DNA of 64,000 bases. It comes from Paraburkholderia hospita. Lineage in GTDB: Bacteria; Pseudomonadota; Gammaproteobacteria; Burkholderiales; Burkholderiaceae. The stretch lies in contig NZ_CP026106.1 of the NCBI RefSeq assembly GCF_002902965.1, positions 806,001 to 870,000 of the forward strand. The letters run 5' to 3'. Made by a program: the position numbers and the translations under genes. Below the pieces are notes generated by a model. The model was not told the origin of the DNA and searched no databases. It worked only from the letters and a program-made list of their open reading frames with translations. Positions 1-64,000 of this stretch are shown piece after piece; the first letter of the stretch is position 1, and each line of letters opens with the position of its first letter.

Positions 1-1216
1 CAATTGCGAGCGTGGCGACTTGCGCAATGCCATTCTCGGCGATATGGGCGGCACCACGTTTGACGTTTCGCTAATCCGGGATTTCCGACCCGAGATCCGG
101 AACAAGAGCCTGTTGCATAGCTACACCGTGCGTTCGCCCAGCATCGACATCGACTCCGTGGGCGCGGGTGGCGGCTCCATTGTCTGGATTGACGCGGGCG
201 GCGGCGTTCGAATCGGCCCTGAAAGCGCCGCGGCTGACCCGGGGCCGGCATGTTACGGCCGTGGTGGCAAGCGACCAACGGTCACTGACTGCAACCTCGT
301 GCTCGGCTACATCGACCCGGACAATTTCCTGGGTGGCGAATTCCAGCTGGACGCGAAGGCGGCATGGCGAGTCGTCGAAGAGGTTATCGCAAAGCCCTTG
401 GGAATGAGTGTGCCCGAGGCGGCGCAGGCCGTGCGCTCTGTCGCGAACGCGTTGATGGCACAGGCGATTCGCATCATGACGGTAGAGCGGGGTTACGACC
501 CGCGTGAATTTTCGTACATTTGCTACGGCGGCGCAGGCCCCGTCCACGCAGTCGACCTTGCCCACGAAATGGGGATTCGCCGCGTGGTGATTCCGCCATT
601 GCCTGGGCTCTTCAGCGCGTTCGGCATGATGGTCGCCGACCAGCAGTATGACTATCAACGTCCGGTTGAATGTGACCTTGCCAGGCTCGGCGATGAAAGG
701 TTGCATTCGGAGTTTGACGAACTGCTCGCGCTCGGTCGAAGCGAGGCGGAGCGTCACGGCGTGGAGGCGAATCAGACCCGCGCTGTGCGGCTGGCGGATT
801 GCCGTTATGCCGGTCAGCCTGATGTCATCACAGTCGAGGTATCCGACGACGCATCATGCGCTGCGCTGGCGAGCGAGTTTGAAGCGGCACATCAGCGGCT
901 CTGGAACTTTGTCAGCAAGGACAAGCCGATTGTGGTCGCGAATTTGCGTTTGCAGCTCATCGCGACGAGCGGTTGGCGAGGCGGCGTGGCGCACTCGGAT
1001 GACGAAGCAGCCGTTGCTCCCGTTCGTACCCGTGACGTGTATATCGACGGCAATGTCCGCGCCTTGCCGGTCTTTGCTCGAAGCCGGCTCCCGGTGGGTG
1101 CCCGGATTGAAGGACCTGCTGTTATCGAAGAGCACAGTAGCTGCGCGGTCTTGAAGGCATCGCACACAGCGCGCGTCGACGACGACCTGAACCTCGTGAT
1201 TGAACTGGCGGCATGA
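1..1216 (+). CDS. Hydantoinase/oxoprolinase A subunit (HyuA-type), 5' end outside window
   Basis: The reading frame is open from base 2, so the gene begins upstream of the window; about 405 C-terminal codons remain of a family usually near 690 residues. The motif DMGGTTFDVSLI is the ATP-phosphate-binding signature of the HyuA/acetone-carboxylase-beta/5-oxoprolinase superfamily, and GAGGGSI plus CYGGAGPVHA are further family blocks. HyuA-type subunits couple ATP hydrolysis to ring opening or carboxylation together with a HyuB partner. The stop overlaps the start of the next gene (ATGA), so the pair is translationally coupled. The substrate cannot be told from sequence. The CoA-transferase neighbours suggest an organic-acid pathway rather than hydantoins; this is inference. 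Confidence 0.9.
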   Translation, partial: NCERGDLRNAILGDMGGTTFDVSLIRDFRPEIRNKSLLHSYTVRSPSIDIDSVGAGGGSIVWIDAGGGVRIGPESAAADPGPACYGRGGKRPTVTDCNLVLGYIDPDNFLGGEFQLDAKAAWRVVEEVIAKPLGMSVPEAAQAVRSVANALMAQAIRIMTVERGYDPREFSYICYGGAGPVHAVDLAHEMGIRRVVIPPLPGLFSAFGMMVADQQYDYQRPVECDLARLGDERLHSEFDELLALGRSEAERHGVEANQTRAVRLADCRYAGQPDVITVEVSDDASCAALASEFEAAHQRLWNFVSKDKPIVVANLRLQLIATSGWRGGVAHSDDEAAVAPVRTRDVYIDGNVRALPVFARSRLPVGARIEGPAVIEEHSSCAVLKASHTARVDDDLNLVIELAA

Positions 1217-2961
1217 ACATGGACATCGTTACATACGAAATCATCCGTAGCAGTCTGTTTGCGGTTGCGCGGGAAATGAAGATTGCCATGATGCGGACAG
1301 CGGGAAGCCCGCTGATGCACGCGAGTGGCGACTCATCTGCCGCTATCTTCGACGCTGACATGCAGCTCGTTGCTCAAGGCAACGACATCCCTACGATGTT
1401 GGGCTCGGCAGTCATTTCCACCCGTGTCTCGGTCGAGGCCATTGGTCGCGAAAACCTGCGGCCTGGCGACGTCATTGTCAGCAACGACGCTTACGTCGGC
1501 GGCGGCAATCACCAGCCGGACGTCCAGTTCACGCGCCCGGTCTTCGTTGACGGTGAAATCGTTGCCTTCGTGATGACACGTGGGCACTGGACGGACATCG
1601 GTGGGCAGTCACCTGGCAGCTATGCAATTGCCACGTGGGACGTGTTCGCCGAGGGCATCCGGATTCCCCCCGTCCTTCTCTATCGGAACGACGAGCCAGT
1701 GCGCGACGTACTGGAAATCCTGACGCGCAATAGCCGAAACGCTCATGAGCTGCGCCTGGACATTCAGGCGCAATATGCGGGCACCTTTGTGGGTGACCGC
1801 CGCATCGTGGACCTGGTTGCAAAGTATGGCGCCAACGCGTTGCGTGACGTGATGAGCCAGAGTCTCGACCACTCGGAGAAGCTCATCCGCGCAGAGATTG
1901 CGAAGATTCCCGACGGTGTCTACGAGGCGGAGGAATATCTCGACCCCATCGAGGCGCCGGGCTGGAAACACGAGCGCCCGCTGCTGAAGGTCAAGGTCAT
2001 CGTGAAGGATGACCACATCACGTTCGACTTCACAGGCACAGGCGCTCAGGTGCGAGGCGGAATCAACTGTCCGTTCTCCGTCACCTGCAACAGCACCTGG
2101 TTCACAGTCAAGGCGTTGACGGACCTTAGCATCCCGATCAATCAGGGTTGCTATCGGCCGGTGACCATCATTGCCCCGCAGGGCAGCGTTCTCAATTGCG
2201 AATATCCGGCGTCGGTCGTATCTGGCAACACCGAAACATCGCCGCGGGTCATTGACCTTCTCCTGAAGGCCCTCGCGCCCGCAGTTCCCAATCGCATTCT
2301 CGGACAAAGCAACTGCGCGGCGTGCGCGGGCATCTTTAGCGGACGCGATACGAATCAGGCTCGTGTTGCGGAGACTGGCGAAAAATTCGTCACGATGCAC
2401 GACGTGCATGCTGGCGGGATGGGCGCGCGGGCAGCCAGGGATGGGGTGAGCGGCATCCGGGTCTATGTCGGCAATGCCGGCAGCCAGTCGATTGAAATGA
2501 TTGAACGAACTTCGCCGTTGCTGGTTGAAGAGTGGTCGCTCGTACCCGATACGGGTGGCGCTGGCCGGCAACGTGGGGGTCTGACTTCCCGCCGTGTGTA
2601 CCGCGTCGAATATGACGAAGCCACGTTCACGGTCTCGGGAGAGCGTGGGCACACGGCGCCGGAAGGACATTTCGGCGGACTCGCCGGCAGCCCGTTCGTT
2701 TGCAAGGTGCAGCGAGCTGACGGGCACGACATGGTTGTACCCGCCAAAGGTGGCCAGACAGTCGTGTATCGGAATGACCGTGTCGTTGTGCAGCCGGCCG
2801 GTAGCGGTGGATTTGGTGAGCCGCTGGAGCGCGAGCGTGCATTGGTCCTGGCGGACGTCGCCGACGGTTACATCAGTCGGGACGCAGCCGTCCGCCTCTA
2901 TCAGCTTGACCGCGAACTGATTCAGTCGGAGCAGATTGAAGTCGCCGCGGAGGCAACGTAA
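1213..2961 (+). CDS. Hydantoinase/oxoprolinase B subunit (HyuB-type)
   Basis: This 582-residue protein is a full-length HyuB/acetone-carboxylase-alpha-type subunit. It opens with DIVTYEIIRSSLFAVAREMK, the typical N-terminus of the family, and contains SNDAYVGGGNHQPDV and FDFTGTGAQVRGGINC, family blocks thought to contribute the second half of the active site. The ATG overlaps the hyuA stop by four bases, and a CoA-transferase gene follows after about 30 bp, so the three genes probably form one operon. It acts in the cytoplasm as partner of the HyuA subunit. Substrate unknown; N-methylhydantoinase, 5-oxoprolinase and aromatic-ketone carboxylase activities all occur in this family. Confidence 0.9.
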   Translation: MNMDIVTYEIIRSSLFAVAREMKIAMMRTAGSPLMHASGDSSAAIFDADMQLVAQGNDIPTMLGSAVISTRVSVEAIGRENLRPGDVIVSNDAYVGGGNHQPDVQFTRPVFVDGEIVAFVMTRGHWTDIGGQSPGSYAIATWDVFAEGIRIPPVLLYRNDEPVRDVLEILTRNSRNAHELRLDIQAQYAGTFVGDRRIVDLVAKYGANALRDVMSQSLDHSEKLIRAEIAKIPDGVYEAEEYLDPIEAPGWKHERPLLKVKVIVKDDHITFDFTGTGAQVRGGINCPFSVTCNSTWFTVKALTDLSIPINQGCYRPVTIIAPQGSVLNCEYPASVVSGNTETSPRVIDLLLKALAPAVPNRILGQSNCAACAGIFSGRDTNQARVAETGEKFVTMHDVHAGGMGARAARDGVSGIRVYVGNAGSQSIEMIERTSPLLVEEWSLVPDTGGAGRQRGGLTSRRVYRVEYDEATFTVSGERGHTAPEGHFGGLAGSPFVCKVQRADGHDMVVPAKGGQTVVYRNDRVVVQPAGSGGFGEPLERERALVLADVADGYISRDAAVRLYQLDRELIQSEQIEVAAEAT

Positions 2962-2992
2962 GCCGGTGACTGGAAACAAACGGAGTATGGAA

Positions 2993-4144
2993 ATGACGAA
3001 GCAGCTTCCACTCGATGGCGTTTGCGTTATCGAGATTGGACACAGTCTCGCTGCACCTTATGCCGGCATGGTATTGCGGGCACTTGGCGCGGAAGTCATC
3101 AAGATTGAAAGCGCGGAAGGCGGGGACTACGCGAGAGACTGGGGCCCTCCTTTCATCGATGGTGCTGCGGCACTTTTTCACGCGGTGAACCACGGAAAAT
3201 CGAGCATCGCGATGTCGCTGTCGGACCCCCAGCAGGCGGACCTGTTGAGGGACCTCATCGCGCGACGCGCAGATGTTGTGTTGCAGAACCTGAAAGCAGG
3301 CGGTACGGAGAAGTATGGGCTTGGCGCCGGGCAGATGTTGAAAGCCAAGCCCTCGCTGGTGTACTGCAATCTCGGCGCCTTCGGGACGGTCGGGCCGCTG
3401 CGCGACAAGCCTGGATACGACCCGCTCGCCCAGGCGTTCAGCGGCCTGATGAGCTTCATGGGTCAACCCGATGAGGCATTGAGCCGGATTCCCATCTCGG
3501 TGAACGACATGGGCACGGGTCTGTGGGCAGCGATCGGCGTGCTATCCGCGCTGTTCCGCCGGCAAACCACGGGCGTCGGTGAAGTCGTTTCGGTGTCGCT
3601 TTACGAAACCGCGCTCTCGTGGGGCGGTATGCAGATTGCCGACTACCTTGCGTGTGGAGCGCTTCCGGGACGGTGGGGTTCCGGCACGGCAGCCATCGTG
3701 CCGCACCAGGCATTTGAGTGCGCCGATTCGACCATTATGGTCGCAGCAGGTAACGACCGACTCTTCCGTCGGCTCTGCGAGGTTCTGTCAGTCAACGAGT
3801 TGGCGGACGACAGCCGCTTTGCGGCCAATGGAGCGCGAGTCAGCAATCGGGTGGAGCTGATTGCGCTTCTGCAGCACGAGTTCAGCAAAAACACGGCTGC
3901 ACATTGGCTTGAGCGCCTCGACAAGGTGGGGATTCCCAGCGGACCGATTCAGACTGTCGACCAGGTCGTCGTCCATGAGCAGACGAAAGCGTTGGATATC
4001 CTGCAGAAGACTGAGGACGGCGCCGCGACGTTTGTGGGGCTTCCCGTATCGTTTGGCGGAAAGCGGCCTGCCGATACTGGGTCCACACCTAAGCTCGGTG
4101 AGCATAACCATCTGCTCACTGACGCACTTCAAGAAACCTCCTGA
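2993..4144 (+). CDS. CaiB/BaiF family CoA-transferase (copy 1)
   Basis: The product is about 383 residues and belongs to class III CoA-transferases, which move CoA between carboxylic acids through an aspartyl-CoA intermediate. The N-terminal PLDGVCVIEIGHSLAAPYAG and GPPFIDGAAALF are family blocks, and the Asp in SVNDMGTGLWA is at the expected catalytic position. The frame is open from 2936, but CGGAG at 2981-2985 is best spaced for the ATG at 2993. It follows hyuAB as the third gene of the plus-strand operon. A second, clearly paralogous copy (6883-8085) lies on the opposite strand. Substrate unknown. Confidence 0.88.
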   Translation: MTKQLPLDGVCVIEIGHSLAAPYAGMVLRALGAEVIKIESAEGGDYARDWGPPFIDGAAALFHAVNHGKSSIAMSLSDPQQADLLRDLIARRADVVLQNLKAGGTEKYGLGAGQMLKAKPSLVYCNLGAFGTVGPLRDKPGYDPLAQAFSGLMSFMGQPDEALSRIPISVNDMGTGLWAAIGVLSALFRRQTTGVGEVVSVSLYETALSWGGMQIADYLACGALPGRWGSGTAAIVPHQAFECADSTIMVAAGNDRLFRRLCEVLSVNELADDSRFAANGARVSNRVELIALLQHEFSKNTAAHWLERLDKVGIPSGPIQTVDQVVVHEQTKALDILQKTEDGAATFVGLPVSFGGKRPADTGSTPKLGEHNHLLTDALQETS

Positions 4145-4237
4145 GTGCGCCGCCGCATCCCGGACAAAACATCGGGTCGAGCACGATATGCCGGATAGGC
4201 AACGGGAATCGATACGTGAGCGACTCCAGCGAGGTTC

Positions 4238-4270
4238 GATCCGGGCGACGATCTGGTCGCCGCCCGGATC
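4238..4270. terminator. Hairpin between convergent genes
   Basis: GATCCGGGCG at 4238-4247 pairs perfectly with CGCCCGGATC at 4261-4270, and GCGAC/GTCGC can extend the stem inward. It lies between the plus-strand CoA-transferase stop (4144) and the minus-strand dehydrogenase stop (4292). No clear T-run follows on either strand, so intrinsic termination is only probable. Confidence 0.5.
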
Positions 4271-4291
4271 ATTCGAAAGCCGAGGGCGCGA

Positions 4292-5281
4292 CTACGAAGT
4301 AATGGTCTGGTAACTGATTTCGCGTCTCTCTGCAGTCAACGTACGAATCGGCTCGCCTTTAATCCAGGCGCGAATGTTTTCAACGGATTCGCCATAGTAG
4401 AACTCATACGAACCCTCGGTGACATAGCCGAGGTGTGCCGTCGCAATGACGTTGTCCATCGTCCGGAACGCGTGGGTGACCGGGAGCGGTTCGATATCAA
4501 ATACGTCCAGCGCGGCGCCAGCAATCTGTTTGCGCGATAGAGCCGCAATCAATGCGTCCTCGTCCACAATCGGTCCACGTGCTGTGTTCACAAGTAAGGC
4601 ATGGGGTTGCATCAGGGAGAGTTCACGAGCGCCGATGAGACCTCTCGTACGTTCGGACAGGCGAACGTGGATTGACAGGATGTCACTGGACGCAAGCAAT
4701 TCGTCTTTTGATACGTACTGAGCGCCATGCATGGCAGCGGATTCTGCTGTCATGTTCTGGCTCCAGGCGATTGTCTTCATGCCAAAGGCCTGTGCGACGC
4801 GCGCTGTCACGCTGCCGGAGTAGCCTAAACCAAGCAGACCGATGGTCTTGCCGCTCAGGTCTCTGCCGACGGAGACTTGCCATCCACCATTTCTGAACGA
4901 ATTGACCTCGGCGGGGATATGACGCGCGGCCGCGAGAATGAGTGCCCACGTGTGTTCAGCCGCTGCCGTCAGCGACGATGCCGTCCCGCAGACAGTGATA
5001 CCCAGTTCGTCCGCGGCTTCAATGTCAATGGCAGCGTTCCACGGGCCCGTGCTTGCAAGCATTTTGAGGTTCTTGAGCCTCGATAGGACGCTCCTCGGGA
5101 ACCAGGTTCGTTCCCGCATCACGCACAGGACGTCATAGGGTTGGAGCCGTTCGACCAGGGCATCCTCATTGTCGATATGGTCAGTGAAGATGGTGATTTC
5201 GGCATGCTTGCGCAGGCTGTCCCAGTTTCCGAACTTCATCGAGGTGTTCTGGAAGTCGTCGAGGATGGCGATTTTGTGCAT
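4292..5281 (-). CDS. D-2-hydroxyacid dehydrogenase, NAD(P)-dependent
   Basis: The protein of about 329 residues is a full-length member of the D-isomer-specific 2-hydroxyacid dehydrogenase family. It interconverts a 2-oxoacid and the D-2-hydroxyacid. The Rossmann motif is seen in TIGLLGLGYSG, the substrate-binding Arg in NTARGPIVDEDAL, and the catalytic His region in ATAHLGYVTEGS. The ATG at 5281 (MHKIAILDDF) matches the family N-terminus better than the frame opening at 5326. It is probably the last gene of a minus-strand operon with the MFS transporter and a CoA-transferase, suggesting that a hydroxy- or oxoacid is imported and oxidised. The exact substrate is unknown. Confidence 0.88.
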   Translation of the reverse strand: MHKIAILDDFQNTSMKFGNWDSLRKHAEITIFTDHIDNEDALVERLQPYDVLCVMRERTWFPRSVLSRLKNLKMLASTGPWNAAIDIEAADELGITVCGTASSLTAAAEHTWALILAAARHIPAEVNSFRNGGWQVSVGRDLSGKTIGLLGLGYSGSVTARVAQAFGMKTIAWSQNMTAESAAMHGAQYVSKDELLASSDILSIHVRLSERTRGLIGARELSLMQPHALLVNTARGPIVDEDALIAALSRKQIAGAALDVFDIEPLPVTHAFRTMDNVIATAHLGYVTEGSYEFYYGESVENIRAWIKGEPIRTLTAERREISYQTITS

Positions 5282-5393
5282 GAGTTTCTTTACTGTTGAT
5301 GCCGGATGGGCGTATCGACCGCACACCCGGCGGGTCGTTCAAAGAAGAAGTTAGCTGCTGCTGATTACCGTTTCGATGGAACCTCGCTGGCGT

Positions 5394-6755
5394 TCACGCT
5401 GGTTGGGTCGCTTTCGGCTTGAATCCTACGAACATGACGATGATTCCGAGAAAGAGGACGGCGGTCATCACGTAAAGGCCACTATTGAGCGACCCGGTCA
5501 TTGTCTTCAACCATCCGATGATGAAAGGGCTGCAGAATCCACTGAGCAGACCGATGCAGTTCACGAACGCAATGCTTCCAGCTGCAGCAGGCGAGCCGTG
5601 GAGATAGCCGGAAGCCATTGACCAGATCAGCACGTTTATCGAGAAGATGCCGACACACGCGACGGTCAGCAAAGCGATTGTCACCACAGCTGAGCTCATC
5701 GACTGCGACACAAGAAGAAGCGCTATCGCACCGATGACGCCGGCAATGGTCGCATGCCAGCGCCGCTCAAGCGTGCGGTCCGAGTTTCGGCTAATTGCGA
5801 CCATCCCTATGGCGCCAATACCGTAGGGAATGGCCGACAGCCATCCAAGTTGCGCGAGGTTCGATATGCCCGAACTCTTCATGACGGTAGGAAGCCAGAA
5901 CGTGACCGAATAGGTTCCGCAAACGAAGGCGAAGTCGATGAACGCAAGCATGTAGACCTTGGGGTCCGCGAGCGCTTGCGCGAGCGTTCCGTGCCCGTTC
6001 TGGTTGTTCTTGCGTTTGCGTTCCGTTTCGGCTCGAAACCCTTCCCGCAGTGTGTTCTTTTCTGCGTCAGTCAGCCATTTCGCTTTGTCGATGTTGTCAT
6101 CCAGGACGAACAGCGTAAGGATGCCAAGTGCGACGGCAGGCAGCGCCTCCACGATGTAGAGCCACTGCCACCCAGCCATGTTGGCGACGTTTGCAAGCGC
6201 TGTCATCGCCCATCCGGAGATGGGGCCGCCGACCAGGCCGGCAACGGGAAAGCCGACCATGAAGCATGAAATGATGACGCCGCGCCTGTTCTCAGGGAAC
6301 CAGGAGCTGAGATAGAAAATCACGCCGGGAAAGAAGCCAGCCTCGAATACGCCGAGCAGTAATCGGACGAGGTAGAACTCGGTCACGTTGGAGACAAACG
6401 CCGTTAAGGTCCCAACGATTCCCCAGCAAATCATGATCCGAGCGATGGTCTTCTTCGCTCCCATGCGCTTCAGAAGCAGGGCGCTTGGCACCTCGAGCAG
6501 ACAGTACGAGAGGAAAAAGATACCCGCGCCCAGGCCGTACACAGCATCGCTGAAACCAAGGGCGTCCTGCATTTGCAACTTCGCAAATCCGACGTTGATG
6601 CGGTCGAGAAAGGCGACGACATAGCAAACGAAGAGCAGCGGCACGATGCGAAGCGCGACGCGCAGGTAAAGCCTGCGCTCCTCCGCGCTCACGGCCGCGA
6701 CGGACGGCGGTTCGTCCGATGATGTCGGAGTCGGTTCAAGAAAGGTCTGGCTCAA
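5394..6755 (-). CDS. MFS transporter, anion:cation symporter (phthalate/tartrate permease-like) family
   Basis: This is a 12-helix secondary transporter of the ACS branch, typically importing organic anions such as hydroxy- or aromatic acids. Family signatures are FLDRINVGFAKLQMQ in helix 1, RLLLGVFEAGFFPGVIFYLS in helix 4 and SSWFPENRRG after it. I chose the TTG at 6755 because AGGAGA lies six bases upstream; no well-placed ATG with a ribosome site exists further out in the frame (open from 6800). It sits between the dehydrogenase and the second CoA-transferase on the same strand, so it probably imports the substrate of that pathway. Confidence 0.88.
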   Translation of the reverse strand: MSQTFLEPTPTSSDEPPSVAAVSAEERRLYLRVALRIVPLLFVCYVVAFLDRINVGFAKLQMQDALGFSDAVYGLGAGIFFLSYCLLEVPSALLLKRMGAKKTIARIMICWGIVGTLTAFVSNVTEFYLVRLLLGVFEAGFFPGVIFYLSSWFPENRRGVIISCFMVGFPVAGLVGGPISGWAMTALANVANMAGWQWLYIVEALPAVALGILTLFVLDDNIDKAKWLTDAEKNTLREGFRAETERKRKNNQNGHGTLAQALADPKVYMLAFIDFAFVCGTYSVTFWLPTVMKSSGISNLAQLGWLSAIPYGIGAIGMVAISRNSDRTLERRWHATIAGVIGAIALLLVSQSMSSAVVTIALLTVACVGIFSINVLIWSMASGYLHGSPAAAGSIAFVNCIGLLSGFCSPFIIGWLKTMTGSLNSGLYVMTAVLFLGIIVMFVGFKPKATQPA

Positions 6756-6882
6756 TTGCTGTCTCCTGATTGTCCCGATTCGTCTGGCAATTGAGGCCAA
6801 CGTCCGAGAACGCTTAATGGAAGTGTGGGTGAAACTTGAAATGAATTCTTGAAATGAATTCGCGACGGATACAACTCACGTC

Positions 6883-8085
6883 TCAATCGCACTCCTGTTG
6901 CAAAAGGTCGTCTTCGCGGTTGCGCGCTGGCGGCCTGGTCAGCAAATGGTTGTGTTCACCAAGGCCGGGTGTATTGCCGGGCAAGGGCGGGCGTTGGCCG
7001 TCGAAGGAGACAGGCAGCGCGACGGTCCTCGTTCGTCCATCGGGCGTCTCGCGAAGGATGTCGAGTGACACCGTCTGTTCGTCCATGACCACGCGGTCGA
7101 CCGTCTGCAAGGGGCCGCAAGGAATCGATTCCGCTTCAAGCTTCTCCAGCCAATCGCTCGCGGTCTTCTGCCTGAACCTGACTTCGAGAAGTGCAATCAA
7201 GGCCTTTCGGTTCAAGACACGGTCACCATTGGTCGCAAACCGTGGGTCGTCAGCCAGTGAGGGCAGGTCCATCACATTGCAGAGGCGGCGATAAAGCGTG
7301 TCGTTACCTGCGGCGACAAGGATTTCGCCATCTGAGCAGTCGAATACCTGATAGGGCACGATGTTTGGGCTACCCGACCCTATGCGGGCGGGTTCTGGCC
7401 CGCCGGCAAGGCAATCCGAAAGGGGCACCGTCATCCAGGCCAGGGCGGTCTCGTAGAGCGACACGTCGATGACCTGGCCGCGCTCACGGTCGCCACGGTC
7501 TTTGCCCCGCAGCGCGGCGAGGACGCCAATGACGGCCCACATGCCTGTGCCCATGTCATTGATCGAGACGGGAACGCGGCTGGGCGCGTCGTCGGCATGC
7601 CCCACGATGCTCATCATCCCGCTGTAGGCCTGTACCAACGGGTCGTAGCCGGGCTTGCTTCGCAAAGGGCCGGTGGCGCCAAAGGCTCCGAGGTTGCAAT
7701 AGACGAGCGACGGACACAGTTCCGTCAGGTCCTTTGCCCCGAGGCCATAACGGTCGAGATTGCCGGGCTTCAGGTTCTGCAGGACCACATCGGCATTGGC
7801 GACGATGAACTCTCGAATGAGTTTGGTGCAGACCGGGTCGCTGAAATCGGCGCTGATGCTTTCCTTGCCGTGGTTCATTGCATGAAAGAGCGCGGAGGCT
7901 CCGTCGATGAAGGGCGGCCCCCATCCGCGGGCGTAGTCCCCCTGGGCTGCGTTCTCAATCTTCACGACGCGGGCGCCGAGATGCGCGAAGATGATGCCCG
8001 CGTACGGTGCCGCAAGGCTGTGTCCAATCTCCACGACGCAAATGCCGTCAAGCGGGAGCGGCCGCGTCATTTGTCTCTCAGCCAT
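6883..8085 (-). CDS. CaiB/BaiF family CoA-transferase (copy 2)
   Basis: The 400-residue protein is a class III CoA-transferase closely related to the copy at 2993-4144: both share blocks such as GHSLAAPYAG and GPPFIDGA near the N-terminus, SVND/SIND-MGTG around the catalytic Asp, and GEHNHLLT at the C-terminus. The ATG at 8085 is preceded by AAGGGG at suitable distance. It is the promoter-proximal gene of the minus-strand group (CoA-transferase, MFS transporter, hydroxyacid dehydrogenase). Two LacI-type operators lie 116 and 180 bp upstream of its start. Two similar CoA-transferases in one locus may mean heteromeric assembly or two successive CoA-transfer steps; which one is not visible. Confidence 0.88.
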   Translation of the reverse strand: MAERQMTRPLPLDGICVVEIGHSLAAPYAGIIFAHLGARVVKIENAAQGDYARGWGPPFIDGASALFHAMNHGKESISADFSDPVCTKLIREFIVANADVVLQNLKPGNLDRYGLGAKDLTELCPSLVYCNLGAFGATGPLRSKPGYDPLVQAYSGMMSIVGHADDAPSRVPVSINDMGTGMWAVIGVLAALRGKDRGDRERGQVIDVSLYETALAWMTVPLSDCLAGGPEPARIGSGSPNIVPYQVFDCSDGEILVAAGNDTLYRRLCNVMDLPSLADDPRFATNGDRVLNRKALIALLEVRFRQKTASDWLEKLEAESIPCGPLQTVDRVVMDEQTVSLDILRETPDGRTRTVALPVSFDGQRPPLPGNTPGLGEHNHLLTRPPARNREDDLLQQECD

Positions 8086-8200
8086 GGCGCATCCCCTTGC
8101 CAGGATTGGCTGTGCTCCGCAATTCGTCCGTTCGCACGGTATGCGGGCATCTTCCTCCAGTAGCGCTTCTGAGGCAGGTCACGGTATCTCGCAGATGTAT

Positions 8201-8218
8201 TTGATGAAACGTTTCCAA
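8201..8218. promoter_or_regulatory. LacI-family operator 1
   Basis: The 18-mer TTGATGAAACGTTTCCAA contains the perfect palindrome GAAACGTTTC (8206-8215) with the central CG typical of LacI-family operators. An identical 18-mer occurs 64 bp further on (8265-8282). Both lie upstream of the minus-strand CoA-transferase and the plus-strand LacI gene. Confidence 0.75.
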
Positions 8219-8264
8219 AATTTAACGTATGACTAGAAGCTCTCTTGTCTACGTGGTTTGGCGC

Positions 8265-8282
8265 TTGATGAAACGTTTCCAA
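8265..8282. promoter_or_regulatory. LacI-family operator 2
   Basis: This is an exact second copy of the 18-base operator, palindrome at 8270-8279. The 64-bp centre-to-centre distance is about six helical turns, which would suit looping or cooperative binding by a tetrameric LacI-type protein; the looping is inference. Confidence 0.75.
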
Positions 8283-8413
8283 TGATAGATCGAAGGACGT
8301 CTTTGTCAAGGCGGTAGTTCCCTGGCGGATCTACCGTCGCTTTTTAGGGATGTTCCGCGGAGGACCTTCCACCGGCGGAAAGCAAGTCTCGAAGGGGAAC
8401 CCGTTCACCTTGC

Positions 8414-8453
8414 TTGACAAAGTAGGCGCGGCAGGGAAAATTGGGAACGTTTC
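8414..8453 (+). promoter_or_regulatory. Candidate regulator promoter with operator 3
   Basis: A perfect TTGACA (-35) at 8414-8419 is followed, after 17 bases, by the weak -10 AAAATT (8437-8442). Immediately downstream is GGAACGTTTC (8444-8453), one mismatch from the GAAACGTTTC operators. This arrangement fits autoregulation of the LacI-type gene. Apart from these elements I see no gene in 8086-8686. Confidence 0.5.
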
Positions 8454-8686
8454 CACCGCGTCGTCGAATGGAAGGCAGCGCGAGTGCGACGTCCTCGCCG
8501 CCCAGCCAGGAGGCGAGGCCAGATTTGAACGCGGGGTCGATGCGGGGCGTCGGCTCTCCCGGGTGTTCCGTTTTCGCAGCCGTAGCGCTCGCAAGAGCTG
8601 GGCTCACCGAGGGCGGTACGCAGCAGTTTTGCTTACGGCCTGACGCAGGCTTTGCCGACAGAATGAGTATCGAATCCAAAGGCAAT

Positions 8687-9763
8687 ATGACACGCCGAAC
8701 TTCGGGCGCAGCTGACGTCGCATCACCTGACGATGAACGCAAGCCGTCAATCCGGGACGTCGCGCAACTGGCGGACGTCAGTCTGGGCACGGTCTCGCGG
8801 GTAATCAACGCGCATCCCAACGTGCGCGAGGACACACGCAAGCGCGTGAAGGCTGCCATCGTAGAACTGGGTTATGTGCCGAATATGGTGGCCCAGAGCA
8901 TGCGCAGCAACAGGTCGATGACGTTCGCATGCGTAATGCGCGACTTCACCGTCCCTGTGCTCAGCTTGTTCGTCGACTCGATGCAAAAGGAGATTGAAGG
9001 TTTCGGCTTCTCGCTGATGGTCGCATCCAGCTACCACGACCTCAAGCGCGAACGAGAACTGCTGCTTGGCTTCCAGCAGCGACGGATAGACGGGCTGGTA
9101 ATCGCCACGTCGTCGGAGGAGGACCCAGCGCTTCTGACGATGCTGCGGGAAGCACAATTTCCAATCGTGTTGCTGGATCGTGAGTTGCCTGCCGAGCTTG
9201 ATTCCGTCTCCGTGAATCACGCCGCAGGTGTTCGGCAAGCGGTGCTTCACCTCGCCGACCTGGGACATCGCCGCATTGCAATCATTTCTGGTGAACCGGG
9301 AGTGCATCCGACGCAAAGCCGGTTGAAGGGTTTCGGCGATGCATTCAAAGAGCGTGGCCTGACGCTGGAGCCAGAACTGATCCGGCACGCCACATTTGCC
9401 AGAGACGCCGGCTATACCGAAACGAGGCATTTGTTGGAGCTCGACAAACCACCTACGGCTATCGTTGCCGGCGGAACATCATTGCTTCCTGGCGTAATGC
9501 AAGCAACGCGGGAACGTGGACTCGTGATACCGCAAGACTTATCGGTTGTCGCCGGAGCGGACAGTGACGTCGCGCTTCTCGCGACGCCTGCGTTCACTGT
9601 GGTTCGATGGAACCATGACCAACTCGGGAAGGCGGCGGGGAGATTCCTGATGGAGCGTTTGGACAACCCGAAACTGCCCCGCAGGAGATTGACGGTGGAC
9701 GCTGAGCTGGTGATGCGAGGTTCGTGCGCGTCACCGCGTCGGACGGTGGCTCTGAGGGGTTGA
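8687..9763 (+). CDS. LacI family transcriptional regulator
   Basis: The product of about 358 residues has an N-terminal LacI helix-turn-helix and hinge (SIRDVAQLADVSLGTVSRVI, then NAHPNVREDTRKRV) followed by a periplasmic-binding-protein-like effector domain ending in a VDAELVMRGS-type C-terminus. Members bind palindromic operators with a central CG and release on sugar or organic-acid ligand. AAAGG at 8678-8682 favours the ATG at 8687; 8663 is an alternative, and the frame is open further upstream. Three matching palindromes lie upstream, so it most likely controls the minus-strand CoA-transferase operon and itself. Ligand unknown. Confidence 0.9.
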   Translation: MTRRTSGAADVASPDDERKPSIRDVAQLADVSLGTVSRVINAHPNVREDTRKRVKAAIVELGYVPNMVAQSMRSNRSMTFACVMRDFTVPVLSLFVDSMQKEIEGFGFSLMVASSYHDLKRERELLLGFQQRRIDGLVIATSSEEDPALLTMLREAQFPIVLLDRELPAELDSVSVNHAAGVRQAVLHLADLGHRRIAIISGEPGVHPTQSRLKGFGDAFKERGLTLEPELIRHATFARDAGYTETRHLLELDKPPTAIVAGGTSLLPGVMQATRERGLVIPQDLSVVAGADSDVALLATPAFTVVRWNHDQLGKAAGRFLMERLDNPKLPRRRLTVDAELVMRGSCASPRRTVALRG

Positions 9764-9905
9764 AGCTATCGCTGGTCGACTCTGCCCCGGTCCAATCCCA
9801 GATAACTAGCCAGGCATTCGCCAGCGCCTTTCCAGTGAGCCTGATCGACATTGATCTCGCAAGAATTTGAGCAGTACTGCTCTATCGGCATGCGGTTGAA
9901 GCGAG

Positions 9906-10661
9906 TCAGATATTTCCCAGGCGAGCGCCGATTTGCAAAGCCATCTTCGCTATAGCAAGGCGAATCTGCTTCTCTCGCTTTTGGTCGATGCGACCGATGG
10001 GGATGCTCGTGCTGACGGCAAGTCTTTTCCCATAGGCTGTCTGCCCGACATAGGCAGCAAAACAGGCCAGTCCAGCGGCAGATTCCTCGAACTCGCTCGC
10101 CTGGCCATTTTCCCGGACAACTGCGAGCTCACGTAGCAGGACAGCGCGTCGCGTGATTGTCCTTGGCGTCACTGCGGTGAGCTTTTCCGGGAGCAGTTCG
10201 ATCAACTCTGCCTCAGAAAGCGTTGCAAGCAGCGCTTTCCCCAACGCTGAGCAATGTGCCGGCAGCCGGGAGCCAAGGTCCGATACGAGTCGCACCGGTC
10301 GTCGCGAATCCTCTCGGGCGATGTAGACAACGTCAGTTCCGTCGAGCGTCGCCAACTGCACCACTTCGTCATGTGCGGCCACGAAGGAAGCTGCCAACGC
10401 ACGGAACACAGACTGATAGCCGTCGTGCCGCACATACGCGTTCCCCAACTCGAAAAGCTTCACGCCGATGAGGTAGCCGTCGCCGTGCTTTTCAACCCAA
10501 TGCTGCCGCTGCAGTGAGTCGAGCAGCAGGTAGAGCGTACTGCGCGACAGGCCGGTTGCCTCGCGCAACGCCGACACGCGCACGGGCTCCCGCGCCCCAG
10601 ACAGAACGTCGAGGATGTCTTGTGCTCGCTTCAGAGCCGGTACCTCGTAGACCTTTTCCAT
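9906..10661 (-). CDS. IclR family transcriptional regulator
   Basis: This 251-residue protein has the IclR layout: a winged helix (LKRAQDILDVLSG, ALREATGLSRSTLYLLLDSL) and a C-terminal effector domain (GSRLPAHCSALGKALLA, a typical IclR block). Members are repressors or activators of aromatic and sugar-acid catabolism. The start at 10661 (MEKVYEVPALKRAQ) gives the usual family length, although the frame is open to 11051. It is divergent from the fumarylacetoacetase-family gene, and a strong inverted repeat lies between them, so local control is likely. Effector unknown. Confidence 0.9.
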   Translation of the reverse strand: MEKVYEVPALKRAQDILDVLSGAREPVRVSALREATGLSRSTLYLLLDSLQRQHWVEKHGDGYLIGVKLFELGNAYVRHDGYQSVFRALAASFVAAHDEVVQLATLDGTDVVYIAREDSRRPVRLVSDLGSRLPAHCSALGKALLATLSEAELIELLPEKLTAVTPRTITRRAVLLRELAVVRENGQASEFEESAAGLACFAAYVGQTAYGKRLAVSTSIPIGRIDQKREKQIRLAIAKMALQIGARLGNI

Positions 10662-10694
10662 AGCAACCAGATTCGCGGGAATTTGAAGAAGGAT

Positions 10695-10712
10695 TGTCCA
10701 ACCAGTTGGACA
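10695..10712. promoter_or_regulatory. Candidate IclR operator
   Basis: TGTCCAAC at 10695-10702 and GTTGGACA at 10705-10712 form a perfect 8-bp inverted repeat around CA. A further TGGACA half-site is at 10727-10732. The site lies 34 bp upstream of the iclR-type start and 80 bp before the divergent enzyme gene, as expected for IclR control of both. Confidence 0.65.
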
Positions 10713-10791
10713 TATTTTCAACATAATGGACACCCCCTCGCCGCAACAATAGGATTTGCGCTTCCCTCTCCTTGATAGGCGATCAGCGTAA

Positions 10792-11985
10792 ATGGCTATT
10801 TCCCCGGCACATTCATACCTTCCTGCAGATTCAGAGCGAGCGATACTCATTGGTCGCGTATGGCGACCAGCGCCGCACAACGGCCCGTCAGTCGTAGTCG
10901 TTCGAAACGATGAGGTCTTCGACATCACAGAAGCCGTTGTAACGACGGCAGACCTGTTCGACCGCGCGGACGCACTGGAAATTGCTCGTAACGCGCCGGG
11001 TGAGTCACTCGGGGGCGTGGACGCACTGATAGCCAGGAGTCTCGACCCCAATGCGACCGGACTCAGGTTGCTCGCGCCTTGCGACGTTCAAGCCATCAAG
11101 GCTTGCGGCGTGACGTTTGCGGTTAGCCTGCTCGAGCGCGTGATTGAGGAGCAGGCGGGCGGTGATGCAAGCAAAGCATTGGAAATCCGGGAGACGATTA
11201 ACACACTGATTGGTGTAGACCTCTCCAGGATTAAACCGGGCTCGGAAAGCGCGCAGAAATTGAAGGCTGAAATGGAGCGGCGGGGCGCCTGGTCGCAGTA
11301 CATGGAGGTCGGCATTGGCCCAGACGCAGAGGTGTTTTCGAAGTCGCAGCCAATGTCGGCAGTGGGGCTTGGCGCGAATATCGGTCTCTACAAAACGTCA
11401 GTCTGGAATAACCCGGAACCGGAGATTGTGCTTGCAGTGAACAGCGCCGGTCATATCGTGGGTGCGACGCTCGGAAACGACGTCAATCTGAGAGATATCG
11501 AAGGTCGCAGTGCTTTGCTGCTCGGGAAGGCGAAGGACAACAACGCTTCGTGCTCCATTGGCCCGTTCGTTCGCCTCTTTGACGCGCATTTCACGCTTGA
11601 TTCCGTCCGGAAGGAAAGTGTGTCGCTGAAGATTGACGGCATCGACGACGGTTTCGTGCTCGAAGGCGTCAGTCATATGAGCGAGATTAGCCGCGACCCG
11701 ATCGACCTGGTGAACCAGACCTATGGTCCGCACCATCAGTATCCCGATGGCTTCATGCTTTTCCTCGGCACGATGTTTTCGCCAATCAAAGACCGGGACG
11801 CGAAAGGTGCGGGGTTCACCCATCACCTTGGTGACGTCGTTACTATCTCGGCGCCCTCGCTGGGCGCGTTGGTCAACATCGTGCGGCGCTCCGACGAGAT
11901 CACTCCCTGGACGTTCGGCGTACGTGCCCTGTACGGCAATCTGGCGGCGCGTGGTCTGCTGAACAGAAATGCATCGGGGGCTTGA
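10792..11985 (+). CDS. Fumarylacetoacetate hydrolase (FAH) family protein
   Basis: The 397-residue protein belongs to the FAH superfamily, metal-dependent enzymes that hydrolyse, dehydrate or isomerise oxo-acids. The C-terminal block PEPEIVLAVNS...GATLGNDVNLRDIEG carries the acidic metal ligands, and LLGKAKDNNASCSIGPFVRL is typical of the subgroup annotated near sugar-acid dehydratases. An N-terminal extension of about 100 residues precedes the core. It is divergent from the IclR gene and followed after about 250 bp by a DapB-type reductase. A 2-keto-3-deoxy sugar-acid dehydratase role is plausible but not shown. Confidence 0.85.
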   Translation: MAISPAHSYLPADSERAILIGRVWRPAPHNGPSVVVVRNDEVFDITEAVVTTADLFDRADALEIARNAPGESLGGVDALIARSLDPNATGLRLLAPCDVQAIKACGVTFAVSLLERVIEEQAGGDASKALEIRETINTLIGVDLSRIKPGSESAQKLKAEMERRGAWSQYMEVGIGPDAEVFSKSQPMSAVGLGANIGLYKTSVWNNPEPEIVLAVNSAGHIVGATLGNDVNLRDIEGRSALLLGKAKDNNASCSIGPFVRLFDAHFTLDSVRKESVSLKIDGIDDGFVLEGVSHMSEISRDPIDLVNQTYGPHHQYPDGFMLFLGTMFSPIKDRDAKGAGFTHHLGDVVTISAPSLGALVNIVRRSDEITPWTFGVRALYGNLAARGLLNRNASGA

Positions 11986-12238
11986 CCGATCGTGCGTGCA
12001 GACTGCCTGACGTCGCCCGGAATCGTCATCTCCTTTTGTGCCGTCGACATGCGAGCACAGCGCGTGCTGGGTCAAAATGCCGTTTTACTATCAGGGGCCT
12101 GCGGCGGCCGTCGGTCGCGGTGCCTGACCGCGCTGGATGTCGCGTTTCGGCAGGCCATGCATTGCGCGAGCGGGTCGCTTTGCAGGCGTGGTCAATACGC
12201 GTGACCGACTTGTCTGATGGAGCTTCACGGAGAAACAG

Positions 12239-13033
12239 ATGAGAATTGCGGTAGCGGGCGCAACCGGCCGAATGGGCCGGATGCTGATTGAGGCGGTATT
12301 GGCAGCGGATGGTACGACACTCGTCGGCGCATTGAGCAAGGACGGTGGCTCCGCTTTGGGGCAGGACGCCGGCGCGTTTATCGGTAAGGCGACGGGAGTT
12401 GCAATCACAGCCGATATCGATGCCGTACTGTCAGCGTCGGATGTCCTGCTCGATTTCACCCGGCCGTCAGGCACGCTCGCTTATCTCGAGGCAGCGAAGC
12501 GGCACGGGGTGAAAATGGTTATCGGAACAACGGGCTTCGACGCTGAGCAATTGCGGTTGATAGAAGAGACAGCCAGGAGCACCGCGATAGTGTTCGCATC
12601 CAGTACGAGTGTCAGCCTCAACGTGACGCTTCAGCTTATCGAATTGGCTGCAAAGAACTTCTCCAAAGGCTATGACATTGAAGTTGTCGAAGCACACCAT
12701 CGACACAAGGTGGACGCGCCGTCGGGGACCGCACTGACGATTGGAGAGACCATCGCAGGTGCGCTTGGCCGCAATCTGGCCGATTGTGCAGTGTTCGCGC
12801 GTGAAGGGATGACTGGCGCACGGGACCCCTCGACGATTGGGTTTTCCTCAATTCGTGGTGGCGACATCGTTGGAGAGCACACGGTCCTGTTCATCGGCGA
12901 AGGGGAGCGAATCGAAATTACCCACAAGACACTCAACAGATTGCCCTATGTCAATGGCGCGTTGCGAGCCGCGCGCTTCCTGATGAAGCAGGAAAGTGGC
13001 CTGTTTGATATGCAGGACGTGCTGCGGCGATGA
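12239..13033 (+). CDS. dapB: 4-hydroxy-tetrahydrodipicolinate reductase (DapB-type)
   Basis: The 264-residue protein matches DapB in length and motifs: the NAD(P) motif [13 protein letters not shown] at the N-terminus, the FTRPSG region, and the substrate/catalytic block [15 protein letters not shown] containing the His-His, Lys and the phosphate-like binding loop. DapB reduces hydroxy-tetrahydrodipicolinate in lysine and diaminopimelate synthesis. Its place here, beside an IclR regulator and an FAH-family enzyme with no other lysine gene, is unusual, so it may be a paralogue working in catabolism. The start at 12239 follows GGAGAAACAG. Confidence 0.85.
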
Positions 13034-13347
13034 CCGTTCTCAGACGCCGATAGGCCCACTTGGGGCCGGAGCCGGCAAGGTTCATTTATTTCGCGTTCCA
13101 GACGGCATCGAGCCGTAGTCTCCTGTGAGCAAATCCGTAGTGAAAACAGGGTTTTGATGGGTGCAGTACGGATTTGTTTGCGAAGAATCATTGTGACATC
13201 GCGCATACCCCCAAGCGCTTCCGATCACACCCTGGTGAAAACACCAATGCCCGCCGTCGGCTATGCCCAAAGCCTTGCGGGACAAGCCTTCCGCCCATAC
13301 CCACAAGGTCTTCCGCATCCGTGAATGCTGGAAACGATCGTAACGAA
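13034..13347. other. Intergenic region before the deoxyribose operon
   Basis: About 310 bases without a convincing gene. GGCCC/GGGCC around 13051-13065 could form a small hairpin after dapB, but no T-run follows. Reading frames here are short and lack family features. Confidence 0.4.
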
Positions 13348-13383
13348 GCTTGTTAGAATCCTCTCAAGCGATGTACGATACAT
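13348..13383 (+). promoter_or_regulatory. Candidate deoC promoter and DeoR-type operator
   Basis: The stretch 13348-13368 (CTTGTTAGAATC...CTCAAG) matches, at 18 of 21 positions, a stretch upstream of the DeoR-type gene (24855-24875, minus strand); in both, the core resembles a -10 box (TAGAAT here, TATAAT there). Just downstream, ATGTA-CGA-TACAT at 13371-13383 is a perfect short inverted repeat. The site is 60-80 bp before deoC. Shared control by the DeoR protein is the simplest reading. Confidence 0.55.
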
Positions 13384-13428
13384 GCAAATAAACCATCAGC
13401 CGTTGCGGTGCATTGCACAAACTTGCGG

Positions 13429-14445
13429 ATGTCTATGCCTGAAGCTCCTACCCAGTCCTCGTCGGTTGTCGCGCTGCGGCGCGCGGCCCACGTCCATCCC
13501 GCCCGTAATCCGGGTGTGCCTTTCGATCTCGCGTGGCTCGACGGGTTGCGCGTCAACCAGTCGGCCGTAGAACGCCGCACGGCGACGCTCGGCACGCGCC
13601 GCACCGTCAAGAAGGATGCGCAGGCCGCATGGCTGTTGAAAGCCGTGACCTGCATCGACCTCACGACGCTCAACGGCGACGACACGGAAGGCCGCGTGCG
13701 GCGTCTGTGCGCGAAAGCGAGACAGCCGGTGCGCGCCGACATTCTCGCGGCGCTCGGCGTACCGCCGCACACCATCACGACGGGCGCCGTGTGCGTGTAT
13801 CACCGCTACGTCGCGGCCGCCGTCGATGCGCTCGCCGGCAGCGGCATTCCCGTTGCGGCCGTATCGACGGGCTTTCCCGCCGGTCTGATTCCGCATCCGC
13901 TGAAGCTGAAGGAAATCGAGGCATCGGTAGCCGACGGCGCGCAGGAAATCGACATCGTCGTCACGCGCGAGTACGTGCTGACAGGCAACTGGCAGGCACT
14001 CTACGACGAAGTGCGCGAGTTCCGCGCCGCATGCGGCGAAGCGCATCTGAAAGCGATTCTCGCGACGGGCGATATCCAGACGCTGTCGAACGTTGCGCGC
14101 GCATCGATGATCTGCATGATGGCGGGCGCCGATTTCATCAAGACGTCGACGGGCAAGGAGGGTGTCAACGCGACGCTCGACGTGTCGCTCGTGATGGCGC
14201 GCATGATCCGCGAATACCACGCGCGCACGGGCATCCTGATCGGCTTCAAGCCGGCGGGCGGCGTGTCGAACGCGAAGACGGCGCTGTTGTTTCAAATCCT
14301 GATGAAAGAAGAACTGGGCCGCGCGTGGCTCGAGCCCGAACTGTTCCGCTTCGGCGCATCCAGTCTTCTCGCCGATATCGAACGCCAGCTCGAGCATTAC
14401 GCGACTGGCCGTTATTCCGCCTTCAACCGTCACCCTGTTGCCTGA
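13429..14445 (+). CDS. deoC: Deoxyribose-phosphate aldolase
   Basis: DeoC splits 2-deoxyribose-5-phosphate into glyceraldehyde-3-phosphate and acetaldehyde. The product of about 338 residues has the class I aldolase core with the Schiff-base Lys in DFIKTSTGKEG and the second Lys in GFKPAGGVS; the CIDLTTLNGDD block is also typical. It is the longer form of the family, with an N-terminal extension of about 60 residues. The ATG at 13429 is used; a GTG at 13408 is in frame. It opens an operon with an aldehyde dehydrogenase, mutarotase, kinase and sugar transporter, which together fit uptake and breakdown of deoxyribose. Confidence 0.93.
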   Translation: MSMPEAPTQSSSVVALRRAAHVHPARNPGVPFDLAWLDGLRVNQSAVERRTATLGTRRTVKKDAQAAWLLKAVTCIDLTTLNGDDTEGRVRRLCAKARQPVRADILAALGVPPHTITTGAVCVYHRYVAAAVDALAGSGIPVAAVSTGFPAGLIPHPLKLKEIEASVADGAQEIDIVVTREYVLTGNWQALYDEVREFRAACGEAHLKAILATGDIQTLSNVARASMICMMAGADFIKTSTGKEGVNATLDVSLVMARMIREYHARTGILIGFKPAGGVSNAKTALLFQILMKEELGRAWLEPELFRFGASSLLADIERQLEHYATGRYSAFNRHPVA

Positions 14446-14458
14446 GCAGATCGATCCC

Positions 14459-16858
14459 ATGAGCGTAGCCGAGTATTTTTCATCGATGGAGTACGGTCCC
14501 GCACCCGAGGACGATCAGCCCGCGCGTGCGTGGCTTGCGCAGCATGACGCGACGTTCGGCCATTTCGTCGACGGTGGATGGCGCGCGCCCGCAGCGGGCG
14601 AACGTTTCGCATCGCACGAACCCGCGACGGGCGAACTGCTCGCGCATATCGCGCAAGGCGATGCGGTGGATGTCGATGCCGCCGTCGCCGCCGCGCGCGC
14701 CGCGCAGCCGGGCTGGCTGGCGCTGGGCGGCGCGGGACGGGCGCGGCATCTGTATGCGCTGTCGCGGATGGTGCAGCGTCACAGCCGCCTGTTTGCCGTG
14801 CTCGAAGCGCTCGACAACGGCAAGCCGATCCGTGAAACGCGCGACATCGATATACCTCTTGTGGCAAGGCACTTTCTGCATCACGCGGGCTGGGCGCAAC
14901 TGCAGGACAGCGAGTTCAAGGACTTCGCGCCGCTCGGCGTGATCGGCCAGATCGTGCCGTGGAATTTCCCGCTGCTGATGCTCGCGTGGAAGATCGCGCC
15001 TGCCATCGCGACGGGTAACTGTGTGGTGCTGAAGCCGGCCGAATACACGCCGCTGACGGCGCTGCTGTTCGCCGAACTCGCACAGCGCGCGGGCTTGCCG
15101 AAGGGTGTGCTGAACGTGGTGACGGGCGACGGACGCACGGGCGCAGCGCTCGTCGAACATGCTGGCGTCGACAAGATCGCATTCACGGGCTCGACGGAAG
15201 TGGGCCGCGTGATCCGCGCGGCGACGGCGGGCACGGGCAAGTCGTTGACGCTGGAATTGGGCGGCAAGTCGCCGTTCATCGTGTTCGATGATGCGGACCT
15301 CGACGGCGCAGTCGAAGGCGTGGTCGACGCGATCTGGTTCAACCAGGGCCAGGTGTGTTGCGCGGGCTCGCGTCTGCTCGTGCAGGAAGGCGTCGCTGCG
15401 CGCTTCATCGACAAGCTCAAGCGCCGCATGGCGACGCTGCGCGTCGGGCCGTCGCTCGACAAGAGCATCGATATCGGCGCGATCGTCGACAAGGTGCAGT
15501 TGGAGCGCATCGACTCGCTGGTCGAAGCGGGCCGTCTGGAAGGTTGCGAGATCTATCAGTCGACGCAAACGACGGTGCCCACAGGCGGCTGCTTCTATCC
15601 GCCGACGCTCGTCACGGGCGTTGCGCCCGCCTCGACGTTGGCGCAGGAAGAGATCTTCGGCCCCGTGCTCGTGACGATGACGTTCCGCACGCCCGATGAA
15701 GCCGTCGCGCTCGCGAACAACACGCGCTATGGACTCGCCGCGAGCATCTGGAGCGAGACGATCGGCCGCGCGCTCGATATCGCGCCGCGCCTCGCGTGCG
15801 GCGTCGTGTGGGTCAACGCGACGAACCTGTTCGACGCGGCGGTCGGCTTCGGCGGCTATCGCGAGTCGGGCTACGGACGCGAAGGCGGCCGCGAAGGCAT
15901 CTACGAATATGTGAAGCCGAAGGCATGGCTCGCGCTCGGAGAGCGTCGCCCGGTGCATCGCGTCACCGATGTGTCGGCACACACGCATGAACCTGAGCAA
16001 ACCGCTGATGTACTGGCGATCGACCGCACCGCGAAGCTCTTCATCGGCGGCAAGCAGGCGCGGCCGGATAGCGGCTACACGCTGCCTGTTTATGGCGCCG
16101 ATGGCGCGCTGGTCGGCGAAGTGGGTGAGGGCAACCGCAAGGACATCCGCAATGCCGTCGCGGCGGCACGCGGCGCGCAGAAGTGGTCGCAGGCTACCGC
16201 GCACAACCGCGCGCAGGTGCTCTATTACCTCGCTGAAAATCTCGCGGTGCGCGCGCATGAATTCGTGCATCAACTGGTGAAGCGCACGGGCGCGAGCGTT
16301 GCCGAAGCGCGCCGCGAAGTGGACGCATCGGTGACGCGGCTCTTCACGTATGCCGCCTGGGCCGACAAGTTCGACGGCGCGGTGCATGCGCCGCCGCTGC
16401 GCGGCGTCGCGCTCGCGATGAACGAGCCGCTCGGCGTGATCGGCATTGCGTGCCCGGATGAAGCGCCGCTGCTGTCTTTCATTTCGCTGATCGCGCCCGC
16501 GCTTGCGATGGGCAATCGCGTCGTTGCCTTGCCGAGTTCGTCGAGTCCGCTTACAGTGACCGACTTCTATCAGATTGTGGAGACGTCGGACGTGCCCGCG
16601 GGCGTGCTCAACATCGTGACGGGCGAACGCGGCGCGCTGTTGCCGGCGCTCGCGAAGCATGACGATGTCGATGCGCTGTGGTGCTTCGGCTCTGCGAAAA
16701 ATTCGGCGCTTGCCGAACGCGAGTCGATCGGCAACCTGAAGCGCACGTTCGTCGATCATGGCCGCGCGTTCGACTGGTTCGACACATCGAGCGAAGGCCC
16801 GGCGTTTCTGCGCCATGCAACACAAGTCAAGAACATCTGGATACCGTATGGCGACTGA
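14459..16858 (+). CDS. Double-domain aldehyde dehydrogenase (ALDH16-like)
   Basis: The protein of about 799 residues holds two ALDH domains. The first (about 35-480) is complete: IGQIVPWNFPLLM, catalytic base region LELGGKSP (Glu near 266) and nucleophile FNQGQVCCAGSR (Cys near 300). The second (about 525-790) keeps the fold blocks (GVIGIACPDEAPLL, PAGVLNIVTGERG) but lacks the catalytic-Cys motif. This layout, an active domain plus a degenerate one, is that of the ALDH16 family. After DeoC, an acetaldehyde-to-acetate role is expected (inference). The start lies just past the deoC stop, so the genes are likely coupled. Confidence 0.85.
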   Translation: MSVAEYFSSMEYGPAPEDDQPARAWLAQHDATFGHFVDGGWRAPAAGERFASHEPATGELLAHIAQGDAVDVDAAVAAARAAQPGWLALGGAGRARHLYALSRMVQRHSRLFAVLEALDNGKPIRETRDIDIPLVARHFLHHAGWAQLQDSEFKDFAPLGVIGQIVPWNFPLLMLAWKIAPAIATGNCVVLKPAEYTPLTALLFAELAQRAGLPKGVLNVVTGDGRTGAALVEHAGVDKIAFTGSTEVGRVIRAATAGTGKSLTLELGGKSPFIVFDDADLDGAVEGVVDAIWFNQGQVCCAGSRLLVQEGVAARFIDKLKRRMATLRVGPSLDKSIDIGAIVDKVQLERIDSLVEAGRLEGCEIYQSTQTTVPTGGCFYPPTLVTGVAPASTLAQEEIFGPVLVTMTFRTPDEAVALANNTRYGLAASIWSETIGRALDIAPRLACGVVWVNATNLFDAAVGFGGYRESGYGREGGREGIYEYVKPKAWLALGERRPVHRVTDVSAHTHEPEQTADVLAIDRTAKLFIGGKQARPDSGYTLPVYGADGALVGEVGEGNRKDIRNAVAAARGAQKWSQATAHNRAQVLYYLAENLAVRAHEFVHQLVKRTGASVAEARREVDASVTRLFTYAAWADKFDGAVHAPPLRGVALAMNEPLGVIGIACPDEAPLLSFISLIAPALAMGNRVVALPSSSSPLTVTDFYQIVETSDVPAGVLNIVTGERGALLPALAKHDDVDALWCFGSAKNSALAERESIGNLKRTFVDHGRAFDWFDTSSEGPAFLRHATQVKNIWIPYGD

Positions 16859-16927
16859 TCGCTTTCTGATCGCCTGACAGGGCATGACAGAACGATAGCG
16901 CGCCAACCGAATAACGGAGGAGACAAC

Positions 16928-17392
16928 GTGCTGAAGAATCTGGACCCGCTGTTGAACGCCGATGTGCTGCACGCGCTGCGCGCGATGGGCCACGGCGACG
17001 AAGTGGTGATTTGCGACGCGAACTTTCCGGGCGACTCGGTCGCGCGGGAGTCCGTGACGGGCAAGTTGCTGCGGCTCGATGGCGTCGATGCGCCGCGCGC
17101 GATTCGCGCGCTGCTGTCGGTGCTGCCGCTCGATACATTCGTCGACGATCCTGCCTCGCGCATGGAAGTGGTCGGCGAGCCGAACACCATTCCCGCCGTG
17201 CAGCGCGAAGCGCAAGCCGAAGTGAACGAGGCCGAAGGGCGCGATGTACCGTTCGTCGGCATCGAGCGCTTTGCGTTCTATGCGCGCGCGAAGAAAGCCT
17301 ACTGCGTGATCGCCACGGGCGAAACGCGCGGCTACGGCTGCTTCATCTTCAAGAAGGGCGTGCTGCTCGCGCCCGACGTACCAAAGGAATGA
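16928..17392 (+). CDS. RbsD/FucU family sugar mutarotase
   Basis: This 154-residue protein belongs to the RbsD/FucU family, which interconverts the ring forms of imported sugars before phosphorylation. Supporting blocks are LNADVLHALRAMGHGDEVVI at the N-terminus, whose His is the conserved catalytic residue of the family, and ERFAFYARAKKAY near the C-terminus. The GTG start at 16928 is preceded by GGAGGAGA. It lies between the aldehyde dehydrogenase and the kinase, so it probably supplies the right anomer of the imported sugar to the kinase. Confidence 0.88.
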   Translation: MLKNLDPLLNADVLHALRAMGHGDEVVICDANFPGDSVARESVTGKLLRLDGVDAPRAIRALLSVLPLDTFVDDPASRMEVVGEPNTIPAVQREAQAEVNEAEGRDVPFVGIERFAFYARAKKAYCVIATGETRGYGCFIFKKGVLLAPDVPKE

Positions 17393-17397
17393 CGACG

Positions 17398-18357
17398 ATG
17401 GCCACGCAACAGAAAGAAGGCCGCGTCGTCATTCTCGGCATCTTCGTGACGGACCTCACGTTTCGCGCGGACCGCATGCCACTGATCGGCGAAACGATCG
17501 CGGGCAATGCGTTCAAGATGGGCCCCGGCGGCAAAGGCTCGAACCAGGCGGTCGCGGCGGCGCGCGCGGGCGCCGACGTAGTGTTCTGCACGCGCATCGG
17601 CAACGATGCGTTCGGCCAGATTGCCCGAGCGACGTGGGACGCCGAAGGCATCACGGCGCGCGCGTCGGTGATCGACGGCGCATCGACGGGCGCAGCGCAC
17701 ATCTTCGTCGATGACATCACCGGCAAGAACGCGATCATCGTCGCTTCCGGCGCGGCAGCAACGATGAATGCGGGCGACGTTGACGCGATCGAAGCGGATA
17801 TCGCCTCGGCGCGCGTGTTCGTCACGCAACTCGAACAGCCGGTCGGCGCTGCGAAGCGCGGCCTCGAAGTCGCGCGCAAGCATGGCGTGACGACGGTGTT
17901 CAATCCCGCGCCCGCGTTGCCGCTCGACGACAGCATTTTCCCGCTGTGCGACTACATCACGCCGAACGAAACGGAGACGACCGCGCTGACGGGCATCGAG
18001 GTCAGCAATGTCGACGATGCGCGCCGCGCCGCTGACGTGCTGCTGAAAAAAGGCGTGCGCAATGTGATCGTGACGCTCGGCGAAGCGGGCGCGCTGCTGC
18101 ATTCGGCGGAGCAATCGGTGTTCGTGCCCGCGTTCCAGTGTGGACGCGTCGTTGAAACAGCAGGCGCGGGCGATGGTTTCACAGGCGGCTTCGCGGCGGC
18201 GCTCGCGCGCGGCGCGGATGCCGTCGATGCGACGCGTTTCGGCTGCGCGCTGGCGGGCATTTCGGTGACGCGGCCCGGCACCGCGCCTTCGATGCCGACG
18301 CTCGCCGAAGTCAACGAAGTGCTGGCGCAAGCCGGTCATCCGCTTTCAACGCATTGA
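17398..18357 (+). CDS. PfkB-family sugar kinase (ribokinase/deoxyribokinase-like)
   Basis: The 319-residue kinase has the ribokinase pattern: GPGGKGSNQAVAAARAG near the N-terminus for sugar binding, NPAPALPLDD and TPNETE in the middle, and ETAGAGDGFTGGFAAALA with the catalytic Asp of the GAGD motif. In this operon the product would feed DeoC, so a deoxyribokinase role (DeoK) is likely; plain ribokinase is the alternative. AAAGGA at 17383-17388 favours the ATG at 17398 over the one at 17389 that overlaps the previous stop. Confidence 0.88.
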   Translation: MATQQKEGRVVILGIFVTDLTFRADRMPLIGETIAGNAFKMGPGGKGSNQAVAAARAGADVVFCTRIGNDAFGQIARATWDAEGITARASVIDGASTGAAHIFVDDITGKNAIIVASGAAATMNAGDVDAIEADIASARVFVTQLEQPVGAAKRGLEVARKHGVTTVFNPAPALPLDDSIFPLCDYITPNETETTALTGIEVSNVDDARRAADVLLKKGVRNVIVTLGEAGALLHSAEQSVFVPAFQCGRVVETAGAGDGFTGGFAAALARGADAVDATRFGCALAGISVTRPGTAPSMPTLAEVNEVLAQAGHPLSTH

Positions 18358-18407
18358 GCGCGTGCGCCGCCCGATGCGGCGCGCGGCATGAAGGAGTTCG
18401 TTTCGAC

Positions 18408-19427
18408 ATGAAGTCCTCGCTTTTCGCCGGCCTGTTTCGCGACCGGCAACTGAACTTTCTGCTAGCGGTGAACGTGCTCGTCGTGCTCGCCGCGACCTGG
18501 ATCTCGCACGGCCAGTTCGTCTCGCTCGACAACCTTCAGTCGATGGGCGGCCAGTTGCCCGAACTCGGGTTGCTCGCGCTCGGCATCATGCTGTCGATGG
18601 TGTCGGGCAACGGCGGCATCGATCTGTCGGGCGTTGGGCTCGCGAACCTGTCGGGCATGGTCGCGGCGCTGATCGTGCCGAAGTTCATCAGCGGCGACGA
18701 TTCGCCGATGCTCTATACGAGCGTGTTCTGCGCGATCGTCGTGTGCATGGGCGCAATTGGCGGGCTGGTGAATGGCGTCGTGATCGCGCGACTGCGCCTC
18801 ACGCCGATTCTCTGCACGCTCGGCACACAGCTGCTGTTCACGGGTTGTGCCGTCGTGTTGAGCAACGGCGCGTCGGTTCACGTCGATTATGTCGAGCCGC
18901 TGTCGGATATCGGTAATGGCACGTGGTTCCAGGTGCCTGTTTCGTTCGTGATCTTCATCGCGGCTGTCGTGGTGCTCGGCTGGTTGCTGCGACGCAGCCC
19001 GTTCGGCTTGCGTCTGTATCTGATGGGCACGAACCCGAAAGCCGCGTTCTACGCGGGCATTCCGCGCGTGCGGATGCTGGTTCTTACATACATGATGTGC
19101 GGCATTCTCGCGTCGCTCGCGGGGCTGATCAGCGTCACGCACACGTCGAGCGCGAAATGGGACTACGGCAATTCGTATCTGCTGATCGCGATCCTGATTG
19201 CCGTGATGGGCGGCGTGAATCCTGCGGGCGGTTATGGCCGCATCATTTGCGTGTTCTTCGCGGCGACGGTGCTGCAGTTTCTGTCGAGCTTCTTCAATCT
19301 GCTCGGCGTGTCGCAGTTCTTCGGCGATTGCGCGTGGGGTTTCCTGCTGCTGGCGTCACTCGCATTTGCGGGCGGCGAGCGCGTGCGCGCGATCTTCGGT
19401 TTCGCGCAGCCGAATCAACGGCGCTAA
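18408..19427 (+). CDS. Sugar ABC transporter permease (RbsC-like), first copy in operon
   Basis: The product of about 339 residues is a multi-helix inner-membrane permease of the RbsC/branched-chain type. The block LGIMLSMVSGNGGIDLSGVG and the later VMGGVNPAGGYGRIICVFFA are family signatures. AAGGAG at 18391-18396 supports the ATG at 18408; the frame is open from 18354. It precedes the binding-protein gene, while a second permease gene lies at the end of the operon, so the membrane channel is probably a heterodimer of the two. Confidence 0.88.
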   Translation: MKSSLFAGLFRDRQLNFLLAVNVLVVLAATWISHGQFVSLDNLQSMGGQLPELGLLALGIMLSMVSGNGGIDLSGVGLANLSGMVAALIVPKFISGDDSPMLYTSVFCAIVVCMGAIGGLVNGVVIARLRLTPILCTLGTQLLFTGCAVVLSNGASVHVDYVEPLSDIGNGTWFQVPVSFVIFIAAVVVLGWLLRRSPFGLRLYLMGTNPKAAFYAGIPRVRMLVLTYMMCGILASLAGLISVTHTSSAKWDYGNSYLLIAILIAVMGGVNPAGGYGRIICVFFAATVLQFLSSFFNLLGVSQFFGDCAWGFLLLASLAFAGGERVRAIFGFAQPNQRR

Positions 19428-19536
19428 CGTTGTAGCGATAGTTTCAGCGGACATCGGGGCCCTGGATTTCCGCGTGCATATGAAGGGGCGACACTCACTC
19501 AATGACTAAATCACTAAAGGCAACGGAGACAAACGC

Positions 19537-20541
19537 ATGAAACTGACCCGACTGAGCGCCGCCCTTGCAACCGGCGCACTCGCGCTCGGCGTGATCGCCG
19601 CCGCGCAAGCCGCGACCAATGAAACGATCGTCACGGTCGTCAAGGTCACGGGCATCAACTGGTTCAACCGGATGGACGAAGGCGTCAAGGAGTTCGCGAA
19701 GGACAACCCCGGTGTGCAGGCTTATCAGACGGGCCCGGGCCGCGCCGACGCCGCGCAGCAGCTGAAGATCATCGAAGACCTGATCGCGAAGAAAGTGACG
19801 GCCATCGCCGTCGTTCCGTACGATCCGCCGACGCTCGAACCCGCACTGAAGAAGGCGATGGATCGCGGCATCAAGGTCGTCACACATGAAGCCGACAACG
19901 CGAAGAACACGATGGTCGACATCGAGGCCTTCGACAACTCCGCGTACGGCGCGGGCCTGAACGAGCGCCTCGCATCGTGCATGCATCAGGACGGCAAGTG
20001 GGCCGTGCTGGTCGGCTCGCTCGGCAGCCGCTCGCAGGTGCAATGGGCCGACGGTGGCATCAACAACGCGAAGGCCAAGTACCCGAAGTTGAATCTCGTC
20101 GAGCCGAAGCTCGAAACGAACAACGACGGCGAGAAAGCCTATGAAGTCGCGAAGGAAGTGCTGCGCAAGCATCCCGACCTGAAGGGCTTCCAGGGTTCGT
20201 CGTCGCTGGACGTGATCGGTATTGGCCGCGCGGTTGAAGAAGCGGGCATGCAAGGCAAGATCTGTGTGTACGGCACGGGGCTGCCGACGGAAGCGGGCAA
20301 GTTCCTCGAAAGCGGCGCGGTGAACGGCATTGCATTCTGGGATCCGAAACAGGCCGGTCTCGCGATGAACAAGGTCGCGCAGATGCTGGTCGAAGGCAAG
20401 ACCGTGCAGAACGGCGCTGATCTCGGCATTCCGGGCTATACGAAGGTGACGGTCGAGAAGGGTCCGGGCAAGGGCATCATCGTGCGCGGCCAGGGCTGGG
20501 TGAACGTCGACAAGACGAACTACAAGCAATACAACTTCTGA
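19537..20541 (+). CDS. Sugar ABC transporter substrate-binding protein
   Basis: This 334-residue periplasmic protein starts with a signal peptide (charged MKLTR, hydrophobic core, cleavage after AAAQA) and has the RbsB/AI-2-binding LsrB-like type I fold: DEGVKEFAKDNPGV, KKVTAIAVVPYDPPTLEP and GFQGSSSLDVIGIGRAVEEA are typical blocks. It would capture the sugar for the flanking ABC genes. The neighbouring deoC and kinase point to deoxyribose; ribose or a deoxynucleoside sugar is possible. The predicted ribosome site is the GGAGACAAACGC stretch before the ATG. Confidence 0.88.
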   Translation: MKLTRLSAALATGALALGVIAAAQAATNETIVTVVKVTGINWFNRMDEGVKEFAKDNPGVQAYQTGPGRADAAQQLKIIEDLIAKKVTAIAVVPYDPPTLEPALKKAMDRGIKVVTHEADNAKNTMVDIEAFDNSAYGAGLNERLASCMHQDGKWAVLVGSLGSRSQVQWADGGINNAKAKYPKLNLVEPKLETNNDGEKAYEVAKEVLRKHPDLKGFQGSSSLDVIGIGRAVEEAGMQGKICVYGTGLPTEAGKFLESGAVNGIAFWDPKQAGLAMNKVAQMLVEGKTVQNGADLGIPGYTKVTVEKGPGKGIIVRGQGWVNVDKTNYKQYNF

Positions 20542-20620
20542 TCGTGGCATCACCGCGTGCGGGCTTTCGCGAGCGAACGCCCGCACGCTTCGACATTCAT
20601 CTGGAGCACGGCTTTTCAGC

Positions 20621-22153
20621 ATGAATCAAAACGTTTCCTCCACGCCGTTCCTGCAGGTGGTCGGCGTACACAAGCGGTTCACGGGCGTGCATGCGTTGCG
20701 CGGCGTGAGCCTGTCTTTCGAGCGCGGGCAGATCTATCACCTGCTCGGCGAAAACGGCTGCGGCAAGAGCACGCTCATCAAGATCATCTCCGGTGCGCAG
20801 CCGCCCGATGAAGGCGAGCTGATCATCGAAGGCGTTTCGCACGCGCGGCTCTCGGCGCTTGAATCGCTGGCGGCAGGGATCGAGACGGTCTATCAGGACC
20901 TGTCGCTGCTGCCGAACATGAGCGTCGCCGAAAACGTCGCGCTGACGTCGGAGCTTGCGGAGCACAACGGGCGCCTCACGCGCACGTTCGACCGCAAGGC
21001 GCTTACACGCACCGCGGCGAAGGCACTCGAAGCCGTGGGCCTGCCAGGCGATGCCGAATTCCAGTCGACGCTGATCGAACAGTTGCCGCTCGCGACGCGG
21101 CAACTCGTGGCGATTGCGCGCGCGATTGCGAGCGAAGCGAAGTTCGTCATCATGGACGAACCGACCACTTCGCTCACGCAAAAAGAAGTGGACAACCTGA
21201 TCGCCGTGCTCGGCAATCTGCGCGCGCAGGGCGTAACCGTGCTGTTCGTGAGCCACAAGCTCGACGAGTGCTATGCGATCGGCGGCGAAGTGATCGTATT
21301 GCGTGACGGCCAGAAGATGGCGCAAGGCCCGATCGCCGATTACACGAAAACGCAGATCAGCGAGCTGATGACAGGCCGTCATCTGTCGAGCGAGCGGTAT
21401 CGCGAAGGCGAAGTCGGCAAGGAAGTCGTGCTCGACGTGAAGGGCTATACGCGCGGCGCGCAGTTCCGCGATGTGTCGTTCGCGCTGCATCGCGGAGAAA
21501 TTCTCGGCGTGACGGGACTGCTCGATTCGGGCCGCAACGAACTGGCGCGCGCGCTGGCGGGTGTCGCGCCGGCTGAGAGCGGCACGGTCACGCTCGAAGG
21601 TAAGCGCGTTGTGTTGCGCACGCCTTCGGACGCGAAGGACCATCGGATCGGTTATGTGCCCGAAGACCGCCTGAATGAAGGGCTTTTCCTCGACAAGCCG
21701 ATTCGCGACAACGTGATCACCGCGATGATTTCGAGCTTGCGCGACCGCTTTGGACAGATCGACCGCGCTCGTGCGCAGCAGCTTGCCGAGCAGACGGTGA
21801 AGGACTTGCAGATTGCGACGCCTGGCGTCGACAAGCCGGTGCAGTCGCTGTCGGGTGGCAACCAGCAGCGCGTGCTGATTGGCCGCTGGCTTGCGATCGA
21901 TCCGCATGTGCTGATCCTGCATGGGCCGACTGTCGGCGTGGATGTGGGTTCGAAGGACATCATTTATCGGATCATGCAAAAGCTGTCGCAGCGCGGCATT
22001 GGCATCATTCTGATCAGCGATGACTTGCCCGAGCTGCTGCAGAACTGCGATCGCATTCTGATGATGAAGAAGGGCCGCGTGGCGAGCCAGTATCGCGCGG
22101 ATCAGTTGAACGAAGCGGAGCTGTATCACGCTTTGCTGTCAGAGGCTGCATAA
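20621..22153 (+). CDS. Sugar ABC transporter ATP-binding protein (double NBD)
   Basis: The 510-residue protein has the two fused nucleotide-binding domains of the RbsA/MglA family. The first has a clear Walker A (GENGCGKSTLIKI) and Walker B (FVIMDEPTTSLT); its signature loop is degenerate (EQLPLATRQLVA). The second has a degenerate Walker A (GLLDSGRNELARAL) but an intact signature (LSGGNQQRVLIG). This asymmetry is normal for the family. It powers uptake with the two permeases and the binding protein, and its stop is one base from the next start. Confidence 0.92.
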   Translation: MNQNVSSTPFLQVVGVHKRFTGVHALRGVSLSFERGQIYHLLGENGCGKSTLIKIISGAQPPDEGELIIEGVSHARLSALESLAAGIETVYQDLSLLPNMSVAENVALTSELAEHNGRLTRTFDRKALTRTAAKALEAVGLPGDAEFQSTLIEQLPLATRQLVAIARAIASEAKFVIMDEPTTSLTQKEVDNLIAVLGNLRAQGVTVLFVSHKLDECYAIGGEVIVLRDGQKMAQGPIADYTKTQISELMTGRHLSSERYREGEVGKEVVLDVKGYTRGAQFRDVSFALHRGEILGVTGLLDSGRNELARALAGVAPAESGTVTLEGKRVVLRTPSDAKDHRIGYVPEDRLNEGLFLDKPIRDNVITAMISSLRDRFGQIDRARAQQLAEQTVKDLQIATPGVDKPVQSLSGGNQQRVLIGRWLAIDPHVLILHGPTVGVDVGSKDIIYRIMQKLSQRGIGIILISDDLPELLQNCDRILMMKKGRVASQYRADQLNEAELYHALLSEAA

Positions 22154-22154
22154 G

Positions 22155-23201
22155 ATGTCGTCTATCATGGACCGGACCGTGACTACCCCCAACGTCGTCG
22201 AAATCGCGCCCGAGGTGAAGCCGCCTACGTGGCGCGCGAAGCTCTCGCGCAACCCGGAGTGGTTCACGGCGGCGCTGATCGTCGTGACGTGCGTGATCGT
22301 TGGCGCGATCAATCCGCGCTTTTTTCAGCTTGCGACGCTGTTCGATCTGCTGCATTCGGCGACGACGATGTCGCTGTTCGCGCTTGGGACGCTCGTTGTG
22401 CTCGCGTCGGGTGGTATCGATGTATCGTTCACGGCGATTGGCGCACTCACCATGTATACGATTACCAAGGCTGTGTTTGCCTGGTGGCCGGATGCGCCGT
22501 TTGCGCTGATTCTTGTTGTTGGCGCGCTGGGCGGCATTGTGCTTGGGGTGATTAATGGCGTGCTCGTGCATCGGCTGAAAGCGCCTTCGCTGATTGTGAC
22601 GATTGGCACGCAGTATTTGTATCGCGGGATTTTGCTGACGTTTATCGGCACGACGTTCTTTATGAACATTCCGCACAGCATGGATCATTTTGGGCGTATT
22701 CCCCTGTTCTTTTATCACACGGGGGATGGGCTGCGGGCGGTGCTACCTGTGTCTGTGTTGGCGCTCGTGATTGCTGCCGTTGTCACGTGGTGGCTGCTTA
22801 ATCGCACGATGATGGGGCGTGGTGTTTATGCCATGGGTGGCAGTCTGGCCATTGCCGAGCGGCTTGGTTATAACCTGCGGGCTATTCATCTTTTCGTGTT
22901 TGGTTATACAGGGATGCTCGCGGGGATTGCCGGCATTCTGCATGTGTCGAATAACCGGCTGGCGAATCCTTTTGATCTTGTCGGGACTGAGCTCGATGTG
23001 ATCGCTGCGGTGATTTTGGGCGGGGCCCGGATTACTGGGGGGACTGGGACTGTTGTTGGCACACTGCTTGGGGTTGTGCTTGTTACGCTTATTAATAGCG
23101 TGCTTATTCTTGTTGGGGTGCCTAGTACCTGGCAGAAGGTTATTATTGGGGCGTTTATTTTGATTGCTGGGACGTTGTTTGCTTTGCAGCGGAAGGGCTG
23201 A
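22155..23201 (+). CDS. Sugar ABC transporter permease (RbsC-like), second copy
   Basis: The 348-residue permease has an N-terminal cytoplasmic stretch and about ten membrane helices. Family blocks are LGTLVVLASGGIDVSFTAIG and ILGGARITGGTGTVVGTLLG. It follows the ATPase gene directly (ATG at 22155; 22167 is an alternative), so it is cotranscribed. It differs clearly from the permease at 18408, supporting a heterodimeric channel. The codon use near its 3' end (many GGG, TTG, TTT) is looser than in the upstream genes. A dispersed palindromic repeat begins about 40 bp after its stop. Confidence 0.9.
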   Translation: MSSIMDRTVTTPNVVEIAPEVKPPTWRAKLSRNPEWFTAALIVVTCVIVGAINPRFFQLATLFDLLHSATTMSLFALGTLVVLASGGIDVSFTAIGALTMYTITKAVFAWWPDAPFALILVVGALGGIVLGVINGVLVHRLKAPSLIVTIGTQYLYRGILLTFIGTTFFMNIPHSMDHFGRIPLFFYHTGDGLRAVLPVSVLALVIAAVVTWWLLNRTMMGRGVYAMGGSLAIAERLGYNLRAIHLFVFGYTGMLAGIAGILHVSNNRLANPFDLVGTELDVIAAVILGGARITGGTGTVVGTLLGVVLVTLINSVLILVGVPSTWQKVIIGAFILIAGTLFALQRKG

Positions 23202-23240
23202 GTTTTTGTCTGCGACCCTTTGATGTTGGGTGGTTTGGGT

Positions 23241-23911
23241 TTGCGCTGGCATCCGCGTTATGCCTTCGCGCTTCACGCGTCGCCCCTGTGCGGGGCGGCA
23301 CCTACTTTTCTTTGCCGCCGCAAAGAAAAGTAGGCAAAAGAAAGCGGCTAACACCGCCAGTTCTAGTTCTTGCCTGAGGGCCCCCAAACGGTCCCACGCT
23401 TCATACGGCAACGCCCTTGTTCGCGTGCGTTGCCAACGCTCTGAACAGACGCATCACCCGCTTCAGACTCCCGCACAAAGGCAAGCGGCAGCGAATGGTT
23501 TCCGCCGTCCAGGTGGCAAACTGTGTGTAGGTTGTCGCGTCGTATAGCTTGGCGCTCTTACAGGGCGGCATGCGTGCGCTATTGGTCCGAAGTGATGCGT
23601 GTGCACTGCTACAGCCTACACACAGTTTGCCACCTGGGCGGCAGTGGATTATCTGGCGTGGCATGTGGCGACGAGGGCGCGTGAAGCGGGTGATGCGTCA
23701 ATTAAGAGCGTTGGCAACAAACATGAGTCACGTGGTTGCCGTGTGAAGCGAGGGACCGGTTGGGGGCCCTCAGGCAAGAAGAAATGTTGGCGGTGTGAGC
23801 CGCTTTCTTTTGCCTACTTTTCTTTGCGGCGGCAAAGAAAAGTAGGTGCCGCCCCGCACAGGGGCGACGCATGAAGCACGAAGGCATAGCGCGGATGCCA
23901 GCACAAAAGCC
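23241..23911. repeat. Dispersed long-palindrome element, copy A
   Basis: A 0.67-kb imperfect palindrome. Outer arms 23281-23349 and 23798-23866 are a perfect 69-bp inverted repeat; each contains its own 15-bp stem hairpin (23301-23334, CCTACTTTTCTTTGC around CGCC). Similarity between the arms continues inward, with small differences, past TTCTTGCCTGAGGGCCCCCA and GACGCATCACCCGCTTCA. The inner arms 23510-23531 and 23615-23636 are a perfect 22-bp inverted repeat around an 83-bp loop. Both ends carry the short motif CGCTGGCATCCGCG or its complement. A second copy is at 38032-38810. Minus-strand 23401-23664 is an open frame of 87 codons also present in copy B; whether it is translated is unclear. 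It lies between convergent genes. Confidence 0.9.
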
Positions 23912-24030
23912 AGACCAACCCCAAACCGCCCGCGCCGCGAAAGGCAGTACGCGGATGCCCGCGCAAATCTAAACCACGCAACATCAAAGCGTGCGCAGCA
24001 AACACACTTCGCGGATGCCAGCGCAAAGCC
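23889..24030. repeat. Short tandem GCGGATGCCAGC repeats beside copy A
   Basis: The motif GCGGATGCC[A/C]GCGCAAA occurs at 23891, 23951 and 24011, exactly 60 bases apart. The same motif, complemented, stands at the left edge of copy A (23243-23257). The spacers differ, so these are degenerate repeat units rather than a CRISPR array. Confidence 0.75.
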
Positions 24031-24065
24031 ATAAAACCCAACCCTGCGTCGCAGACAAAAAAAAC

Positions 24066-24794
24066 TCACTTCCGCCTCGCGGTAACCTGCTGCCCCTTCT
24101 CAGTAATAACCGAAGCAAACTCCTCGATCTTCGAGAACCGAACCGCCTTAACAACACCAAACTTACTACTATCAACCACGAGATGACTCTCGACAGCCGC
24201 CGCCATCGCGGCCTGTTTCAGAGCGACTTCATGAAAATTCCAGCACGTCACGCCGTGCGCATCATCAACGCCACCGGCGGAAATAAACGCCTTATTGATC
24301 CCCATGCGCCGAAGCACCTCGATGCTTTCTTCGCCCGAAAACGAATCCGACGACGGCACATAAACACCGCCCAGAAGAATCATCCGCACATTGGGCTTGC
24401 GCCGCAAAATCTCCGCAACGTTCAGCGAATAGCAGACAATCGTCACATGCAGATCGTTAGGGATCAGCCGCGCGAGCGTAGTAAGCGTCGTACCGCAGTC
24501 GATAAATAGCGTCTCGTTGTTCCCGATCAGCTTCGCCGCCACAGCCGACGCCTCCGCCTTGGCCTGCGCGAAGTGGTCCTTTTCCTGTTCCAGCGAATAG
24601 CCAGCCGTGTTCGGCACGTCCGTCGCGCTGACGATATAGCCGCCCAGATACGTGAAATGTCCCGGGCTCGCAGCAATGTCCCGGCGTACCGTCATCTCCG
24701 ATACGCCCAGCAGCGTCGCCGCGTCGCGCAGGCGCATCACGCTCTGTTTGGCCAGCGCATCGGCGAGCATGCGCAGACGTTCAGTTTTCAGCAT
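24066..24794 (-). CDS. DeoR family transcriptional regulator
   Basis: The 242-residue protein has the DeoR winged helix (RLRMLADALAKQSVMRLRDA, then SEMTVRRDI) and the sugar-phosphate-sensing DeoRC domain (IGNNETLFIDCGTTLTTLAR, and the GGVYVPSSDSFSGEESIE block). DeoR repressors respond to phosphorylated sugars such as deoxyribose-5-phosphate. It lies downstream of, and convergent to, the deoxyribose-type operon. A 21-base stretch upstream of it matches one upstream of deoC at 18 positions, so it probably represses both. The start at 24794 follows a GAAGAGA stretch. Confidence 0.9.
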   Translation of the reverse strand: MLKTERLRMLADALAKQSVMRLRDAATLLGVSEMTVRRDIAASPGHFTYLGGYIVSATDVPNTAGYSLEQEKDHFAQAKAEASAVAAKLIGNNETLFIDCGTTLTTLARLIPNDLHVTIVCYSLNVAEILRRKPNVRMILLGGVYVPSSDSFSGEESIEVLRRMGINKAFISAGGVDDAHGVTCWNFHEVALKQAAMAAAVESHLVVDSSKFGVVKAVRFSKIEEFASVITEKGQQVTARRK

Positions 24795-25104
24795 GGGGAT
24801 GGTCTCTTCAACGCGATGTTGAGCCGAGATGGCGCGTTAGATTTTGTTCGATTTCATGAGAAGATTATAACAAGCATGTGCCCGACCGGCTGATGAATTT
24901 GCTCAATTTGCGGGCATTCCCCAACATCGCGTCCATGTCGGCGTCGGTGTCCATATCGAGGCGATGAAAACCCAGAACGCGTCAGATTTCGCCTATGTCG
25001 ATTGCTTGGAAAAGCGGGGCATTCCACTTATTCTGACTTGAGCGCCCGGGAACTGATGACGTGCCGCCCGGTCTTCTGCTTAATTCAAATCAGGAGCCAC
25101 ATCC
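24795..25104. other. Divergent intergenic region
   Basis: About 310 bases between the DeoR-type gene and the DoxX gene. It contains the shared motif at 24855-24875 and the ribosome site before DoxX (CAGGAGCC near 25090). I see no gene in the rest. Confidence 0.4.
24855..24875 (-). promoter_or_regulatory. Candidate promoter/operator of the DeoR-type gene
   Basis: On the minus strand this reads CTTGTTATAATC...CTCATG after a leading G, containing a perfect TATAAT -10 box. It agrees with the deoC-upstream stretch at 18 of 21 positions. The most likely meaning is a DeoR binding site overlapping each -10 element, giving repression and autoregulation. Confidence 0.55.
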
Positions 25105-25542
25105 ATGACGCGTCCCGTCGATTCCGGCGTAATTCTTCTTGCCCGCCTTGCGCTTGCCGTGCTGTTCCTTTGGGGCGGCGTAATGAAGCTGCTCGGCTAT
25201 GCGGGCTTCGTCGGTTATCTGCATTCGAAAGGCGTGCCGTTCGTGCAGGTCGCCGCGCCGATTGCGACGGCCGTCGAGGTGCTCGGCGGACTCTTCCTCG
25301 TCGTCGGCTTCAGGATCCGCGCGCTCGGCCTGTTCATGGCCGCCTATACGATCGCGACGGCCGTCCTCGGACACGACTTCTGGAACATCACCGACGCTGC
25401 CTTGCAGCGCGACATGATCATTCATTTCTGGAAGAACGTCGGCATCGCGGGCGGATTTTTGCTGCTGTTCGTGACGGGCGCGGGACGTTTCAGCATCGAC
25501 GGCGCGCGCGCGCCACGCGGCGGCCTGGGCAGCAGCCTGTGA
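25105..25542 (+). CDS. DoxX family membrane protein
   Basis: The 145-residue protein has four predicted membrane helices and the DoxX pattern: an N-terminal VILLARLALAVLFLWGGVMK and the central TAVEVLGGLFLVVGFRIRAL with GHDFWNI. DoxX proteins are small inner-membrane proteins of mostly unknown role, sometimes linked to thiol or redox stress. The ATG at 25105 is preceded by CAGGAGCC. A small orphan gene follows on the same strand about 140 bp downstream. Confidence 0.85.
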   Translation: MTRPVDSGVILLARLALAVLFLWGGVMKLLGYAGFVGYLHSKGVPFVQVAAPIATAVEVLGGLFLVVGFRIRALGLFMAAYTIATAVLGHDFWNITDAALQRDMIIHFWKNVGIAGGFLLLFVTGAGRFSIDGARAPRGGLGSSL

Positions 25543-25679
25543 TCGTTGCGCGTGCAGCGGCACGGAGCGGCACAAAAGCGGCAATAAGCGGGCCCTCCGT
25601 TGCGAGGCTGCCGCCAGAGCGGGCATCATTCGTGCAGCATCGATATCTGGCAAGCCAATTCGACTAAAAGGAGCACGCG

Positions 25680-25952
25680 ATGATTCAAGCTTTTGACCAA
25701 ACGATCAACGGCACGGTCATGCAGTTTTGCGCGAGCCTCGGCGAAGGGCCGACGCCGCATCGTGTGATCATCAGCCGGGCCGATACGGCCGAAACGCTGG
25801 TGATCCTCGATGCAGCCGGATTGATCAGCTCGATCAAGGCGGAAATCGAACAGCCGGAGACACTCGTCGCCGACGCGATCCGCAAGGTGCAGAGCGAAGG
25901 GCTCATCGAAAGGGCGCTCGATACGGGCGCGATTCAGGAGACGACGCTGTAA
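25680..25952 (+). CDS. Conserved small protein of unknown function
   Basis: A 90-residue soluble protein with no domain I recognise. It is acidic, without signal peptide or membrane helix, and predicted to be mixed alpha/beta (VIISRADTAETLVILDAAGL). AAAAGGAG lies well placed before the ATG, and a strong terminator follows, so it appears to be a real, separately ended gene. It may be cotranscribed with the DoxX gene upstream. Confidence 0.65.
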   Translation: MIQAFDQTINGTVMQFCASLGEGPTPHRVIISRADTAETLVILDAAGLISSIKAEIEQPETLVADAIRKVQSEGLIERALDTGAIQETTL

Positions 25953-25976
25953 CGTCTGCTACCGCTTCTGGCAAAA

Positions 25977-26016
25977 CAACACCCACGATGCCGCGTGCAT
26001 CGTGGGTGTTGTGTTT
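25977..26016. terminator. Bidirectional intrinsic terminator
   Basis: A stem of about 15 bp (25977-25991 with 25997-26011, core ACACCCACGATGC) closes a five-base loop. TTTTT follows on the plus strand and the preceding AAAA gives a T-run on the minus strand. It separates convergent genes at 25680-25952 and 26036-27520. Confidence 0.9.
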
Positions 26017-26035
26017 TTGGCGTGTCATGCGTGTG

Positions 26036-27520
26036 TCATTTGCTGGCGTTCGCAGGCCGTGCGCCGTTGCGGCCAGCGCGCGCCCGATCGCGCGCGTGCG
26101 GCTCGGGATGCACGAGACACGCGAGCCCGAGCGCGCACAGCAGGATGCACGACGAGATCAGCGTCGACGATCTGAGGCCGGCCACCACCTGCGCTGCGCC
26201 CGCCGCATCCGACGCGCTCGCGAGCGCGCCGAACGCCGCCACGCCGACTGCGCCGCCCGCCTGCCGTGCCGTGTTCAGAACCGCCGACGCGGTGCCCGCG
26301 CGCTGCTTGTTGACGGAAGCGAGCACGGCCGTGGTCATCGCCGGAACGGCGAGGCCCATGCCGGACGGAATCAGCAGAAACGGCACCAGCAACGTCCAGA
26401 GCGGTGAAGCGGCTTGTGCGAAGTGCAGCAGCCCGTAGCCGAGGGCAGCCGTGATTGCGCCCGCGATCATCGGCACCCGCGCGCCGAAGCGCCCGATCAC
26501 CCAGCCGCTCGCCACATTCGAGACCAGGAATCCGCCCGTCAGCGGCAGGAACGCGAGACCGGCCTGCAACGGCGTCTCGCCGCGCGCATGCTGCAGATAA
26601 AGGCTCAGCACGAACACGACGCCGTAGTAAGTCAGATTTACGCAGATACCGAACAGCACGGCCGCGCTGAAGGTGCGGTTGCCGAAGAACGTGAGCGGCA
26701 GCATCGGCATATCGACGCGCCGCTCGGTGACGACGAACGCGATCGCGGCGATCAGCGCGAGCATGAAGCTGCCACAAACGAGCGGATGCGCCAGCCCGAG
26801 CGGCCGCCATTCGATCACGGCGCCCGTGAAGGCCGTCAGCGCGACGACCGCGAGCAGCTGGCCGACGGGATCGATGCCGCGCGCGGTTGAAGTCGTCCTG
26901 GCGCTATCAGGCGCTTTATCGGACGAGGCGGCTCGCGGACGCGGCACCCACGCGAAAGTCGCGGCGAGCCCCAACGCGCAGATGGGCAGATTCACCAGAA
27001 AGATCGCGCGCCAGCCGAGCGCAGCGATCAGCAGTCCGCCGATCACCGGGCCCGCCGCAATCGCGATTGCGCCCGCCGCCGTCCACAGGCCGACGGCGCG
27101 GGCGCGCAGCTTCGGATCGTGGCTGCACGCCTCGTTGAGCAACGCGAGCGAATTGGGCAGCATCGCGGCCGCGCCCACCCCTTGCACGGCGCGTGCGGCG
27201 ACGAGCAGCGCGGCGCCCGATGCGAGCCCGCAGGCCAGCGAAGCCGCCGCGAACAGCGCGATGCCGCACGCGAACATCCGGCGCGCGCCGAAGCGGTCGC
27301 CCAGCACGCCTGCCGACAGCATCAGCACCGCGAACGCGAGCGTGTACGCATCGACGATCCATTGCAGGCCCGTGACGTTTGCATGCAGATCCGCGCCGAT
27401 CTTTGCGAGCGCGATGTTGACGATGGTCACGTCGAGTTGCGTGACGACGAAGCCGACGCTTACCGTCGCGACGATGCGCGCGAGCGCCGGCGTGAAGCGG
27501 GGTACAGGAGAAGTATTCAT
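26036..27520 (-). CDS. MFS transporter, DHA2 (14-helix) drug-efflux type
   Basis: The product of about 494 residues is a 14-helix major-facilitator protein like EmrB/LfrA. Motif D1 is seen in QLDVTIVNIALAKIGADL, motif A in GVLGDRFGARRM, and motif C-like glycine/proline helix in AGPVIGGLLIAALGWRAIFL. Such proteins export drugs or toxic compounds by proton antiport. The ATG at 27520 (MNTSPVPRF) is preceded by AGGAGAAGT; the frame is open to 27619. No adjacent regulator suggests a specific substrate. Confidence 0.88.
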   Translation of the reverse strand: MNTSPVPRFTPALARIVATVSVGFVVTQLDVTIVNIALAKIGADLHANVTGLQWIVDAYTLAFAVLMLSAGVLGDRFGARRMFACGIALFAAASLACGLASGAALLVAARAVQGVGAAAMLPNSLALLNEACSHDPKLRARAVGLWTAAGAIAIAAGPVIGGLLIAALGWRAIFLVNLPICALGLAATFAWVPRPRAASSDKAPDSARTTSTARGIDPVGQLLAVVALTAFTGAVIEWRPLGLAHPLVCGSFMLALIAAIAFVVTERRVDMPMLPLTFFGNRTFSAAVLFGICVNLTYYGVVFVLSLYLQHARGETPLQAGLAFLPLTGGFLVSNVASGWVIGRFGARVPMIAGAITAALGYGLLHFAQAASPLWTLLVPFLLIPSGMGLAVPAMTTAVLASVNKQRAGTASAVLNTARQAGGAVGVAAFGALASASDAAGAAQVVAGLRSSTLISSCILLCALGLACLVHPEPHARDRARAGRNGARPANASK

Positions 27521-27599
27521 GCGTCGATGATAGGGCGGCCCTGCCATGCGACGTTTCGGACCGGCTTGAAGTGTCGATGGGACGACCAGTCCTTGCGGG

Positions 27600-27627
27600 C
27601 AAGTGGCGTGCCTGCGCACGCCACTTG
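27600..27627. terminator. Hairpin after the MHS transporter gene
   Basis: CAAGTGGCGTGC (27600-27611) pairs perfectly with GCACGCCACTTG (27616-27627) around a four-base loop, just past the minus-strand stop at 27635. No T-run follows, so it may stop transcription only weakly or protect the 3' end. Confidence 0.6.
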
Positions 27628-27634
27628 AACAGCG

Positions 27635-28942
27635 TTACTGCGCGGCGTCCTTCTTCACGAAGCACGCGGTCAGCGCGCCGATCACGCACAGCGCGCCGAC
27701 GTAGAGCGCGGGCGCCATCGGATTCGACTTCAGCATCAGCGAAACGACGATCGGCGTCAGGCCGCCGAACACCGCGTACGCGACGTTGTACGAGAACGAG
27801 ATGCCCGAGAAGCGCACGACAGGCGGGAACGCGTTGACCATCACGAACGGCACCGCGCCGATCACGCCGACGAACAGGCCCGCGACGGCGTACAGCGGCA
27901 CGAGCATCGCGCTATCGACGGCGAGTTGCTGGAACAGCACGTAATACGCGATACCGAGCCCCACGCAGCCGACGAAAATCGTGCGGCCCGCGCCGAAGCG
28001 CCCCGCGAGCGAGCCCGCCAGCACGCAGCCGATCGTCAGGAACAGCGTCGCGATGCTGTTGGCGAAGAGTGCCGTCGCCGGCGCGATGTGAAACTGCTTT
28101 TGCAGCAGCGTCGGCGTCATCAGGATCACGACGACGATTGCGGCCGACAGCATCCACGTCAGCAGCATCGACACGATCACGGCGCGGCCGTGATCGCGCA
28201 GCACGGCCTTCAGCGGAATTTCCGCAGCCAGCGACTTGCGCTGCTTCATTTCGGCGAACACGGGCGTCTCGTGCAGCCAGCGGCGCAGATACACCGAGAA
28301 CAGGCCGAACACGCCGCCGAGCAGGAACGGGATGCGCCATGCGAAATCCGCGATTTCAGTAGCCGCGAAGTGGCGATTTACCGCCGACGCGACCAGCGAG
28401 CCGAGCAGGATGCCCGCCGTCAAGCCCGCTGTCAGCGTGCCGCACGCATAGCCGACGTGGCGCTGCGGCACGTGCTCGGAGACGAACACCCACGCGCCCG
28501 GCACTTCGCCGCCGACGGCCGCGCCCTGCATCACGCGGAACAGGAGCAGCAGCACGGGCGCCATGATGCCGATGCTCGCGTAGGTGGGCAGCATGCCCAT
28601 CATCAGCGTGGGCAGCGACATCAGCAGCACGCTCAGCGTGAACATGCGCTTGCGGCCGAGCAGGTCGCCGAAGTGCGCCATGATGATGCCGCCCAGCGGC
28701 CGCGCCAGATAACCGGCGGCGAAGATGCCGAAGGTCTGCAACTGGCGCAGCCAGTCGGGAATCGACTGCGGGAAGAACAGCTGTCCGATCGCCGGGGCGA
28801 AGAATACGAAGATGATGAAGTCGTAGAACTCGAGCGCGCCGCCGAGCGCGGCGAGGCTGAGCGTCTTGTAGTCGTGGCGGGTCAGAGGACGCGCGTGCGC
28901 GCTGTCCCTGGCGTGTGGTCTACCCAGTTCGGTTGCTTGCAT
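27635..28942 (-). CDS. MFS transporter, metabolite:H+ symporter (MHS) family
   Basis: The product of about 435 residues is a 12-helix symporter of the MHS group (ProP/KgtP/ShiA-like), which imports small carboxylates, betaines or shikimate. Typical blocks are ALEFYDFIIFVFFAPAIGQ in helix 1, GGIIMAHFGDLLGRKRMF in loop 2-3 and RVMQGAAVGGEVPGA in helix 4-5. The ATG at 28942 (MQATELGRPH) puts the first helix at the usual place; the frame is open to 29128. The substrate is not evident. Confidence 0.88.
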   Translation of the reverse strand: MQATELGRPHARDSAHARPLTRHDYKTLSLAALGGALEFYDFIIFVFFAPAIGQLFFPQSIPDWLRQLQTFGIFAAGYLARPLGGIIMAHFGDLLGRKRMFTLSVLLMSLPTLMMGMLPTYASIGIMAPVLLLLFRVMQGAAVGGEVPGAWVFVSEHVPQRHVGYACGTLTAGLTAGILLGSLVASAVNRHFAATEIADFAWRIPFLLGGVFGLFSVYLRRWLHETPVFAEMKQRKSLAAEIPLKAVLRDHGRAVIVSMLLTWMLSAAIVVVILMTPTLLQKQFHIAPATALFANSIATLFLTIGCVLAGSLAGRFGAGRTIFVGCVGLGIAYYVLFQQLAVDSAMLVPLYAVAGLFVGVIGAVPFVMVNAFPPVVRFSGISFSYNVAYAVFGGLTPIVVSLMLKSNPMAPALYVGALCVIGALTACFVKKDAAQ

Positions 28943-29206
28943 TGCCTGTCGTTGTATGAATAGAAGAGCCGCGCGTTGCGCGCGGAGTACGGCGGTCGTC
29001 AGGCGGGAAGTGCGGCAGTGCCGGGTAGGGCACGGGACACGGCACGCCGGCCCGGATAGGGTGGCGTGATGACGATTTTGGCCAGCCCGCGATTTTACAG
29101 GATGTAATTTGTCGCAGAACCTTTGCAAATTCGGACAAGTCTTATGGGCTTAACGATACAGCGTGAACAGAATCGCGATCCTGGACCAATTGTCGAGGAC
29201 TCAACC

Positions 29207-29932
29207 ATGCGTATCGCCATTCTTCAACGTGACCTCGTGCAGGGTAAGTTGCTGGAAAAAATCATCGTTCAGGCTGGCCACAGTTGCGTCGTGTACGACG
29301 ACGGCCTGACGCTCTCCAAGGTGCTCGCCCGCTCGACGGTCGATCTGCTGATTCTCGACTGGCACGCGCTGCGTCTGTCGGGCACGGACGTGCTCAAGGC
29401 GGTTCGCTCGGTAGGCGGCGAGCGCATGCCCGTGATGTTCGCTTCGGCGGATGGCTCGGAAGAAAGCGCTGTGCGCGCGTTCGTGCTGGGCGCCGACGAC
29501 TACGCCACGCTGCCCGTGCGGCATGCCGAGTTTCGCGAGCGCCTGTCCGCGCTGCTGCGCCGCGCGTATCCGGAACGCTACGGCAAGGACAGCTTCGACG
29601 TCGGGCCGTATCATTTCGACACCCGTCGTCAGCTGGTCACGCTGCGCGGCGCGCCCGTGCAGTTGTCGGGTACGCAGTACCGGCTGGCGTCGCTGTTCTT
29701 TTCGAACATCGGCCGCGTGCTGTCGCGCGATCACATCTTCGCGATGGTCTGGGGCCGCGAGTTTCGCGAGGTGACGCGCACGATCGACAGCCACGTGTCG
29801 CGCCTACGCGTGCTGCTGCAGATTGAGCCGCAAAACGATTTCCGTCTGCAGCCCGTGTACAAGAGCGGCTATCGCCTGCTGCATCTGCGCACGAACGAAA
29901 CTGCCGTTGTGCCGCATGCGGAAGCGGCCTGA
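29207..29932 (+). CDS. Orphan OmpR/PhoB-type response regulator with atypical receiver
   Basis: The 241-residue protein has an N-terminal receiver and a C-terminal OmpR-type winged helix (RTIDSHVSRLRVLL, GYRLLHL). The phosphate-accepting Asp is present (LLILDWHA, residue 51). However, the conserved Lys usually found in the K-P pair after the fifth strand is replaced: the sequence reads DDYATLPVRHAEF. The acidic pair near the N-terminus is also reduced to one Asp (LQRD). No histidine kinase is adjacent. It may act without normal phosphorylation, or with altered switching. The ATG at 29207 follows GAGGAC; an upstream frame opening at 29123 lacks support. Confidence 0.85.
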   Translation: MRIAILQRDLVQGKLLEKIIVQAGHSCVVYDDGLTLSKVLARSTVDLLILDWHALRLSGTDVLKAVRSVGGERMPVMFASADGSEESAVRAFVLGADDYATLPVRHAEFRERLSALLRRAYPERYGKDSFDVGPYHFDTRRQLVTLRGAPVQLSGTQYRLASLFFSNIGRVLSRDHIFAMVWGREFREVTRTIDSHVSRLRVLLQIEPQNDFRLQPVYKSGYRLLHLRTNETAVVPHAEAA

Positions 29933-29952
29933 GCGGATTTAAGCTGTTCTGG

Positions 29953-29990
29953 CGGCGGCTACCTGTGGAAGGAAGCCGCCGTTTTCTTTT
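29953..29990. terminator. Intrinsic terminator between convergent genes
   Basis: CGGCGGCT (29953-29960) pairs with AGCCGCCG (29974-29981), followed on the plus strand by TTTTCTTTTT. It ends the response-regulator transcript. Confidence 0.8.
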
Positions 29991-30008
29991 TGCTTCCCGC
30001 GTTCGTGC

Positions 30009-30914
30009 TTACAGCTTTGGCAATGCCGGACGCATTTCAATCGAGCGACGGATCAGCGCTTCGACGGCCTTGCGCTCGTCGCCGGCGAGCGGCAACCGCG
30101 GCGGACGCACCGGCTCCGTGCCAAGGCCGACAATCGCTTCCGCCAGCTTGATGTTCTGCACGAGCTTCGCCGACACATCGAGCGCGAGCAGCGGCGCGAA
30201 CCAGCGGTAGATCGCGCGCGCCTCTTCCAGCCGTCCCGCCTTCAGCAACTTGTAGATCGCAACCGTCTCGTGCGGGAACGCGCACACCAGCCCCGCCACC
30301 CAGCCATGCGCGCCCATCAGGATCGCTTCCATCGCCAGATTGTCGACGCCGCACAGAATTGCATAGCGGTCGCCGACTTCGTTGATGAGATCCGTCACGC
30401 GCCGCACGTCGCCGCACGATTCCTTGATCGCGACGATCTTCTTCTCGTCGGCGATTTCGGCGAACATCTCCGGCGTCATGTCGACGCCATACGCGAGCGG
30501 ATTGTTGTAGATCATCAGCGGCAGCGGGCTGGCGTCGGCGACCATGCGGAAGTGGTTCAGCGTCTCGCGGCGGTCCGACAGATAGCGCAGGCCGGGCAGC
30601 ACCATATAGCCGGCGGCGCCATGCTTCGCGCCCGCTTCAGCCTGGCGGCAGCCGTCGAGCGTGCTGTTTTCGGCGATCGTCAGCAGCACGGGCACCCGGC
30701 CGCGCGATGCTTCGACGGCCACGTCGAGCACCTGCAGCTTTTCATCGAGGGAAAGGGTGGACGCCTCGCCAAGCGAGCCGCACACGATGATCCCGTCGAC
30801 ACCCGCGTCGATCTGCGCCTCGATATTCTTGCCGGTCCACGCACGGTCTATGCTGAAATCCGCGTTGAACTTGGTGGTGACTGCGGGCAATACGCCTTGC
30901 CAGATATGCGCCAC
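30009..30914 (-). CDS. DHDPS-family lyase, probable pyrroline-4-hydroxy-2-carboxylate deaminase
   Basis: The 301-residue protein is a dihydrodipicolinate-synthase/N-acetylneuraminate-lyase family TIM barrel. The Schiff-base Lys lies in KKIVAIKESCGD, the Tyr in PLMIYNNPLAYG, and GVDGIIVCGSLGEASTL is the substrate loop. In bacterial hydroxyproline breakdown such an enzyme converts pyrroline-4-hydroxy-2-carboxylate to 2-oxoglutarate semialdehyde plus ammonia. That role is supported by the divergent epimerase and D-hydroxyproline dehydrogenase genes. The GTG at 30914 has AGGAGA seven bases upstream, while the open frame extends to 31139. No semialdehyde dehydrogenase is in this window's cluster. 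Confidence 0.85.
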   Translation of the reverse strand: MAHIWQGVLPAVTTKFNADFSIDRAWTGKNIEAQIDAGVDGIIVCGSLGEASTLSLDEKLQVLDVAVEASRGRVPVLLTIAENSTLDGCRQAEAGAKHGAAGYMVLPGLRYLSDRRETLNHFRMVADASPLPLMIYNNPLAYGVDMTPEMFAEIADEKKIVAIKESCGDVRRVTDLINEVGDRYAILCGVDNLAMEAILMGAHGWVAGLVCAFPHETVAIYKLLKAGRLEEARAIYRWFAPLLALDVSAKLVQNIKLAEAIVGLGTEPVRPPRLPLAGDERKAVEALIRRSIEMRPALPKL

Positions 30915-31271
30915 GACTGCTCTCCTGAAAGTGATGAGTCGAGTGCAGTGTAAGCATGGAATATTCGGATGTCTTGCGCGAATCGCGCGTTTCGCGTGAC
31001 GATTTCGGCATAGCGGCTGTGCGAGAGGAATCCCTGATTTACGATGCTTTCGATGTTTAGCTTCCGTCCTGCCCGGCCTCCATCCGTCGAACGCCGCAGG
31101 ATCGATACCGCTTCCGTGCGCGATGCAACCGCGCTCCACTTGCTCGATGAGTCGCCCGGCCGCAGTCTGAATGCGGGCTGCATCCGCATTCTTCGGGCTA
31201 TGCTGAAATCGTCACAATCCACGCGCAGCCGCTTCAAGACTGCGCGCCGCCGCGTTTCTACCATGAGCGGC
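30915..31271. promoter_or_regulatory. Divergent control region of the hydroxyproline genes
   Basis: About 355 bases between the deaminase and the epimerase starts, expected to hold both promoters and the target of the AraC-type regulator. CGCGAA (30977-30982) and TTCGCG (30991-30996) form an inverted repeat with an eight-base spacer. No other clear site or gene is visible. Confidence 0.4.
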
Positions 31272-32228
31272 ATGAAAACCTTGAACGTCATCGATTCGCA
31301 CACGGGCGGTGAACCGACCCGCCTCGTGGTGTCCGGCGGCCCCGACCTCGGCGGCGGCACGCTCGCGCAACGGCTCGACGTGTTTCGCGCGCGCTTCGAC
31401 GACTGGCGCGCGGGCATCGTCACCGAGCCGCGCGGCTCGGATGTGGTGGTCGGCGCGCTGTTGTGCGAGCCGGATCGCAAGGAGTGCGCGGCGGGCGTGA
31501 TCTTCTTCAACAACGTCGGCTATCTGGGCATGTGCGGGCACGGCACGATCGGCCTCGTTGTGTCGCTTGCGCATATGGGAAGCATTGGGCCGGGCCGGCA
31601 TCTGATCGACACGCCGGTCGGCATCGTCGAGGCGACGCTCAACGACGATCTCAGCGTGTCGGTGCGCAATGTGCCTGCATACCGGCATCGCAAGGACGTG
31701 ACCGTCGACGTGCCCGGCTTCGGCCCGCTGACGGGCGATATCGCGTGGGGCGGCAACTGGTTCTTTCTCGTCGCGAACCATGCACGCACGCTGGACGCGT
31801 CGAACATTCCCGAGCTCACGCACTTTACCTCGACGATCCGTGACGCGCTGATCGCGGCGGGCATCACGGGGGCGAACGGCGCGCTGATCGACCACATCGA
31901 GCTGTTCGGGCCGGGCTCGCGCGAAGGTATCGACAGCCGCAGCTTCGTGCTGTGCCCCGGCAACGCATACGACCGCTCGCCGTGCGGCACGGGCACGAGC
32001 GCGAAGGTTGCATGCCTCGCCGCCGACGGCAAGCTTGCGGCGGGAACGGTGTGGCGGCAGGAGAGCATCATCGGCAGCGTGTTTGAAGCGACCTATGCGG
32101 AAGGCGGCACGCTGGACGGCATCGCGACCGTCATTCCGACCATCACCGGGCACTCGCACATCATGGCCGAGAGCCGCCTTTGCTTCGACGAGCGCGATCC
32201 GTTCGCGTGGGGCATCCGGACGGTATGA
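31272..32228 (+). CDS. 4-hydroxyproline 2-epimerase (proline racemase family)
   Basis: The enzyme of about 318 residues inverts the alpha-carbon of trans-4-hydroxy-L-proline to cis-4-hydroxy-D-proline. Both catalytic cysteines are visible: MCGHGTIG and [10 protein letters not shown]; the pair distinguishes racemases/epimerases from the dehydratase branch. The N-terminal [11 protein letters not shown] and [12 protein letters not shown] near the C-terminus are family blocks. The ATG at 31272 is chosen; 31263 is a near alternative, and the frame is open from 31044. It overlaps the following dehydrogenase gene by four bases. Confidence 0.9.
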
Positions 32229-33352
32229 CGGCGGATGTCGTGATCGTCGGCGCGGGTATCGTCGGCGCGGCGTGCGCAGCGGAACTCGCCGCGCGTGGGC
32301 TGCGCGTAACGGTGCTCGATGCGCAGGGTATCGGCGGCGGTGCGACGGCGGCGGGCATGGGGCATATCGTCGTGATGAACGACTCGCCGGCGGAATTCGC
32401 GTTGAGCCGCTATTCGCGCGACTTGTGGCTCGAACTTGCGCCGCAGTTGCGAACGCGCGATGCGTTTGCGCGCTGCGGCACGCTGTGGGTCGCATCCGAC
32501 GCTGAAGAACTCGACGCCGCGCGTGAGATGCATGCCGGCTTCGTCGCGCAGGACGTCGCGGCGCAACTGCTCGACGAGCACGCGCTCTACGACTGTGAGT
32601 CGTCGCTCGCACCGGGCATGGCGGGCGGCTTGCTCATCGGCCACGACAGCATCGTGTATGCGCCGTCTGCTGCACAATGGCTGCTCACGCAATCGCCCGG
32701 CGCTGCGCGGATCGACGTGCGGCTGCAGGCGCAAGCCGTGGCCGTCGATGCGCAACACGTCACGCTGTCGAATGGCGAGCGCGTCGGCGGCGCGCACATC
32801 GTCGTCGCGAACGGATTGCAGGCGCGTGAACTCGTGCGCGGCTTGCCGTTGCAGCCTAAAAAAGGCCATTTGCTGATCACCGACCGCTATCCCGGTTTCA
32901 TCCGCCATCAACTGCTCGAACTCGGCTATATCAAGAGCGCCCATCACGCGACGGGAACATCCGTCGCGTTCAACGCGCAGCCGCGGCCGACGGGACAACT
33001 GCTGATCGGCTCGTCGCGCCAGTTCGACACCACCGACGCAGCCGTCGAAATGCCCGTGCTCGCGCAGATGCTGCAGCGCGCGGCGCGTTATCTGCCCGCA
33101 TTGCCGACGCTCAACGGCATTCGCGCATGGACGGGCTTTCGTGCGGCATCGCCGGATGGCTTGCCGCTGATCGGACCTGCGGGCGGCACGGCACCCGGCG
33201 TGTGGCTCGCGGTCGGCCATGAAGGACTGGGTGTGACGACGTCGCTCGGTACCGCGCAGTTGCTCGCCGCGCAGATCACGCAGACAGCGGCTGCCATTGC
33301 TGTCGATCCGTTTCTGCCTGCGCGTTTCGAGTTTGGGGCGTGTCATGTCTGA
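32225..33352 (+). CDS. D-hydroxyproline dehydrogenase, DAO-type FAD subunit
   Basis: The 375-residue flavoprotein belongs to the D-amino-acid-oxidase/glycine-oxidase family, with the dinucleotide motif [18 protein letters not shown] at the N-terminus and [16 protein letters not shown] at the C-terminus. Together with the two following genes it matches the three-subunit D-hydroxyproline dehydrogenase seen in pseudomonads, which oxidises cis-4-hydroxy-D-proline to a pyrroline. Its ATG overlaps the epimerase stop, and its own stop overlaps the next start. Confidence 0.88.
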
Positions 33353-33617
33353 ATCGGTTCTTCCACGCGTACGCGTCACGATCGACGGCGAGCCTGTCGC
33401 GATCGAGCAGGGCGCCACCATCGCCGCTGCACTGGCGGTGTGCGGTGGGAGCGCATACGGCACGCGCGGGTCCGTCACTGGCGAGCCGCGCGCGCCGATG
33501 TGCGGCATGGGCGTGTGCCAGGAATGCCGCGTGACGGTCGATGGACGCATGCATGTGCTCGCATGTCAGACCGTGTGCCGCGACGGCCAGATCGTGCAAA
33601 CGACGAGGCCGCGATGA
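33345..33617 (+). CDS. (2Fe-2S)-binding subunit of D-hydroxyproline dehydrogenase
   Basis: This 90-residue protein is a small ferredoxin-like subunit. The cluster-binding cysteines are seen as MCGMGVCQECRV and LACQT. In the heteromeric dehydrogenase it bridges the two flavoprotein subunits. It overlaps both neighbours by a few bases, which implies translational coupling and equal subunit supply. The ATG at 33345 is used; the frame is open from 33297. Confidence 0.9.
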   Translation: MSESVLPRVRVTIDGEPVAIEQGATIAAALAVCGGSAYGTRGSVTGEPRAPMCGMGVCQECRVTVDGRMHVLACQTVCRDGQIVQTTRPR

Positions 33618-34906
33618 ACGGTCAGCACTTCGACGTCGTCGTCGTGGGTGCGGGGCCGGCGGGTCTCGCTGCCGCTTGCGAGGCGGCGAAAACGGGCGCG
33701 CGCGTCGCCGTGCTCGACGACAATCCTCGCGCGGGCGGCCAGGTATGGCGCAATGGCCCCGCGCATCCCCCATCGGATGAATTGGCCGCGCTTCTGCATG
33801 AGATCCAGGCAAGCGGCAACGTGGCGCTCGCGTCTGCGGCGCGAATCATTGCGCCGCTCGACAAAGGCTGTCTGCTGATCGAATCGGCGGAGCAAGGCGG
33901 CGCGTGCATCGGCTACGACCGCCTGATTCTTGCCACGGGCGCACGTGAACTGCTGTTGCCGTTCGACGGCTGGACGTTGCCCGGCGTGACGGGCGCAGGC
34001 GGCTTGCAGGCATTGATCAAGGGCGGCATGCCTGTGCGCGGCGAGCGCATCGTGATTGCGGGCAGCGGTCCGTTGCTGCTCGCGTCTCTCGCGACCGCGC
34101 GCGCGGCAGGCGCGCGGGTCGTGGCCGTGGTCGAGCAGGCATCGTTGGCGTCGGTGATGCGCTTTGGCGTGTCGCTTGCGGCAACGCCCACGAAGCTCGT
34201 GCAAGCTGCTCAACTGACGCGCGGTTTTGCCGGGCTTCGTTATATGACGTCGAGCGTGGTGCGCGCGGCGCAGGGTAGTGGACATGTCGAGCGCGCGATC
34301 GTCGAACGCGCGGGCGGACGCATGGAGACGATCGATTGCGATCGCATCGCTTGCGGCTACGGCCTCGTGCCGAACACGACGCTCGCTCGCGCGCTGGGCT
34401 GCGCGACGCGCGCCGACGGTGCGATCGCCGTCGATGAAGCGCAGCGCACGTCCGTCGCAAACATCTTCGCGGCGGGCGAATGTGTGGGCGTCGGCGGGAT
34501 GGAGCTTGCGCGGGTGGAAGGGCGGCTTGCGGGGCTTGCGGCCGTGGACGTCCAGCATGGCGAACCCGTCGAGCAACTGAGACGGGAACGCGCGCGCTGG
34601 CAGGGTTTCGCAGCGCGCGTCGAGTCGGCATTCGCGTTGCGCGACCACGCGCGCCAACTACCCGCCGACGACACATTGCTATGCCGTTGCGAAGATGTAT
34701 CGGTCGGCGAGGTCCGGGCGCATGCGAACTGGCGCGACGCGAAGTTGCACACGCGCTGCGGAATGGGCGCATGTCAGGGCCGCATTTGCGGCGGTGCGGC
34801 GCAGGCGTTGCTCGGCTGGGATGTGACGCAGGTTCGTCCGCCTATCCACCCGGCGCAGATCGCCACGCTGATCCTTGCGGCCGATGAGGATACGGCCGCG
34901 CATTGA
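33614..34906 (+). CDS. D-hydroxyproline dehydrogenase, pyridine-nucleotide-oxidoreductase-type subunit
   Basis: The 430-residue flavoprotein starts with VVVVGAGPAGLAAACEAA (FAD) and has a second nucleotide motif in RIVIAGSGPLLLASLATARA. A C-terminal BFD-like domain adds another iron-sulphur site: LLCRCEDVSVGEV and RCGMGACQGRICGG. This is the layout of the large subunit of opine/D-hydroxyproline dehydrogenases. The ATG overlaps the stop of the small subunit gene. Electrons probably pass from the DAO-type subunit through the ferredoxin-like subunit to an acceptor. Confidence 0.88.
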   Translation: MNGQHFDVVVVGAGPAGLAAACEAAKTGARVAVLDDNPRAGGQVWRNGPAHPPSDELAALLHEIQASGNVALASAARIIAPLDKGCLLIESAEQGGACIGYDRLILATGARELLLPFDGWTLPGVTGAGGLQALIKGGMPVRGERIVIAGSGPLLLASLATARAAGARVVAVVEQASLASVMRFGVSLAATPTKLVQAAQLTRGFAGLRYMTSSVVRAAQGSGHVERAIVERAGGRMETIDCDRIACGYGLVPNTTLARALGCATRADGAIAVDEAQRTSVANIFAAGECVGVGGMELARVEGRLAGLAAVDVQHGEPVEQLRRERARWQGFAARVESAFALRDHARQLPADDTLLCRCEDVSVGEVRAHANWRDAKLHTRCGMGACQGRICGGAAQALLGWDVTQVRPPIHPAQIATLILAADEDTAAH

Positions 34907-35061
34907 CCCGCCCGTCCGCGAGAAAAAAGCCAAGGCGCGCGCATCGAACGCATTGACGCAAGATTTTTTCGCCCGCCACGCGCCGCCCTATAATCGATCA
35001 GCCCGCGACACCCGCCGGGGCAATCTTCACGCTCTCGCAGTCCATGCACGGAACCCTCACG

Positions 35062-35838
35062 ATGAACACGTTCGCTTCTACGCTTGACGCGCTCGATTCG
35101 GGTGAGGCGTCGCTGGCCGGGATGCTCTCGCATTTCGCGCTGCTCGAACCCGTTTTCGACGCGATGCCCGATATCGTGTTCTTCGTGAAGGACGCGCAGG
35201 CGCGCTACGCGCTCGTCAATCGGACGCTGGTGTCGCGCTGCGGATTCAAGGAGAAAGAAAAGCTGCTTGGCAAGACGGCGGAAGACGTGTTTCCGAGCCG
35301 CTTCGGCCGCATCTACACGGCGCAGGACAAGGCTGTGATTCATGTCGGCAACCAGATGGTCGATCAGCTGGAACTGCATCTGTATCCGGGCCGGCAGCCG
35401 GGCTGGTGCCTGACCTGCAAGCAGCCGTTGCGCGACGCGGCGGGGCGAGTGGTCGGGCTGGCGGGCATTTCGCGCGATCTGCGCGCCGATGAAATCAGCC
35501 ACCCCGCGTATAGCCGGCTCGCGACGGTCGTGCAGCATCTGCAAGAGAACTATGTTCAGCCGCTGAATTTGAAGCAGCTTGCCGCGATGGCGGATATGTC
35601 GGTTGCGCAACTCGAGCGGTATTTTCACAAGGTATTTCACCTGACGCCGCGCCAGGTGCTGCTGAAGACCCGGCTCGATGCGGCGACCGCGTTACTTGTA
35701 TCGCACGACAAGGTCACCGATGTCGCCGCCCTGTGCGGCTATACAGATCACAGTGCGTTCACGCGGCAATTCAAGGCGACCGTCGGCGTCACGCCGACCG
35801 AATACCGGATGCTGTTGCACGGCACCTCGCGCAACTAA
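35062..35838 (+). CDS. AraC family regulator with N-terminal PAS domain
   Basis: The protein of about 258 residues has a PAS domain (about 35-145; VFDAMPDIVFFVKDAQARY and the RDAAGRVVGLAGISRD end) joined to a double helix-turn-helix AraC domain (LKQLAAMADMSVAQLERYF, DVAALCGYTDHSAFTRQFK). PAS-AraC fusions are less common than cupin-type AraC proteins. Directly after the dehydrogenase genes, it likely controls the hydroxyproline cluster in response to an unknown ligand. The ATG at 35062 is preferred; 35044 is in frame. Confidence 0.85.
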   Translation: MNTFASTLDALDSGEASLAGMLSHFALLEPVFDAMPDIVFFVKDAQARYALVNRTLVSRCGFKEKEKLLGKTAEDVFPSRFGRIYTAQDKAVIHVGNQMVDQLELHLYPGRQPGWCLTCKQPLRDAAGRVVGLAGISRDLRADEISHPAYSRLATVVQHLQENYVQPLNLKQLAAMADMSVAQLERYFHKVFHLTPRQVLLKTRLDAATALLVSHDKVTDVAALCGYTDHSAFTRQFKATVGVTPTEYRMLLHGTSRN

Positions 35839-35943
35839 CTGTCAATTCCGCCCAGCGACATCGAGCAAAAACAAATCAGCGATTTGCTGCGCTTGCGGTC
35901 AGAAGCCAGTCACAAGCAGCCAGATATAAGCCGCCAGAGAACG

Positions 35944-36279
35944 ATGCCTGCCCGCCGCGCAAAGCTTCGCTACTACGTTTACGTGGTCGCGCTCGACGAT
36001 ACCGTCTGGAACGAGGCACGCTTCCGACGCGCGAATCCCGACTATCGGTTCGAACGGCCGTGCGTGTATGTGGGTATGACCGGGCTGGACCCGGACTTGC
36101 GCTTCGACCGTCACAAAGCGGGCATTCAGTCGAATCGCTATGTGCGCGACTATGGCTTGCGGCTGATGCCGGAACTGTACGAAGTCTTCAATCCCCTGCC
36201 GTACGACGGCGCGCGAGACATGGAAGTCGAACTGGCGATCGGCTTGCGCGAAGCAGGGTATGGCGTGTGGCAGGCGTAA
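35944..36279 (+). CDS. Small GIY-YIG-like protein
   Basis: The 111-residue protein shows a pattern compatible with the GIY-YIG nuclease fold: YYVYVVALDD (GIY-like strand), CVYVGMTG (YIG-like strand), RFDRHKAGIQSN with the usual Arg and His, and a late Glu in ARDMEVELAIG. An insertion of about 15 residues separates the two strands. It is a single-domain protein and no repair or restriction partner is adjacent. A nuclease role is possible but unproved. The ATG at 35944 gives the N-terminus MPARRAKLRYY; the frame opens at 35884. Confidence 0.6.
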   Translation: MPARRAKLRYYVYVVALDDTVWNEARFRRANPDYRFERPCVYVGMTGLDPDLRFDRHKAGIQSNRYVRDYGLRLMPELYEVFNPLPYDGARDMEVELAIGLREAGYGVWQA

Positions 36280-36321
36280 TTTCGCAGGGCGAGACCCGCC
36301 GAAAAACGGGATGTGCTGGGC

Positions 36322-36636
36322 TTACTTGACGCCGAGTCCGCGCAAAATCGCGTTGCCTTCTGGCGTCAGGCGAATGTGTGATTCACCCGCATCCGTGGCG
36401 ATGCTTTCGACGAGCCCGGCTTCCTGCAGCGTCGGAATCTCCGGCTTGGCGAACGCAGCCATAGGCGCGTGCAGCAACAGCAGCATCGTTGCAAGCTCAT
36501 GCGGGCTGAGGAGCCGGCGGAGAATGGTCGTCTTTTTAGGCGGCGCTGCTTTCGCGGCGGCGGCTTGCGCGGATGCGGCCGGAGTGTCGGTCGCGATGCG
36601 CGTCGTCGGGTCGTTGCGGTCTTTGTAGTAATCCAT
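36322..36636 (-). CDS. Hypothetical protein with winged-helix-like C-terminus
   Basis: A 104-residue protein. The first third is low-complexity (Ala/Lys/Thr rich). The rest (LSPHELATMLLLLHAP..., IPTLQEAGLVESI, IRLTPEGNAILRGLG) resembles a short winged-helix segment, with a final beta hairpin typical of MarR/PadR-like folds. No function can be assigned. It is convergent with the GIY-YIG-like gene and separate from the lipoprotein gene upstream. Confidence 0.6.
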   Translation of the reverse strand: MDYYKDRNDPTTRIATDTPAASAQAAAAKAAPPKKTTILRRLLSPHELATMLLLLHAPMAAFAKPEIPTLQEAGLVESIATDAGESHIRLTPEGNAILRGLGVK

Positions 36637-36773
36637 CCTGGCACCTGGGTGGAACGCGGGTCAGTGTGAAGGACGAATACTGGCAGCGCAGACTTAAACG
36701 ATTCTTAAGCCATCCGCCTTCGGGCGGCGGGAAGTTGTTACATCCAGTTACGCCGCCGCGTTTGCGAGCGGCC

Positions 36774-37112
36774 TCAGGGCGCGCATTCCTTGCTCGCGCT
36801 TTCGATCCATAGGTTCGACGTGTTGCGTTTGCCCGCGTAGTAGCGGAACGTCGTGCCGCCGTTGTCGGCGCGGACCTTGACGATGTTGGACTCGCCGAAA
36901 TCGAGCATCTGGCCTTGCGGAATGGGCGTGGCCTTGACGGGCGTGTCGTGCTTCGCGGCGGCCTGGGTCATGCACTGGATGACGTCGTTGACGGGGCGAT
37001 TCGTCATGTTGTCCTTCATCGGATCGCCGGCATCCGGGTTGTGAGACGCCTGATATTGCGCGCAAGCGGCGAGCAGCATCGGGATGGACAGGGTGACGGC
37101 TAGCTTCTTCAT
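36774..37112 (-). CDS. Small outer-membrane-type lipoprotein
   Basis: The 112-residue protein begins with a lipoprotein signal (MKKLAVTLSIPMLLAAC), Cys at 17 being the lipidated residue. The mature part is hydrophilic with a single further cysteine pair (IQCMTQ, SKECAP). CCAGAAGGAGACTC supports the ATG at 37112. No domain is recognised; such small lipoproteins are common in this group and may be envelope-associated. Confidence 0.75.
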   Translation of the reverse strand: MKKLAVTLSIPMLLAACAQYQASHNPDAGDPMKDNMTNRPVNDVIQCMTQAAAKHDTPVKATPIPQGQMLDFGESNIVKVRADNGGTTFRYYAGKRNTSNLWIESASKECAP

Positions 37113-37501
37113 GAGTCTCCTTCTGGTTGGCGGTGGGCGCCGCACGAGGCGTCGGATGAGGGACGGGCTCGTCGATGCGGAACCGCAAAACGTTCGGGAA
37201 ATTATATCGGTGCAAGCGGTGTGCCTGATTTTTTGCGGGCAATCAAGGTGGGGATTTCTTTTGCCGCTGGCGGTTTTATCGTTCAGCTTTGGTCTATTTG
37301 GTTAACTTACGTCTCTATGCTGTGTTCTGAATATGCGTATTTTTATATTAAAATAAAACTAACTAGATGGTACAAATGTAGTGAAAACCCCAAAAGACGC
37401 GCGTTGCGATGACGTGCAAACTTTGGCGCAGGTCGCGTCAGGTGCATCGGGAGCGGTTTTTGACGCGCTGTGTGGGGCACTATAGGGAGGGTTTTTTAGT
37501 C
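37113..37501. other. Intergenic region with AT-rich trough
   Basis: About 390 bases between divergent genes. Bases around 37290-37390 are far richer in A/T than anywhere nearby (for example TTTTTATATTAAAATAAAAC), suitable for promoter melting or H-NS binding. Several -10-like TATATT/TAAAAT strings occur. No gene is seen. Confidence 0.5.
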
Positions 37502-37948
37502 ATGAGTTTTGCGTCGGTGCTGGTTTTGAATGGCCCCAATCTCAACTTGCTTGGCACGCGAGAGCCGACGATCTACGGCGCGGAAACGCTCGACGATGTT
37601 GCGCGTCGCTGCCGCGAGGCAGGACAAAGACTCGGTCTTGCGATTGATTTTCGGCAGTCGAATGCCGAGCATCAGTTGATCGAATGGCTTCACGAAGTGC
37701 GTACGACGCAGCAGGGGATTGTGTTTAATCCTGCGGCTTACACGCATACTTCGGTGGCGATTGCGGATGCGCTGTCGGCGATTGGAAAGCCAGTGATTGA
37801 GGTGCATATCTCTAATGTTCACAAACGTGAAGCGTTTCGGCATCACTCGTATGTGTCCGCTGTCGCGGATGGGGTTATTTGTGGGTGTGGTACTCAGGGA
37901 TATGTGCTCGCTCTGGAAAGGATGGCGGAGATTTTGAAGTTGAGGTGA
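37502..37948 (+). CDS. aroQ: Type II 3-dehydroquinate dehydratase
   Basis: The 148-residue enzyme converts 3-dehydroquinate to 3-dehydroshikimate in aromatic amino-acid synthesis (or quinate breakdown). All type II blocks are present: [18 protein letters not shown] with the active Tyr, [31 protein letters not shown] and [17 protein letters not shown] with the catalytic His. GGGAGG precedes the ATG at 37502; an open frame to 37409 is unlikely to be used. A palindromic repeat region follows its stop. Confidence 0.93.
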
Positions 37949-38031
37949 TGCGCCTGCGCGGCGGTTTGGTTGTTGCCTTTGCGCTGGTGCTGCGAGGCGC
38001 GGGCGATGCCGGTTGGGGTTGTTGGCTTTTC

Positions 38032-38810
38032 TTCGCTGGCATCCGCGTATTGCCTTCGTGCTTCAAGCGTCGCCCCTGTGCGTTTGCCTTTTCGCTGGCA
38101 TCCGCGTTATGACTCACCCCTTCAAGCGTTGCCCCTGTGCGGGGCGGCACCTACTTTTCTTTGCCGCCGCAAAGAAAAGTAGGCAAAAGAAAGCGGCTCA
38201 CACCGCCAGCTCGTGTTCTTGTCCACGGGCCCCCAACGGCCCCACGCTTCACACGGCAACATCTTTGTTTGCGTGCGTTGCCAACGCTTCGAATGAGCGC
38301 CTCACCCGCTTCGAATACCCGTGCACGGGCAGGCGGCAGCGAATGGTTTGCGCCGCCCAGGTGGCAAACTGTGTGTAGGTTGTCGCGTCGTATAACCTTG
38401 CGCTCTTACAGGGTGGAACGCGTGCGCTATCGGTCCGGAGTGAGGCATGTGAGGCACTATGGCCTACACACAGTTTGCCACCTGGGCGGCGGTGGACTAT
38501 CTGGCACGGCAGACTGTAATGCAGGTGCGTGAAGTAGGTGAGACGCACCGCAAGAGCGCTGGCAACGAACATCAGTCACGTGATTGCCGTGTGAAGCGTA
38601 AGACCCTTTGGGGGCCCTCAGGCAGGGAGAAATGTTGGCGGTGTGAGCCGCTTTCTTTTGCCTACTTTTCTTTGCGGCGGCAAAGAAAAGTAGGTGCCGC
38701 CCCGCACAGGCGACGCGTGAACATCAAACACCATAACGCGGATGCCAGCGAAAAGCCAAACGCACAGGTGCGACACATGAAGCACGGAGGCAAAGCGCGG
38801 ATGCCAGCGA
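38032..38810. repeat. Dispersed long-palindrome element, copy B
   Basis: Same organisation and orientation as copy A, 15 kb away. Outer arms 38134-38208 and 38636-38710 are a perfect 75-bp inverted repeat containing the nested CCTACTTTTCTTTGC hairpins. Inner arms 38358-38379 and 38463-38484 are the same perfect 22-bp inverted repeat as in copy A, again around an 83-bp loop. The edges carry paired short motifs: CGCTGGCATCCGCG at 38034 and 38093, and its complement at 38737 and 38796. Minus-strand 38249-38572 is an open frame of 107 codons whose last 84 codons align without gaps to the frame in copy A. It lies between convergent aroQ and the TetR-type gene. Confidence 0.9.
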
Positions 38811-38851
38811 AAAGGCAAAAACCACCAAACCAGCGCTGCAAGCAAAACCAA

Positions 38852-39535
38852 CTACCTCTTAACAAACCTCAAAGTAGCATCAACAATCATAGCGCGATGC
38901 CGCGCCCTAAGCCTTGAATGAGAGGGGTCCCGCCCAAACGCATTCCCAAACGTATGCCGATTGGCAATCCGATGAAAGCACAACGAACTGATCAACAGAT
39001 GCAGATCAATCGGATCAATATCGTCACGAAAATCCCCTGAAGCAACTCCCCTCGCAAGAAGATCTTCAATAGTATGAATCACCGTCGCATTACGATTCTT
39101 GAAGGTCTTAACCTGCTCGATATACTTCGCACCGTGAATATTCTCGATCGTCACGAGACGCACGAAGTCGCGATGTTTATCATGATAGTCAAACGTAAAC
39201 TCAACGAGACTACGCAGCCCGTCGACAGGGCTCATGTCGCTGACCTTCAGGTCCTGCTCAAGCGCGCGAATATCGCCATACACCTTCTCGAGCACGGCCT
39301 CATACAACCCTTCCTTGCTGCCGAAGTAGTAGTACAGCATGCGCTTCGTAGTGTTGGTGCGCTCCGCAATCGCGTCGACACGCGCACCCGTGAGTCCCAT
39401 CGACGAAAACTCCTGCGTGGCCACCTCGAGGATGTTGCGCTTCGTCTCTTCGGGATCGTATTTGCGCCGTGGTTCGGAGGGTTCGTTCGGGGTCTCGTTA
39501 TGCTCGGGCGCGATAGCTCGGCTTCCCTTTTTCAT
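38852..39535 (-). CDS. TetR family transcriptional regulator
   Basis: The 227-residue protein has the TetR helix-turn-helix near residues 30-75 (TKRNILEVATQEFSSMGLTG, DAIAERTNTTKRMLYYYFGS) and an all-helical ligand domain of the type found in RutR/NemR-like proteins. The N-terminus is a charged, Pro-rich tail of about 28 residues. It is divergent from nothing obvious: the flavoprotein gene upstream lies on the same strand about 115 bp away. Ligand and targets unknown. Confidence 0.88.
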   Translation of the reverse strand: MKKGSRAIAPEHNETPNEPSEPRRKYDPEETKRNILEVATQEFSSMGLTGARVDAIAERTNTTKRMLYYYFGSKEGLYEAVLEKVYGDIRALEQDLKVSDMSPVDGLRSLVEFTFDYHDKHRDFVRLVTIENIHGAKYIEQVKTFKNRNATVIHTIEDLLARGVASGDFRDDIDPIDLHLLISSLCFHRIANRHTFGNAFGRDPSHSRLRARHRAMIVDATLRFVKR

Positions 39536-39651
39536 TGTGTGTTCCGGCGGCGATGACGTTTCATTCTAGCATGCCGAAATCACCCGCCAGCGCGGCCTGG
39601 CGGCATGTCCAGCATCGCTGGGCGCCCGTTCGGCCGCGCTGCCAGAAGGGC

Positions 39652-40929
39652 TCAGCCCGAGCGCCGCGAACGGTCCGCGAGCGCATCGCGCGTCTGCATC
39701 GCCGTGTATGTCAGCTGCGCAGCGGCGAGGCCCAGCGCACCGAACGTGTGCGTGAGGCCGAAGGCCGCGAACGCGTCAGGCACGGGCCGCTCGCCCGCGA
39801 TCGCCGCCGCCAGCAGTTCGCCCGACACCGTGGTCGGCGCCATCCCATGTCCGCCGAAGCCGACCGCGTACCAGACGCCGTCCGCGCTCTGGCCGATCTG
39901 CGGCATCTTGTGCCGCGCGTAGCTCATCAGGCCGCCCCACGCATGGTCGACGCGCACGTCGCGCAACTGCGGATACACCTTCAGCAGATCGCGGCGCAGC
40001 AGCCGCGCAATCGCCTCGGGCTCGCGTTCCAGGATCGAGATGCGTCCGCCCCACAGAATGCGCGTGTCGGGCAATGGCCGGTAGTAGTCGAACGCGAAGC
40101 GCGTGTCGTAGACGGCGCTGCGGCAGTCGATGGCATCGGCGAGCCGCGCGCCGAGCGGCTCGGTCGCCATCACGTAGGTCGCAATCGGCAGGACGGCGCG
40201 CTCGACGCGTCGATAAACGTTGCGCGCATAGCCACCGCCCGCCATCACGACATGCCTGGCGTCGATCGATCCTTGCGCCGTCCCGACCACGAACCCGCCG
40301 CCTTGCCTGCGCAGCGACGCGACTGGCGACTGCTCGACGATCCGCACGCCGGCCGCTTCCGCCGCGCGCGCGACACCCAGCACGTACTTCAGCGGATGAA
40401 AGTGAAACGCATTGCGCTCGAACAGCCCGCCGTGATAGCGCGTGGTTTTCAGCCGCGCACCGAGTTCGGCGGCGCCGAGCGGCTCCCATTCGACGCCGAA
40501 CGTTTCTTTCATCAGTCGGCGCTGGCCGTCGAGGCGCGACGGGTCGTCGAACCAGTTCGCGAGGATCACGCCCGCGTCCGTCGCGTCGCAGGCGATCGCG
40601 TAGCGCTCGATGCGCGCGCGCATCAGGTCGACGGCGTCGATCGTCAGCGCGTACAGTTCGCGCGCCCGCGCCGGGCCGAGAATCTTCAGCAGGTCCGCGC
40701 AGTCGAGACTGTAGCCGCCGAACACGAAACCGCCGTTGCGGCCCGACGCGCCATAGCCAACCTGGTTCGCTTCGACCACGACGACGTCGCGCACGCCGCG
40801 CTCGGCCAGTCCGAGCGCCGTCGACAGGCCCGCCAGCCCGCCGCCGACGATGCAGACGTTCGCGCTCAGGTTTCCGGCCAGTGCAGGGCGCACGGGCCGC
40901 TCGACGGTCGCTTCGTAGTAGCTTTGCAT
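39652..40929 (-). CDS. FAD-dependent amine oxidoreductase (PuuB/DadA-like)
   Basis: The product of about 425 residues is a DAO-family flavoprotein like gamma-glutamylputrescine oxidoreductase. The FAD motif is NVCIVGGGLAGLSTALGLA, followed by VEANQVGYGASGRNGGFVFGG, a strong PuuB-type block; YAVGFGGHGMAPTTVSGELL is the C-terminal FAD contact. Substrates in the family are polyamine or amino-acid derivatives. The ATG at 40929 (MQSYYEATVERP) is preferred. No polyamine partner genes are adjacent, so the substrate is open. Confidence 0.85.
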   Translation of the reverse strand: MQSYYEATVERPVRPALAGNLSANVCIVGGGLAGLSTALGLAERGVRDVVVVEANQVGYGASGRNGGFVFGGYSLDCADLLKILGPARARELYALTIDAVDLMRARIERYAIACDATDAGVILANWFDDPSRLDGQRRLMKETFGVEWEPLGAAELGARLKTTRYHGGLFERNAFHFHPLKYVLGVARAAEAAGVRIVEQSPVASLRRQGGGFVVGTAQGSIDARHVVMAGGGYARNVYRRVERAVLPIATYVMATEPLGARLADAIDCRSAVYDTRFAFDYYRPLPDTRILWGGRISILEREPEAIARLLRRDLLKVYPQLRDVRVDHAWGGLMSYARHKMPQIGQSADGVWYAVGFGGHGMAPTTVSGELLAAAIAGERPVPDAFAAFGLTHTFGALGLAAAQLTYTAMQTRDALADRSRRSG

Positions 40930-41298
40930 AGGGTTCAGGAGGCTGGGTCGTCGCCCGGAATCCGGCGGGCATGGGATGTTTGAAGTGCGCGGCGCCATGT
41001 TACTCAACTTCGCCCGGCCGTCGTATTCGGTATTCCAGGGAGGCCGCGCCGGCGGAAGGGCCGCGCGGAGGTTGCATCGGCATCGAAGCGGCGGCCGTCT
41101 TTACTGTTCCGCGGCGCGAAAAACGCGGCGCCAAGCGGCAAAAGATGCCGCCTCGTCGCGTCCGTGTGACGGCTGTGTTGCGTGCCGTACTCACCCAATC
41201 AAGTCGTTGCGTCACCTGACCCTCACAACCCGCTGTTACGCGTTAGACTGACATCAGTCGAGTTTAGTGTGGTCAGGCATCTGCAAGGAGACGCCGCC
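40930..41298. other. Divergent intergenic region
   Basis: About 370 bases between the flavoprotein and the penicillin-binding-protein gene. AAGGAG at 41284-41289 is the ribosome site of the latter. CCGCG/CGCGG around 41107-41125 can form a small hairpin. No gene is convincing. Confidence 0.4.
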
Positions 41299-44200
41299 AT
41301 GAATCGGCCACTACGGTTTCCGCTACGCGCAATCGGTACCACGTCCGCCTGGAAGTGGTTCAAGTGGCTCTTTTTTGCCTCGTTTCTGGTGGCCGTCGCC
41401 CTCGGCGTGCGCTTTGTCCAGATCGAAATGGACACGTCGCGCTTGCAGGCACGCTATCTGTCGGAGATGACGCGCGACGTCGGGTTTACCGTCTCCGAGG
41501 GCCCCAGCGACAACATCCGCTTTCCCACCGACGGCCCCTACGACATCCGCCTCGGCTACGCGCTTCTTCCAGCATTCGAACGCCGTTTGAAAGAACGCGG
41601 CTTCTCGGTCGCGTCGCAGGCGCGCGATTCGGAACGCATGGCGTCGCTCGCCGACGACGGCCTTTTCATTCCCTACGAAGAAAAGGACCAGGCGGGACTG
41701 ATGCTGTATGACTCGACGGGCACGCGCCTGTTCGGCTCGCAGTATCCCGCGCGTGTGTATGACGATTTCGAGTCAGTGCCGCCGCTGGTGGTGTCGGCGC
41801 TGCTGTTCATCGAAGACCGCCATCTGCTCGACCCCGACCAGCCGAACCGCAATCCCGCCATCGACTGGGGACGCTTCAGCCGCGCGCTGATGGATCAGGG
41901 CCTGCGGGTCTTCAACCACGCCCAGGCGCAGCCCGGCGGCAGCACGCTCGCCACGCAGATCGAGAAGTTCCGCCATTCGCCCGGCGGCCGCACGGCGACG
42001 CCGAAGGAAAAGCTGCGGCAGATCGCGTCGGCGTCAGTGCGCGCGTATCTCGACGGCCCGCGCACGATGCCCGCGCGCGAGCAGATCGTCGTGCGCTATC
42101 TGAACTCGGTGCCGCTCGCCGCGCAGCCCGGCATCGGCGAGATCAACGGTATCGGCGACGGGCTCACGGCGTGGTACGGCCGCGATTTCGCCGAAGTTAA
42201 CCGAGTGCTGAAAGCGCCGTCCACGCCCGACAATCTCGCCGAACAGGGCCTCGCGTTCCGTCAGGTGCTGTCGCTGATGATCGCGCAGCGCGGGCCGTCG
42301 CATTTCCTGCTGCGCAAGAACGACGATCTCAATGCTCTGACGGAAAGCTATCTGCGCCTGTTTGCCACGAATGGCGTGATTACTCCGCAACTGCGCGACG
42401 CCGCGCTGTCGCAACAACTCGTGCTGACGCGCGCGAAGCTCGCGCCGCCCGAAGGCTCGTTCGTCGAGCGCAAGGCGGTGACGTCGCTGCGCACGCATCT
42501 GCTATCGTCGCTTGGCGTGTCGACGCTGTACGACCTCGACCGGCTCGATGTGCGCGTCACGTCGACGATGAACAACAAGGTCCAGCAGGCCATCAGCGAC
42601 CGGCTCGCCGCCGCGACGACGAAAGATGGTGCGCAGGCGGCCGGCCTCTATGGCTTCAACATGCTGCAACCGAAGGACGACCCGTCGAAGATCGCCCTCA
42701 GCTTCACGCTGTTCGAAAAGCGCGACGGCGCGAACCTGTTACGCGTGCAGACGGACAGCGTGAACCGTCCGTTCGATATCAACTCCGGCGCGCGCCTGAA
42801 TCTCGGCTCGACGGCCAAGCTGCGTACGATCATCACGTATCTGCAGATCATGCAGGACCTGCATGCGCGCTATGGGCAAATGAGCGTCGAAGAACTGCGC
42901 GCCGTGAAGCCCGAGCGCGAAGACGCGTTGACGCGCTGGGCCGTCGATTACTTCATGCACACGAAGGACCAATCGCTTAGCGCGATGCTCGATGCGTCGG
43001 TCGAGCGCAAGTATTCGGCCAACGCAGGCGAAACCTTCTTTACGGGCGGCGGCGCGCAAACCTTCACGAACTTCGAGGCCGACGAGAACTCGCGCATCCT
43101 CACCGTACATCAGGCTTTCCAGCATTCGGTGAATCTCGTGTTCGTGCGGATGATGCGCGACATCGTCCACTACGAAACGATCAGGACGTCCGGCCCGTCG
43201 TCGCAATGGCTCGACGATCCCGCCACGCGCAACATGTATCTGACGCGCTTCGCGGATCAGGAAAGCCGCGTGTACATGAACCGCTTCTACACGAAGTATC
43301 ACGGCAAGACGCAGGATGAGATGCTCGCGATCCTGCTGCGCGGCGTGCGCAAGTCGCCGCCCAAAATAGCGACCGTGCTGCGCAGCGTGCGGCCGGACGG
43401 ATCGCAGGCCTGGTTCAACGACCAGATGCGCGCCGCGTTGAAGAACACGCCCAAAGCGAACCCGCCCGACGACGCGCTCGCGAAGCTCTACGAGAAGTAC
43501 GCCATCGACAAGTTCAATCTGAACGACCGCGCGTATATTTCGAGCGTGCATCCGCTGGAGCTGTGGCTCGTCGACTATCTGCGCGAGCATCCCGACGCGA
43601 ACGCGAACCAGGTGATGGATGCGAGCCGCGACGTGCGCGCGGATTCGTACAAGTGGCTCTTCAAGACGCGCTATCACGCGACGCAGGATCGGCGCATTCG
43701 CCGCATGGTCGAGCAGCATGCGTACGATGCGATTGCCAGATCATGGCAGGCGCTCGGCTATCCGTTCTCGCATCTGACGCCATCGTATGCGGCTGCGATC
43801 GGCGCATCGGGCGACCGGCCCGCGGCGCTCGCGCAGCTGATCGGCGTGATCGTGAACAAGGGCAATCAGGCGCCGACGCAAAGCCTGTCCGAACTCGAGT
43901 TCGCGAAGGGCACGCCGTACGAAACGCGCTTCGTGCCCGCGACGCCGCAGCCTACGGAAGCCATCTCGCCGGAGATCGCGCGGGTCGCGCAGACGCTGTT
44001 GCGCGACGTCGTCGCGGGCGGTACGGCGAGGCGTCTCGCGGGCGGCATCACGTTTCCGAACGGCAAGACGCTGGAGGTCTACGGCAAAACGGGGACGGGC
44101 GATCAACGCCTGAACATCTACGCGAAAGGGCGCAGGCTGATCGAGTCGCGCAAGGTCAATCGCACGGCGACCTTCGTATTCGCGATCGGCGACCGCTTCT

Positions 44201-44376
44201 TCGGCTCGCTGACGGCTGTCGTACACGAACCGTATGCGAAGCGCTACGACTTCACGAGCGCGCTGGCCGTGCAATTGCTGAAGTCGATGGCGCCCGAGTT
44301 GCAGCCGCTGCTCGACGAACCTGCTTCGAAAGACACGCCGAAAGTGGCTGCAAGCACGGGGCCGAAGGTTCAATAA
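41299..44376 (+). CDS. Large atypical bifunctional penicillin-binding protein (GT51 plus transpeptidase)
   Basis: The 1025-residue protein has one N-terminal membrane helix (about 20-45), a GT51 glycosyltransferase domain and a transpeptidase domain, so it acts on peptidoglycan outside the inner membrane. The GT51 catalytic Glu is in FIEDRHLLDP (near residue 172) and GGSTLATQ is the second block, but spacing and later GT51 motifs differ from E. coli PBP1a/1b. Transpeptidase motifs are present: STAK (Ser 504, Lys 507), SVN (610-612) and KTG (930-932). The 320 residues between SVN and KTG are far more than usual, indicating a large insertion. The stop overlaps the convergent ROK gene by seven bases. 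Confidence 0.85.
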   Translation: MNRPLRFPLRAIGTTSAWKWFKWLFFASFLVAVALGVRFVQIEMDTSRLQARYLSEMTRDVGFTVSEGPSDNIRFPTDGPYDIRLGYALLPAFERRLKERGFSVASQARDSERMASLADDGLFIPYEEKDQAGLMLYDSTGTRLFGSQYPARVYDDFESVPPLVVSALLFIEDRHLLDPDQPNRNPAIDWGRFSRALMDQGLRVFNHAQAQPGGSTLATQIEKFRHSPGGRTATPKEKLRQIASASVRAYLDGPRTMPAREQIVVRYLNSVPLAAQPGIGEINGIGDGLTAWYGRDFAEVNRVLKAPSTPDNLAEQGLAFRQVLSLMIAQRGPSHFLLRKNDDLNALTESYLRLFATNGVITPQLRDAALSQQLVLTRAKLAPPEGSFVERKAVTSLRTHLLSSLGVSTLYDLDRLDVRVTSTMNNKVQQAISDRLAAATTKDGAQAAGLYGFNMLQPKDDPSKIALSFTLFEKRDGANLLRVQTDSVNRPFDINSGARLNLGSTAKLRTIITYLQIMQDLHARYGQMSVEELRAVKPEREDALTRWAVDYFMHTKDQSLSAMLDASVERKYSANAGETFFTGGGAQTFTNFEADENSRILTVHQAFQHSVNLVFVRMMRDIVHYETIRTSGPSSQWLDDPATRNMYLTRFADQESRVYMNRFYTKYHGKTQDEMLAILLRGVRKSPPKIATVLRSVRPDGSQAWFNDQMRAALKNTPKANPPDDALAKLYEKYAIDKFNLNDRAYISSVHPLELWLVDYLREHPDANANQVMDASRDVRADSYKWLFKTRYHATQDRRIRRMVEQHAYDAIARSWQALGYPFSHLTPSYAAAIGASGDRPAALAQLIGVIVNKGNQAPTQSLSELEFAKGTPYETRFVPATPQPTEAISPEIARVAQTLLRDVVAGGTARRLAGGITFPNGKTLEVYGKTGTGDQRLNIYAKGRRLIESRKVNRTATFVFAIGDRFFGSLTAVVHEPYAKRYDFTSALAVQLLKSMAPELQPLLDEPASKDTPKVAASTGPKVQ

Positions 44377-45593
44377 CTCACATCGGTGGCGGGCTTCAGG
44401 AAAAGTTCGTGCATCGGCGCGAAGTGCGCGTAGAGCGGCAGGATCGCGCCGCCCATCGCGCGCGCGTCGGAGCCGATCGTGCCTTCGAGCAATTGCGGGC
44501 GCACGATGCCTTCCCACTCGAATTTGTCGAGCACGCGCTCCGTGCGGCGAATGATCTCGCGCACCAGCTGCCGGTCCACTTCCCCGTCGATCACCACCGC
44601 TTCGAGATCGAGCAACGCCGCCGCGTTCGTCAATGCGCCCGCAATCGCGGGGCACGCGGTGTCGAGCCATTGCTCCGTGAGCCGCCACAGGTCCGGCGAC
44701 AACGCACGGTGATCATGCGCGGCAGTGGCGGGCGCGCCCGCATCGACGAACAGCTTTTCGAGCACGAAACCCGATGCCGCGTGCAGCAACTGTTGCGCAG
44801 GCTGACGCGCGTTGCCGCTCATGATGGGTATCGAGCCGACGGCGCCCGCGTTGTCGTGCGGCCCGCCATGCAGGCGACCGTCGATCACCAGTCCACCGCC
44901 GATAAACGTACCGACGAACAGATACAAAAAGTTATGGATGCCGCGCCCCTGACCCATCACGAGTTCGGCGGCGCATGCAGCGGTGGTGTCTTTTGCGAAC
45001 TCGACGGGCAGGCCCGTCATCGACGCGATGCGCGCGCGGATGTCGATGTCGTTCCACGCATCGAGCGCTTCGCGCGGCGCGCCGAGAAAATCGCGCCAGC
45101 CGCCGAGCCACAGCGGCGCCGCCACGCCGACGCCGACCACTTTCTCGCGTCGCGCGCCGAGCGCTTCGTTGATGCGCGCGAGCTTGCTTTCGAGCGCGGG
45201 GAACAGCGTGCGCGGATCGGGATACGCGTACTCCTGCACTTCGCGGCAGCACACGCGCCCGAGAAAATCCATGGCGAGCACATCGAGACTGCGCCGTCCG
45301 ACCTTTACGCCGATCGTATAGGCGCCTTCCGCGCGCAACGCGATGGGCACGGAAGGCTGCCCGATGCGCCCGCGCACGCGCGCCTGTTTTTCGAGCAGAC
45401 CATCGTCGATCAATCGCTCGACGATCATCGACACGGTCTGCATCGACAGACGCGTGAGCCGTCCCACGTCGGCTTTCGGCAGCTGGCCATGCAAACGGAT
45501 CGCCTGCAGCACGATGCGTTCGTTGAACTGCCGCATGCCGACCTGGTTCGAGCCGACCGTGCGTTTGAGCGGTGAGCGGGTGCCCGTATCCAT
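44370..45593 (-). CDS. ROK family transcriptional repressor
   Basis: The 407-residue protein joins an N-terminal winged helix (GRLTRLSMQTVSMIVERLID) to a ROK domain (VGVGVAAPLWL, LYLFVGTFIGGGLVIDG). The Cys-rich zinc motif of catalytic ROK kinases is absent (the region reads GNARQPAQQLLH), in keeping with a repressor like XylR/NagC. The sugar ABC operon follows on the same strand, and a near-perfect palindrome lies upstream of its binding-protein gene, so it probably controls fructose-type sugar uptake. It is the last gene of the minus-strand series. Confidence 0.9.
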   Translation of the reverse strand: MDTGTRSPLKRTVGSNQVGMRQFNERIVLQAIRLHGQLPKADVGRLTRLSMQTVSMIVERLIDDGLLEKQARVRGRIGQPSVPIALRAEGAYTIGVKVGRRSLDVLAMDFLGRVCCREVQEYAYPDPRTLFPALESKLARINEALGARREKVVGVGVAAPLWLGGWRDFLGAPREALDAWNDIDIRARIASMTGLPVEFAKDTTAACAAELVMGQGRGIHNFLYLFVGTFIGGGLVIDGRLHGGPHDNAGAVGSIPIMSGNARQPAQQLLHAASGFVLEKLFVDAGAPATAAHDHRALSPDLWRLTEQWLDTACPAIAGALTNAAALLDLEAVVIDGEVDRQLVREIIRRTERVLDKFEWEGIVRPQLLEGTIGSDARAMGGAILPLYAHFAPMHELFLKPATDVSY

Positions 45594-45623
45594 CGGCTAT
45601 GTCCGGTTACGCGTATCGGTTCG

Positions 45624-46424
45624 TCATGCGATGGCCCGCACGTCGGCCTGTTTCGCGCCCGTCATGATCGCGACAGCATCCGACATGTGGATGTCGCTCT
45701 TGTTCACGAGCGCCGCGCGCCGTCCGAGCCGCTGAATGTGAATGCGGTCCGCGATCTCGAACACATGCGGCATGTTGTGACTGATCAGGATGACGGGCAG
45801 GCCGCGGTCGCGCACGCGCCGGATCAGCTCCAGCACCATGTTGCCTTCCTTCACGCCGAGCGCCGCCGTCGGTTCGTCGAGAATCACGACGTGCCGCGCG
45901 AAGGCCGCGCTGCGCGCTACCGCGACGCCCTGGCGCTGACCGCCCGAGAGCGTTTCGACGGCCTGGCGCATCGAGCGGATGCCGATCTGCAGGTCTTTCA
46001 TCGCATTGGTCGCTTCTTCGAGCATGCGGCGCTTGTCGATGATCTTGAAGATCTTGCCGCGCCAGCCAGGCTTCACCAGTTCACGCGCGAGGAACAGGTT
46101 CTCCGCGATGCTCATGGCGGGCGCCACGGCGAGATCCTGATAGACGGTTTCGATGCCTTGCTGGCGCGCGTCGAGCGGACTGCGGAACTTGACCGCTTTG
46201 CCGTCGAGCAGCAGGTCGCCTTCATCGGGCACGAGCGCGCCGGAGAGCGCCTTGATGAGCGATGACTTGCCCGCGCCGTTATCGCCGATCACGGCCATGA
46301 TTTCGCCGGGCATCACTTCGAAGTCGCAGCCGTCGAGCGCGGTCACCTGGCCGTAGCGCTTGATGAGACCGCGTGCTTGCAGAACGGGCGTCGTGCCGTT
46401 GGTGGAAGAGGGGGTTGTCGACAT
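45624..46424 (-). CDS. frcA: Sugar ABC transporter ATP-binding protein (FrcA-like)
   Basis: This 266-residue ATPase is a single nucleotide-binding domain, the short form found in fructose-type (FrcA) systems rather than the double RbsA form. Walker A is GDNGAGKSSLIKAL, the signature LSGGQRQGVAVARS, and Walker B VVILDEPTAAL. AAGGAG six bases upstream supports the ATG at 46424. It is cotranscribed with the permease (stop and start 22 bp apart) and binding protein. The sugar is inferred from similarity; ribose or another sugar remains possible. Confidence 0.85.
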   Translation of the reverse strand: MSTTPSSTNGTTPVLQARGLIKRYGQVTALDGCDFEVMPGEIMAVIGDNGAGKSSLIKALSGALVPDEGDLLLDGKAVKFRSPLDARQQGIETVYQDLAVAPAMSIAENLFLARELVKPGWRGKIFKIIDKRRMLEEATNAMKDLQIGIRSMRQAVETLSGGQRQGVAVARSAAFARHVVILDEPTAALGVKEGNMVLELIRRVRDRGLPVILISHNMPHVFEIADRIHIQRLGRRAALVNKSDIHMSDAVAIMTGAKQADVRAIA

Positions 46425-46446
46425 CACAGGCTCCTTCGAATAACGA

Positions 46447-47436
46447 TCAACGTGCGCCGCGGCGCGACAGTTTGTCGGCGGCGACTGCGAGAATCACGAG
46501 AATGCCGGTGATCAGCACCTGGTACACCGACGACACACCCATCAAGGTCAAGCCATTGCGGAACACGCCGACAATCAATGCGCCCAGCAGCGTGCCCGCA
46601 ATCGAGCCGCGCCCGCCGAACAGACTCGTGCCGCCCAGCACAACGGCCGTGATGCTGTCGAGGTTCTCCGTTTGTCCCGCTTGCGGATCGCCGACGCCCG
46701 TGCGCGACACGGAGAGCAGCGCGGCGATGCCGTAGAGCGCGCCCGCCAGGGTGTACACCGTGATCAGGATGCGTTGCGCGGAAAGGCCCATCAGGCGCGC
46801 GGCTTCGGGGTTGTTGCCGAGTGCGTAGAGGTGACGGCCGGGCACCGTGTCGCGCAATACGAACCATGTCCCGAGATACATCAGCAGTGTGAGCACGGTG
46901 CCGTAGGTGACGGTGGCCGGCCCGAGATTGAAGGTGTTGCCGAAGAACATCATCGCGTCGGGCAGATTCGACACGCTCTCCGCGTTCGAATAGAGCTGCG
47001 TGGCCGCGAAGGCGATATTCAACGTGCCGAGCGTGACGATGAACGCGGGCAGCTTGATGCGCGTGATCAGCACACCGTTGAGCAAGCCGAACAGCATGCT
47101 CGCAGCAACGCCGCAAGCGATCGCGATGACGGGCGGCACGCCCAACGCGACGGCGAATTTCGTCATCACGATCGAGCCGAACGCCATCAACATCCCGCAC
47201 GACAGATCGATGCCGCCCGTCAGCACGATCAGCGTCTGGCCGATGGCGATGACGGCGACCACCATCGTCTGCTGCATGATGAGCGACAGGTTCTGGAACG
47301 ACAGAAAGCGGTCGCTCTGCGAGATGAAAAAGATGCATGCGAGCAAGAGCGCGACGAGCGGGCCAGCTTCGGCAAGTGTTGGCAGATGATCCGCAAACCG
47401 GCGATGGGTGTGAGCGGGGGCGGTGGGAGTCGACAT
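46447..47436 (-). CDS. frcC: Sugar ABC transporter permease (FrcC-like)
   Basis: The permease of about 329 residues has a hydrophilic N-terminus and about nine to ten helices. The family blocks are IGQTLIVLTGGIDLSCGMLM and VVLGGTSLFGGRGSIAGTLLG. AAGGA before the ATG at 47436 supports the start. It lies between the ATPase and binding-protein genes. A single permease gene means a homodimeric channel, unlike the two-permease operon at 13-23 kb. Confidence 0.87.
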   Translation of the reverse strand: MSTPTAPAHTHRRFADHLPTLAEAGPLVALLLACIFFISQSDRFLSFQNLSLIMQQTMVVAVIAIGQTLIVLTGGIDLSCGMLMAFGSIVMTKFAVALGVPPVIAIACGVAASMLFGLLNGVLITRIKLPAFIVTLGTLNIAFAATQLYSNAESVSNLPDAMMFFGNTFNLGPATVTYGTVLTLLMYLGTWFVLRDTVPGRHLYALGNNPEAARLMGLSAQRILITVYTLAGALYGIAALLSVSRTGVGDPQAGQTENLDSITAVVLGGTSLFGGRGSIAGTLLGALIVGVFRNGLTLMGVSSVYQVLITGILVILAVAADKLSRRGAR

Positions 47437-47569
47437 GATGTGGTTCCTTCGAAGCAATGCGTGGCCTGCGCGCGGTACACGTACGCCACGCTCACGCTGG
47501 AGAACTTGCGGAAGACGCGCGCCGTGCGCGTCCCCGTGACTGCTCAGTTAATGCGCGGTTACTGCGTGC

Positions 47570-48598
47570 TTACTTGTTGCCCCAACAGTTGTCGAGGCCG
47601 AACTTCGTATCCTTGCTGTCGACACCGCCTTGCGGCTTGTCGGTAATCAGCGTGACACCCGTGTCGTGATAGCCGGAGACCTTCTTGCCCGTCTTCGCGT
47701 ACTCGACGCCTGCCTGCACGCCGAGCTCGGCCATCTTCAACGGATACTGCTGCGAGGTCGCGGCAATGGCGCCGGCCTTCACGTTGCGTACGCCTTCACA
47801 GCCGCCGTCAATCGACACGATCATCACGCTCTTGTCCTTGCCCGCGCTCTTGAGCGCGCGATACGCGCCTGCCGCGGCCGGTTCGTTGATCGTGTAGACG
47901 ACGTTGATGTCGGGTGCTTTCTGCAGGCAGTTTTCCATCGCCGTCTGGCCCTTCGACTGGTCGCCGCGCGTGTCCTGGCTGCAGACGATCGACGGATCGC
48001 CTTCCTTCACGCCCATGCCCTGCAAAAAGCCGTTGTGACGCAGCACGCCGACGGACACGCCGGGCGCGAGATCGAGTGTCGCGATCTTCGCGGGCTTGCC
48101 GCCGAGCGCGGCCTTCGCATACTGGCCGATCAAGACGCCTGCCTTGAAGTTGTCGGTGGCGAACAGGGCGTCGGTGGCGTCCTGCGGGTCGGTCGGCGTA
48201 TCGAGCGCGATGACGAGCGCGCCTGCCGCGCGTGCCTTCTTGATGCTCGGCACGATCGCCTTCGTGTCGCTCGGCGTGATGAGGATCGCCTTTGCGCCCG
48301 CCGTGATCATGTTCTCGATGGCCGTGACCTGCGCCGCGTTGTCGCCGTCGAACTTGCCGGCGGCGGTCAGCAGCTTCGCGCCGTCTTTCTGCGCGGCGGA
48401 TTCCGCGCCTTGCTTCATCTTGACGAAGAACGGGTTGGTGTCGGTCTTCGTGATCAGGCCGACGACGGGCTGATCGGCTGCGAGACTGGCGCTCGCGCAC
48501 CACAGCGCAGACGCAGCGACGCACGCAGCGGCGATGCCCTTGACGACGGGTTGCGTGCGGGACGCGCGGCGCAGTTGCCTGCGGGAAATCGGGTTCAT
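47570..48598 (-). CDS. frcB: Sugar ABC transporter substrate-binding protein (FrcB-like)
   Basis: The 342-residue periplasmic protein has a long signal peptide (charged [16 protein letters not shown], hydrophobic core ending in SASLAA). Typical blocks of the FrcB group are [48 protein letters not shown] and the C-terminal GLDNCWG. GGAGGAG precedes the ATG. It is the first gene of the minus-strand transporter operon; a 21-bp palindrome 126 bp upstream is the likely operator. Substrate most likely fructose or a related sugar. Confidence 0.87.
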
Positions 48599-49039
48599 GG
48601 GACGCTCCTCCGGATGATTGACAACGACGTTGTGATCAGCGGTCGATTCAGCAGCTGGCTGTGCGCTGATCGCGCCTTCTTGTGCGTTCGCCGGACTTTG
48701 GATTCGCCGGTGACGCGGGACTTACTAAATCAAGTTGTTTTAGTTAGTACAGCAGCGACCGTCTCGAAAAGCAAGGCTGGGTTTTGCTGCGGCGCGGCTA
48801 AGGCAAGCTGCCGCAATGCCCGCAAAGTCTTGTACGATAAGGCTTTGAGCGAGTGGTGAGCGCACGCGGTGACCGAGCGGGATTGGGGTAAATCAGGAGT
48901 GAGCGAATCCGTCGACTAAGTTCTTTTGTTCACTCAATGGGCAAATGCTCGGGAGTCGTGCGATTTAGTCGCAAGTCAGGACCGCCACTTGCTCCCCTGA
49001 TGCCAGGGTCCGGCCGCAACAACGCGAGCGGAGGTTGAA
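48599..49039. other. Divergent intergenic region
   Basis: About 440 bases between frcB-like and yihY-like genes. It contains the palindrome at 48724-48744 and GAGG before the GTG at 49040. CTTGTACGATAAGG near 48830 resembles a promoter -10 region for the plus-strand gene. No small gene is convincing. Confidence 0.4.
48724..48744. promoter_or_regulatory. Probable ROK repressor operator
   Basis: ACTAAATCAA-G-TTGTTTTAGT is an almost perfect 21-bp palindrome: nine of the ten symmetric pairs match around the central G. It lies 126 bp upstream of the binding-protein start, and its arms (ACTAAA/TTTAGT) are A/T-rich in a GC-rich genome. This fits binding by the ROK repressor of the same operon. Confidence 0.7.
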
Positions 49040-49942
49040 GTGAACAGGACGCACAATCGCGCGCTGCATTTCGTCGCGACGCATCCCGCGCGCTTCGCGT
49101 TGCAGGTGGTCAAGGCGTTTCGCAAGAACCAGGGGCTGCTGCTCGCGGGCGCGATCGCCTATTACGCGCTGCTGTCCATCGTGCCGCTTCTGATTCTGGT
49201 CGCCATCGCGTTCAGTCATTTCGTCGGCGAAAAGCTGCTGCTCGATACGCTCGCGCGTCTGCTCGAATGGCTGGTGCCGGGACAGTCGCGTGCGATCGTC
49301 AGGGAGCTTGCCAACTTTCTCGCGCATCGCACCGTGATCGGCTGGTTTCTCGTCGTCACGATGATCTTCTTCAGTTCGCTCGCCTTCACGGTGTTGGAGA
49401 ATGCGCTGTCGATCATCTTCGTGCATCGCGTTGCGATCCGGCGCAGGCATTTTCTGCTGTCGGCGACCCTGCCTTATCTGTTCAGTCTTTCGCTGGGTAT
49501 CGGCGTGCTGCTCGTGACGCTTGTGTCGAGCAGTCTTCAGTCCGTCGCGAGCGACAGCATCGTGCTGTTCGGTCACACCATTTCGCTGACGGGCGCCACG
49601 CGCATCGTGCTGTATCTGTTCGGTCTTGCTGGCGAGATTTTCGTGCTGACGGCAATCTATCTGGTGATACCCGCGGGACGCACGACGCTGCGGCACGCGC
49701 TGTTCGGCGCGGTCGCGGCCGCCGTATTGTGGGAAGTTACGCGACGCGTGCTGGTGTGGTACTTCGCGACGCTATCGCAGGTGAGCGTCGTCTATGGATC
49801 GCTGACGACGGCCATCATCGTGCTGTTCAGCCTCGAAGCGCTGGCGACGCTGATGCTGTTCGGCGCGCAACTGATCGCCGAATACGAACGACTCAATGCC
49901 GGTCCGATAGAGCCTGCCGCGCAGCCATTTGTCACGAGCTAG
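49040..49942 (+). CDS. YihY/BrkB-type integral membrane protein
   Basis: The 300-residue protein has about six membrane helices and the YihY family blocks: FRKNQGLLLAGAIAYYALLS near the N-terminus, FFSSLAFTVLENALSIIF, and YGSLTTAIIVLFSLEALATL near the C-terminus. It was once called ribonuclease BN by mistake; the true role is unknown, possibly membrane transport or envelope function. The GTG at 49040 follows GAGG. It stands alone before the chemosensory-like operon. Confidence 0.88.
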   Translation: MNRTHNRALHFVATHPARFALQVVKAFRKNQGLLLAGAIAYYALLSIVPLLILVAIAFSHFVGEKLLLDTLARLLEWLVPGQSRAIVRELANFLAHRTVIGWFLVVTMIFFSSLAFTVLENALSIIFVHRVAIRRRHFLLSATLPYLFSLSLGIGVLLVTLVSSSLQSVASDSIVLFGHTISLTGATRIVLYLFGLAGEIFVLTAIYLVIPAGRTTLRHALFGAVAAAVLWEVTRRVLVWYFATLSQVSVVYGSLTTAIIVLFSLEALATLMLFGAQLIAEYERLNAGPIEPAAQPFVTS

Positions 49943-50187
49943 AAATGGCATTGCGAAGCACGTTGCGGCTGCATCGAAACCGGCGCGATGCGGTTAACGG
50001 CAGAAAGTTCGAGAACTTTAGAATCATTTGAGTCCATGTTCTATTGCGTCTTTTAATCCCCAGAAGAATGCGCGGCGGTCACAGCTTCGTCATGACCCGC
50101 CGACGATAATCCCGTCGCCCGTCAAATTGACAAATTCAGAGCGGGCAGCACTGCCACATAGCAGTGACAGACCACGGGGAATACCAC

Positions 50188-52578
50188 ATGACCATCCGTC
50201 ACCGCATCACTCTACTGGTGGTGTTGATGCTGGTCGCCTTGTCGGCGATCGGTGGATACGCTGTCTATCAGACTCGCGGCAGTGCCGCAGACGTTCGGCA
50301 AGTGACGCAGGGCGTCGTGCCGAGCGCGCTGGCTTCGGCAGACCTTGTCTCGCAGGTCAAGGACGTGCAGCTCGCGACGATGACACTCGTCTATTCGCCC
50401 GACGCGAACATGGTCGAGCAGGCTCAAAAAGAACTCGCCGCGAAAGAGAAATCGCTGCGCGAAGCACTCGACCTGCAGGCAAAAGCAGCCGCGAGCCATG
50501 CGCAGGAAGGGCTCGTCACGCAGGCGCGCGACAGCCTCGCCAACTACTTCGCGGCTATCAACGATACCGCGAAAATGAAGGCCGAAGGCAAGAACGATCT
50601 CGCGCAAGCCTATCTGTTCGCGAACGTCGCGCAGTACCGCGACGAACTCGAAGGCATCGTCGAAACGCTGCGCATCGAAAAGAACCGCCAGAAAGACGAA
50701 GCCATCGACGCGTTGAATACGGGCCTCGCGACGACTACCACGGCGATTGGCAGCGCATCGGGTGCGGCGATTCTGGTGCTGATCGCAATTGGCCTGCTGC
50801 TATACCGGCAGATCACGCGACCGCTTTCGCGCATGCAGGAGATGATGAGCGAGATCGCTTCGAGCCAGGATTTCACGCGCCGCGTGCCCGTGGGCCGCAT
50901 GGACGAGATCGGCCATTCGATTGTCGCGTTCAACGGCATGATCGAAAAGATCCAGCAAAGCTCCGCGCAACTGAAGCAGAAGACGGCCGATATTCAGGCG
51001 ATGTTGCAGAACATGCAGCAGGGCATTCTGACGGTTGTCGAAGATGCGAAGATTCACTCGGAGTACTCGGCCTATCTGGAAGAGATCTTCGAAACGAACG
51101 ATATCGCCGGGCGTGCGCTAATGGACCTCGTATTCGGCGACAGCGACCTGGGTTCGGATACCGTATCGCAAGTCGAAGCAGCCGTGCTGGCGTGTATCGG
51201 CGAAGACAGCATCAACTTCCAGTTCAACCAGCATCTGCTCGTCAACGAACTGACGCGCAAGATGCCCGACGGCCGCGTGAAGACGCTCGATCTGAGCTGG
51301 TCTGCGATCACCGACGAAAGCGACACGGTGATGCGCCTGATGCTGTGCGTGCGCGACGTGACCGAGTTGCGCCAGCTCGCCGCAGAAGCGGGCGAGCAGA
51401 AGCGCCGCCTCGAAATGATCGGCGAAATTCTCTCGGTGAGCGAGGAGAAGTTCCACCATTTCGTTGAAAGTGCAACGGGCTTCATCAACGAGAACGAACG
51501 CATCATCCGTCAGCATGCGCAGGTCAACGAGCCGGCTGTCGCCGAACTGTTCCGCAACATGCATACGATCAAGGGCAATGCGCGGACTTACAGCCTCCAG
51601 CATCTGACCAGCATCGTGCACGAAACCGAGCAACGTTACGACGCGCTGCGCCAACCCGAGGCGGCGCACGAATGGGATCAGGAGCAACTCATTGCCGAAC
51701 TGGCGCGCGTGAAAGAAGCGTTGCAGCACTACGCGACGATCAACGAAGTGAGCCTCGGCCGACGCAAGGCGGGCCGTGTCGGCAGCGCCGAACGCTATCT
51801 GATGGTGGATCGCGAGCATATTCAGGAAAGCCTGCGCCTGCTCGATGCGGCGAACCCGGCTGACATGCTCGATCTGCTGACGGCGCGCGACTCGGTGCGC
51901 AGGACATTGCGCCTGCTTGGTACGGAGAAAGTCGAAGAGGCGCTCGCCGGCGTGCTGCACTCGTTGCCCTCGCTTGCCGCCGAGCTTGGCAAGACCGCGC
52001 CCGCCGTGCGTATCGACGACAACGGGTATCGCGTTCGCACGCAGGCGGGCAGCATGCTCAAGAACGTGTTCATGCATCTGCTGCGCAATTCCGTCGATCA
52101 CGGCATCGAGCCCACCGCGCAGCGTGTAGCGCTCGGCAAACCGGAAGCGGGTGTCATCGATATCGAAGTGGGCGTCGCCGAAGGCGCATTGCAGATCACG
52201 TTGAGCGACGATGGACGCGGTCTCGCGCTGTCGCGCATTCGCGGCATCGCGGCCGATCGCGGCTGGCTTCAGCCCGACACGCAATTGAGCGACGAAGCTG
52301 TGGCGGAATTCATCTTCCGTCCGGGCTTCTCGACTGCGCAGAACGTGACGGAGGTGTCGGGCCGCGGTGTCGGCATGGATGCGGTGCGCGATTTCATCCG
52401 CCGCGAAGGCGGGCGCATCGAGTTGCGCTTCACGGACGATCATGCGGGCGCGGATTTCCGCCAGTTCCAGACGATCGTCTATCTGCCGGAGAACTGCGCT
52501 GTCGATAGCGTCGGCACGTCGATGCATGACGCCGCGCAAACAGTGAGTTCGATTCAGGCGAATGCACATTTCGAATAG
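50188..52578 (+). CDS. MCP-CheA hybrid sensor kinase
   Basis: The product of about 796 residues combines chemoreceptor and CheA parts. Helix 1 (about 8-30), a periplasmic four-helix-bundle (MCP type), helix 2 (about 190-210) and HAMP (RQITRPLSRMQEMMSEI) are followed by a linker with a PAS-like part, an HPt domain with the phospho-His in NMHTIKGNARTY (near 459) and a CheA-type ATPase: HLLRNSVDHGIE (N box), LSDDGRGLAL, GRGVGMDAV. No C-terminal CheW-binding P5 domain is present. GGGGAA supports the ATG at 50188. It leads a four-gene operon with MCP-tip, CheX-like and CheY-like proteins. Confidence 0.85.
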   Translation: MTIRHRITLLVVLMLVALSAIGGYAVYQTRGSAADVRQVTQGVVPSALASADLVSQVKDVQLATMTLVYSPDANMVEQAQKELAAKEKSLREALDLQAKAAASHAQEGLVTQARDSLANYFAAINDTAKMKAEGKNDLAQAYLFANVAQYRDELEGIVETLRIEKNRQKDEAIDALNTGLATTTTAIGSASGAAILVLIAIGLLLYRQITRPLSRMQEMMSEIASSQDFTRRVPVGRMDEIGHSIVAFNGMIEKIQQSSAQLKQKTADIQAMLQNMQQGILTVVEDAKIHSEYSAYLEEIFETNDIAGRALMDLVFGDSDLGSDTVSQVEAAVLACIGEDSINFQFNQHLLVNELTRKMPDGRVKTLDLSWSAITDESDTVMRLMLCVRDVTELRQLAAEAGEQKRRLEMIGEILSVSEEKFHHFVESATGFINENERIIRQHAQVNEPAVAELFRNMHTIKGNARTYSLQHLTSIVHETEQRYDALRQPEAAHEWDQEQLIAELARVKEALQHYATINEVSLGRRKAGRVGSAERYLMVDREHIQESLRLLDAANPADMLDLLTARDSVRRTLRLLGTEKVEEALAGVLHSLPSLAAELGKTAPAVRIDDNGYRVRTQAGSMLKNVFMHLLRNSVDHGIEPTAQRVALGKPEAGVIDIEVGVAEGALQITLSDDGRGLALSRIRGIAADRGWLQPDTQLSDEAVAEFIFRPGFSTAQNVTEVSGRGVGMDAVRDFIRREGGRIELRFTDDHAGADFRQFQTIVYLPENCAVDSVGTSMHDAAQTVSSIQANAHFE

Positions 52579-52595
52579 CACGACGGGGATAGGCT

Positions 52596-53336
52596 GTGGT
52601 TGATCAGTATGTGATTGCGGCAGCATTGGCGGGTGTCGCGTGGGGCGCGCTGGCAGGTTTGTTCGTGCATCGGTGGTGGTACCGGAAACGGGCCGCCGCG
52701 CAACGGCAGACGACAGTCGATGCGCAGAGCACCGCGCTCGCCCAGGCTGAAGAACGTCACGCCGCCGAGGTTCGGCAGCACGAGCAGCAGGCGCGCGAAC
52801 TGCACGCGCTCGTCGATACGCTGCGCGACGATCTCGCGCAGCAGTCTGTGTCGGCAGAAGAAGCGCGCGAAGCGCTGAATGCGCTGCATCTGCAAAAGGA
52901 CGAGTGGCTGCAACAGGCGACGCGCCTCTCAACGGAAGCGGGGCGCCTGCGGCATCTGTCCGCCACGTTCGAGCGCTGGCACGAGCAGATGATCTCGCTA
53001 ATGTCGCAGAACCACGACATGCACTCGAAGAACAATGAACTGTCGTCGATCGTGCGTCATGTCCTGATCGTGTCGCTGAATGCGTCGATTGAAGCGGCGC
53101 GCGCGGGCGCAGCGGGGCGCGGTTTCTCGATCGTCGCAAGCGAAGTGCGTTCACTTGCGGCACGCTCGCAGGAATTGTCGAAGAGCTATCACGACAGCCT
53201 GAATCGCAACGACCTGATCACGACGGCCACGTTTCAGGACATTCAGGCGGGCGGCAAGATGATTGCGGCGTCGCTGGCGAGCGTCGAGGCGCTTGCCGGT
53301 CAGATTCAATCCCGGTTAGAGCAGGCGACGACGTGA
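52596..53336 (+). CDS. Short membrane-anchored MCP-tip protein
   Basis: The 246-residue protein has one N-terminal membrane helix (about 5-27), a coiled coil (about 35-120) and a short version of the chemoreceptor signalling tip: IVSLNASIEAARAGAAGRGF, SIVASEVRSLAARSQELS. There is no periplasmic sensor or HAMP domain, and the signalling region is far shorter than in normal receptors. It could be the scaffold that contacts the hybrid kinase upstream. The start is GTG at 52596; the stop overlaps the next gene (GTGA). Confidence 0.8.
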   Translation: MVDQYVIAAALAGVAWGALAGLFVHRWWYRKRAAAQRQTTVDAQSTALAQAEERHAAEVRQHEQQARELHALVDTLRDDLAQQSVSAEEAREALNALHLQKDEWLQQATRLSTEAGRLRHLSATFERWHEQMISLMSQNHDMHSKNNELSSIVRHVLIVSLNASIEAARAGAAGRGFSIVASEVRSLAARSQELSKSYHDSLNRNDLITTATFQDIQAGGKMIAASLASVEALAGQIQSRLEQATT

Positions 53337-53872
53337 TCAGTCAGCAAGCGAAAGACAGTATCGAGCGGATCTTTTTGTATTCCGCGCGCACGCGTTTGCC
53401 TGTCGATTCCAGCGACGCATGCGACATCACGGCACTCGACGCGCAGCAGGCCAATACCGCGCTTGCGAGCCATATCGTCGTTCTGACCATTTCATCGATC
53501 GCATTCCGCTTTCTGCTCGTGCTGCATTTCAACGATGACCAGGCGACGCGCGACTACTATCTGCGCGAGTCGGAAGAACGCTCGTTGGCGGAAGCACTGA
53601 TGGAAGTCGGCAATCTGTGTTGTGGCGCGATCAATCAGCAATTGGTCGAGTTCTTTCCGGACCTCGGGATGTCGACGCCTTATCAATTGAGCGGCGCTTG
53701 CGTGCCTTATCTGACGGAGTTGAAGCCGGGCTATCTCGCGGCTTTTCGCGTGAGCATCGGCGCAAACGTACAACTGGGCGCGACGCTGTGCATATGCGCG
53801 AGTTCGCCCGTCGATTTTGTCGCGTATGTGAACGAGGCCGAGGAGAGCACGGGTGAACTCGAACTCTTTTGA
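53333..53872 (+). CDS. CheX/CheC-like phosphatase candidate
   Basis: The 179-residue protein contains LAEALMEVGNLCCGAINQQL, resembling the E-x2-N active-site helix of CheC/CheX-type phosphatases. It lies between the MCP-tip and CheY-like genes, where an enzyme removing phosphate from the receiver would be expected. Similarity is limited to this stretch and general fold, so the assignment is moderate. The GTG at 53333 overlaps the preceding stop. No signal or membrane segment is seen. Confidence 0.65.
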   Translation: MISQQAKDSIERIFLYSARTRLPVDSSDACDITALDAQQANTALASHIVVLTISSIAFRFLLVLHFNDDQATRDYYLRESEERSLAEALMEVGNLCCGAINQQLVEFFPDLGMSTPYQLSGACVPYLTELKPGYLAAFRVSIGANVQLGATLCICASSPVDFVAYVNEAEESTGELELF

Positions 53873-53942
53873 ATGCTTCTGAGCAGCGCAGAGAGCACAT
53901 TTTCAATCAATGCGCCGTATGAAAGGCGCTACGGGGTAAGCA

Positions 53943-54308
53943 ATGGCTAAGGTTCTGGTAGTGGACGATTCGAGCACGGTGCGCGATGAAGTCGCGGGTT
54001 TTCTGAGGAAGAATGGTCTCGACGTCGATACCGCTGTGGACGGCAAGGATGGTCTCGCGAAGCTGAAGGCGTCGCCCGGCATCCGTCTCGTCGTCAGCGA
54101 CGTCAACATGCCGAATATGGACGGCCTGACGATGGCCGAAAAGATTCGCGGCGAACTGGCCAATGCGAGCGTCAACATCATCATGCTGACAACGGAAAGC
54201 AGCCCTGCAATGAAGGAGCGCGGCAAGGCGGCAGGCGTGAAGGGCTGGATCGTAAAGCCGTTCAAGGGCGACGCAGTGCTCGAAACGTTCCGCAAGCTGG
54301 CCAGCTGA
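53943..54308 (+). CDS. CheY-like single-domain response regulator
   Basis: The 121-residue receiver has all key residues: the acidic pair VVDDS (8-9), phospho-acceptor Asp 53 in VVSDVNMPNMDG, Thr 83/84 in IIMLTTES and Lys 105 in WIVKPF. There is no output domain, so it works by protein contact. It ends the four-gene operon and is the likely phosphate acceptor of the hybrid kinase. TACGGGGTAAGCA precedes the ATG. Confidence 0.92.
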   Translation: MAKVLVVDDSSTVRDEVAGFLRKNGLDVDTAVDGKDGLAKLKASPGIRLVVSDVNMPNMDGLTMAEKIRGELANASVNIIMLTTESSPAMKERGKAAGVKGWIVKPFKGDAVLETFRKLAS

Positions 54309-54507
54309 CGGCTTGGCGCGGCATGGACGGGCTGCCGCGTCGGGGGCGCGGCGGTCCATTCATGACGCGCGGATTGTAGCAATTCCTTGAAAGATCTATT
54401 CGAGCCTCACGTATTTATCGGCGGCGGTCGCGCTTCTACACTCTGTTCAACGGTTGCAGAACACCCGTTCTCGCGCAACCCAACAGACAGATCTGGAGGT
54501 AGTCGCC

Positions 54508-54816
54508 ATGAAATCGCTCGGTCAATTCGTTATCGTCGCCGCTCTTGTCAGTGCTCCCCTGGCCGCATTCGCGCAGAGCAATCAGCCTTTGACGCGCGCA
54601 CAGGTGCGCGAAGAACTCGTGCAATTGCATAGCGTCGGTTACAGCCCACTCGACGATCGCAACAGCTATCCCACGCATATTCAGGCTGCCGAAGCGCGTC
54701 TGGCCGCACAACAGGCTGCGTCGACCCAGCAAAGCGGATTGGGTGGCGCGGTGAATGGCGTGTCGGAAGCCGGCGTGCGCGCCGATGCGAATGGCATCAC
54801 GTTCTCGCATCATTAA
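54508..54816 (+). CDS. DUF4148 secreted protein
   Basis: The 102-residue protein has a signal peptide (MKSLGQFVIVAALVSAPLAAFAQ) and the DUF4148 block TRAQVREELVQLHSVGYSP. This family is abundant in Burkholderiaceae, exported and of unknown function. TGGAGG precedes the ATG at 54508. A hairpin with a T-run follows, so the gene is probably monocistronic. Confidence 0.9.
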   Translation: MKSLGQFVIVAALVSAPLAAFAQSNQPLTRAQVREELVQLHSVGYSPLDDRNSYPTHIQAAEARLAAQQAASTQQSGLGGAVNGVSEAGVRADANGITFSHH

Positions 54817-55351
54817 CAGTTGTTTGCGGGGCGGCGTACGCAGACTCTCTGACTGCAGCGAGTTCTGAGTCAACCATTAGGCCGGAGCCTGTCATGCACA
54901 GTCTTCGGCCTTTTCACATTCGCGATTCGCGCATCGCGCATAGCATTGAGGCAAATTGGAAAAAAGAAGTAGTGAATGTGAATTTATTGCTTGATGCATC
55001 GGATGTGCTTCTACAAACGAGGGCGTTTTGTACCGGGTGACATTCGCGAAAGTCCATTTCTTCAGTAGAAGGACACCGCGCTAATTCCGATTAGCGTGTC
55101 AGCGCTTTCGGACGTGGAATCTTAAAAGTCTTATGGATAGCGTGAGTAATTGGACAGTCAACATCGATGCAAGCCAATTGACATTTGTCGTACACCAGAT
55201 AAATCCTGGCAATTGGGGGCCTCGATTGGACACTCTGGGGCAATCAGGCAGTACAACGACTCGCGCGTGTCTTTTCATGTAATAGATGAACTCTAGCCAT
55301 ATATGACCGGTCCATGGCATAGTGCCGGTATCTTCAATCAGGAGTTTCAAT
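54817..55351. other. Long intergenic region before the H-NS-like gene
   Basis: About 535 bases containing the terminator at 54879-54914, an A/T-rich stretch around 54950-55020 and the ribosome site CAGGAG just before the H-NS-like start. Short reading frames on the minus strand show no family features. The region may carry autoregulatory sites for the H-NS-like protein. Confidence 0.45.
54879..54914 (+). terminator. Intrinsic terminator after DUF4148 gene
   Basis: AGGCCG (54879-54884) pairs with CGGCCT (54906-54911), followed by TTTT in total. The stem is short and the loop 21 bases, so strength is moderate. Confidence 0.6.
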
Positions 55352-55927
55352 ATGGCTACACTCGAAGCACTTCAGGCAAAGATAAAAAAGCTTCAGGCCC
55401 AGGCGGAAGCCATTGCGTCGAAGAAGTCGACGGTGGCGCTCGAAGGCATTCGTGCACTGATGGCAAAGCACAATCTGACTACGGCTGATATCGACGCGCA
55501 TCTCGGCCGCAAAAAGCGTGGCCGTCCTGCGTTGAAGTCGGCAGGCGTGCAAACCAAAGGCGTAGCCAAATACTCCGATCCTAAAACGGGTGCAACCTGG
55601 ACGGGGCATGGCCGTGCGCCTGCATGGATTGCGGCTGCGAAAGACCGTTCGAAGTACCTGGTGGCGGGCGCGTCCGCACCGGTTGCCACGGGCGTCGCCG
55701 TAAAGCACGGCACGGGTAATGGCCAGCCGAAGGGACCGCAACCGGCGAAGTATCGTCACCCCGAAACTGGCGCGACATGGAGTGGCCGTGGTCCTGCACC
55801 CGCATGGCTGGCGGGCGAAAAAGACCGTAGCAAGTTCCTGGTCGCTGGAGCAAAAGCGGCGGGCTTGAATGGCGTTGCGCGAAAGAAGATCGGTGCCAAA
55901 AAGGCAGGAAGAAAGCCGCGCGCGTAA
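55352..55927 (+). CDS. H-NS family protein with duplicated DNA-binding domain
   Basis: The 191-residue protein starts with a short coiled coil (MATLEALQAKIKKLQAQ), followed by RKKRGRPAL, an AT-hook-like stretch near 53-61. Two copies of the H-NS-type DNA-binding domain follow: about 72-107 (DPKTGATWTGHGRAPAW) and about 132-167 (HPETGATWSGRGPAPAW), both ending in KDRSKYLV/KDRSKFLV. Usual H-NS proteins of this group are about 90-110 residues with one domain. The tail is very basic. It probably silences or organises A/T-rich DNA. CAGGAG before the ATG at 55352 supports the start. Confidence 0.88.
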   Translation: MATLEALQAKIKKLQAQAEAIASKKSTVALEGIRALMAKHNLTTADIDAHLGRKKRGRPALKSAGVQTKGVAKYSDPKTGATWTGHGRAPAWIAAAKDRSKYLVAGASAPVATGVAVKHGTGNGQPKGPQPAKYRHPETGATWSGRGPAPAWLAGEKDRSKFLVAGAKAAGLNGVARKKIGAKKAGRKPRA

Positions 55928-56166
55928 GAACGACGAAAAGAATCAGGAAGGGGCGGGACTGCGTTCTCGCCTCTTTTCGGCAAAAGAAGCTTTGCCTGAT
56001 GGCGAAGTCGGCACGCTTTTGCCGAACGTAGTGGCGAATGCACAAGGCCGGGTGCACAGCATTTTTATGCGTGAGCCATTTCGGCTCAATTGCTCATCGA
56101 TGGGTGCCGCCCAATTTCGGCGGCACCGCACGCGCCGTCCTTGCCTTCCGGCGCGCGCTCCCTTCT

Positions 56167-56436
56167 TCAATGTGGTTTATGAAAGTCGAGCGTCTCCAGT
56201 TCGACCGACTGCCCCCCATTTCGTTGCAGCACGCGGCGCGCTGCGTCCTCGATTGTCTTGCGATTACCCTCGAACGTCGTGATCAGATCGTGCGACGACG
56301 TACCTGTATTGCCGAAATGGTTGTTCAGGGCGTCGATTGATACGCTGCACCATACCTCTTTTCCTTCGACGGTCGCTTCGAATGCGACTCGCGATGCGGC
56401 CACGACGTGCCGGCGGCTGGTGAATTCGATGGTCAT
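56167..56436 (-). CDS. DUF1488 family protein
   Basis: The 89-residue protein (MTIEFTSRRHVVAASRVAFE..., DDLITTFEGNRKTIED-like helix) matches DUF1488, small soluble proteins common in Burkholderiales with no known role. CGGAGAAA supports the ATG at 56436; the frame is open to 56619. Plus-strand bases 55928-56166 before it hold no recognised gene. Confidence 0.75.
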   Translation of the reverse strand: MTIEFTSRRHVVAASRVAFEATVEGKEVWCSVSIDALNNHFGNTGTSSHDLITTFEGNRKTIEDAARRVLQRNGGQSVELETLDFHKPH

Positions 56437-56668
56437 TTGATTTCTCCGTGAGTGCCAGATGAAATTCACGAACGCTCGCTGGCGCCGGCCTTCCGGGCGA
56501 TCTGTTCGCGGTCCAAGGCCAGGCGGCGCGGGGTGGGGCGCTCGCTTCGGTGCAGCGCAGCAAGGAACGATCCAGTCCGGCTCGTGCCGAACCCGTTGGG
56601 GGCGAGTGACGCCGGGCATCGGAATCGTTCTCCCATGATAGGCCGCTAACGGCGCAAAAGCCGGGAAA

Positions 56669-57547
56669 CTACTGATCCGGCGCGCCCGTCATCTGCGCGA
56701 TGAGCTTTTTCGTCGCGGGCGAATGCTCGAATTTGCGGAAAACGGCTGCGACTTCCGATGCGATTGGCTCGCCCGCCAGCGTCTTGAAGACGACATTGGG
56801 CAGATTGATGACCCGCGTCAGCACATTTGGCACGATGGCGACGCCCACGCCGACGGAAACCTGCGTCAGGACGGCCAGCAGCGTGCCGGGCGCGCTGACG
56901 ATGCGCGGGTTGAACCGCCCGCGCCGCGCGATTTCCCGCGTGCCCAGCTCCTGTTCTGGCACGACGAAGCTCTCGCCCGCCAGCGCGCGCGCCTTGATCG
57001 GCCCTGTGGCAGCCGCCAGCGGATGCTCGGCGGGTAGCGCCGCGCAGAACGCATCGCGAGCCAGCACGTGAGCGCGCAGCGACGGCGGCAGATCCACCGG
57101 CAAGCGGACGAATGCGACATCGACGCGGCCTTCCTCCAGCAGCGCGGGCAACTCGCCCATCGGGTGCTCGGTGGCCTGCACGAGCACGTGCGGCCGGGCT
57201 TTACGGAACGCGCGCAACTGTTTCTGCAAGATGCCGGAAAAAGCCGCCGAGCCGACATAGCCGATATGAATACGCCCCAGCTCGCCGCGCCCGGCGCGCT
57301 GGCCGACGTGCAACGCCCGCTCGAACTGCGCGATGGTCTCGCGCGCTTCGGCGAGAAACGCTTCGCCGGCGGGCGTCAGCGCAACCGAGCGCCGCGTGCG
57401 GCGAAACAGTTGTGCCTGCAGCGCGCGCTCCATCTCCTGGATCTGCACAGTGAGCGTGGGCGGCGCAATGCCGAGCGCTTCTGCAGCCTGCGCGAAATGC
57501 AGTCGCTCGGCGACGGCGATGAAGTAACGCAGGTGCCTCAGCTCCAT
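56669..57547 (-). CDS. LysR family transcriptional regulator
   Basis: The 292-residue protein has the LysR helix-turn-helix (LRHLRYFIAVAERLHFAQAA, PPTLTVQIQEMERAL) and a substrate-binding-like effector domain (GRIHIGYVGSAAFSGIL). LysR proteins normally control a divergent gene; here that is a DHA2-type MFS gene at 57603. A T-N11-A type box lies between them. The start at 57547 is the natural family start. Confidence 0.9.
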   Translation of the reverse strand: MELRHLRYFIAVAERLHFAQAAEALGIAPPTLTVQIQEMERALQAQLFRRTRRSVALTPAGEAFLAEARETIAQFERALHVGQRAGRGELGRIHIGYVGSAAFSGILQKQLRAFRKARPHVLVQATEHPMGELPALLEEGRVDVAFVRLPVDLPPSLRAHVLARDAFCAALPAEHPLAAATGPIKARALAGESFVVPEQELGTREIARRGRFNPRIVSAPGTLLAVLTQVSVGVGVAIVPNVLTRVINLPNVVFKTLAGEPIASEVAAVFRKFEHSPATKKLIAQMTGAPDQ

Positions 57548-57565
57548 AACGCGATGCTTCCCGGT

Positions 57566-57582
57566 ATTAGGTAGAAACTAAT
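57566..57582. promoter_or_regulatory. LysR-type binding site candidate
   Basis: ATTAG-N7-CTAAT at 57566-57582 is an inverted repeat containing the T-N11-A pattern (T57568, A57580). It lies 20-35 bp from both divergent starts. Confidence 0.55.
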
Positions 57583-57602
57583 TATATTGAACACGACGGG
57601 CA

Positions 57603-59192
57603 ATGAACGGAATAGAGAAAGCTGGTGGAATACAGGCTTCCTTTCCGCAGGTTTTCCGCCGGGTCCGTCCGATGAGCTCGATTACCGCTTCCCGTTCCGT
57701 CTCTCGCGGCACGCCGCTGCTCCTCATCGCCTCGATGGGTTGCGCGATGACGGTGCTCGACACCAACGTGGTCGGCATCGTCCTGCCCACTATCGCGCGC
57801 GATCTCAACGCTTCTTTCGCCGATATCGAATGGGTGATCAGCGCGTATGTGTTGTGCTTCGCCGCGCTGCTATTGCCCGCTGGCTCGCTTGCCGACCGCT
57901 ATGGGCGCAAGCGCGTGTTTCTGACGGGCATCGCGCTGTTCGCGGCCGCGTCGCTCGCATGCGGCGTTGCGCCGACGGCCGAGCTGCTTTACGTCGCGCG
58001 GGCTGCGCAAGGCGTCGGCGCGGCCTTCCTGCTCGCGCCGGCGCTCGCCATCATCGGCCACGCGTTTCATGACGAGCGCGAACGCGCGCGAGCCTGGGCG
58101 GTGTGGGGCGGCATCATGGGGCTGACGATGGTCCTCTCGCCGCTGATCGGCGGCGTGATCAGCGCGTGGCTCGGCTGGCGCTGGGCATTCGCGATCAACG
58201 TGCCGATCTGCGCGTTGCTGGCGACGGGCGTCGTGCGGATCGTCGACGAATCGCGTGATCCGACGCCGAGATCGCTCGATCTGCCCGGTATTGCGCTCTT
58301 TGCCTCGGCGATGTTCTCGCTGACGTGGGCGCTGATTCTCGGACCTGACCGCGGATGGCTGAGCACGCCGGCGCTGTCCCGCGCATGCGCCGGCGTGAAC
58401 CTTTTCGCGTTGTTCGTGTGGGTGGAAAGCCGGCGCGCGCATCCGATGCTCGATCTCGCGCTGTTCCGCTCGCTGCCGTTCGTCGGCGCGATCGTGGCGA
58501 TGTTTGCTTATGCGTCGTCGGCGCAGGTCATGGCTTCGCTGTTGCCGCTATTTCTGCAAAACGCGCGTGGCGAAAGCGCGCTGGTCGCGGGCGCGGGCAT
58601 GCTGCCTTTCGCGATTGCGATGCTGATCTTGCCGCAGCTAGGACGCAAGCTCGCAGCGTACATGGACTCGCGCCAGATTCTCACGCTCGGCCTCGCGGTG
58701 GTCGCATGCGGCAATCTCGCGATGATGGTCGCCGCGCGCAGCGCCAGTCACGCATGGCTGATCGTCGCCATGGCGCTGCTCGGCAGCGGCGGCGGCCTGC
58801 TGAACGGCGAGACGCAGAAGGCGATCATGGGCACAGTGCCGCGCGACCGCGCGGGCATGGCGTCCGGCATCAGCACGACCTCGCGATTCACGGGCATTCT
58901 GCTCGGCTTCTCCGGGCTGGGCGCCGTGCTGGCCGAAGGCGTGCGTTCCGCGCTGACGGCACAGATGACACAGACCCATCTGCCCGTCGTGCAAGGCTTT
59001 ACCGAGCGTGTGATGGCGGGAGACTTCTCGCGTGCGTTTGCGCTCTATTCACCGGCATCGATGGATGCACTCGTTCATATCGCACGGTCGAGTTACGGCG
59101 AAGGCTTTGCGCGTGCATTCGCTGGCGCATCGATCGTGGCGGCGGTATCCGCGTCGATCGTATTTCTGTCGATGCGACGCAAGAATCGCTGA
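57603..59192 (+). CDS. MFS transporter, DHA2 (14-helix) type
   Basis: The product of up to 529 residues is a 14-helix drug:H+ antiporter-type protein: LDTNVVGIVLPTIARDLNA (motif D1), GSLADRYGRKRVFLTG (motif A) and LSPLIGGVISAWLGWRWAF (motif C). The start at 57603 is uncertain; 57672 (MSSITASRS) also gives a plausible first helix. It is divergent from the LysR gene that probably regulates it. Substrate unknown. Confidence 0.88.
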   Translation: MNGIEKAGGIQASFPQVFRRVRPMSSITASRSVSRGTPLLLIASMGCAMTVLDTNVVGIVLPTIARDLNASFADIEWVISAYVLCFAALLLPAGSLADRYGRKRVFLTGIALFAAASLACGVAPTAELLYVARAAQGVGAAFLLAPALAIIGHAFHDERERARAWAVWGGIMGLTMVLSPLIGGVISAWLGWRWAFAINVPICALLATGVVRIVDESRDPTPRSLDLPGIALFASAMFSLTWALILGPDRGWLSTPALSRACAGVNLFALFVWVESRRAHPMLDLALFRSLPFVGAIVAMFAYASSAQVMASLLPLFLQNARGESALVAGAGMLPFAIAMLILPQLGRKLAAYMDSRQILTLGLAVVACGNLAMMVAARSASHAWLIVAMALLGSGGGLLNGETQKAIMGTVPRDRAGMASGISTTSRFTGILLGFSGLGAVLAEGVRSALTAQMTQTHLPVVQGFTERVMAGDFSRAFALYSPASMDALVHIARSSYGEGFARAFAGASIVAAVSASIVFLSMRRKNR

Positions 59193-59271
59193 TCGCAGTT
59201 GATTGCGCAGGCGTGTACCGATTAGTATAAAAAGCTCTGTGTCACGAGCGCCCCGCCACGCGCAATGTTCA

Positions 59272-60687
59272 ATGAACCGATATGAAGCACTCGCCAATAC
59301 GATGGCGGCCGAAATACGCTCGGGCAGTCTTGCTGTCGGCGCGCGCATGCCTTCGTTGCGGCAGGTCATTGCGCAGCATGGCGTGAGTCAATCGACGGCG
59401 TTTCGTGCGTACTATCTGCTGGAAGAGTGGGGCCTCATTCGCGCGCAGGAGCGCTCCGGCTATTACGTCGCGCCGGGCGCAGCCGTGCGCGACACGCGGG
59501 AAGCGACCGCGAAGCGCGCGCTCACAGAGTCCGCGAAGGTCGATATCAGCGAACTCGTTTTCAGCGTGCTCGAAGCGGCGAAGCATACGAGTGTCGTACC
59601 GTTAGGCTCGGCTTTTCCCTCGCCGATGCTGTTTCCGCTACAACGTCTTTCCAAATCGCTTGCACAAACATCGCGGACGATGAACCCATGGAGTACCGTC
59701 GTCGATTTGCCGCCGGGCAACGAGGCTTTGCGCCAGCAGATCGCGCTGCGCTATCTCGGCATGGGCCTGTCGCAACCGCTCGATGAGATCGTCGTCACGA
59801 ACGGCGCGCTCGAAGCACTGAATCTTTGCCTGATGGCCGTGACGCGTCCCGGCGATGTCGTGGCCGTCGAATCGCCTGGCTTTTATGCGGCGCTGCAGGC
59901 TATTGAAAGACTCGATCTACGCGCAGTCGAAATACCCGTCGATCCGCAAACCGGCCTCGACGTGGACGCGCTTGCGCAAGCGCTGGGAAAGCAGCCTATT
60001 CGCGCATGCTGGTTCATGACGAATTATCAGAACCCGACAGGCGCGACGATGCCGGTGGAAAAGAAAAAGGCGCTCGTCGAACTACTGGCACGGTATGACG
60101 TGCCGCTGATCGAAGACGACGTCTATGGCGAACTGCATTTTCAGGCGGATTATCCATTGCCCGCCATCGCCTTCGACCGGAAAGGGCTCGTCATGCATTG
60201 CAGTTCTTTCTCGAAGACGCTCGCGCCGGGATATCGGATTGGCTGGGCCGCTGCGGGTAAGTTTGCGGAGAAAGTACAGCGTGCCAAACTGATGACGACG
60301 CTATCGGCGAGCATTCCCGTGCAGGCGGGTATCGCCGACTATCTTCAGCATGGCGGATACGACAGGCATCTGCGAAAACTGCGTGCCGCGTTGCGCGCGC
60401 AACTCGATGCAATGAATCTCGCGCTACGCCGCGCGATGCCGAAAGGCGTGAGGTGGACTTGTCCTTCAGGCGGCTATTTCGTGTGGCTCGAATTGCCCGA
60501 GCACGTCGATGCATTGACGCTGCACAGGCAGGCGATCGAACAGGGCGTGAGCCTGGCGCCTGGGCCGATCTTTTCCGCGTCCCGCAACTTTCGGAATTGC
60601 GTGCGGCTGAACTTCGGGCACCCGTGGAATGCCGATATCGAACGCGCCGTGCATGTGCTTGGCGGGTTGATCGCGCAGGCCACCTGA
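59272..60687 (+). CDS. MocR/PdxR-type GntR regulator with aminotransferase domain
   Basis: The product of about 471 residues joins a GntR winged helix (GARMPSLRQVIAQHGVSQST) to a fold-type I aminotransferase domain. The PLP Lys lies in SSFSKTLAPGYRIGW, and IEDDVYGELHF and NYQNPTGATM are typical blocks. Such proteins sense PLP or PLP-aldimines and often activate vitamin B6 or amino-acid pathways. The ATG at 59272 gives the canonical N-terminus. TAGTATAAAA just upstream may be its promoter -10 region. Confidence 0.88.
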   Translation: MNRYEALANTMAAEIRSGSLAVGARMPSLRQVIAQHGVSQSTAFRAYYLLEEWGLIRAQERSGYYVAPGAAVRDTREATAKRALTESAKVDISELVFSVLEAAKHTSVVPLGSAFPSPMLFPLQRLSKSLAQTSRTMNPWSTVVDLPPGNEALRQQIALRYLGMGLSQPLDEIVVTNGALEALNLCLMAVTRPGDVVAVESPGFYAALQAIERLDLRAVEIPVDPQTGLDVDALAQALGKQPIRACWFMTNYQNPTGATMPVEKKKALVELLARYDVPLIEDDVYGELHFQADYPLPAIAFDRKGLVMHCSSFSKTLAPGYRIGWAAAGKFAEKVQRAKLMTTLSASIPVQAGIADYLQHGGYDRHLRKLRAALRAQLDAMNLALRRAMPKGVRWTCPSGGYFVWLELPEHVDALTLHRQAIEQGVSLAPGPIFSASRNFRNCVRLNFGHPWNADIERAVHVLGGLIAQAT

Positions 60688-60703
60688 GCGCACAGCGCGA
60701 GCG

Positions 60704-60892
60704 TCAATGCGCAATCGTGACGGCGATTCTGGCGAATGCAAAGAGAAGCCCGCCGAAGCACAGCGCGAGCACGACGGCCATCACGGGCAGCAGCGGCAGC
60801 TTGACGGTCGCGAGATCGGCTTCGTGCGCAGCGCCACGCCGCACGCCGAAGAAACTCCACAACACCATGCGCATCATGTTCAGTAAGCCCAT
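60704..60892 (-). CDS. DUF2970 family small membrane protein
   Basis: The 62-residue protein fits DUF2970: MRMVLWSFFGVRRGAAHEAD followed by a single membrane helix (PLLPVMAVVLALCFGGLLFAF). These tiny inner-membrane proteins are common in Betaproteobacteria, with unknown function. It is convergent with the MocR-type gene. Confidence 0.8.
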   Translation of the reverse strand: MGLLNMMRMVLWSFFGVRRGAAHEADLATVKLPLLPVMAVVLALCFGGLLFAFARIAVTIAH

Positions 60893-61163
60893 TTCAGTTC
60901 TCCCGCCGGTTGCGTGAAGTCACGCGTTTTCATGGGTCAATCGTAGGCGGGTGAGGGCATTGGTGTAAGAAGCAGTTGACTGCTTTTCCTGCGTAGCAGT
61001 GGTGCGGCAGGCTGTCGCACTGGATATCGGTTTCGGGAAATATGACTTGCACCTGATCCGAACAGGTAAAGTTTTCAGTTCGATTTCATTCCCGGCTCGC
61101 CCTCGTCCGATGCAGGAACGCCCATTGCGCGCCTTCATGCGCTCACTTTCATAGGAGGCAAAC

Positions 61164-61631
61164 ATGGGCTCAATTAATCCGCAAACGCGCAGAACGGGTG
61201 GTGCCGATATTGTCGGCGGCGGCGTCGGTGATGGTCCGGGGCCGGAGGTGATGGCAGCGGCGACGCTCGACGGAACGAAGGTGTATTCGTCCGATGCAGA
61301 ACATGTCGGCAAGATTTCCGACATCATGCTCGACGTGCGCAGCGGGCGCATTGCGTATGCCGTGCTGTCCGAGGGTGGCTTTCTCGGCATGGGCGCAACG
61401 CTGCACGCCATTCCGTGGAGTGCGCTCACGCTCGACACCGACCAGAAGTGCTTTCACGTCGATATCAGCGCGCAGATGCTGAAAGACGAACCGGGCTTCG
61501 ACAAGGACCACTGGCCCAGCATGGCCGATTCCAGATGGGGCGAATCGCTGCATACGTATTACAACCGCGATCCGTACTGGGTTTCGCGCCGCGACTACGT
61601 CGACCCCGACGTGCCGCCGACCGCGCATTGA
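61164..61631 (+). CDS. PRC-barrel domain protein
   Basis: The 155-residue protein has a PRC-barrel (VYSSDAEHVGKISDIMLDVR, AYAVLSEGGFLGMGATLHAI, PWSALTLDTD). PRC-barrels occur in RNA processing and photosynthetic proteins; stand-alone forms in Burkholderiales have no assigned role but are often stress-linked. GGAGGC precedes the ATG at 61164. A strong hairpin follows its stop. Confidence 0.88.
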   Translation: MGSINPQTRRTGGADIVGGGVGDGPGPEVMAAATLDGTKVYSSDAEHVGKISDIMLDVRSGRIAYAVLSEGGFLGMGATLHAIPWSALTLDTDQKCFHVDISAQMLKDEPGFDKDHWPSMADSRWGESLHTYYNRDPYWVSRRDYVDPDVPPTAH

Positions 61632-61668
61632 CGTGAAGCGCTGAAGCACGTTAAAAGCACGTTAAGGC

Positions 61669-61700
61669 GAAGCCGCGCATAGACATATATGCGCGGCTTC
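61669..61700. terminator. Strong hairpin between convergent genes
   Basis: GAAGCCGCGCATA (61669-61681) pairs perfectly with TATGCGCGGCTTC (61688-61700) around a six-base loop. It sits between the PRC-barrel and aldolase genes and may end both transcripts, although no T-run is present. Confidence 0.7.
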
Positions 61701-61714
61701 ATCGCAAATACCGC

Positions 61715-62611
61715 TCAGACCTTGACGGCGGAAGCGTCGTAAATCTCGTCGATGGCTTCAGAAAGCTTCGCGTTGAATTCGCTATCGCTCAGCTGCTTTT
61801 TCAGGTCATTGATGAGTGCCCGCGAAAAGCTCGCGATCATGCCGTGATTCTTTTCAAGCAGTTTGCACGCTTCAGTACGCGTATAACCGCCCGATAGCGC
61901 CACGACGCGCGCCACCCGCGGATGATCGATCAGCGGCTTGTAGAAATCGGCGACGTCGGGAATAGTCAGCTTGAGCATGACCTGCTTGTCGGCGGGCAGT
62001 GCGTCGAGGCCTTTGATGATCTCGTCGCGCAGCGTCTTCTCGGCGCCTGCCTTGTCGGGTGTCTTGATCGACACTTCGGGTTCGAGGATCGGCATGAGGC
62101 CGCCCGCGTCGATTTGCGCGCCGTACTCGAACTGCTGCTTGACGACGGCAGCAATGCCCGCAGGCGAATTCTGCTCGATGACCGAGCGCATCTTGGTGCC
62201 GAAGATGCCGAGCTTGCCCGCGCGCGCGAGCAATGCGTCGAGTCCGGGGATCGGCTTCATCAGACGCACGCCGTCGCTTTCCGCCTCGAGTCCCTTGTCG
62301 ACCTTGAGGAACGGCACGACGCCGCGGTCTTCCCAGAGAAACGAAGGCACGGGTTTGCCTTGCGCCTGCCCGTCCATCGTGGCTTCGAAGAGAATCGCCG
62401 CGATGACCTTGTCGCCCGAGAATGCAGGGGCGGTGATGATGCGCACGCGCATTTCGTGGATCAGCTTGAACATTTCGGCATCGCCGTTGTAGGCGTTCTC
62501 TTCGATGCCGTACTGCCGCAATGCGCCAGGCGTGGAGCCGCCGCTCTGGTCGAGCGCGGCGATGAAGCCCGCCTTATCAGAAATCTGCGCCAACATTTTT
62601 TCATTTGCCAC
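61715..62611 (-). CDS. Fructose-bisphosphate aldolase, class I
   Basis: The 298-residue enzyme is a class I (Schiff-base) aldolase of the Gram-positive/bacterial type, splitting fructose-1,6-bisphosphate in glycolysis. Blocks include GFIAALDQSGGSTPGALRQY, LWEDRGVVPFLKVDKGL and MLKLTIPDVADFY with the catalytic Lys. The GTG at 62611 has AGGAGG upstream; the frame is open to 62677. The class I form is a regular companion to class II aldolases in this group. Confidence 0.92.
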   Translation of the reverse strand: MANEKMLAQISDKAGFIAALDQSGGSTPGALRQYGIEENAYNGDAEMFKLIHEMRVRIITAPAFSGDKVIAAILFEATMDGQAQGKPVPSFLWEDRGVVPFLKVDKGLEAESDGVRLMKPIPGLDALLARAGKLGIFGTKMRSVIEQNSPAGIAAVVKQQFEYGAQIDAGGLMPILEPEVSIKTPDKAGAEKTLRDEIIKGLDALPADKQVMLKLTIPDVADFYKPLIDHPRVARVVALSGGYTRTEACKLLEKNHGMIASFSRALINDLKKQLSDSEFNAKLSEAIDEIYDASAVKV

Positions 62612-62776
62612 GGACGTTTCCCTCCTTGAACAACTGATTAGTGACCATGTGTTTCCGACCCGACAAGTGTAAGGCATTGCGGCGCACGCTCCTACACTGC
62701 GGGGACGGTGACCAATCGAACAGACAAGCGAAGAACGTTCCAGGGGCGCTGGCGGATTCGCGTTTCGCGCGCGGCG

Positions 62777-63184
62777 CTACTCGCCACGCGGCCAGTCACG
62801 GATGAACAGCTCCATGAAACCCGTCCGCGGATCGGCTTCGCGCGAGAACGCATGATCGGGCAGCAACGCGAGCAAAATTTCAACGGTCGTTCGCACGATG
62901 CAGCCGCGCGCCACATGTCCGCCTAACACGTGGCCATCGGCGTCGGAGACCGACATGTGCAGATGCGCGCCGTCTGGCGCAACCGAACCGGCGAGCGTCA
63001 GGATTTCCAGGTCGGCGCGCAGTTCGCTCGGCTGGTCGATGCCGGCGAATCGCAACCGCGCGACGCTCAGGCTGCCGATGCCCTGAACCACGAACGCGGC
63101 CGTCGCGCCGAGCTGGCGCACCGTGTCTTCCAGCGCGTCGCGAAGATCCTGGCCGGGTTGAAGGCGGAGAGGATGGGCTTGCAT
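62777..63184 (-). CDS. PPC/DUF296 domain protein
   Basis: The 135-residue protein has the PPC domain (AAFVVQGIGSLSVARLRFAG, GAHLHMSVSDADGHVLGGHV). The His-x-His ... His-x5-His pattern is the usual metal site. In plants the domain is fused to AT-hooks; bacterial stand-alone forms are of unknown function and probably trimeric. The ATG at 63184 is the natural start. Confidence 0.88.
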   Translation of the reverse strand: MQAHPLRLQPGQDLRDALEDTVRQLGATAAFVVQGIGSLSVARLRFAGIDQPSELRADLEILTLAGSVAPDGAHLHMSVSDADGHVLGGHVARGCIVRTTVEILLALLPDHAFSREADPRTGFMELFIRDWPRGE

Positions 63185-63329
63185 CGGTGGTCTTCCGTTT
63201 GACGTTGCGACATCGCGTGGAGGCGCGCGTCGATCCTCATTGGCGCGGCCACGCCGCTAACATACAGTACCAGTAAGAAGGAAAAGAACCCTCATCATTC
63301 GGAAGCGTGCCGACACGGCACGAACAGCG

Positions 63330-63875
63330 ATGAAAGCGCTACTGCGAGCAATCGTCATGGTGGCCTGCGTGGCGGCCGCGATCGGCGTGCTGTTCATTCC
63401 GCTGCCGCGCGCACTCGATCTGTCGACGCGCATCGTCACCGTCATGCCGATCGCGCGGGAAAGCACTACTGTTTTCGACTACGTGACGACGCCCGCGCAT
63501 TGGCCCGCGTGGCATCCGTCGTCGCTGTCCGTGACGGGTGCGACCGATCATTCGCTGGGTATGGGCGAGCAGACCACAGAAGAATTTCGCGTCGCCGGGC
63601 GGCGCGGCGAGGTCGTGTGGACGGTTGTCGAACGCAAACGCCCCGAGAAATGGACGATCGACGGCACGATAGAAGGGCGCCCAGCCGGCACAGTCAGCTA
63701 CGCGCTGACGCCCGACACGCACAGCGAGGACGGCACGGAGTTCGAGCGCACCTTCACGTACCGTTCGCCGACGCTCTGGTTCGCGTTGCTGAACGCAGTG
63801 CTGCTGCGCGCGAAGATCCAGGCCGAGTCCGACGAAGCCGTCGATCGGCTCAAGGACATCCTCGAAAAGCCATAG
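63330..63875 (+). CDS. SRPBCC/START-like domain protein
   Basis: The 181-residue protein has an N-terminal membrane anchor or signal (LLRAIVMVACVAAAIGVLFI) followed by an SRPBCC (polyketide-cyclase/START-like) domain: FDYVTTPAHWPAWHPSSLSV at the N-terminus and RSPTLWFALLNAVLLRAKIQ at the C-terminal helix. Such domains bind hydrophobic ligands. Its role is unknown. The ATG at 63330 is chosen. Confidence 0.82.
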   Translation: MKALLRAIVMVACVAAAIGVLFIPLPRALDLSTRIVTVMPIARESTTVFDYVTTPAHWPAWHPSSLSVTGATDHSLGMGEQTTEEFRVAGRRGEVVWTVVERKRPEKWTIDGTIEGRPAGTVSYALTPDTHSEDGTEFERTFTYRSPTLWFALLNAVLLRAKIQAESDEAVDRLKDILEKP

Positions 63876-63884
63876 TGTCAGTCA

Positions 63885-64000
63885 TCACTCGGGCTCTGTC
63901 TGCGGCGCTTTGCGCCGCAGCGCCAGCGCGACGCCGCTCAACGTGAGCGCCATCGCCGCGGCTTCTTTCCAGCCAAGCGGCTCGCCGAGCACGAGCGCTG
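63885..64000 (-). CDS. EamA/DMT-type transporter, C-terminal end only
   Basis: The minus strand reads ALVLGEPLGWKEAAAMALTL, then SGVALALRR and a stop at 63885-63887. E-x-LGW-x-E followed by a last membrane helix is the C-terminus typical of EamA family permeases (usually near 300 residues). The rest lies beyond the window. The gene is convergent with the SRPBCC gene, with only 9 bases between stops. Confidence 0.75.
   Translation of the reverse strand, partial: ALVLGEPLGWKEAAAMALTLSGVALALRRKAPQTEPE

What the first reader, a model, noticed from the sequence alone, without database searches (positions are those of the whole stretch)
23241..38810. Two copies of a 0.65-0.78-kb palindromic element 15 kb apart
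Copies at 23241-23911 and 38032-38810 share the same plan: outer perfect inverted repeats (69 and 75 bp), partly matching middle arms, a 22-bp perfect inner repeat identical in both, and a loop of exactly 83 bp. No transposase is present. The preserved loop length and arm sequence despite many point differences suggest a maintained DNA or RNA structure, or a non-autonomous mobile element.
Basis: seen in the sequence. Interest (0 to 1): 0.72.

Follow-up and report, generated by a model that had tools for sequence, protein, structure and literature searches.

The report
Palindromic repeats leaving a mutation footprint
The two palindromes belong to a large family of non-coding repeats in Paraburkholderia whose copies keep overwriting one another and whose neighbouring genes lose C and gain T on the DNA strand that points at the element, as if the chromosome were repeatedly broken and repaired there.

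Summary
The two copies (23240-23907, 38032-38811) belong to a family: the window's genome (11.5 Mb) holds 300 copies of its 34-bp sub-palindrome, roughly 150 elements. In 1.26 Mb sampled I found 79 full ones, none in a predicted gene; 35 of 60 intact ones lie between convergent genes (127 of 943 pairs without element).

Pairing does not maintain the middle arms: arms of one copy match no better than arms shuffled among 61 copies. Instead the copies evolve in concert. At 16 sites shared with relative G053, orthologous elements are 0.836 identical, like non-orthologous ones (0.832) and below same-genome copies (0.889). Linkage among copies falls near background within 50-100 bp in three genomes.

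The main finding lies in the flanks. On the strand reading toward the element, fourfold sites go from 6% T/41% C at 4.5-7 kb to 30% T/15% C within 500 bp of its centre. The bias mirrors on the other side, ignores fork direction, recurs in other Paraburkholderia and is mostly absent from element-free orthologues. This is the polarity of bidirectional resection at breaks.

Best reading: an old, fixed hotspot of breakage and gene conversion. Breaks are inferred, not shown.

The parts
23240..23907 (.). Element copy 1, whole palindrome (233-nt arms, 87% complementary)
23281..23297 (.). Copy 1 left terminal GC hairpin; mirror at 23850-23866
   Evidence: read; motif counts
23301..23334 (.). Copy 1 left 34-bp sub-palindrome; mirror copy at 23813-23846
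23512..23531 (+). Copy 1 left inner repeat (20-nt core)
23532..23614 (.). Copy 1 loop, 83 nt
23615..23634 (-). Copy 1 right inner repeat (20-nt core)
38032..38811 (.). Element copy 2, whole palindrome
38150..38183 (.). Copy 2 left 34-bp sub-palindrome; mirror copy at 38661-38694
38351..38379 (+). Copy 2 left inner repeat (29 nt exact)
38380..38462 (.). Copy 2 loop, 83 nt
38463..38491 (-). Copy 2 right inner repeat
22155..23201 (+). Gene facing copy 1 with its 3' end (BPD_transp_2 permease); last 300 bp fourfold sites T22 C10 G30 A2
24066..24794 (-). Gene facing copy 1 with its 3' end (DeoR-type regulator); last 300 bp fourfold sites T15 C11 G25 A0
37409..37948 (+). Gene facing copy 2 with its 3' end (class II dehydroquinase); last 300 bp fourfold sites T13 C4 G29 A3
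38852..39535 (-). Gene facing copy 2 with its 3' end (TetR-type regulator); last 300 bp fourfold sites T16 C4 G20 A3

Best explanation
The element is a non-coding palindromic repeat of about 700 bp, present at roughly 150 intergenic sites, mostly just past gene 3' ends, and acts as a recurrent site of DNA breakage or gapping followed by homologous recombination. Shown: (1) copies in a genome evolve in concert with short exchange tracts; (2) the strand that would be the surviving 3' overhang on each side of a break at the element (top strand on the left, bottom on the right) is depleted of C and enriched in T in a gradient reaching 1-2 kb; (3) the sign of the bias follows the element, not the gene direction or the replication fork. 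Inferred: breaks or gaps form at the palindrome; 5'-to-3' resection exposes the 3' strand; its cytosines deaminate; repair mostly copies the sister and sometimes another element copy, so the element is reset while its unique flanks keep the scars. Unknown: what makes the break; SbcCD, the E. coli palindrome nuclease, was not found over its model cut-offs in this genome.
For: Fourfold sites toward the element: T .063 to .295, C .414 to .149, G and A nearly flat (79 elements). Same sign, about half the size, in genes pointing away (T .048 to .149 at 500-750 bp), so not simply transcription. Gene ends next to elements GT .617 (n=106) against .516 (n=141 element-free convergent 3' ends); 5'-facing sides .547 (n=29) against .501 (n=381) and .510 (n=153). 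Strand-specific: T/(C+T) .576 near.198 far; A/(A+G) .102 near.166 far. No fork effect (.473 n=43.466 n=42, p=.87). Replicated at 22 elements from other named genomes. Element-free purL orthologues C .346 T .062 against C .165 T .240 at 100-200 bp. Still accumulating between G000 and G053 (C/T to A/G differences 2.06 near, 1.44 far; divergence .109 near.053 far). Ectopic exchange: linkage decay in three genomes; orthologue below mean same-genome copy at 16 of 16 sites. Little strand bias inside the element, as expected if it is overwritten. Same polarity as yeast 'single-switch' clusters from bidirectional resection (PMC6786661, passages). RecC present.
Against: No break, ssDNA or RNA data. SbcD and SbcC have no match over cut-off, so no known palindrome nuclease is in hand. 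The bias is about twice as strong in genes pointing at the element as in genes pointing away, so transcription or strand-specific repair contributes. Some element-free orthologues have single bins with raised T (thrC: G049, G028, G021; purL: G068, G017, G097). For the nearest relatives thrC orthologues (.889 G107.868 G042) are more alike than G000's own thrC and purL copies (.845), and G042's two copies are only .786 alike. In E. coli a chronic palindrome break did not raise the rifampicin-resistance mutation rate (PMC4213011, passages), though that assay is away from the break. G/T differences are also raised near the element (218 against 47 A/C) and are not polarised.
Confidence: 0.5

Rival explanations
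1. A REPIN/MITE-like non-autonomous transposon moved in trans and still transposing; similarity within a genome reflects recent bursts, and the flank bias comes from excision breaks.
For: High copy number, conserved ends with hairpins, patchy distribution (0 to 365 per genome in 117), interiors that differ between species with the same ends, one full-length RAYT-like Y1 ORF in the genome.
Against: Sites shared between species: downstream of thrC in 8 of 30 and purL in 9 of 30 loci, 16 sites G000/G053. Linkage among copies decays over tens of bp, which bursts do not give. No element motifs beside the Y1 gene within the fetched 1.5 kb. Target duplications not tested.
Confidence: 0.15
2. Mutation driven by transcription (non-template strand exposure or R-loops where polymerase stops at the element), not by breaks.
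For: Stronger in genes pointing at the element; elements sit at 3' ends.
Against: Same sign in genes pointing away, where the biased strand is the template. Element-free convergent 3' ends show only a slight skew (GT .516, GC skew .087 in the last 100 bp). Does not explain ectopic exchange.
Confidence: 0.15
3. A bidirectional transcription terminator under selection; A/C-rich sequence beyond the element (seen by read-through transcripts) is selected as a Rho landing zone.
For: Between convergent genes in 35 of 60; sequence past the element is C-rich and G-poor in the read-through direction (follows); element-free G005 has what look by eye like ordinary hairpin terminators at both loci.
Against: A smooth gradient at synonymous sites 1-2 kb into genes, also where a 5' end faces the element, is not needed for termination. 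Does not explain C-to-T specificity or concerted evolution. No RNA data.
Confidence: 0.1
4. The element prefers DNA that already has the skew.
For: Copies sit at 3' ends, where element-free convergent genes have a slight skew.
Against: Element-free purL and thrC orthologues mostly lack it; it mirrors about the element, and differences continue to accumulate.
Confidence: 0.03

Closest known systems
REPINs / REP sequences with RAYTs (PMC3116915, passages read)
   Same: Many intergenic non-coding copies per genome, inverted pairs of hairpin-bearing ends.
   Different: Much longer (about 700 bp, variable palindromic interior); the only RAYT-like gene has no element motifs beside it; mirrored mutation gradient and ectopic exchange shown here.
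MITEs and other small dispersed repeats (Correia, ERIC, RU types; recalled)
   Same: Short non-coding intergenic inverted-repeat elements without a transposase gene.
   Different: No matching autonomous element recognised; target duplications not tested; fixed positions.
246-bp interrupted palindrome cleaved by SbcCD in E. coli (PMC4213011, passages read)
   Same: A chromosomal palindrome as a chronic site of break and recombinational repair.
   Different: Engineered and single; here natural, roughly 150 copies, and SbcC/SbcD not found over cut-off.
Single-switch C/G mutation clusters at double-strand breaks in yeast (PMC6786661, passages read)
   Same: C mutated on one side and G on the other of a break, from bidirectional resection.
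   Different: APOBEC-driven, within one experiment; here an evolutionary gradient in bacteria with C-to-T in all 16 trinucleotides.

Membership tests
REPIN (RAYT-mobilised REP doublet) | Inverted pair of conserved hairpin-bearing ends, many intergenic copies | tested here: met
REPIN (RAYT-mobilised REP doublet) | A RAYT gene flanked by the same repeat | tested here: not met
   one full-length Y1 ORF, no element motif (up to 3 mismatches) within 1.5 kb; the two other Y1 matches carry a stop and also lack it
MITE | Terminal inverted repeats shared with an autonomous transposon | tested here: inconclusive
   No transposase in the element; IS110, IS481 and IS66 copies at the sites are insertions into the arms; ends not compared with all transposons of the genome
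MITE | Target-site duplications / empty sites | not tested
   flanks too altered; element-free orthologues seen but no duplication analysis made
Structured RNA (Rfam) | Match to a described family | tested here: not met
   0 matches at gathering score
Structured RNA or maintained hairpin | Compensatory change between arms | tested here: not met
   (middle arms; ends nearly invariant and so uninformative)
Recurrent break and gene-conversion site | Ectopic exchange between copies | tested here: met
Recurrent break and gene-conversion site | Mirrored strand-specific mutation footprint | tested here: met
Recurrent break and gene-conversion site | Physical breaks or ssDNA at the site | not testable with these tools
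   needs break or RecA mapping

The most novel reading that the evidence does not exclude
Each element is a heritable, fixed recombination-initiation site in a bacterial chromosome. Roughly 150 per genome are broken and resected often enough to print a mirrored C-to-T gradient up to 2 kb into neighbouring genes, and they exchange sequence often enough to be homogenised genome-wide, in a genus in which most sampled genomes lack a recognisable SbcD and can therefore carry long palindromes.
Probability: 0.4. Interest if true: 0.92.

Novelty: new variant of a known kind. Interest (0 to 1): 0.78.

Why it matters
It ties a non-coding repeat family to a directional mutation process that reshapes codon choice in adjacent genes, housekeeping ones included (purL, thrC), and offers natural, replicated sites with built-in controls (both sides, with and without element, many species). 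It makes testable how long palindromes persist without SbcCD, how resection mutates bacterial DNA, and how dispersed repeats homogenise. It also warns that local GC skew and codon bias near such repeats need not reflect selection on the gene.

Tried and rejected
SbcCD cleavage as the cause: not supported for this genome (no match over cut-off; the SbcC model is narrow, over cut-off in only 1 of 14 controls, so a divergent enzyme is not excluded). Fork stalling: no upstream/downstream difference (origin placed near the contig start from a GC-skew flip between 1.60 and 1.87 Mb). Arm pairing or RNA structure as the reason for conserved middle arms: rejected. Apparent loss of one arm on sides facing gene 5' ends: largely ISs inserted into the arm. 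RAYT-driven movement: not supported. A context signature of one deaminase: all 16 trinucleotides shifted (ln odds ratio 0.98 to 2.62), most at TCA and TCG, least at GCC and GCT, no single motif. Annotation in plasmid records: the table holds 1-3 features per record, none in the stretches fetched. Phage collection: no match. Literature: the listings of 10 searches showed no description of this element; only open-licence PMC is held. PMC3733652 was searched for Burkholderia, Paraburkholderia and Ralstonia: 0 occurrences. The first gene caller, the first orthologue script with unoriented loci and the first extraction of G043 copies (0 found) failed and were replaced. The random-position control has only 8 sides and is not relied on.

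Limits: genes were called by a home-made codon model, whose four calls beside the window copies agree with Pfam. The 61 copies used for covariation and linkage are those of 556-569 nt among 79; 18 were dropped. G053 and G043 copies are the 30 best matches to the query, not a random set. The 16 G000/G053 sites come from stretches chosen because they hold elements, so the fraction of shared sites is not estimated; one of the 16 (L282) is mapped by one flank at 80% only; two more (L269, L280) could not be compared. Orthologue loci are the best 30 of 117 genomes for each of two genes. The 79 elements come from 60 stretches of 20 kb chosen around listed copies, plus the window.
Full report
OBSERVATION. 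Exact inverted repeats of 73 and 75 nt far exceed dinucleotide shuffles (maxima 22 and 18 of 200 each), and the 83-nt loop is in both. A DNA search of the own genome had 241 candidates, of which 40 were scored. The 34-bp sub-palindrome occurs 300 times with up to 2 mismatches (0 for the reversed-pattern control), the inner repeat 168 and 161 times by strand: roughly 150 elements. In the genus, 59 of 117 genomes have at least one sub-palindrome, with counts from 0 to 365. Seven large replicons of P. caribensis, P. largidicola and two unnamed Paraburkholderia species have 39-40 places each, an undercount.

ANATOMY. Sixty 20-kb stretches and the window contain 79 full elements and one fragment. 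The core is 562 nt in 34 of 61 aligned copies (range 557-565). From outside inward: a G/T-rich spacer with degenerate repeated modules, a GC hairpin, the 34-bp sub-palindrome, a middle arm of about 160 nt, the inner repeat and the loop. The terminal ~55 bp and inner ~20 bp are near-invariant; 20-column blocks of the middle arms are 75-91% conserved. No element lies inside a predicted gene. Of 60 elements with both sub-palindromes intact, 35 lie between convergent, 24 between co-directional and 1 between divergent genes; of 943 adjacent pairs without element, 127 are convergent (Fisher p=1e-14). Tolerance of insertions away from promoters would also give this, so it does not prove a function.

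ARMS ARE NOT KEPT PAIRED. At the 146 arm pairs variable on both sides, within-copy Watson-Crick pairing is .562; dealing right arms among copies gives .567 +/- .003 (200 shuffles). Selection on a hairpin, or arm-to-arm conversion inside each copy, would raise the first number.

CONCERTED EVOLUTION. The element lies downstream of thrC in 8 and of purL in 9 of 30 orthologous loci. In seven genomes with full-length comparisons the thrC and purL copies of one genome are .79-.91 alike, whereas the same site in G000 and G043 is .727/.728 and in G000 and G020 .692/.723, although thrC itself is 89-96% identical in these genomes. Against this, for the nearest relatives orthologues are as close or closer: thrC G000-G107 .889 and G000-G042 .868, against .845 for G000's own two copies and .786 for G042's. 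In G095 only the ends align with G000; its interior does not, yet is part of a 533-nt match of 89% between its two sites; G080 has a third interior. At 16 sites shared by G000 and G053, in 0 of 16 is the orthologue more alike than the mean same-genome copy (means .836 and .889; non-orthologous G000 copies .832). Mean identity within G000, G053 and G043 is .845.891 and .881; G000-G053 .833, G000-G043 .717; the nearest neighbour is in the same genome for 60 of 61, 29 of 30 and 30 of 30 copies. Linkage among polymorphic columns falls with distance: r2 .162 under 10 bp to .025 beyond 200 bp in G000 (.017 expected if unlinked).207 to .033 in G053 and .200 to .034 in G043 (.034 expected). Dispersed copies thus recombine in short tracts.

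THE FLANK FOOTPRINT. On the strand reading toward the element, coding DNA beside it is rich in G and T.617 in the last 100 bp of genes facing it with the 3' end (n=106) against .516 at 141 element-free convergent ends.547 (n=29) where a 5' end faces it, against .501 (n=381, co-directional) and .510 (n=153, divergent). At fourfold sites in genes pointing at the element C falls from .414 to .149 and T rises from .063 to .295, with G .476-.541 and A .032-.047. In genes pointing away the sign is the same and the size about half: T .048 to .149 at 500-750 bp. Around 22 elements from other named genomes T is .248 within 500 bp against about .065 far (toward), and .119 against about .05 (away). The bias is strand-specific: T/(C+T) .576 near.198 far; A/(A+G) .102 near.166 far. 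Sides before and behind the replication fork do not differ (.473, n=43.466, n=42; p=.87). Orthologous purL without the element mostly lacks it (100-200 bp: C .346 T .062, 433 sites; with element C .165 T .240, 200 sites); thrC likewise but more weakly (0-100 bp: C .259 T .065, 444 sites; with element C .086 T .137, 139 sites); a few element-free loci have raised T in single bins (thrC G049, G028, G021; purL G068, G017, G097). It goes on: between G000 and G053 (34 flank alignments) C/T to A/G differences are 2.06 at 300-600 bp and 1.44 at 1.2-1.7 kb, divergence .109 and .053, and G/T differences exceed A/C (218 to 47 near). The last may be damage to G on the same strand or T-to-G change; I did not polarise it.

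INTERPRETATION. C lost from the top strand on the left and G lost from it on the right is the polarity that bidirectional 5'-to-3' resection gives; PMC6786661 states it for yeast single-switch clusters (passages). With ectopic exchange this points to recurrent breaks or gaps at the element, repaired by recombination: the element is overwritten from sister or other copies and shows little strand bias inside, while unique flanks keep the scars. RecC is present (2 matches over cut-off). SbcD and SbcC are not found over cut-off, so the E. coli mechanism (PMC4213011, passages) has no support here; their absence may be why the palindromes are tolerated. SbcD is over cut-off in 11 of 117 genus genomes, among them G043 and G018, which hold 216 and 95 sub-palindromes, so presence of SbcD does not exclude the repeat. 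What makes the break is open. Transcription or strand-specific repair adds to the bias but does not give the same sign in genes pointing away. A terminator role is compatible and untested.

WHAT IS NOT KNOWN. No break was observed; target duplications, RNA and phenotype are untested. Dispersal must once have involved copying or transposition; no mobiliser was recognised.

Noticed in passing
G000 C1, loci L143, L162, L172, L181, L186, L187, L189: An IS110-type insertion sequence sits at the same point and in the same direction within the 34-bp sub-palindrome in 7 of 7 junctions examined; IS481-type (3) and IS66-type (2) copies also interrupt it.
   Followed up: partly
L207 (G021, downstream of thrC): No core element, only the outer modules arranged as a compact palindrome; looks like a collapsed element.
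   Followed up: no
G000:C1:3659466-3659756 (L263): One full-length RAYT-like Y1 transposase ORF beside a gltB-like gene (name by eye), without element motifs within the fetched 1.5 kb.
   Followed up: partly
L021, L037, L038, L043, L048, L089 (Paraburkholderia sp. C35 draft contigs): Sub-palindromes lie within about 75 bp of contig ends, so the repeat breaks short-read assemblies and copy counts in drafts are low.
   Followed up: no
flanks of 30 G053 loci against G000: G/T differences on the strand toward the element are 218 near against 47 A/C; direction not determined.
   Followed up: no
G000:C4:421923-425357 and C1:2247465-2250668: Two RecC matches over cut-off in one genome, the higher-scoring on the smaller contig C4, near a weak SbcD-like match at C4:415012.
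   Followed up: no
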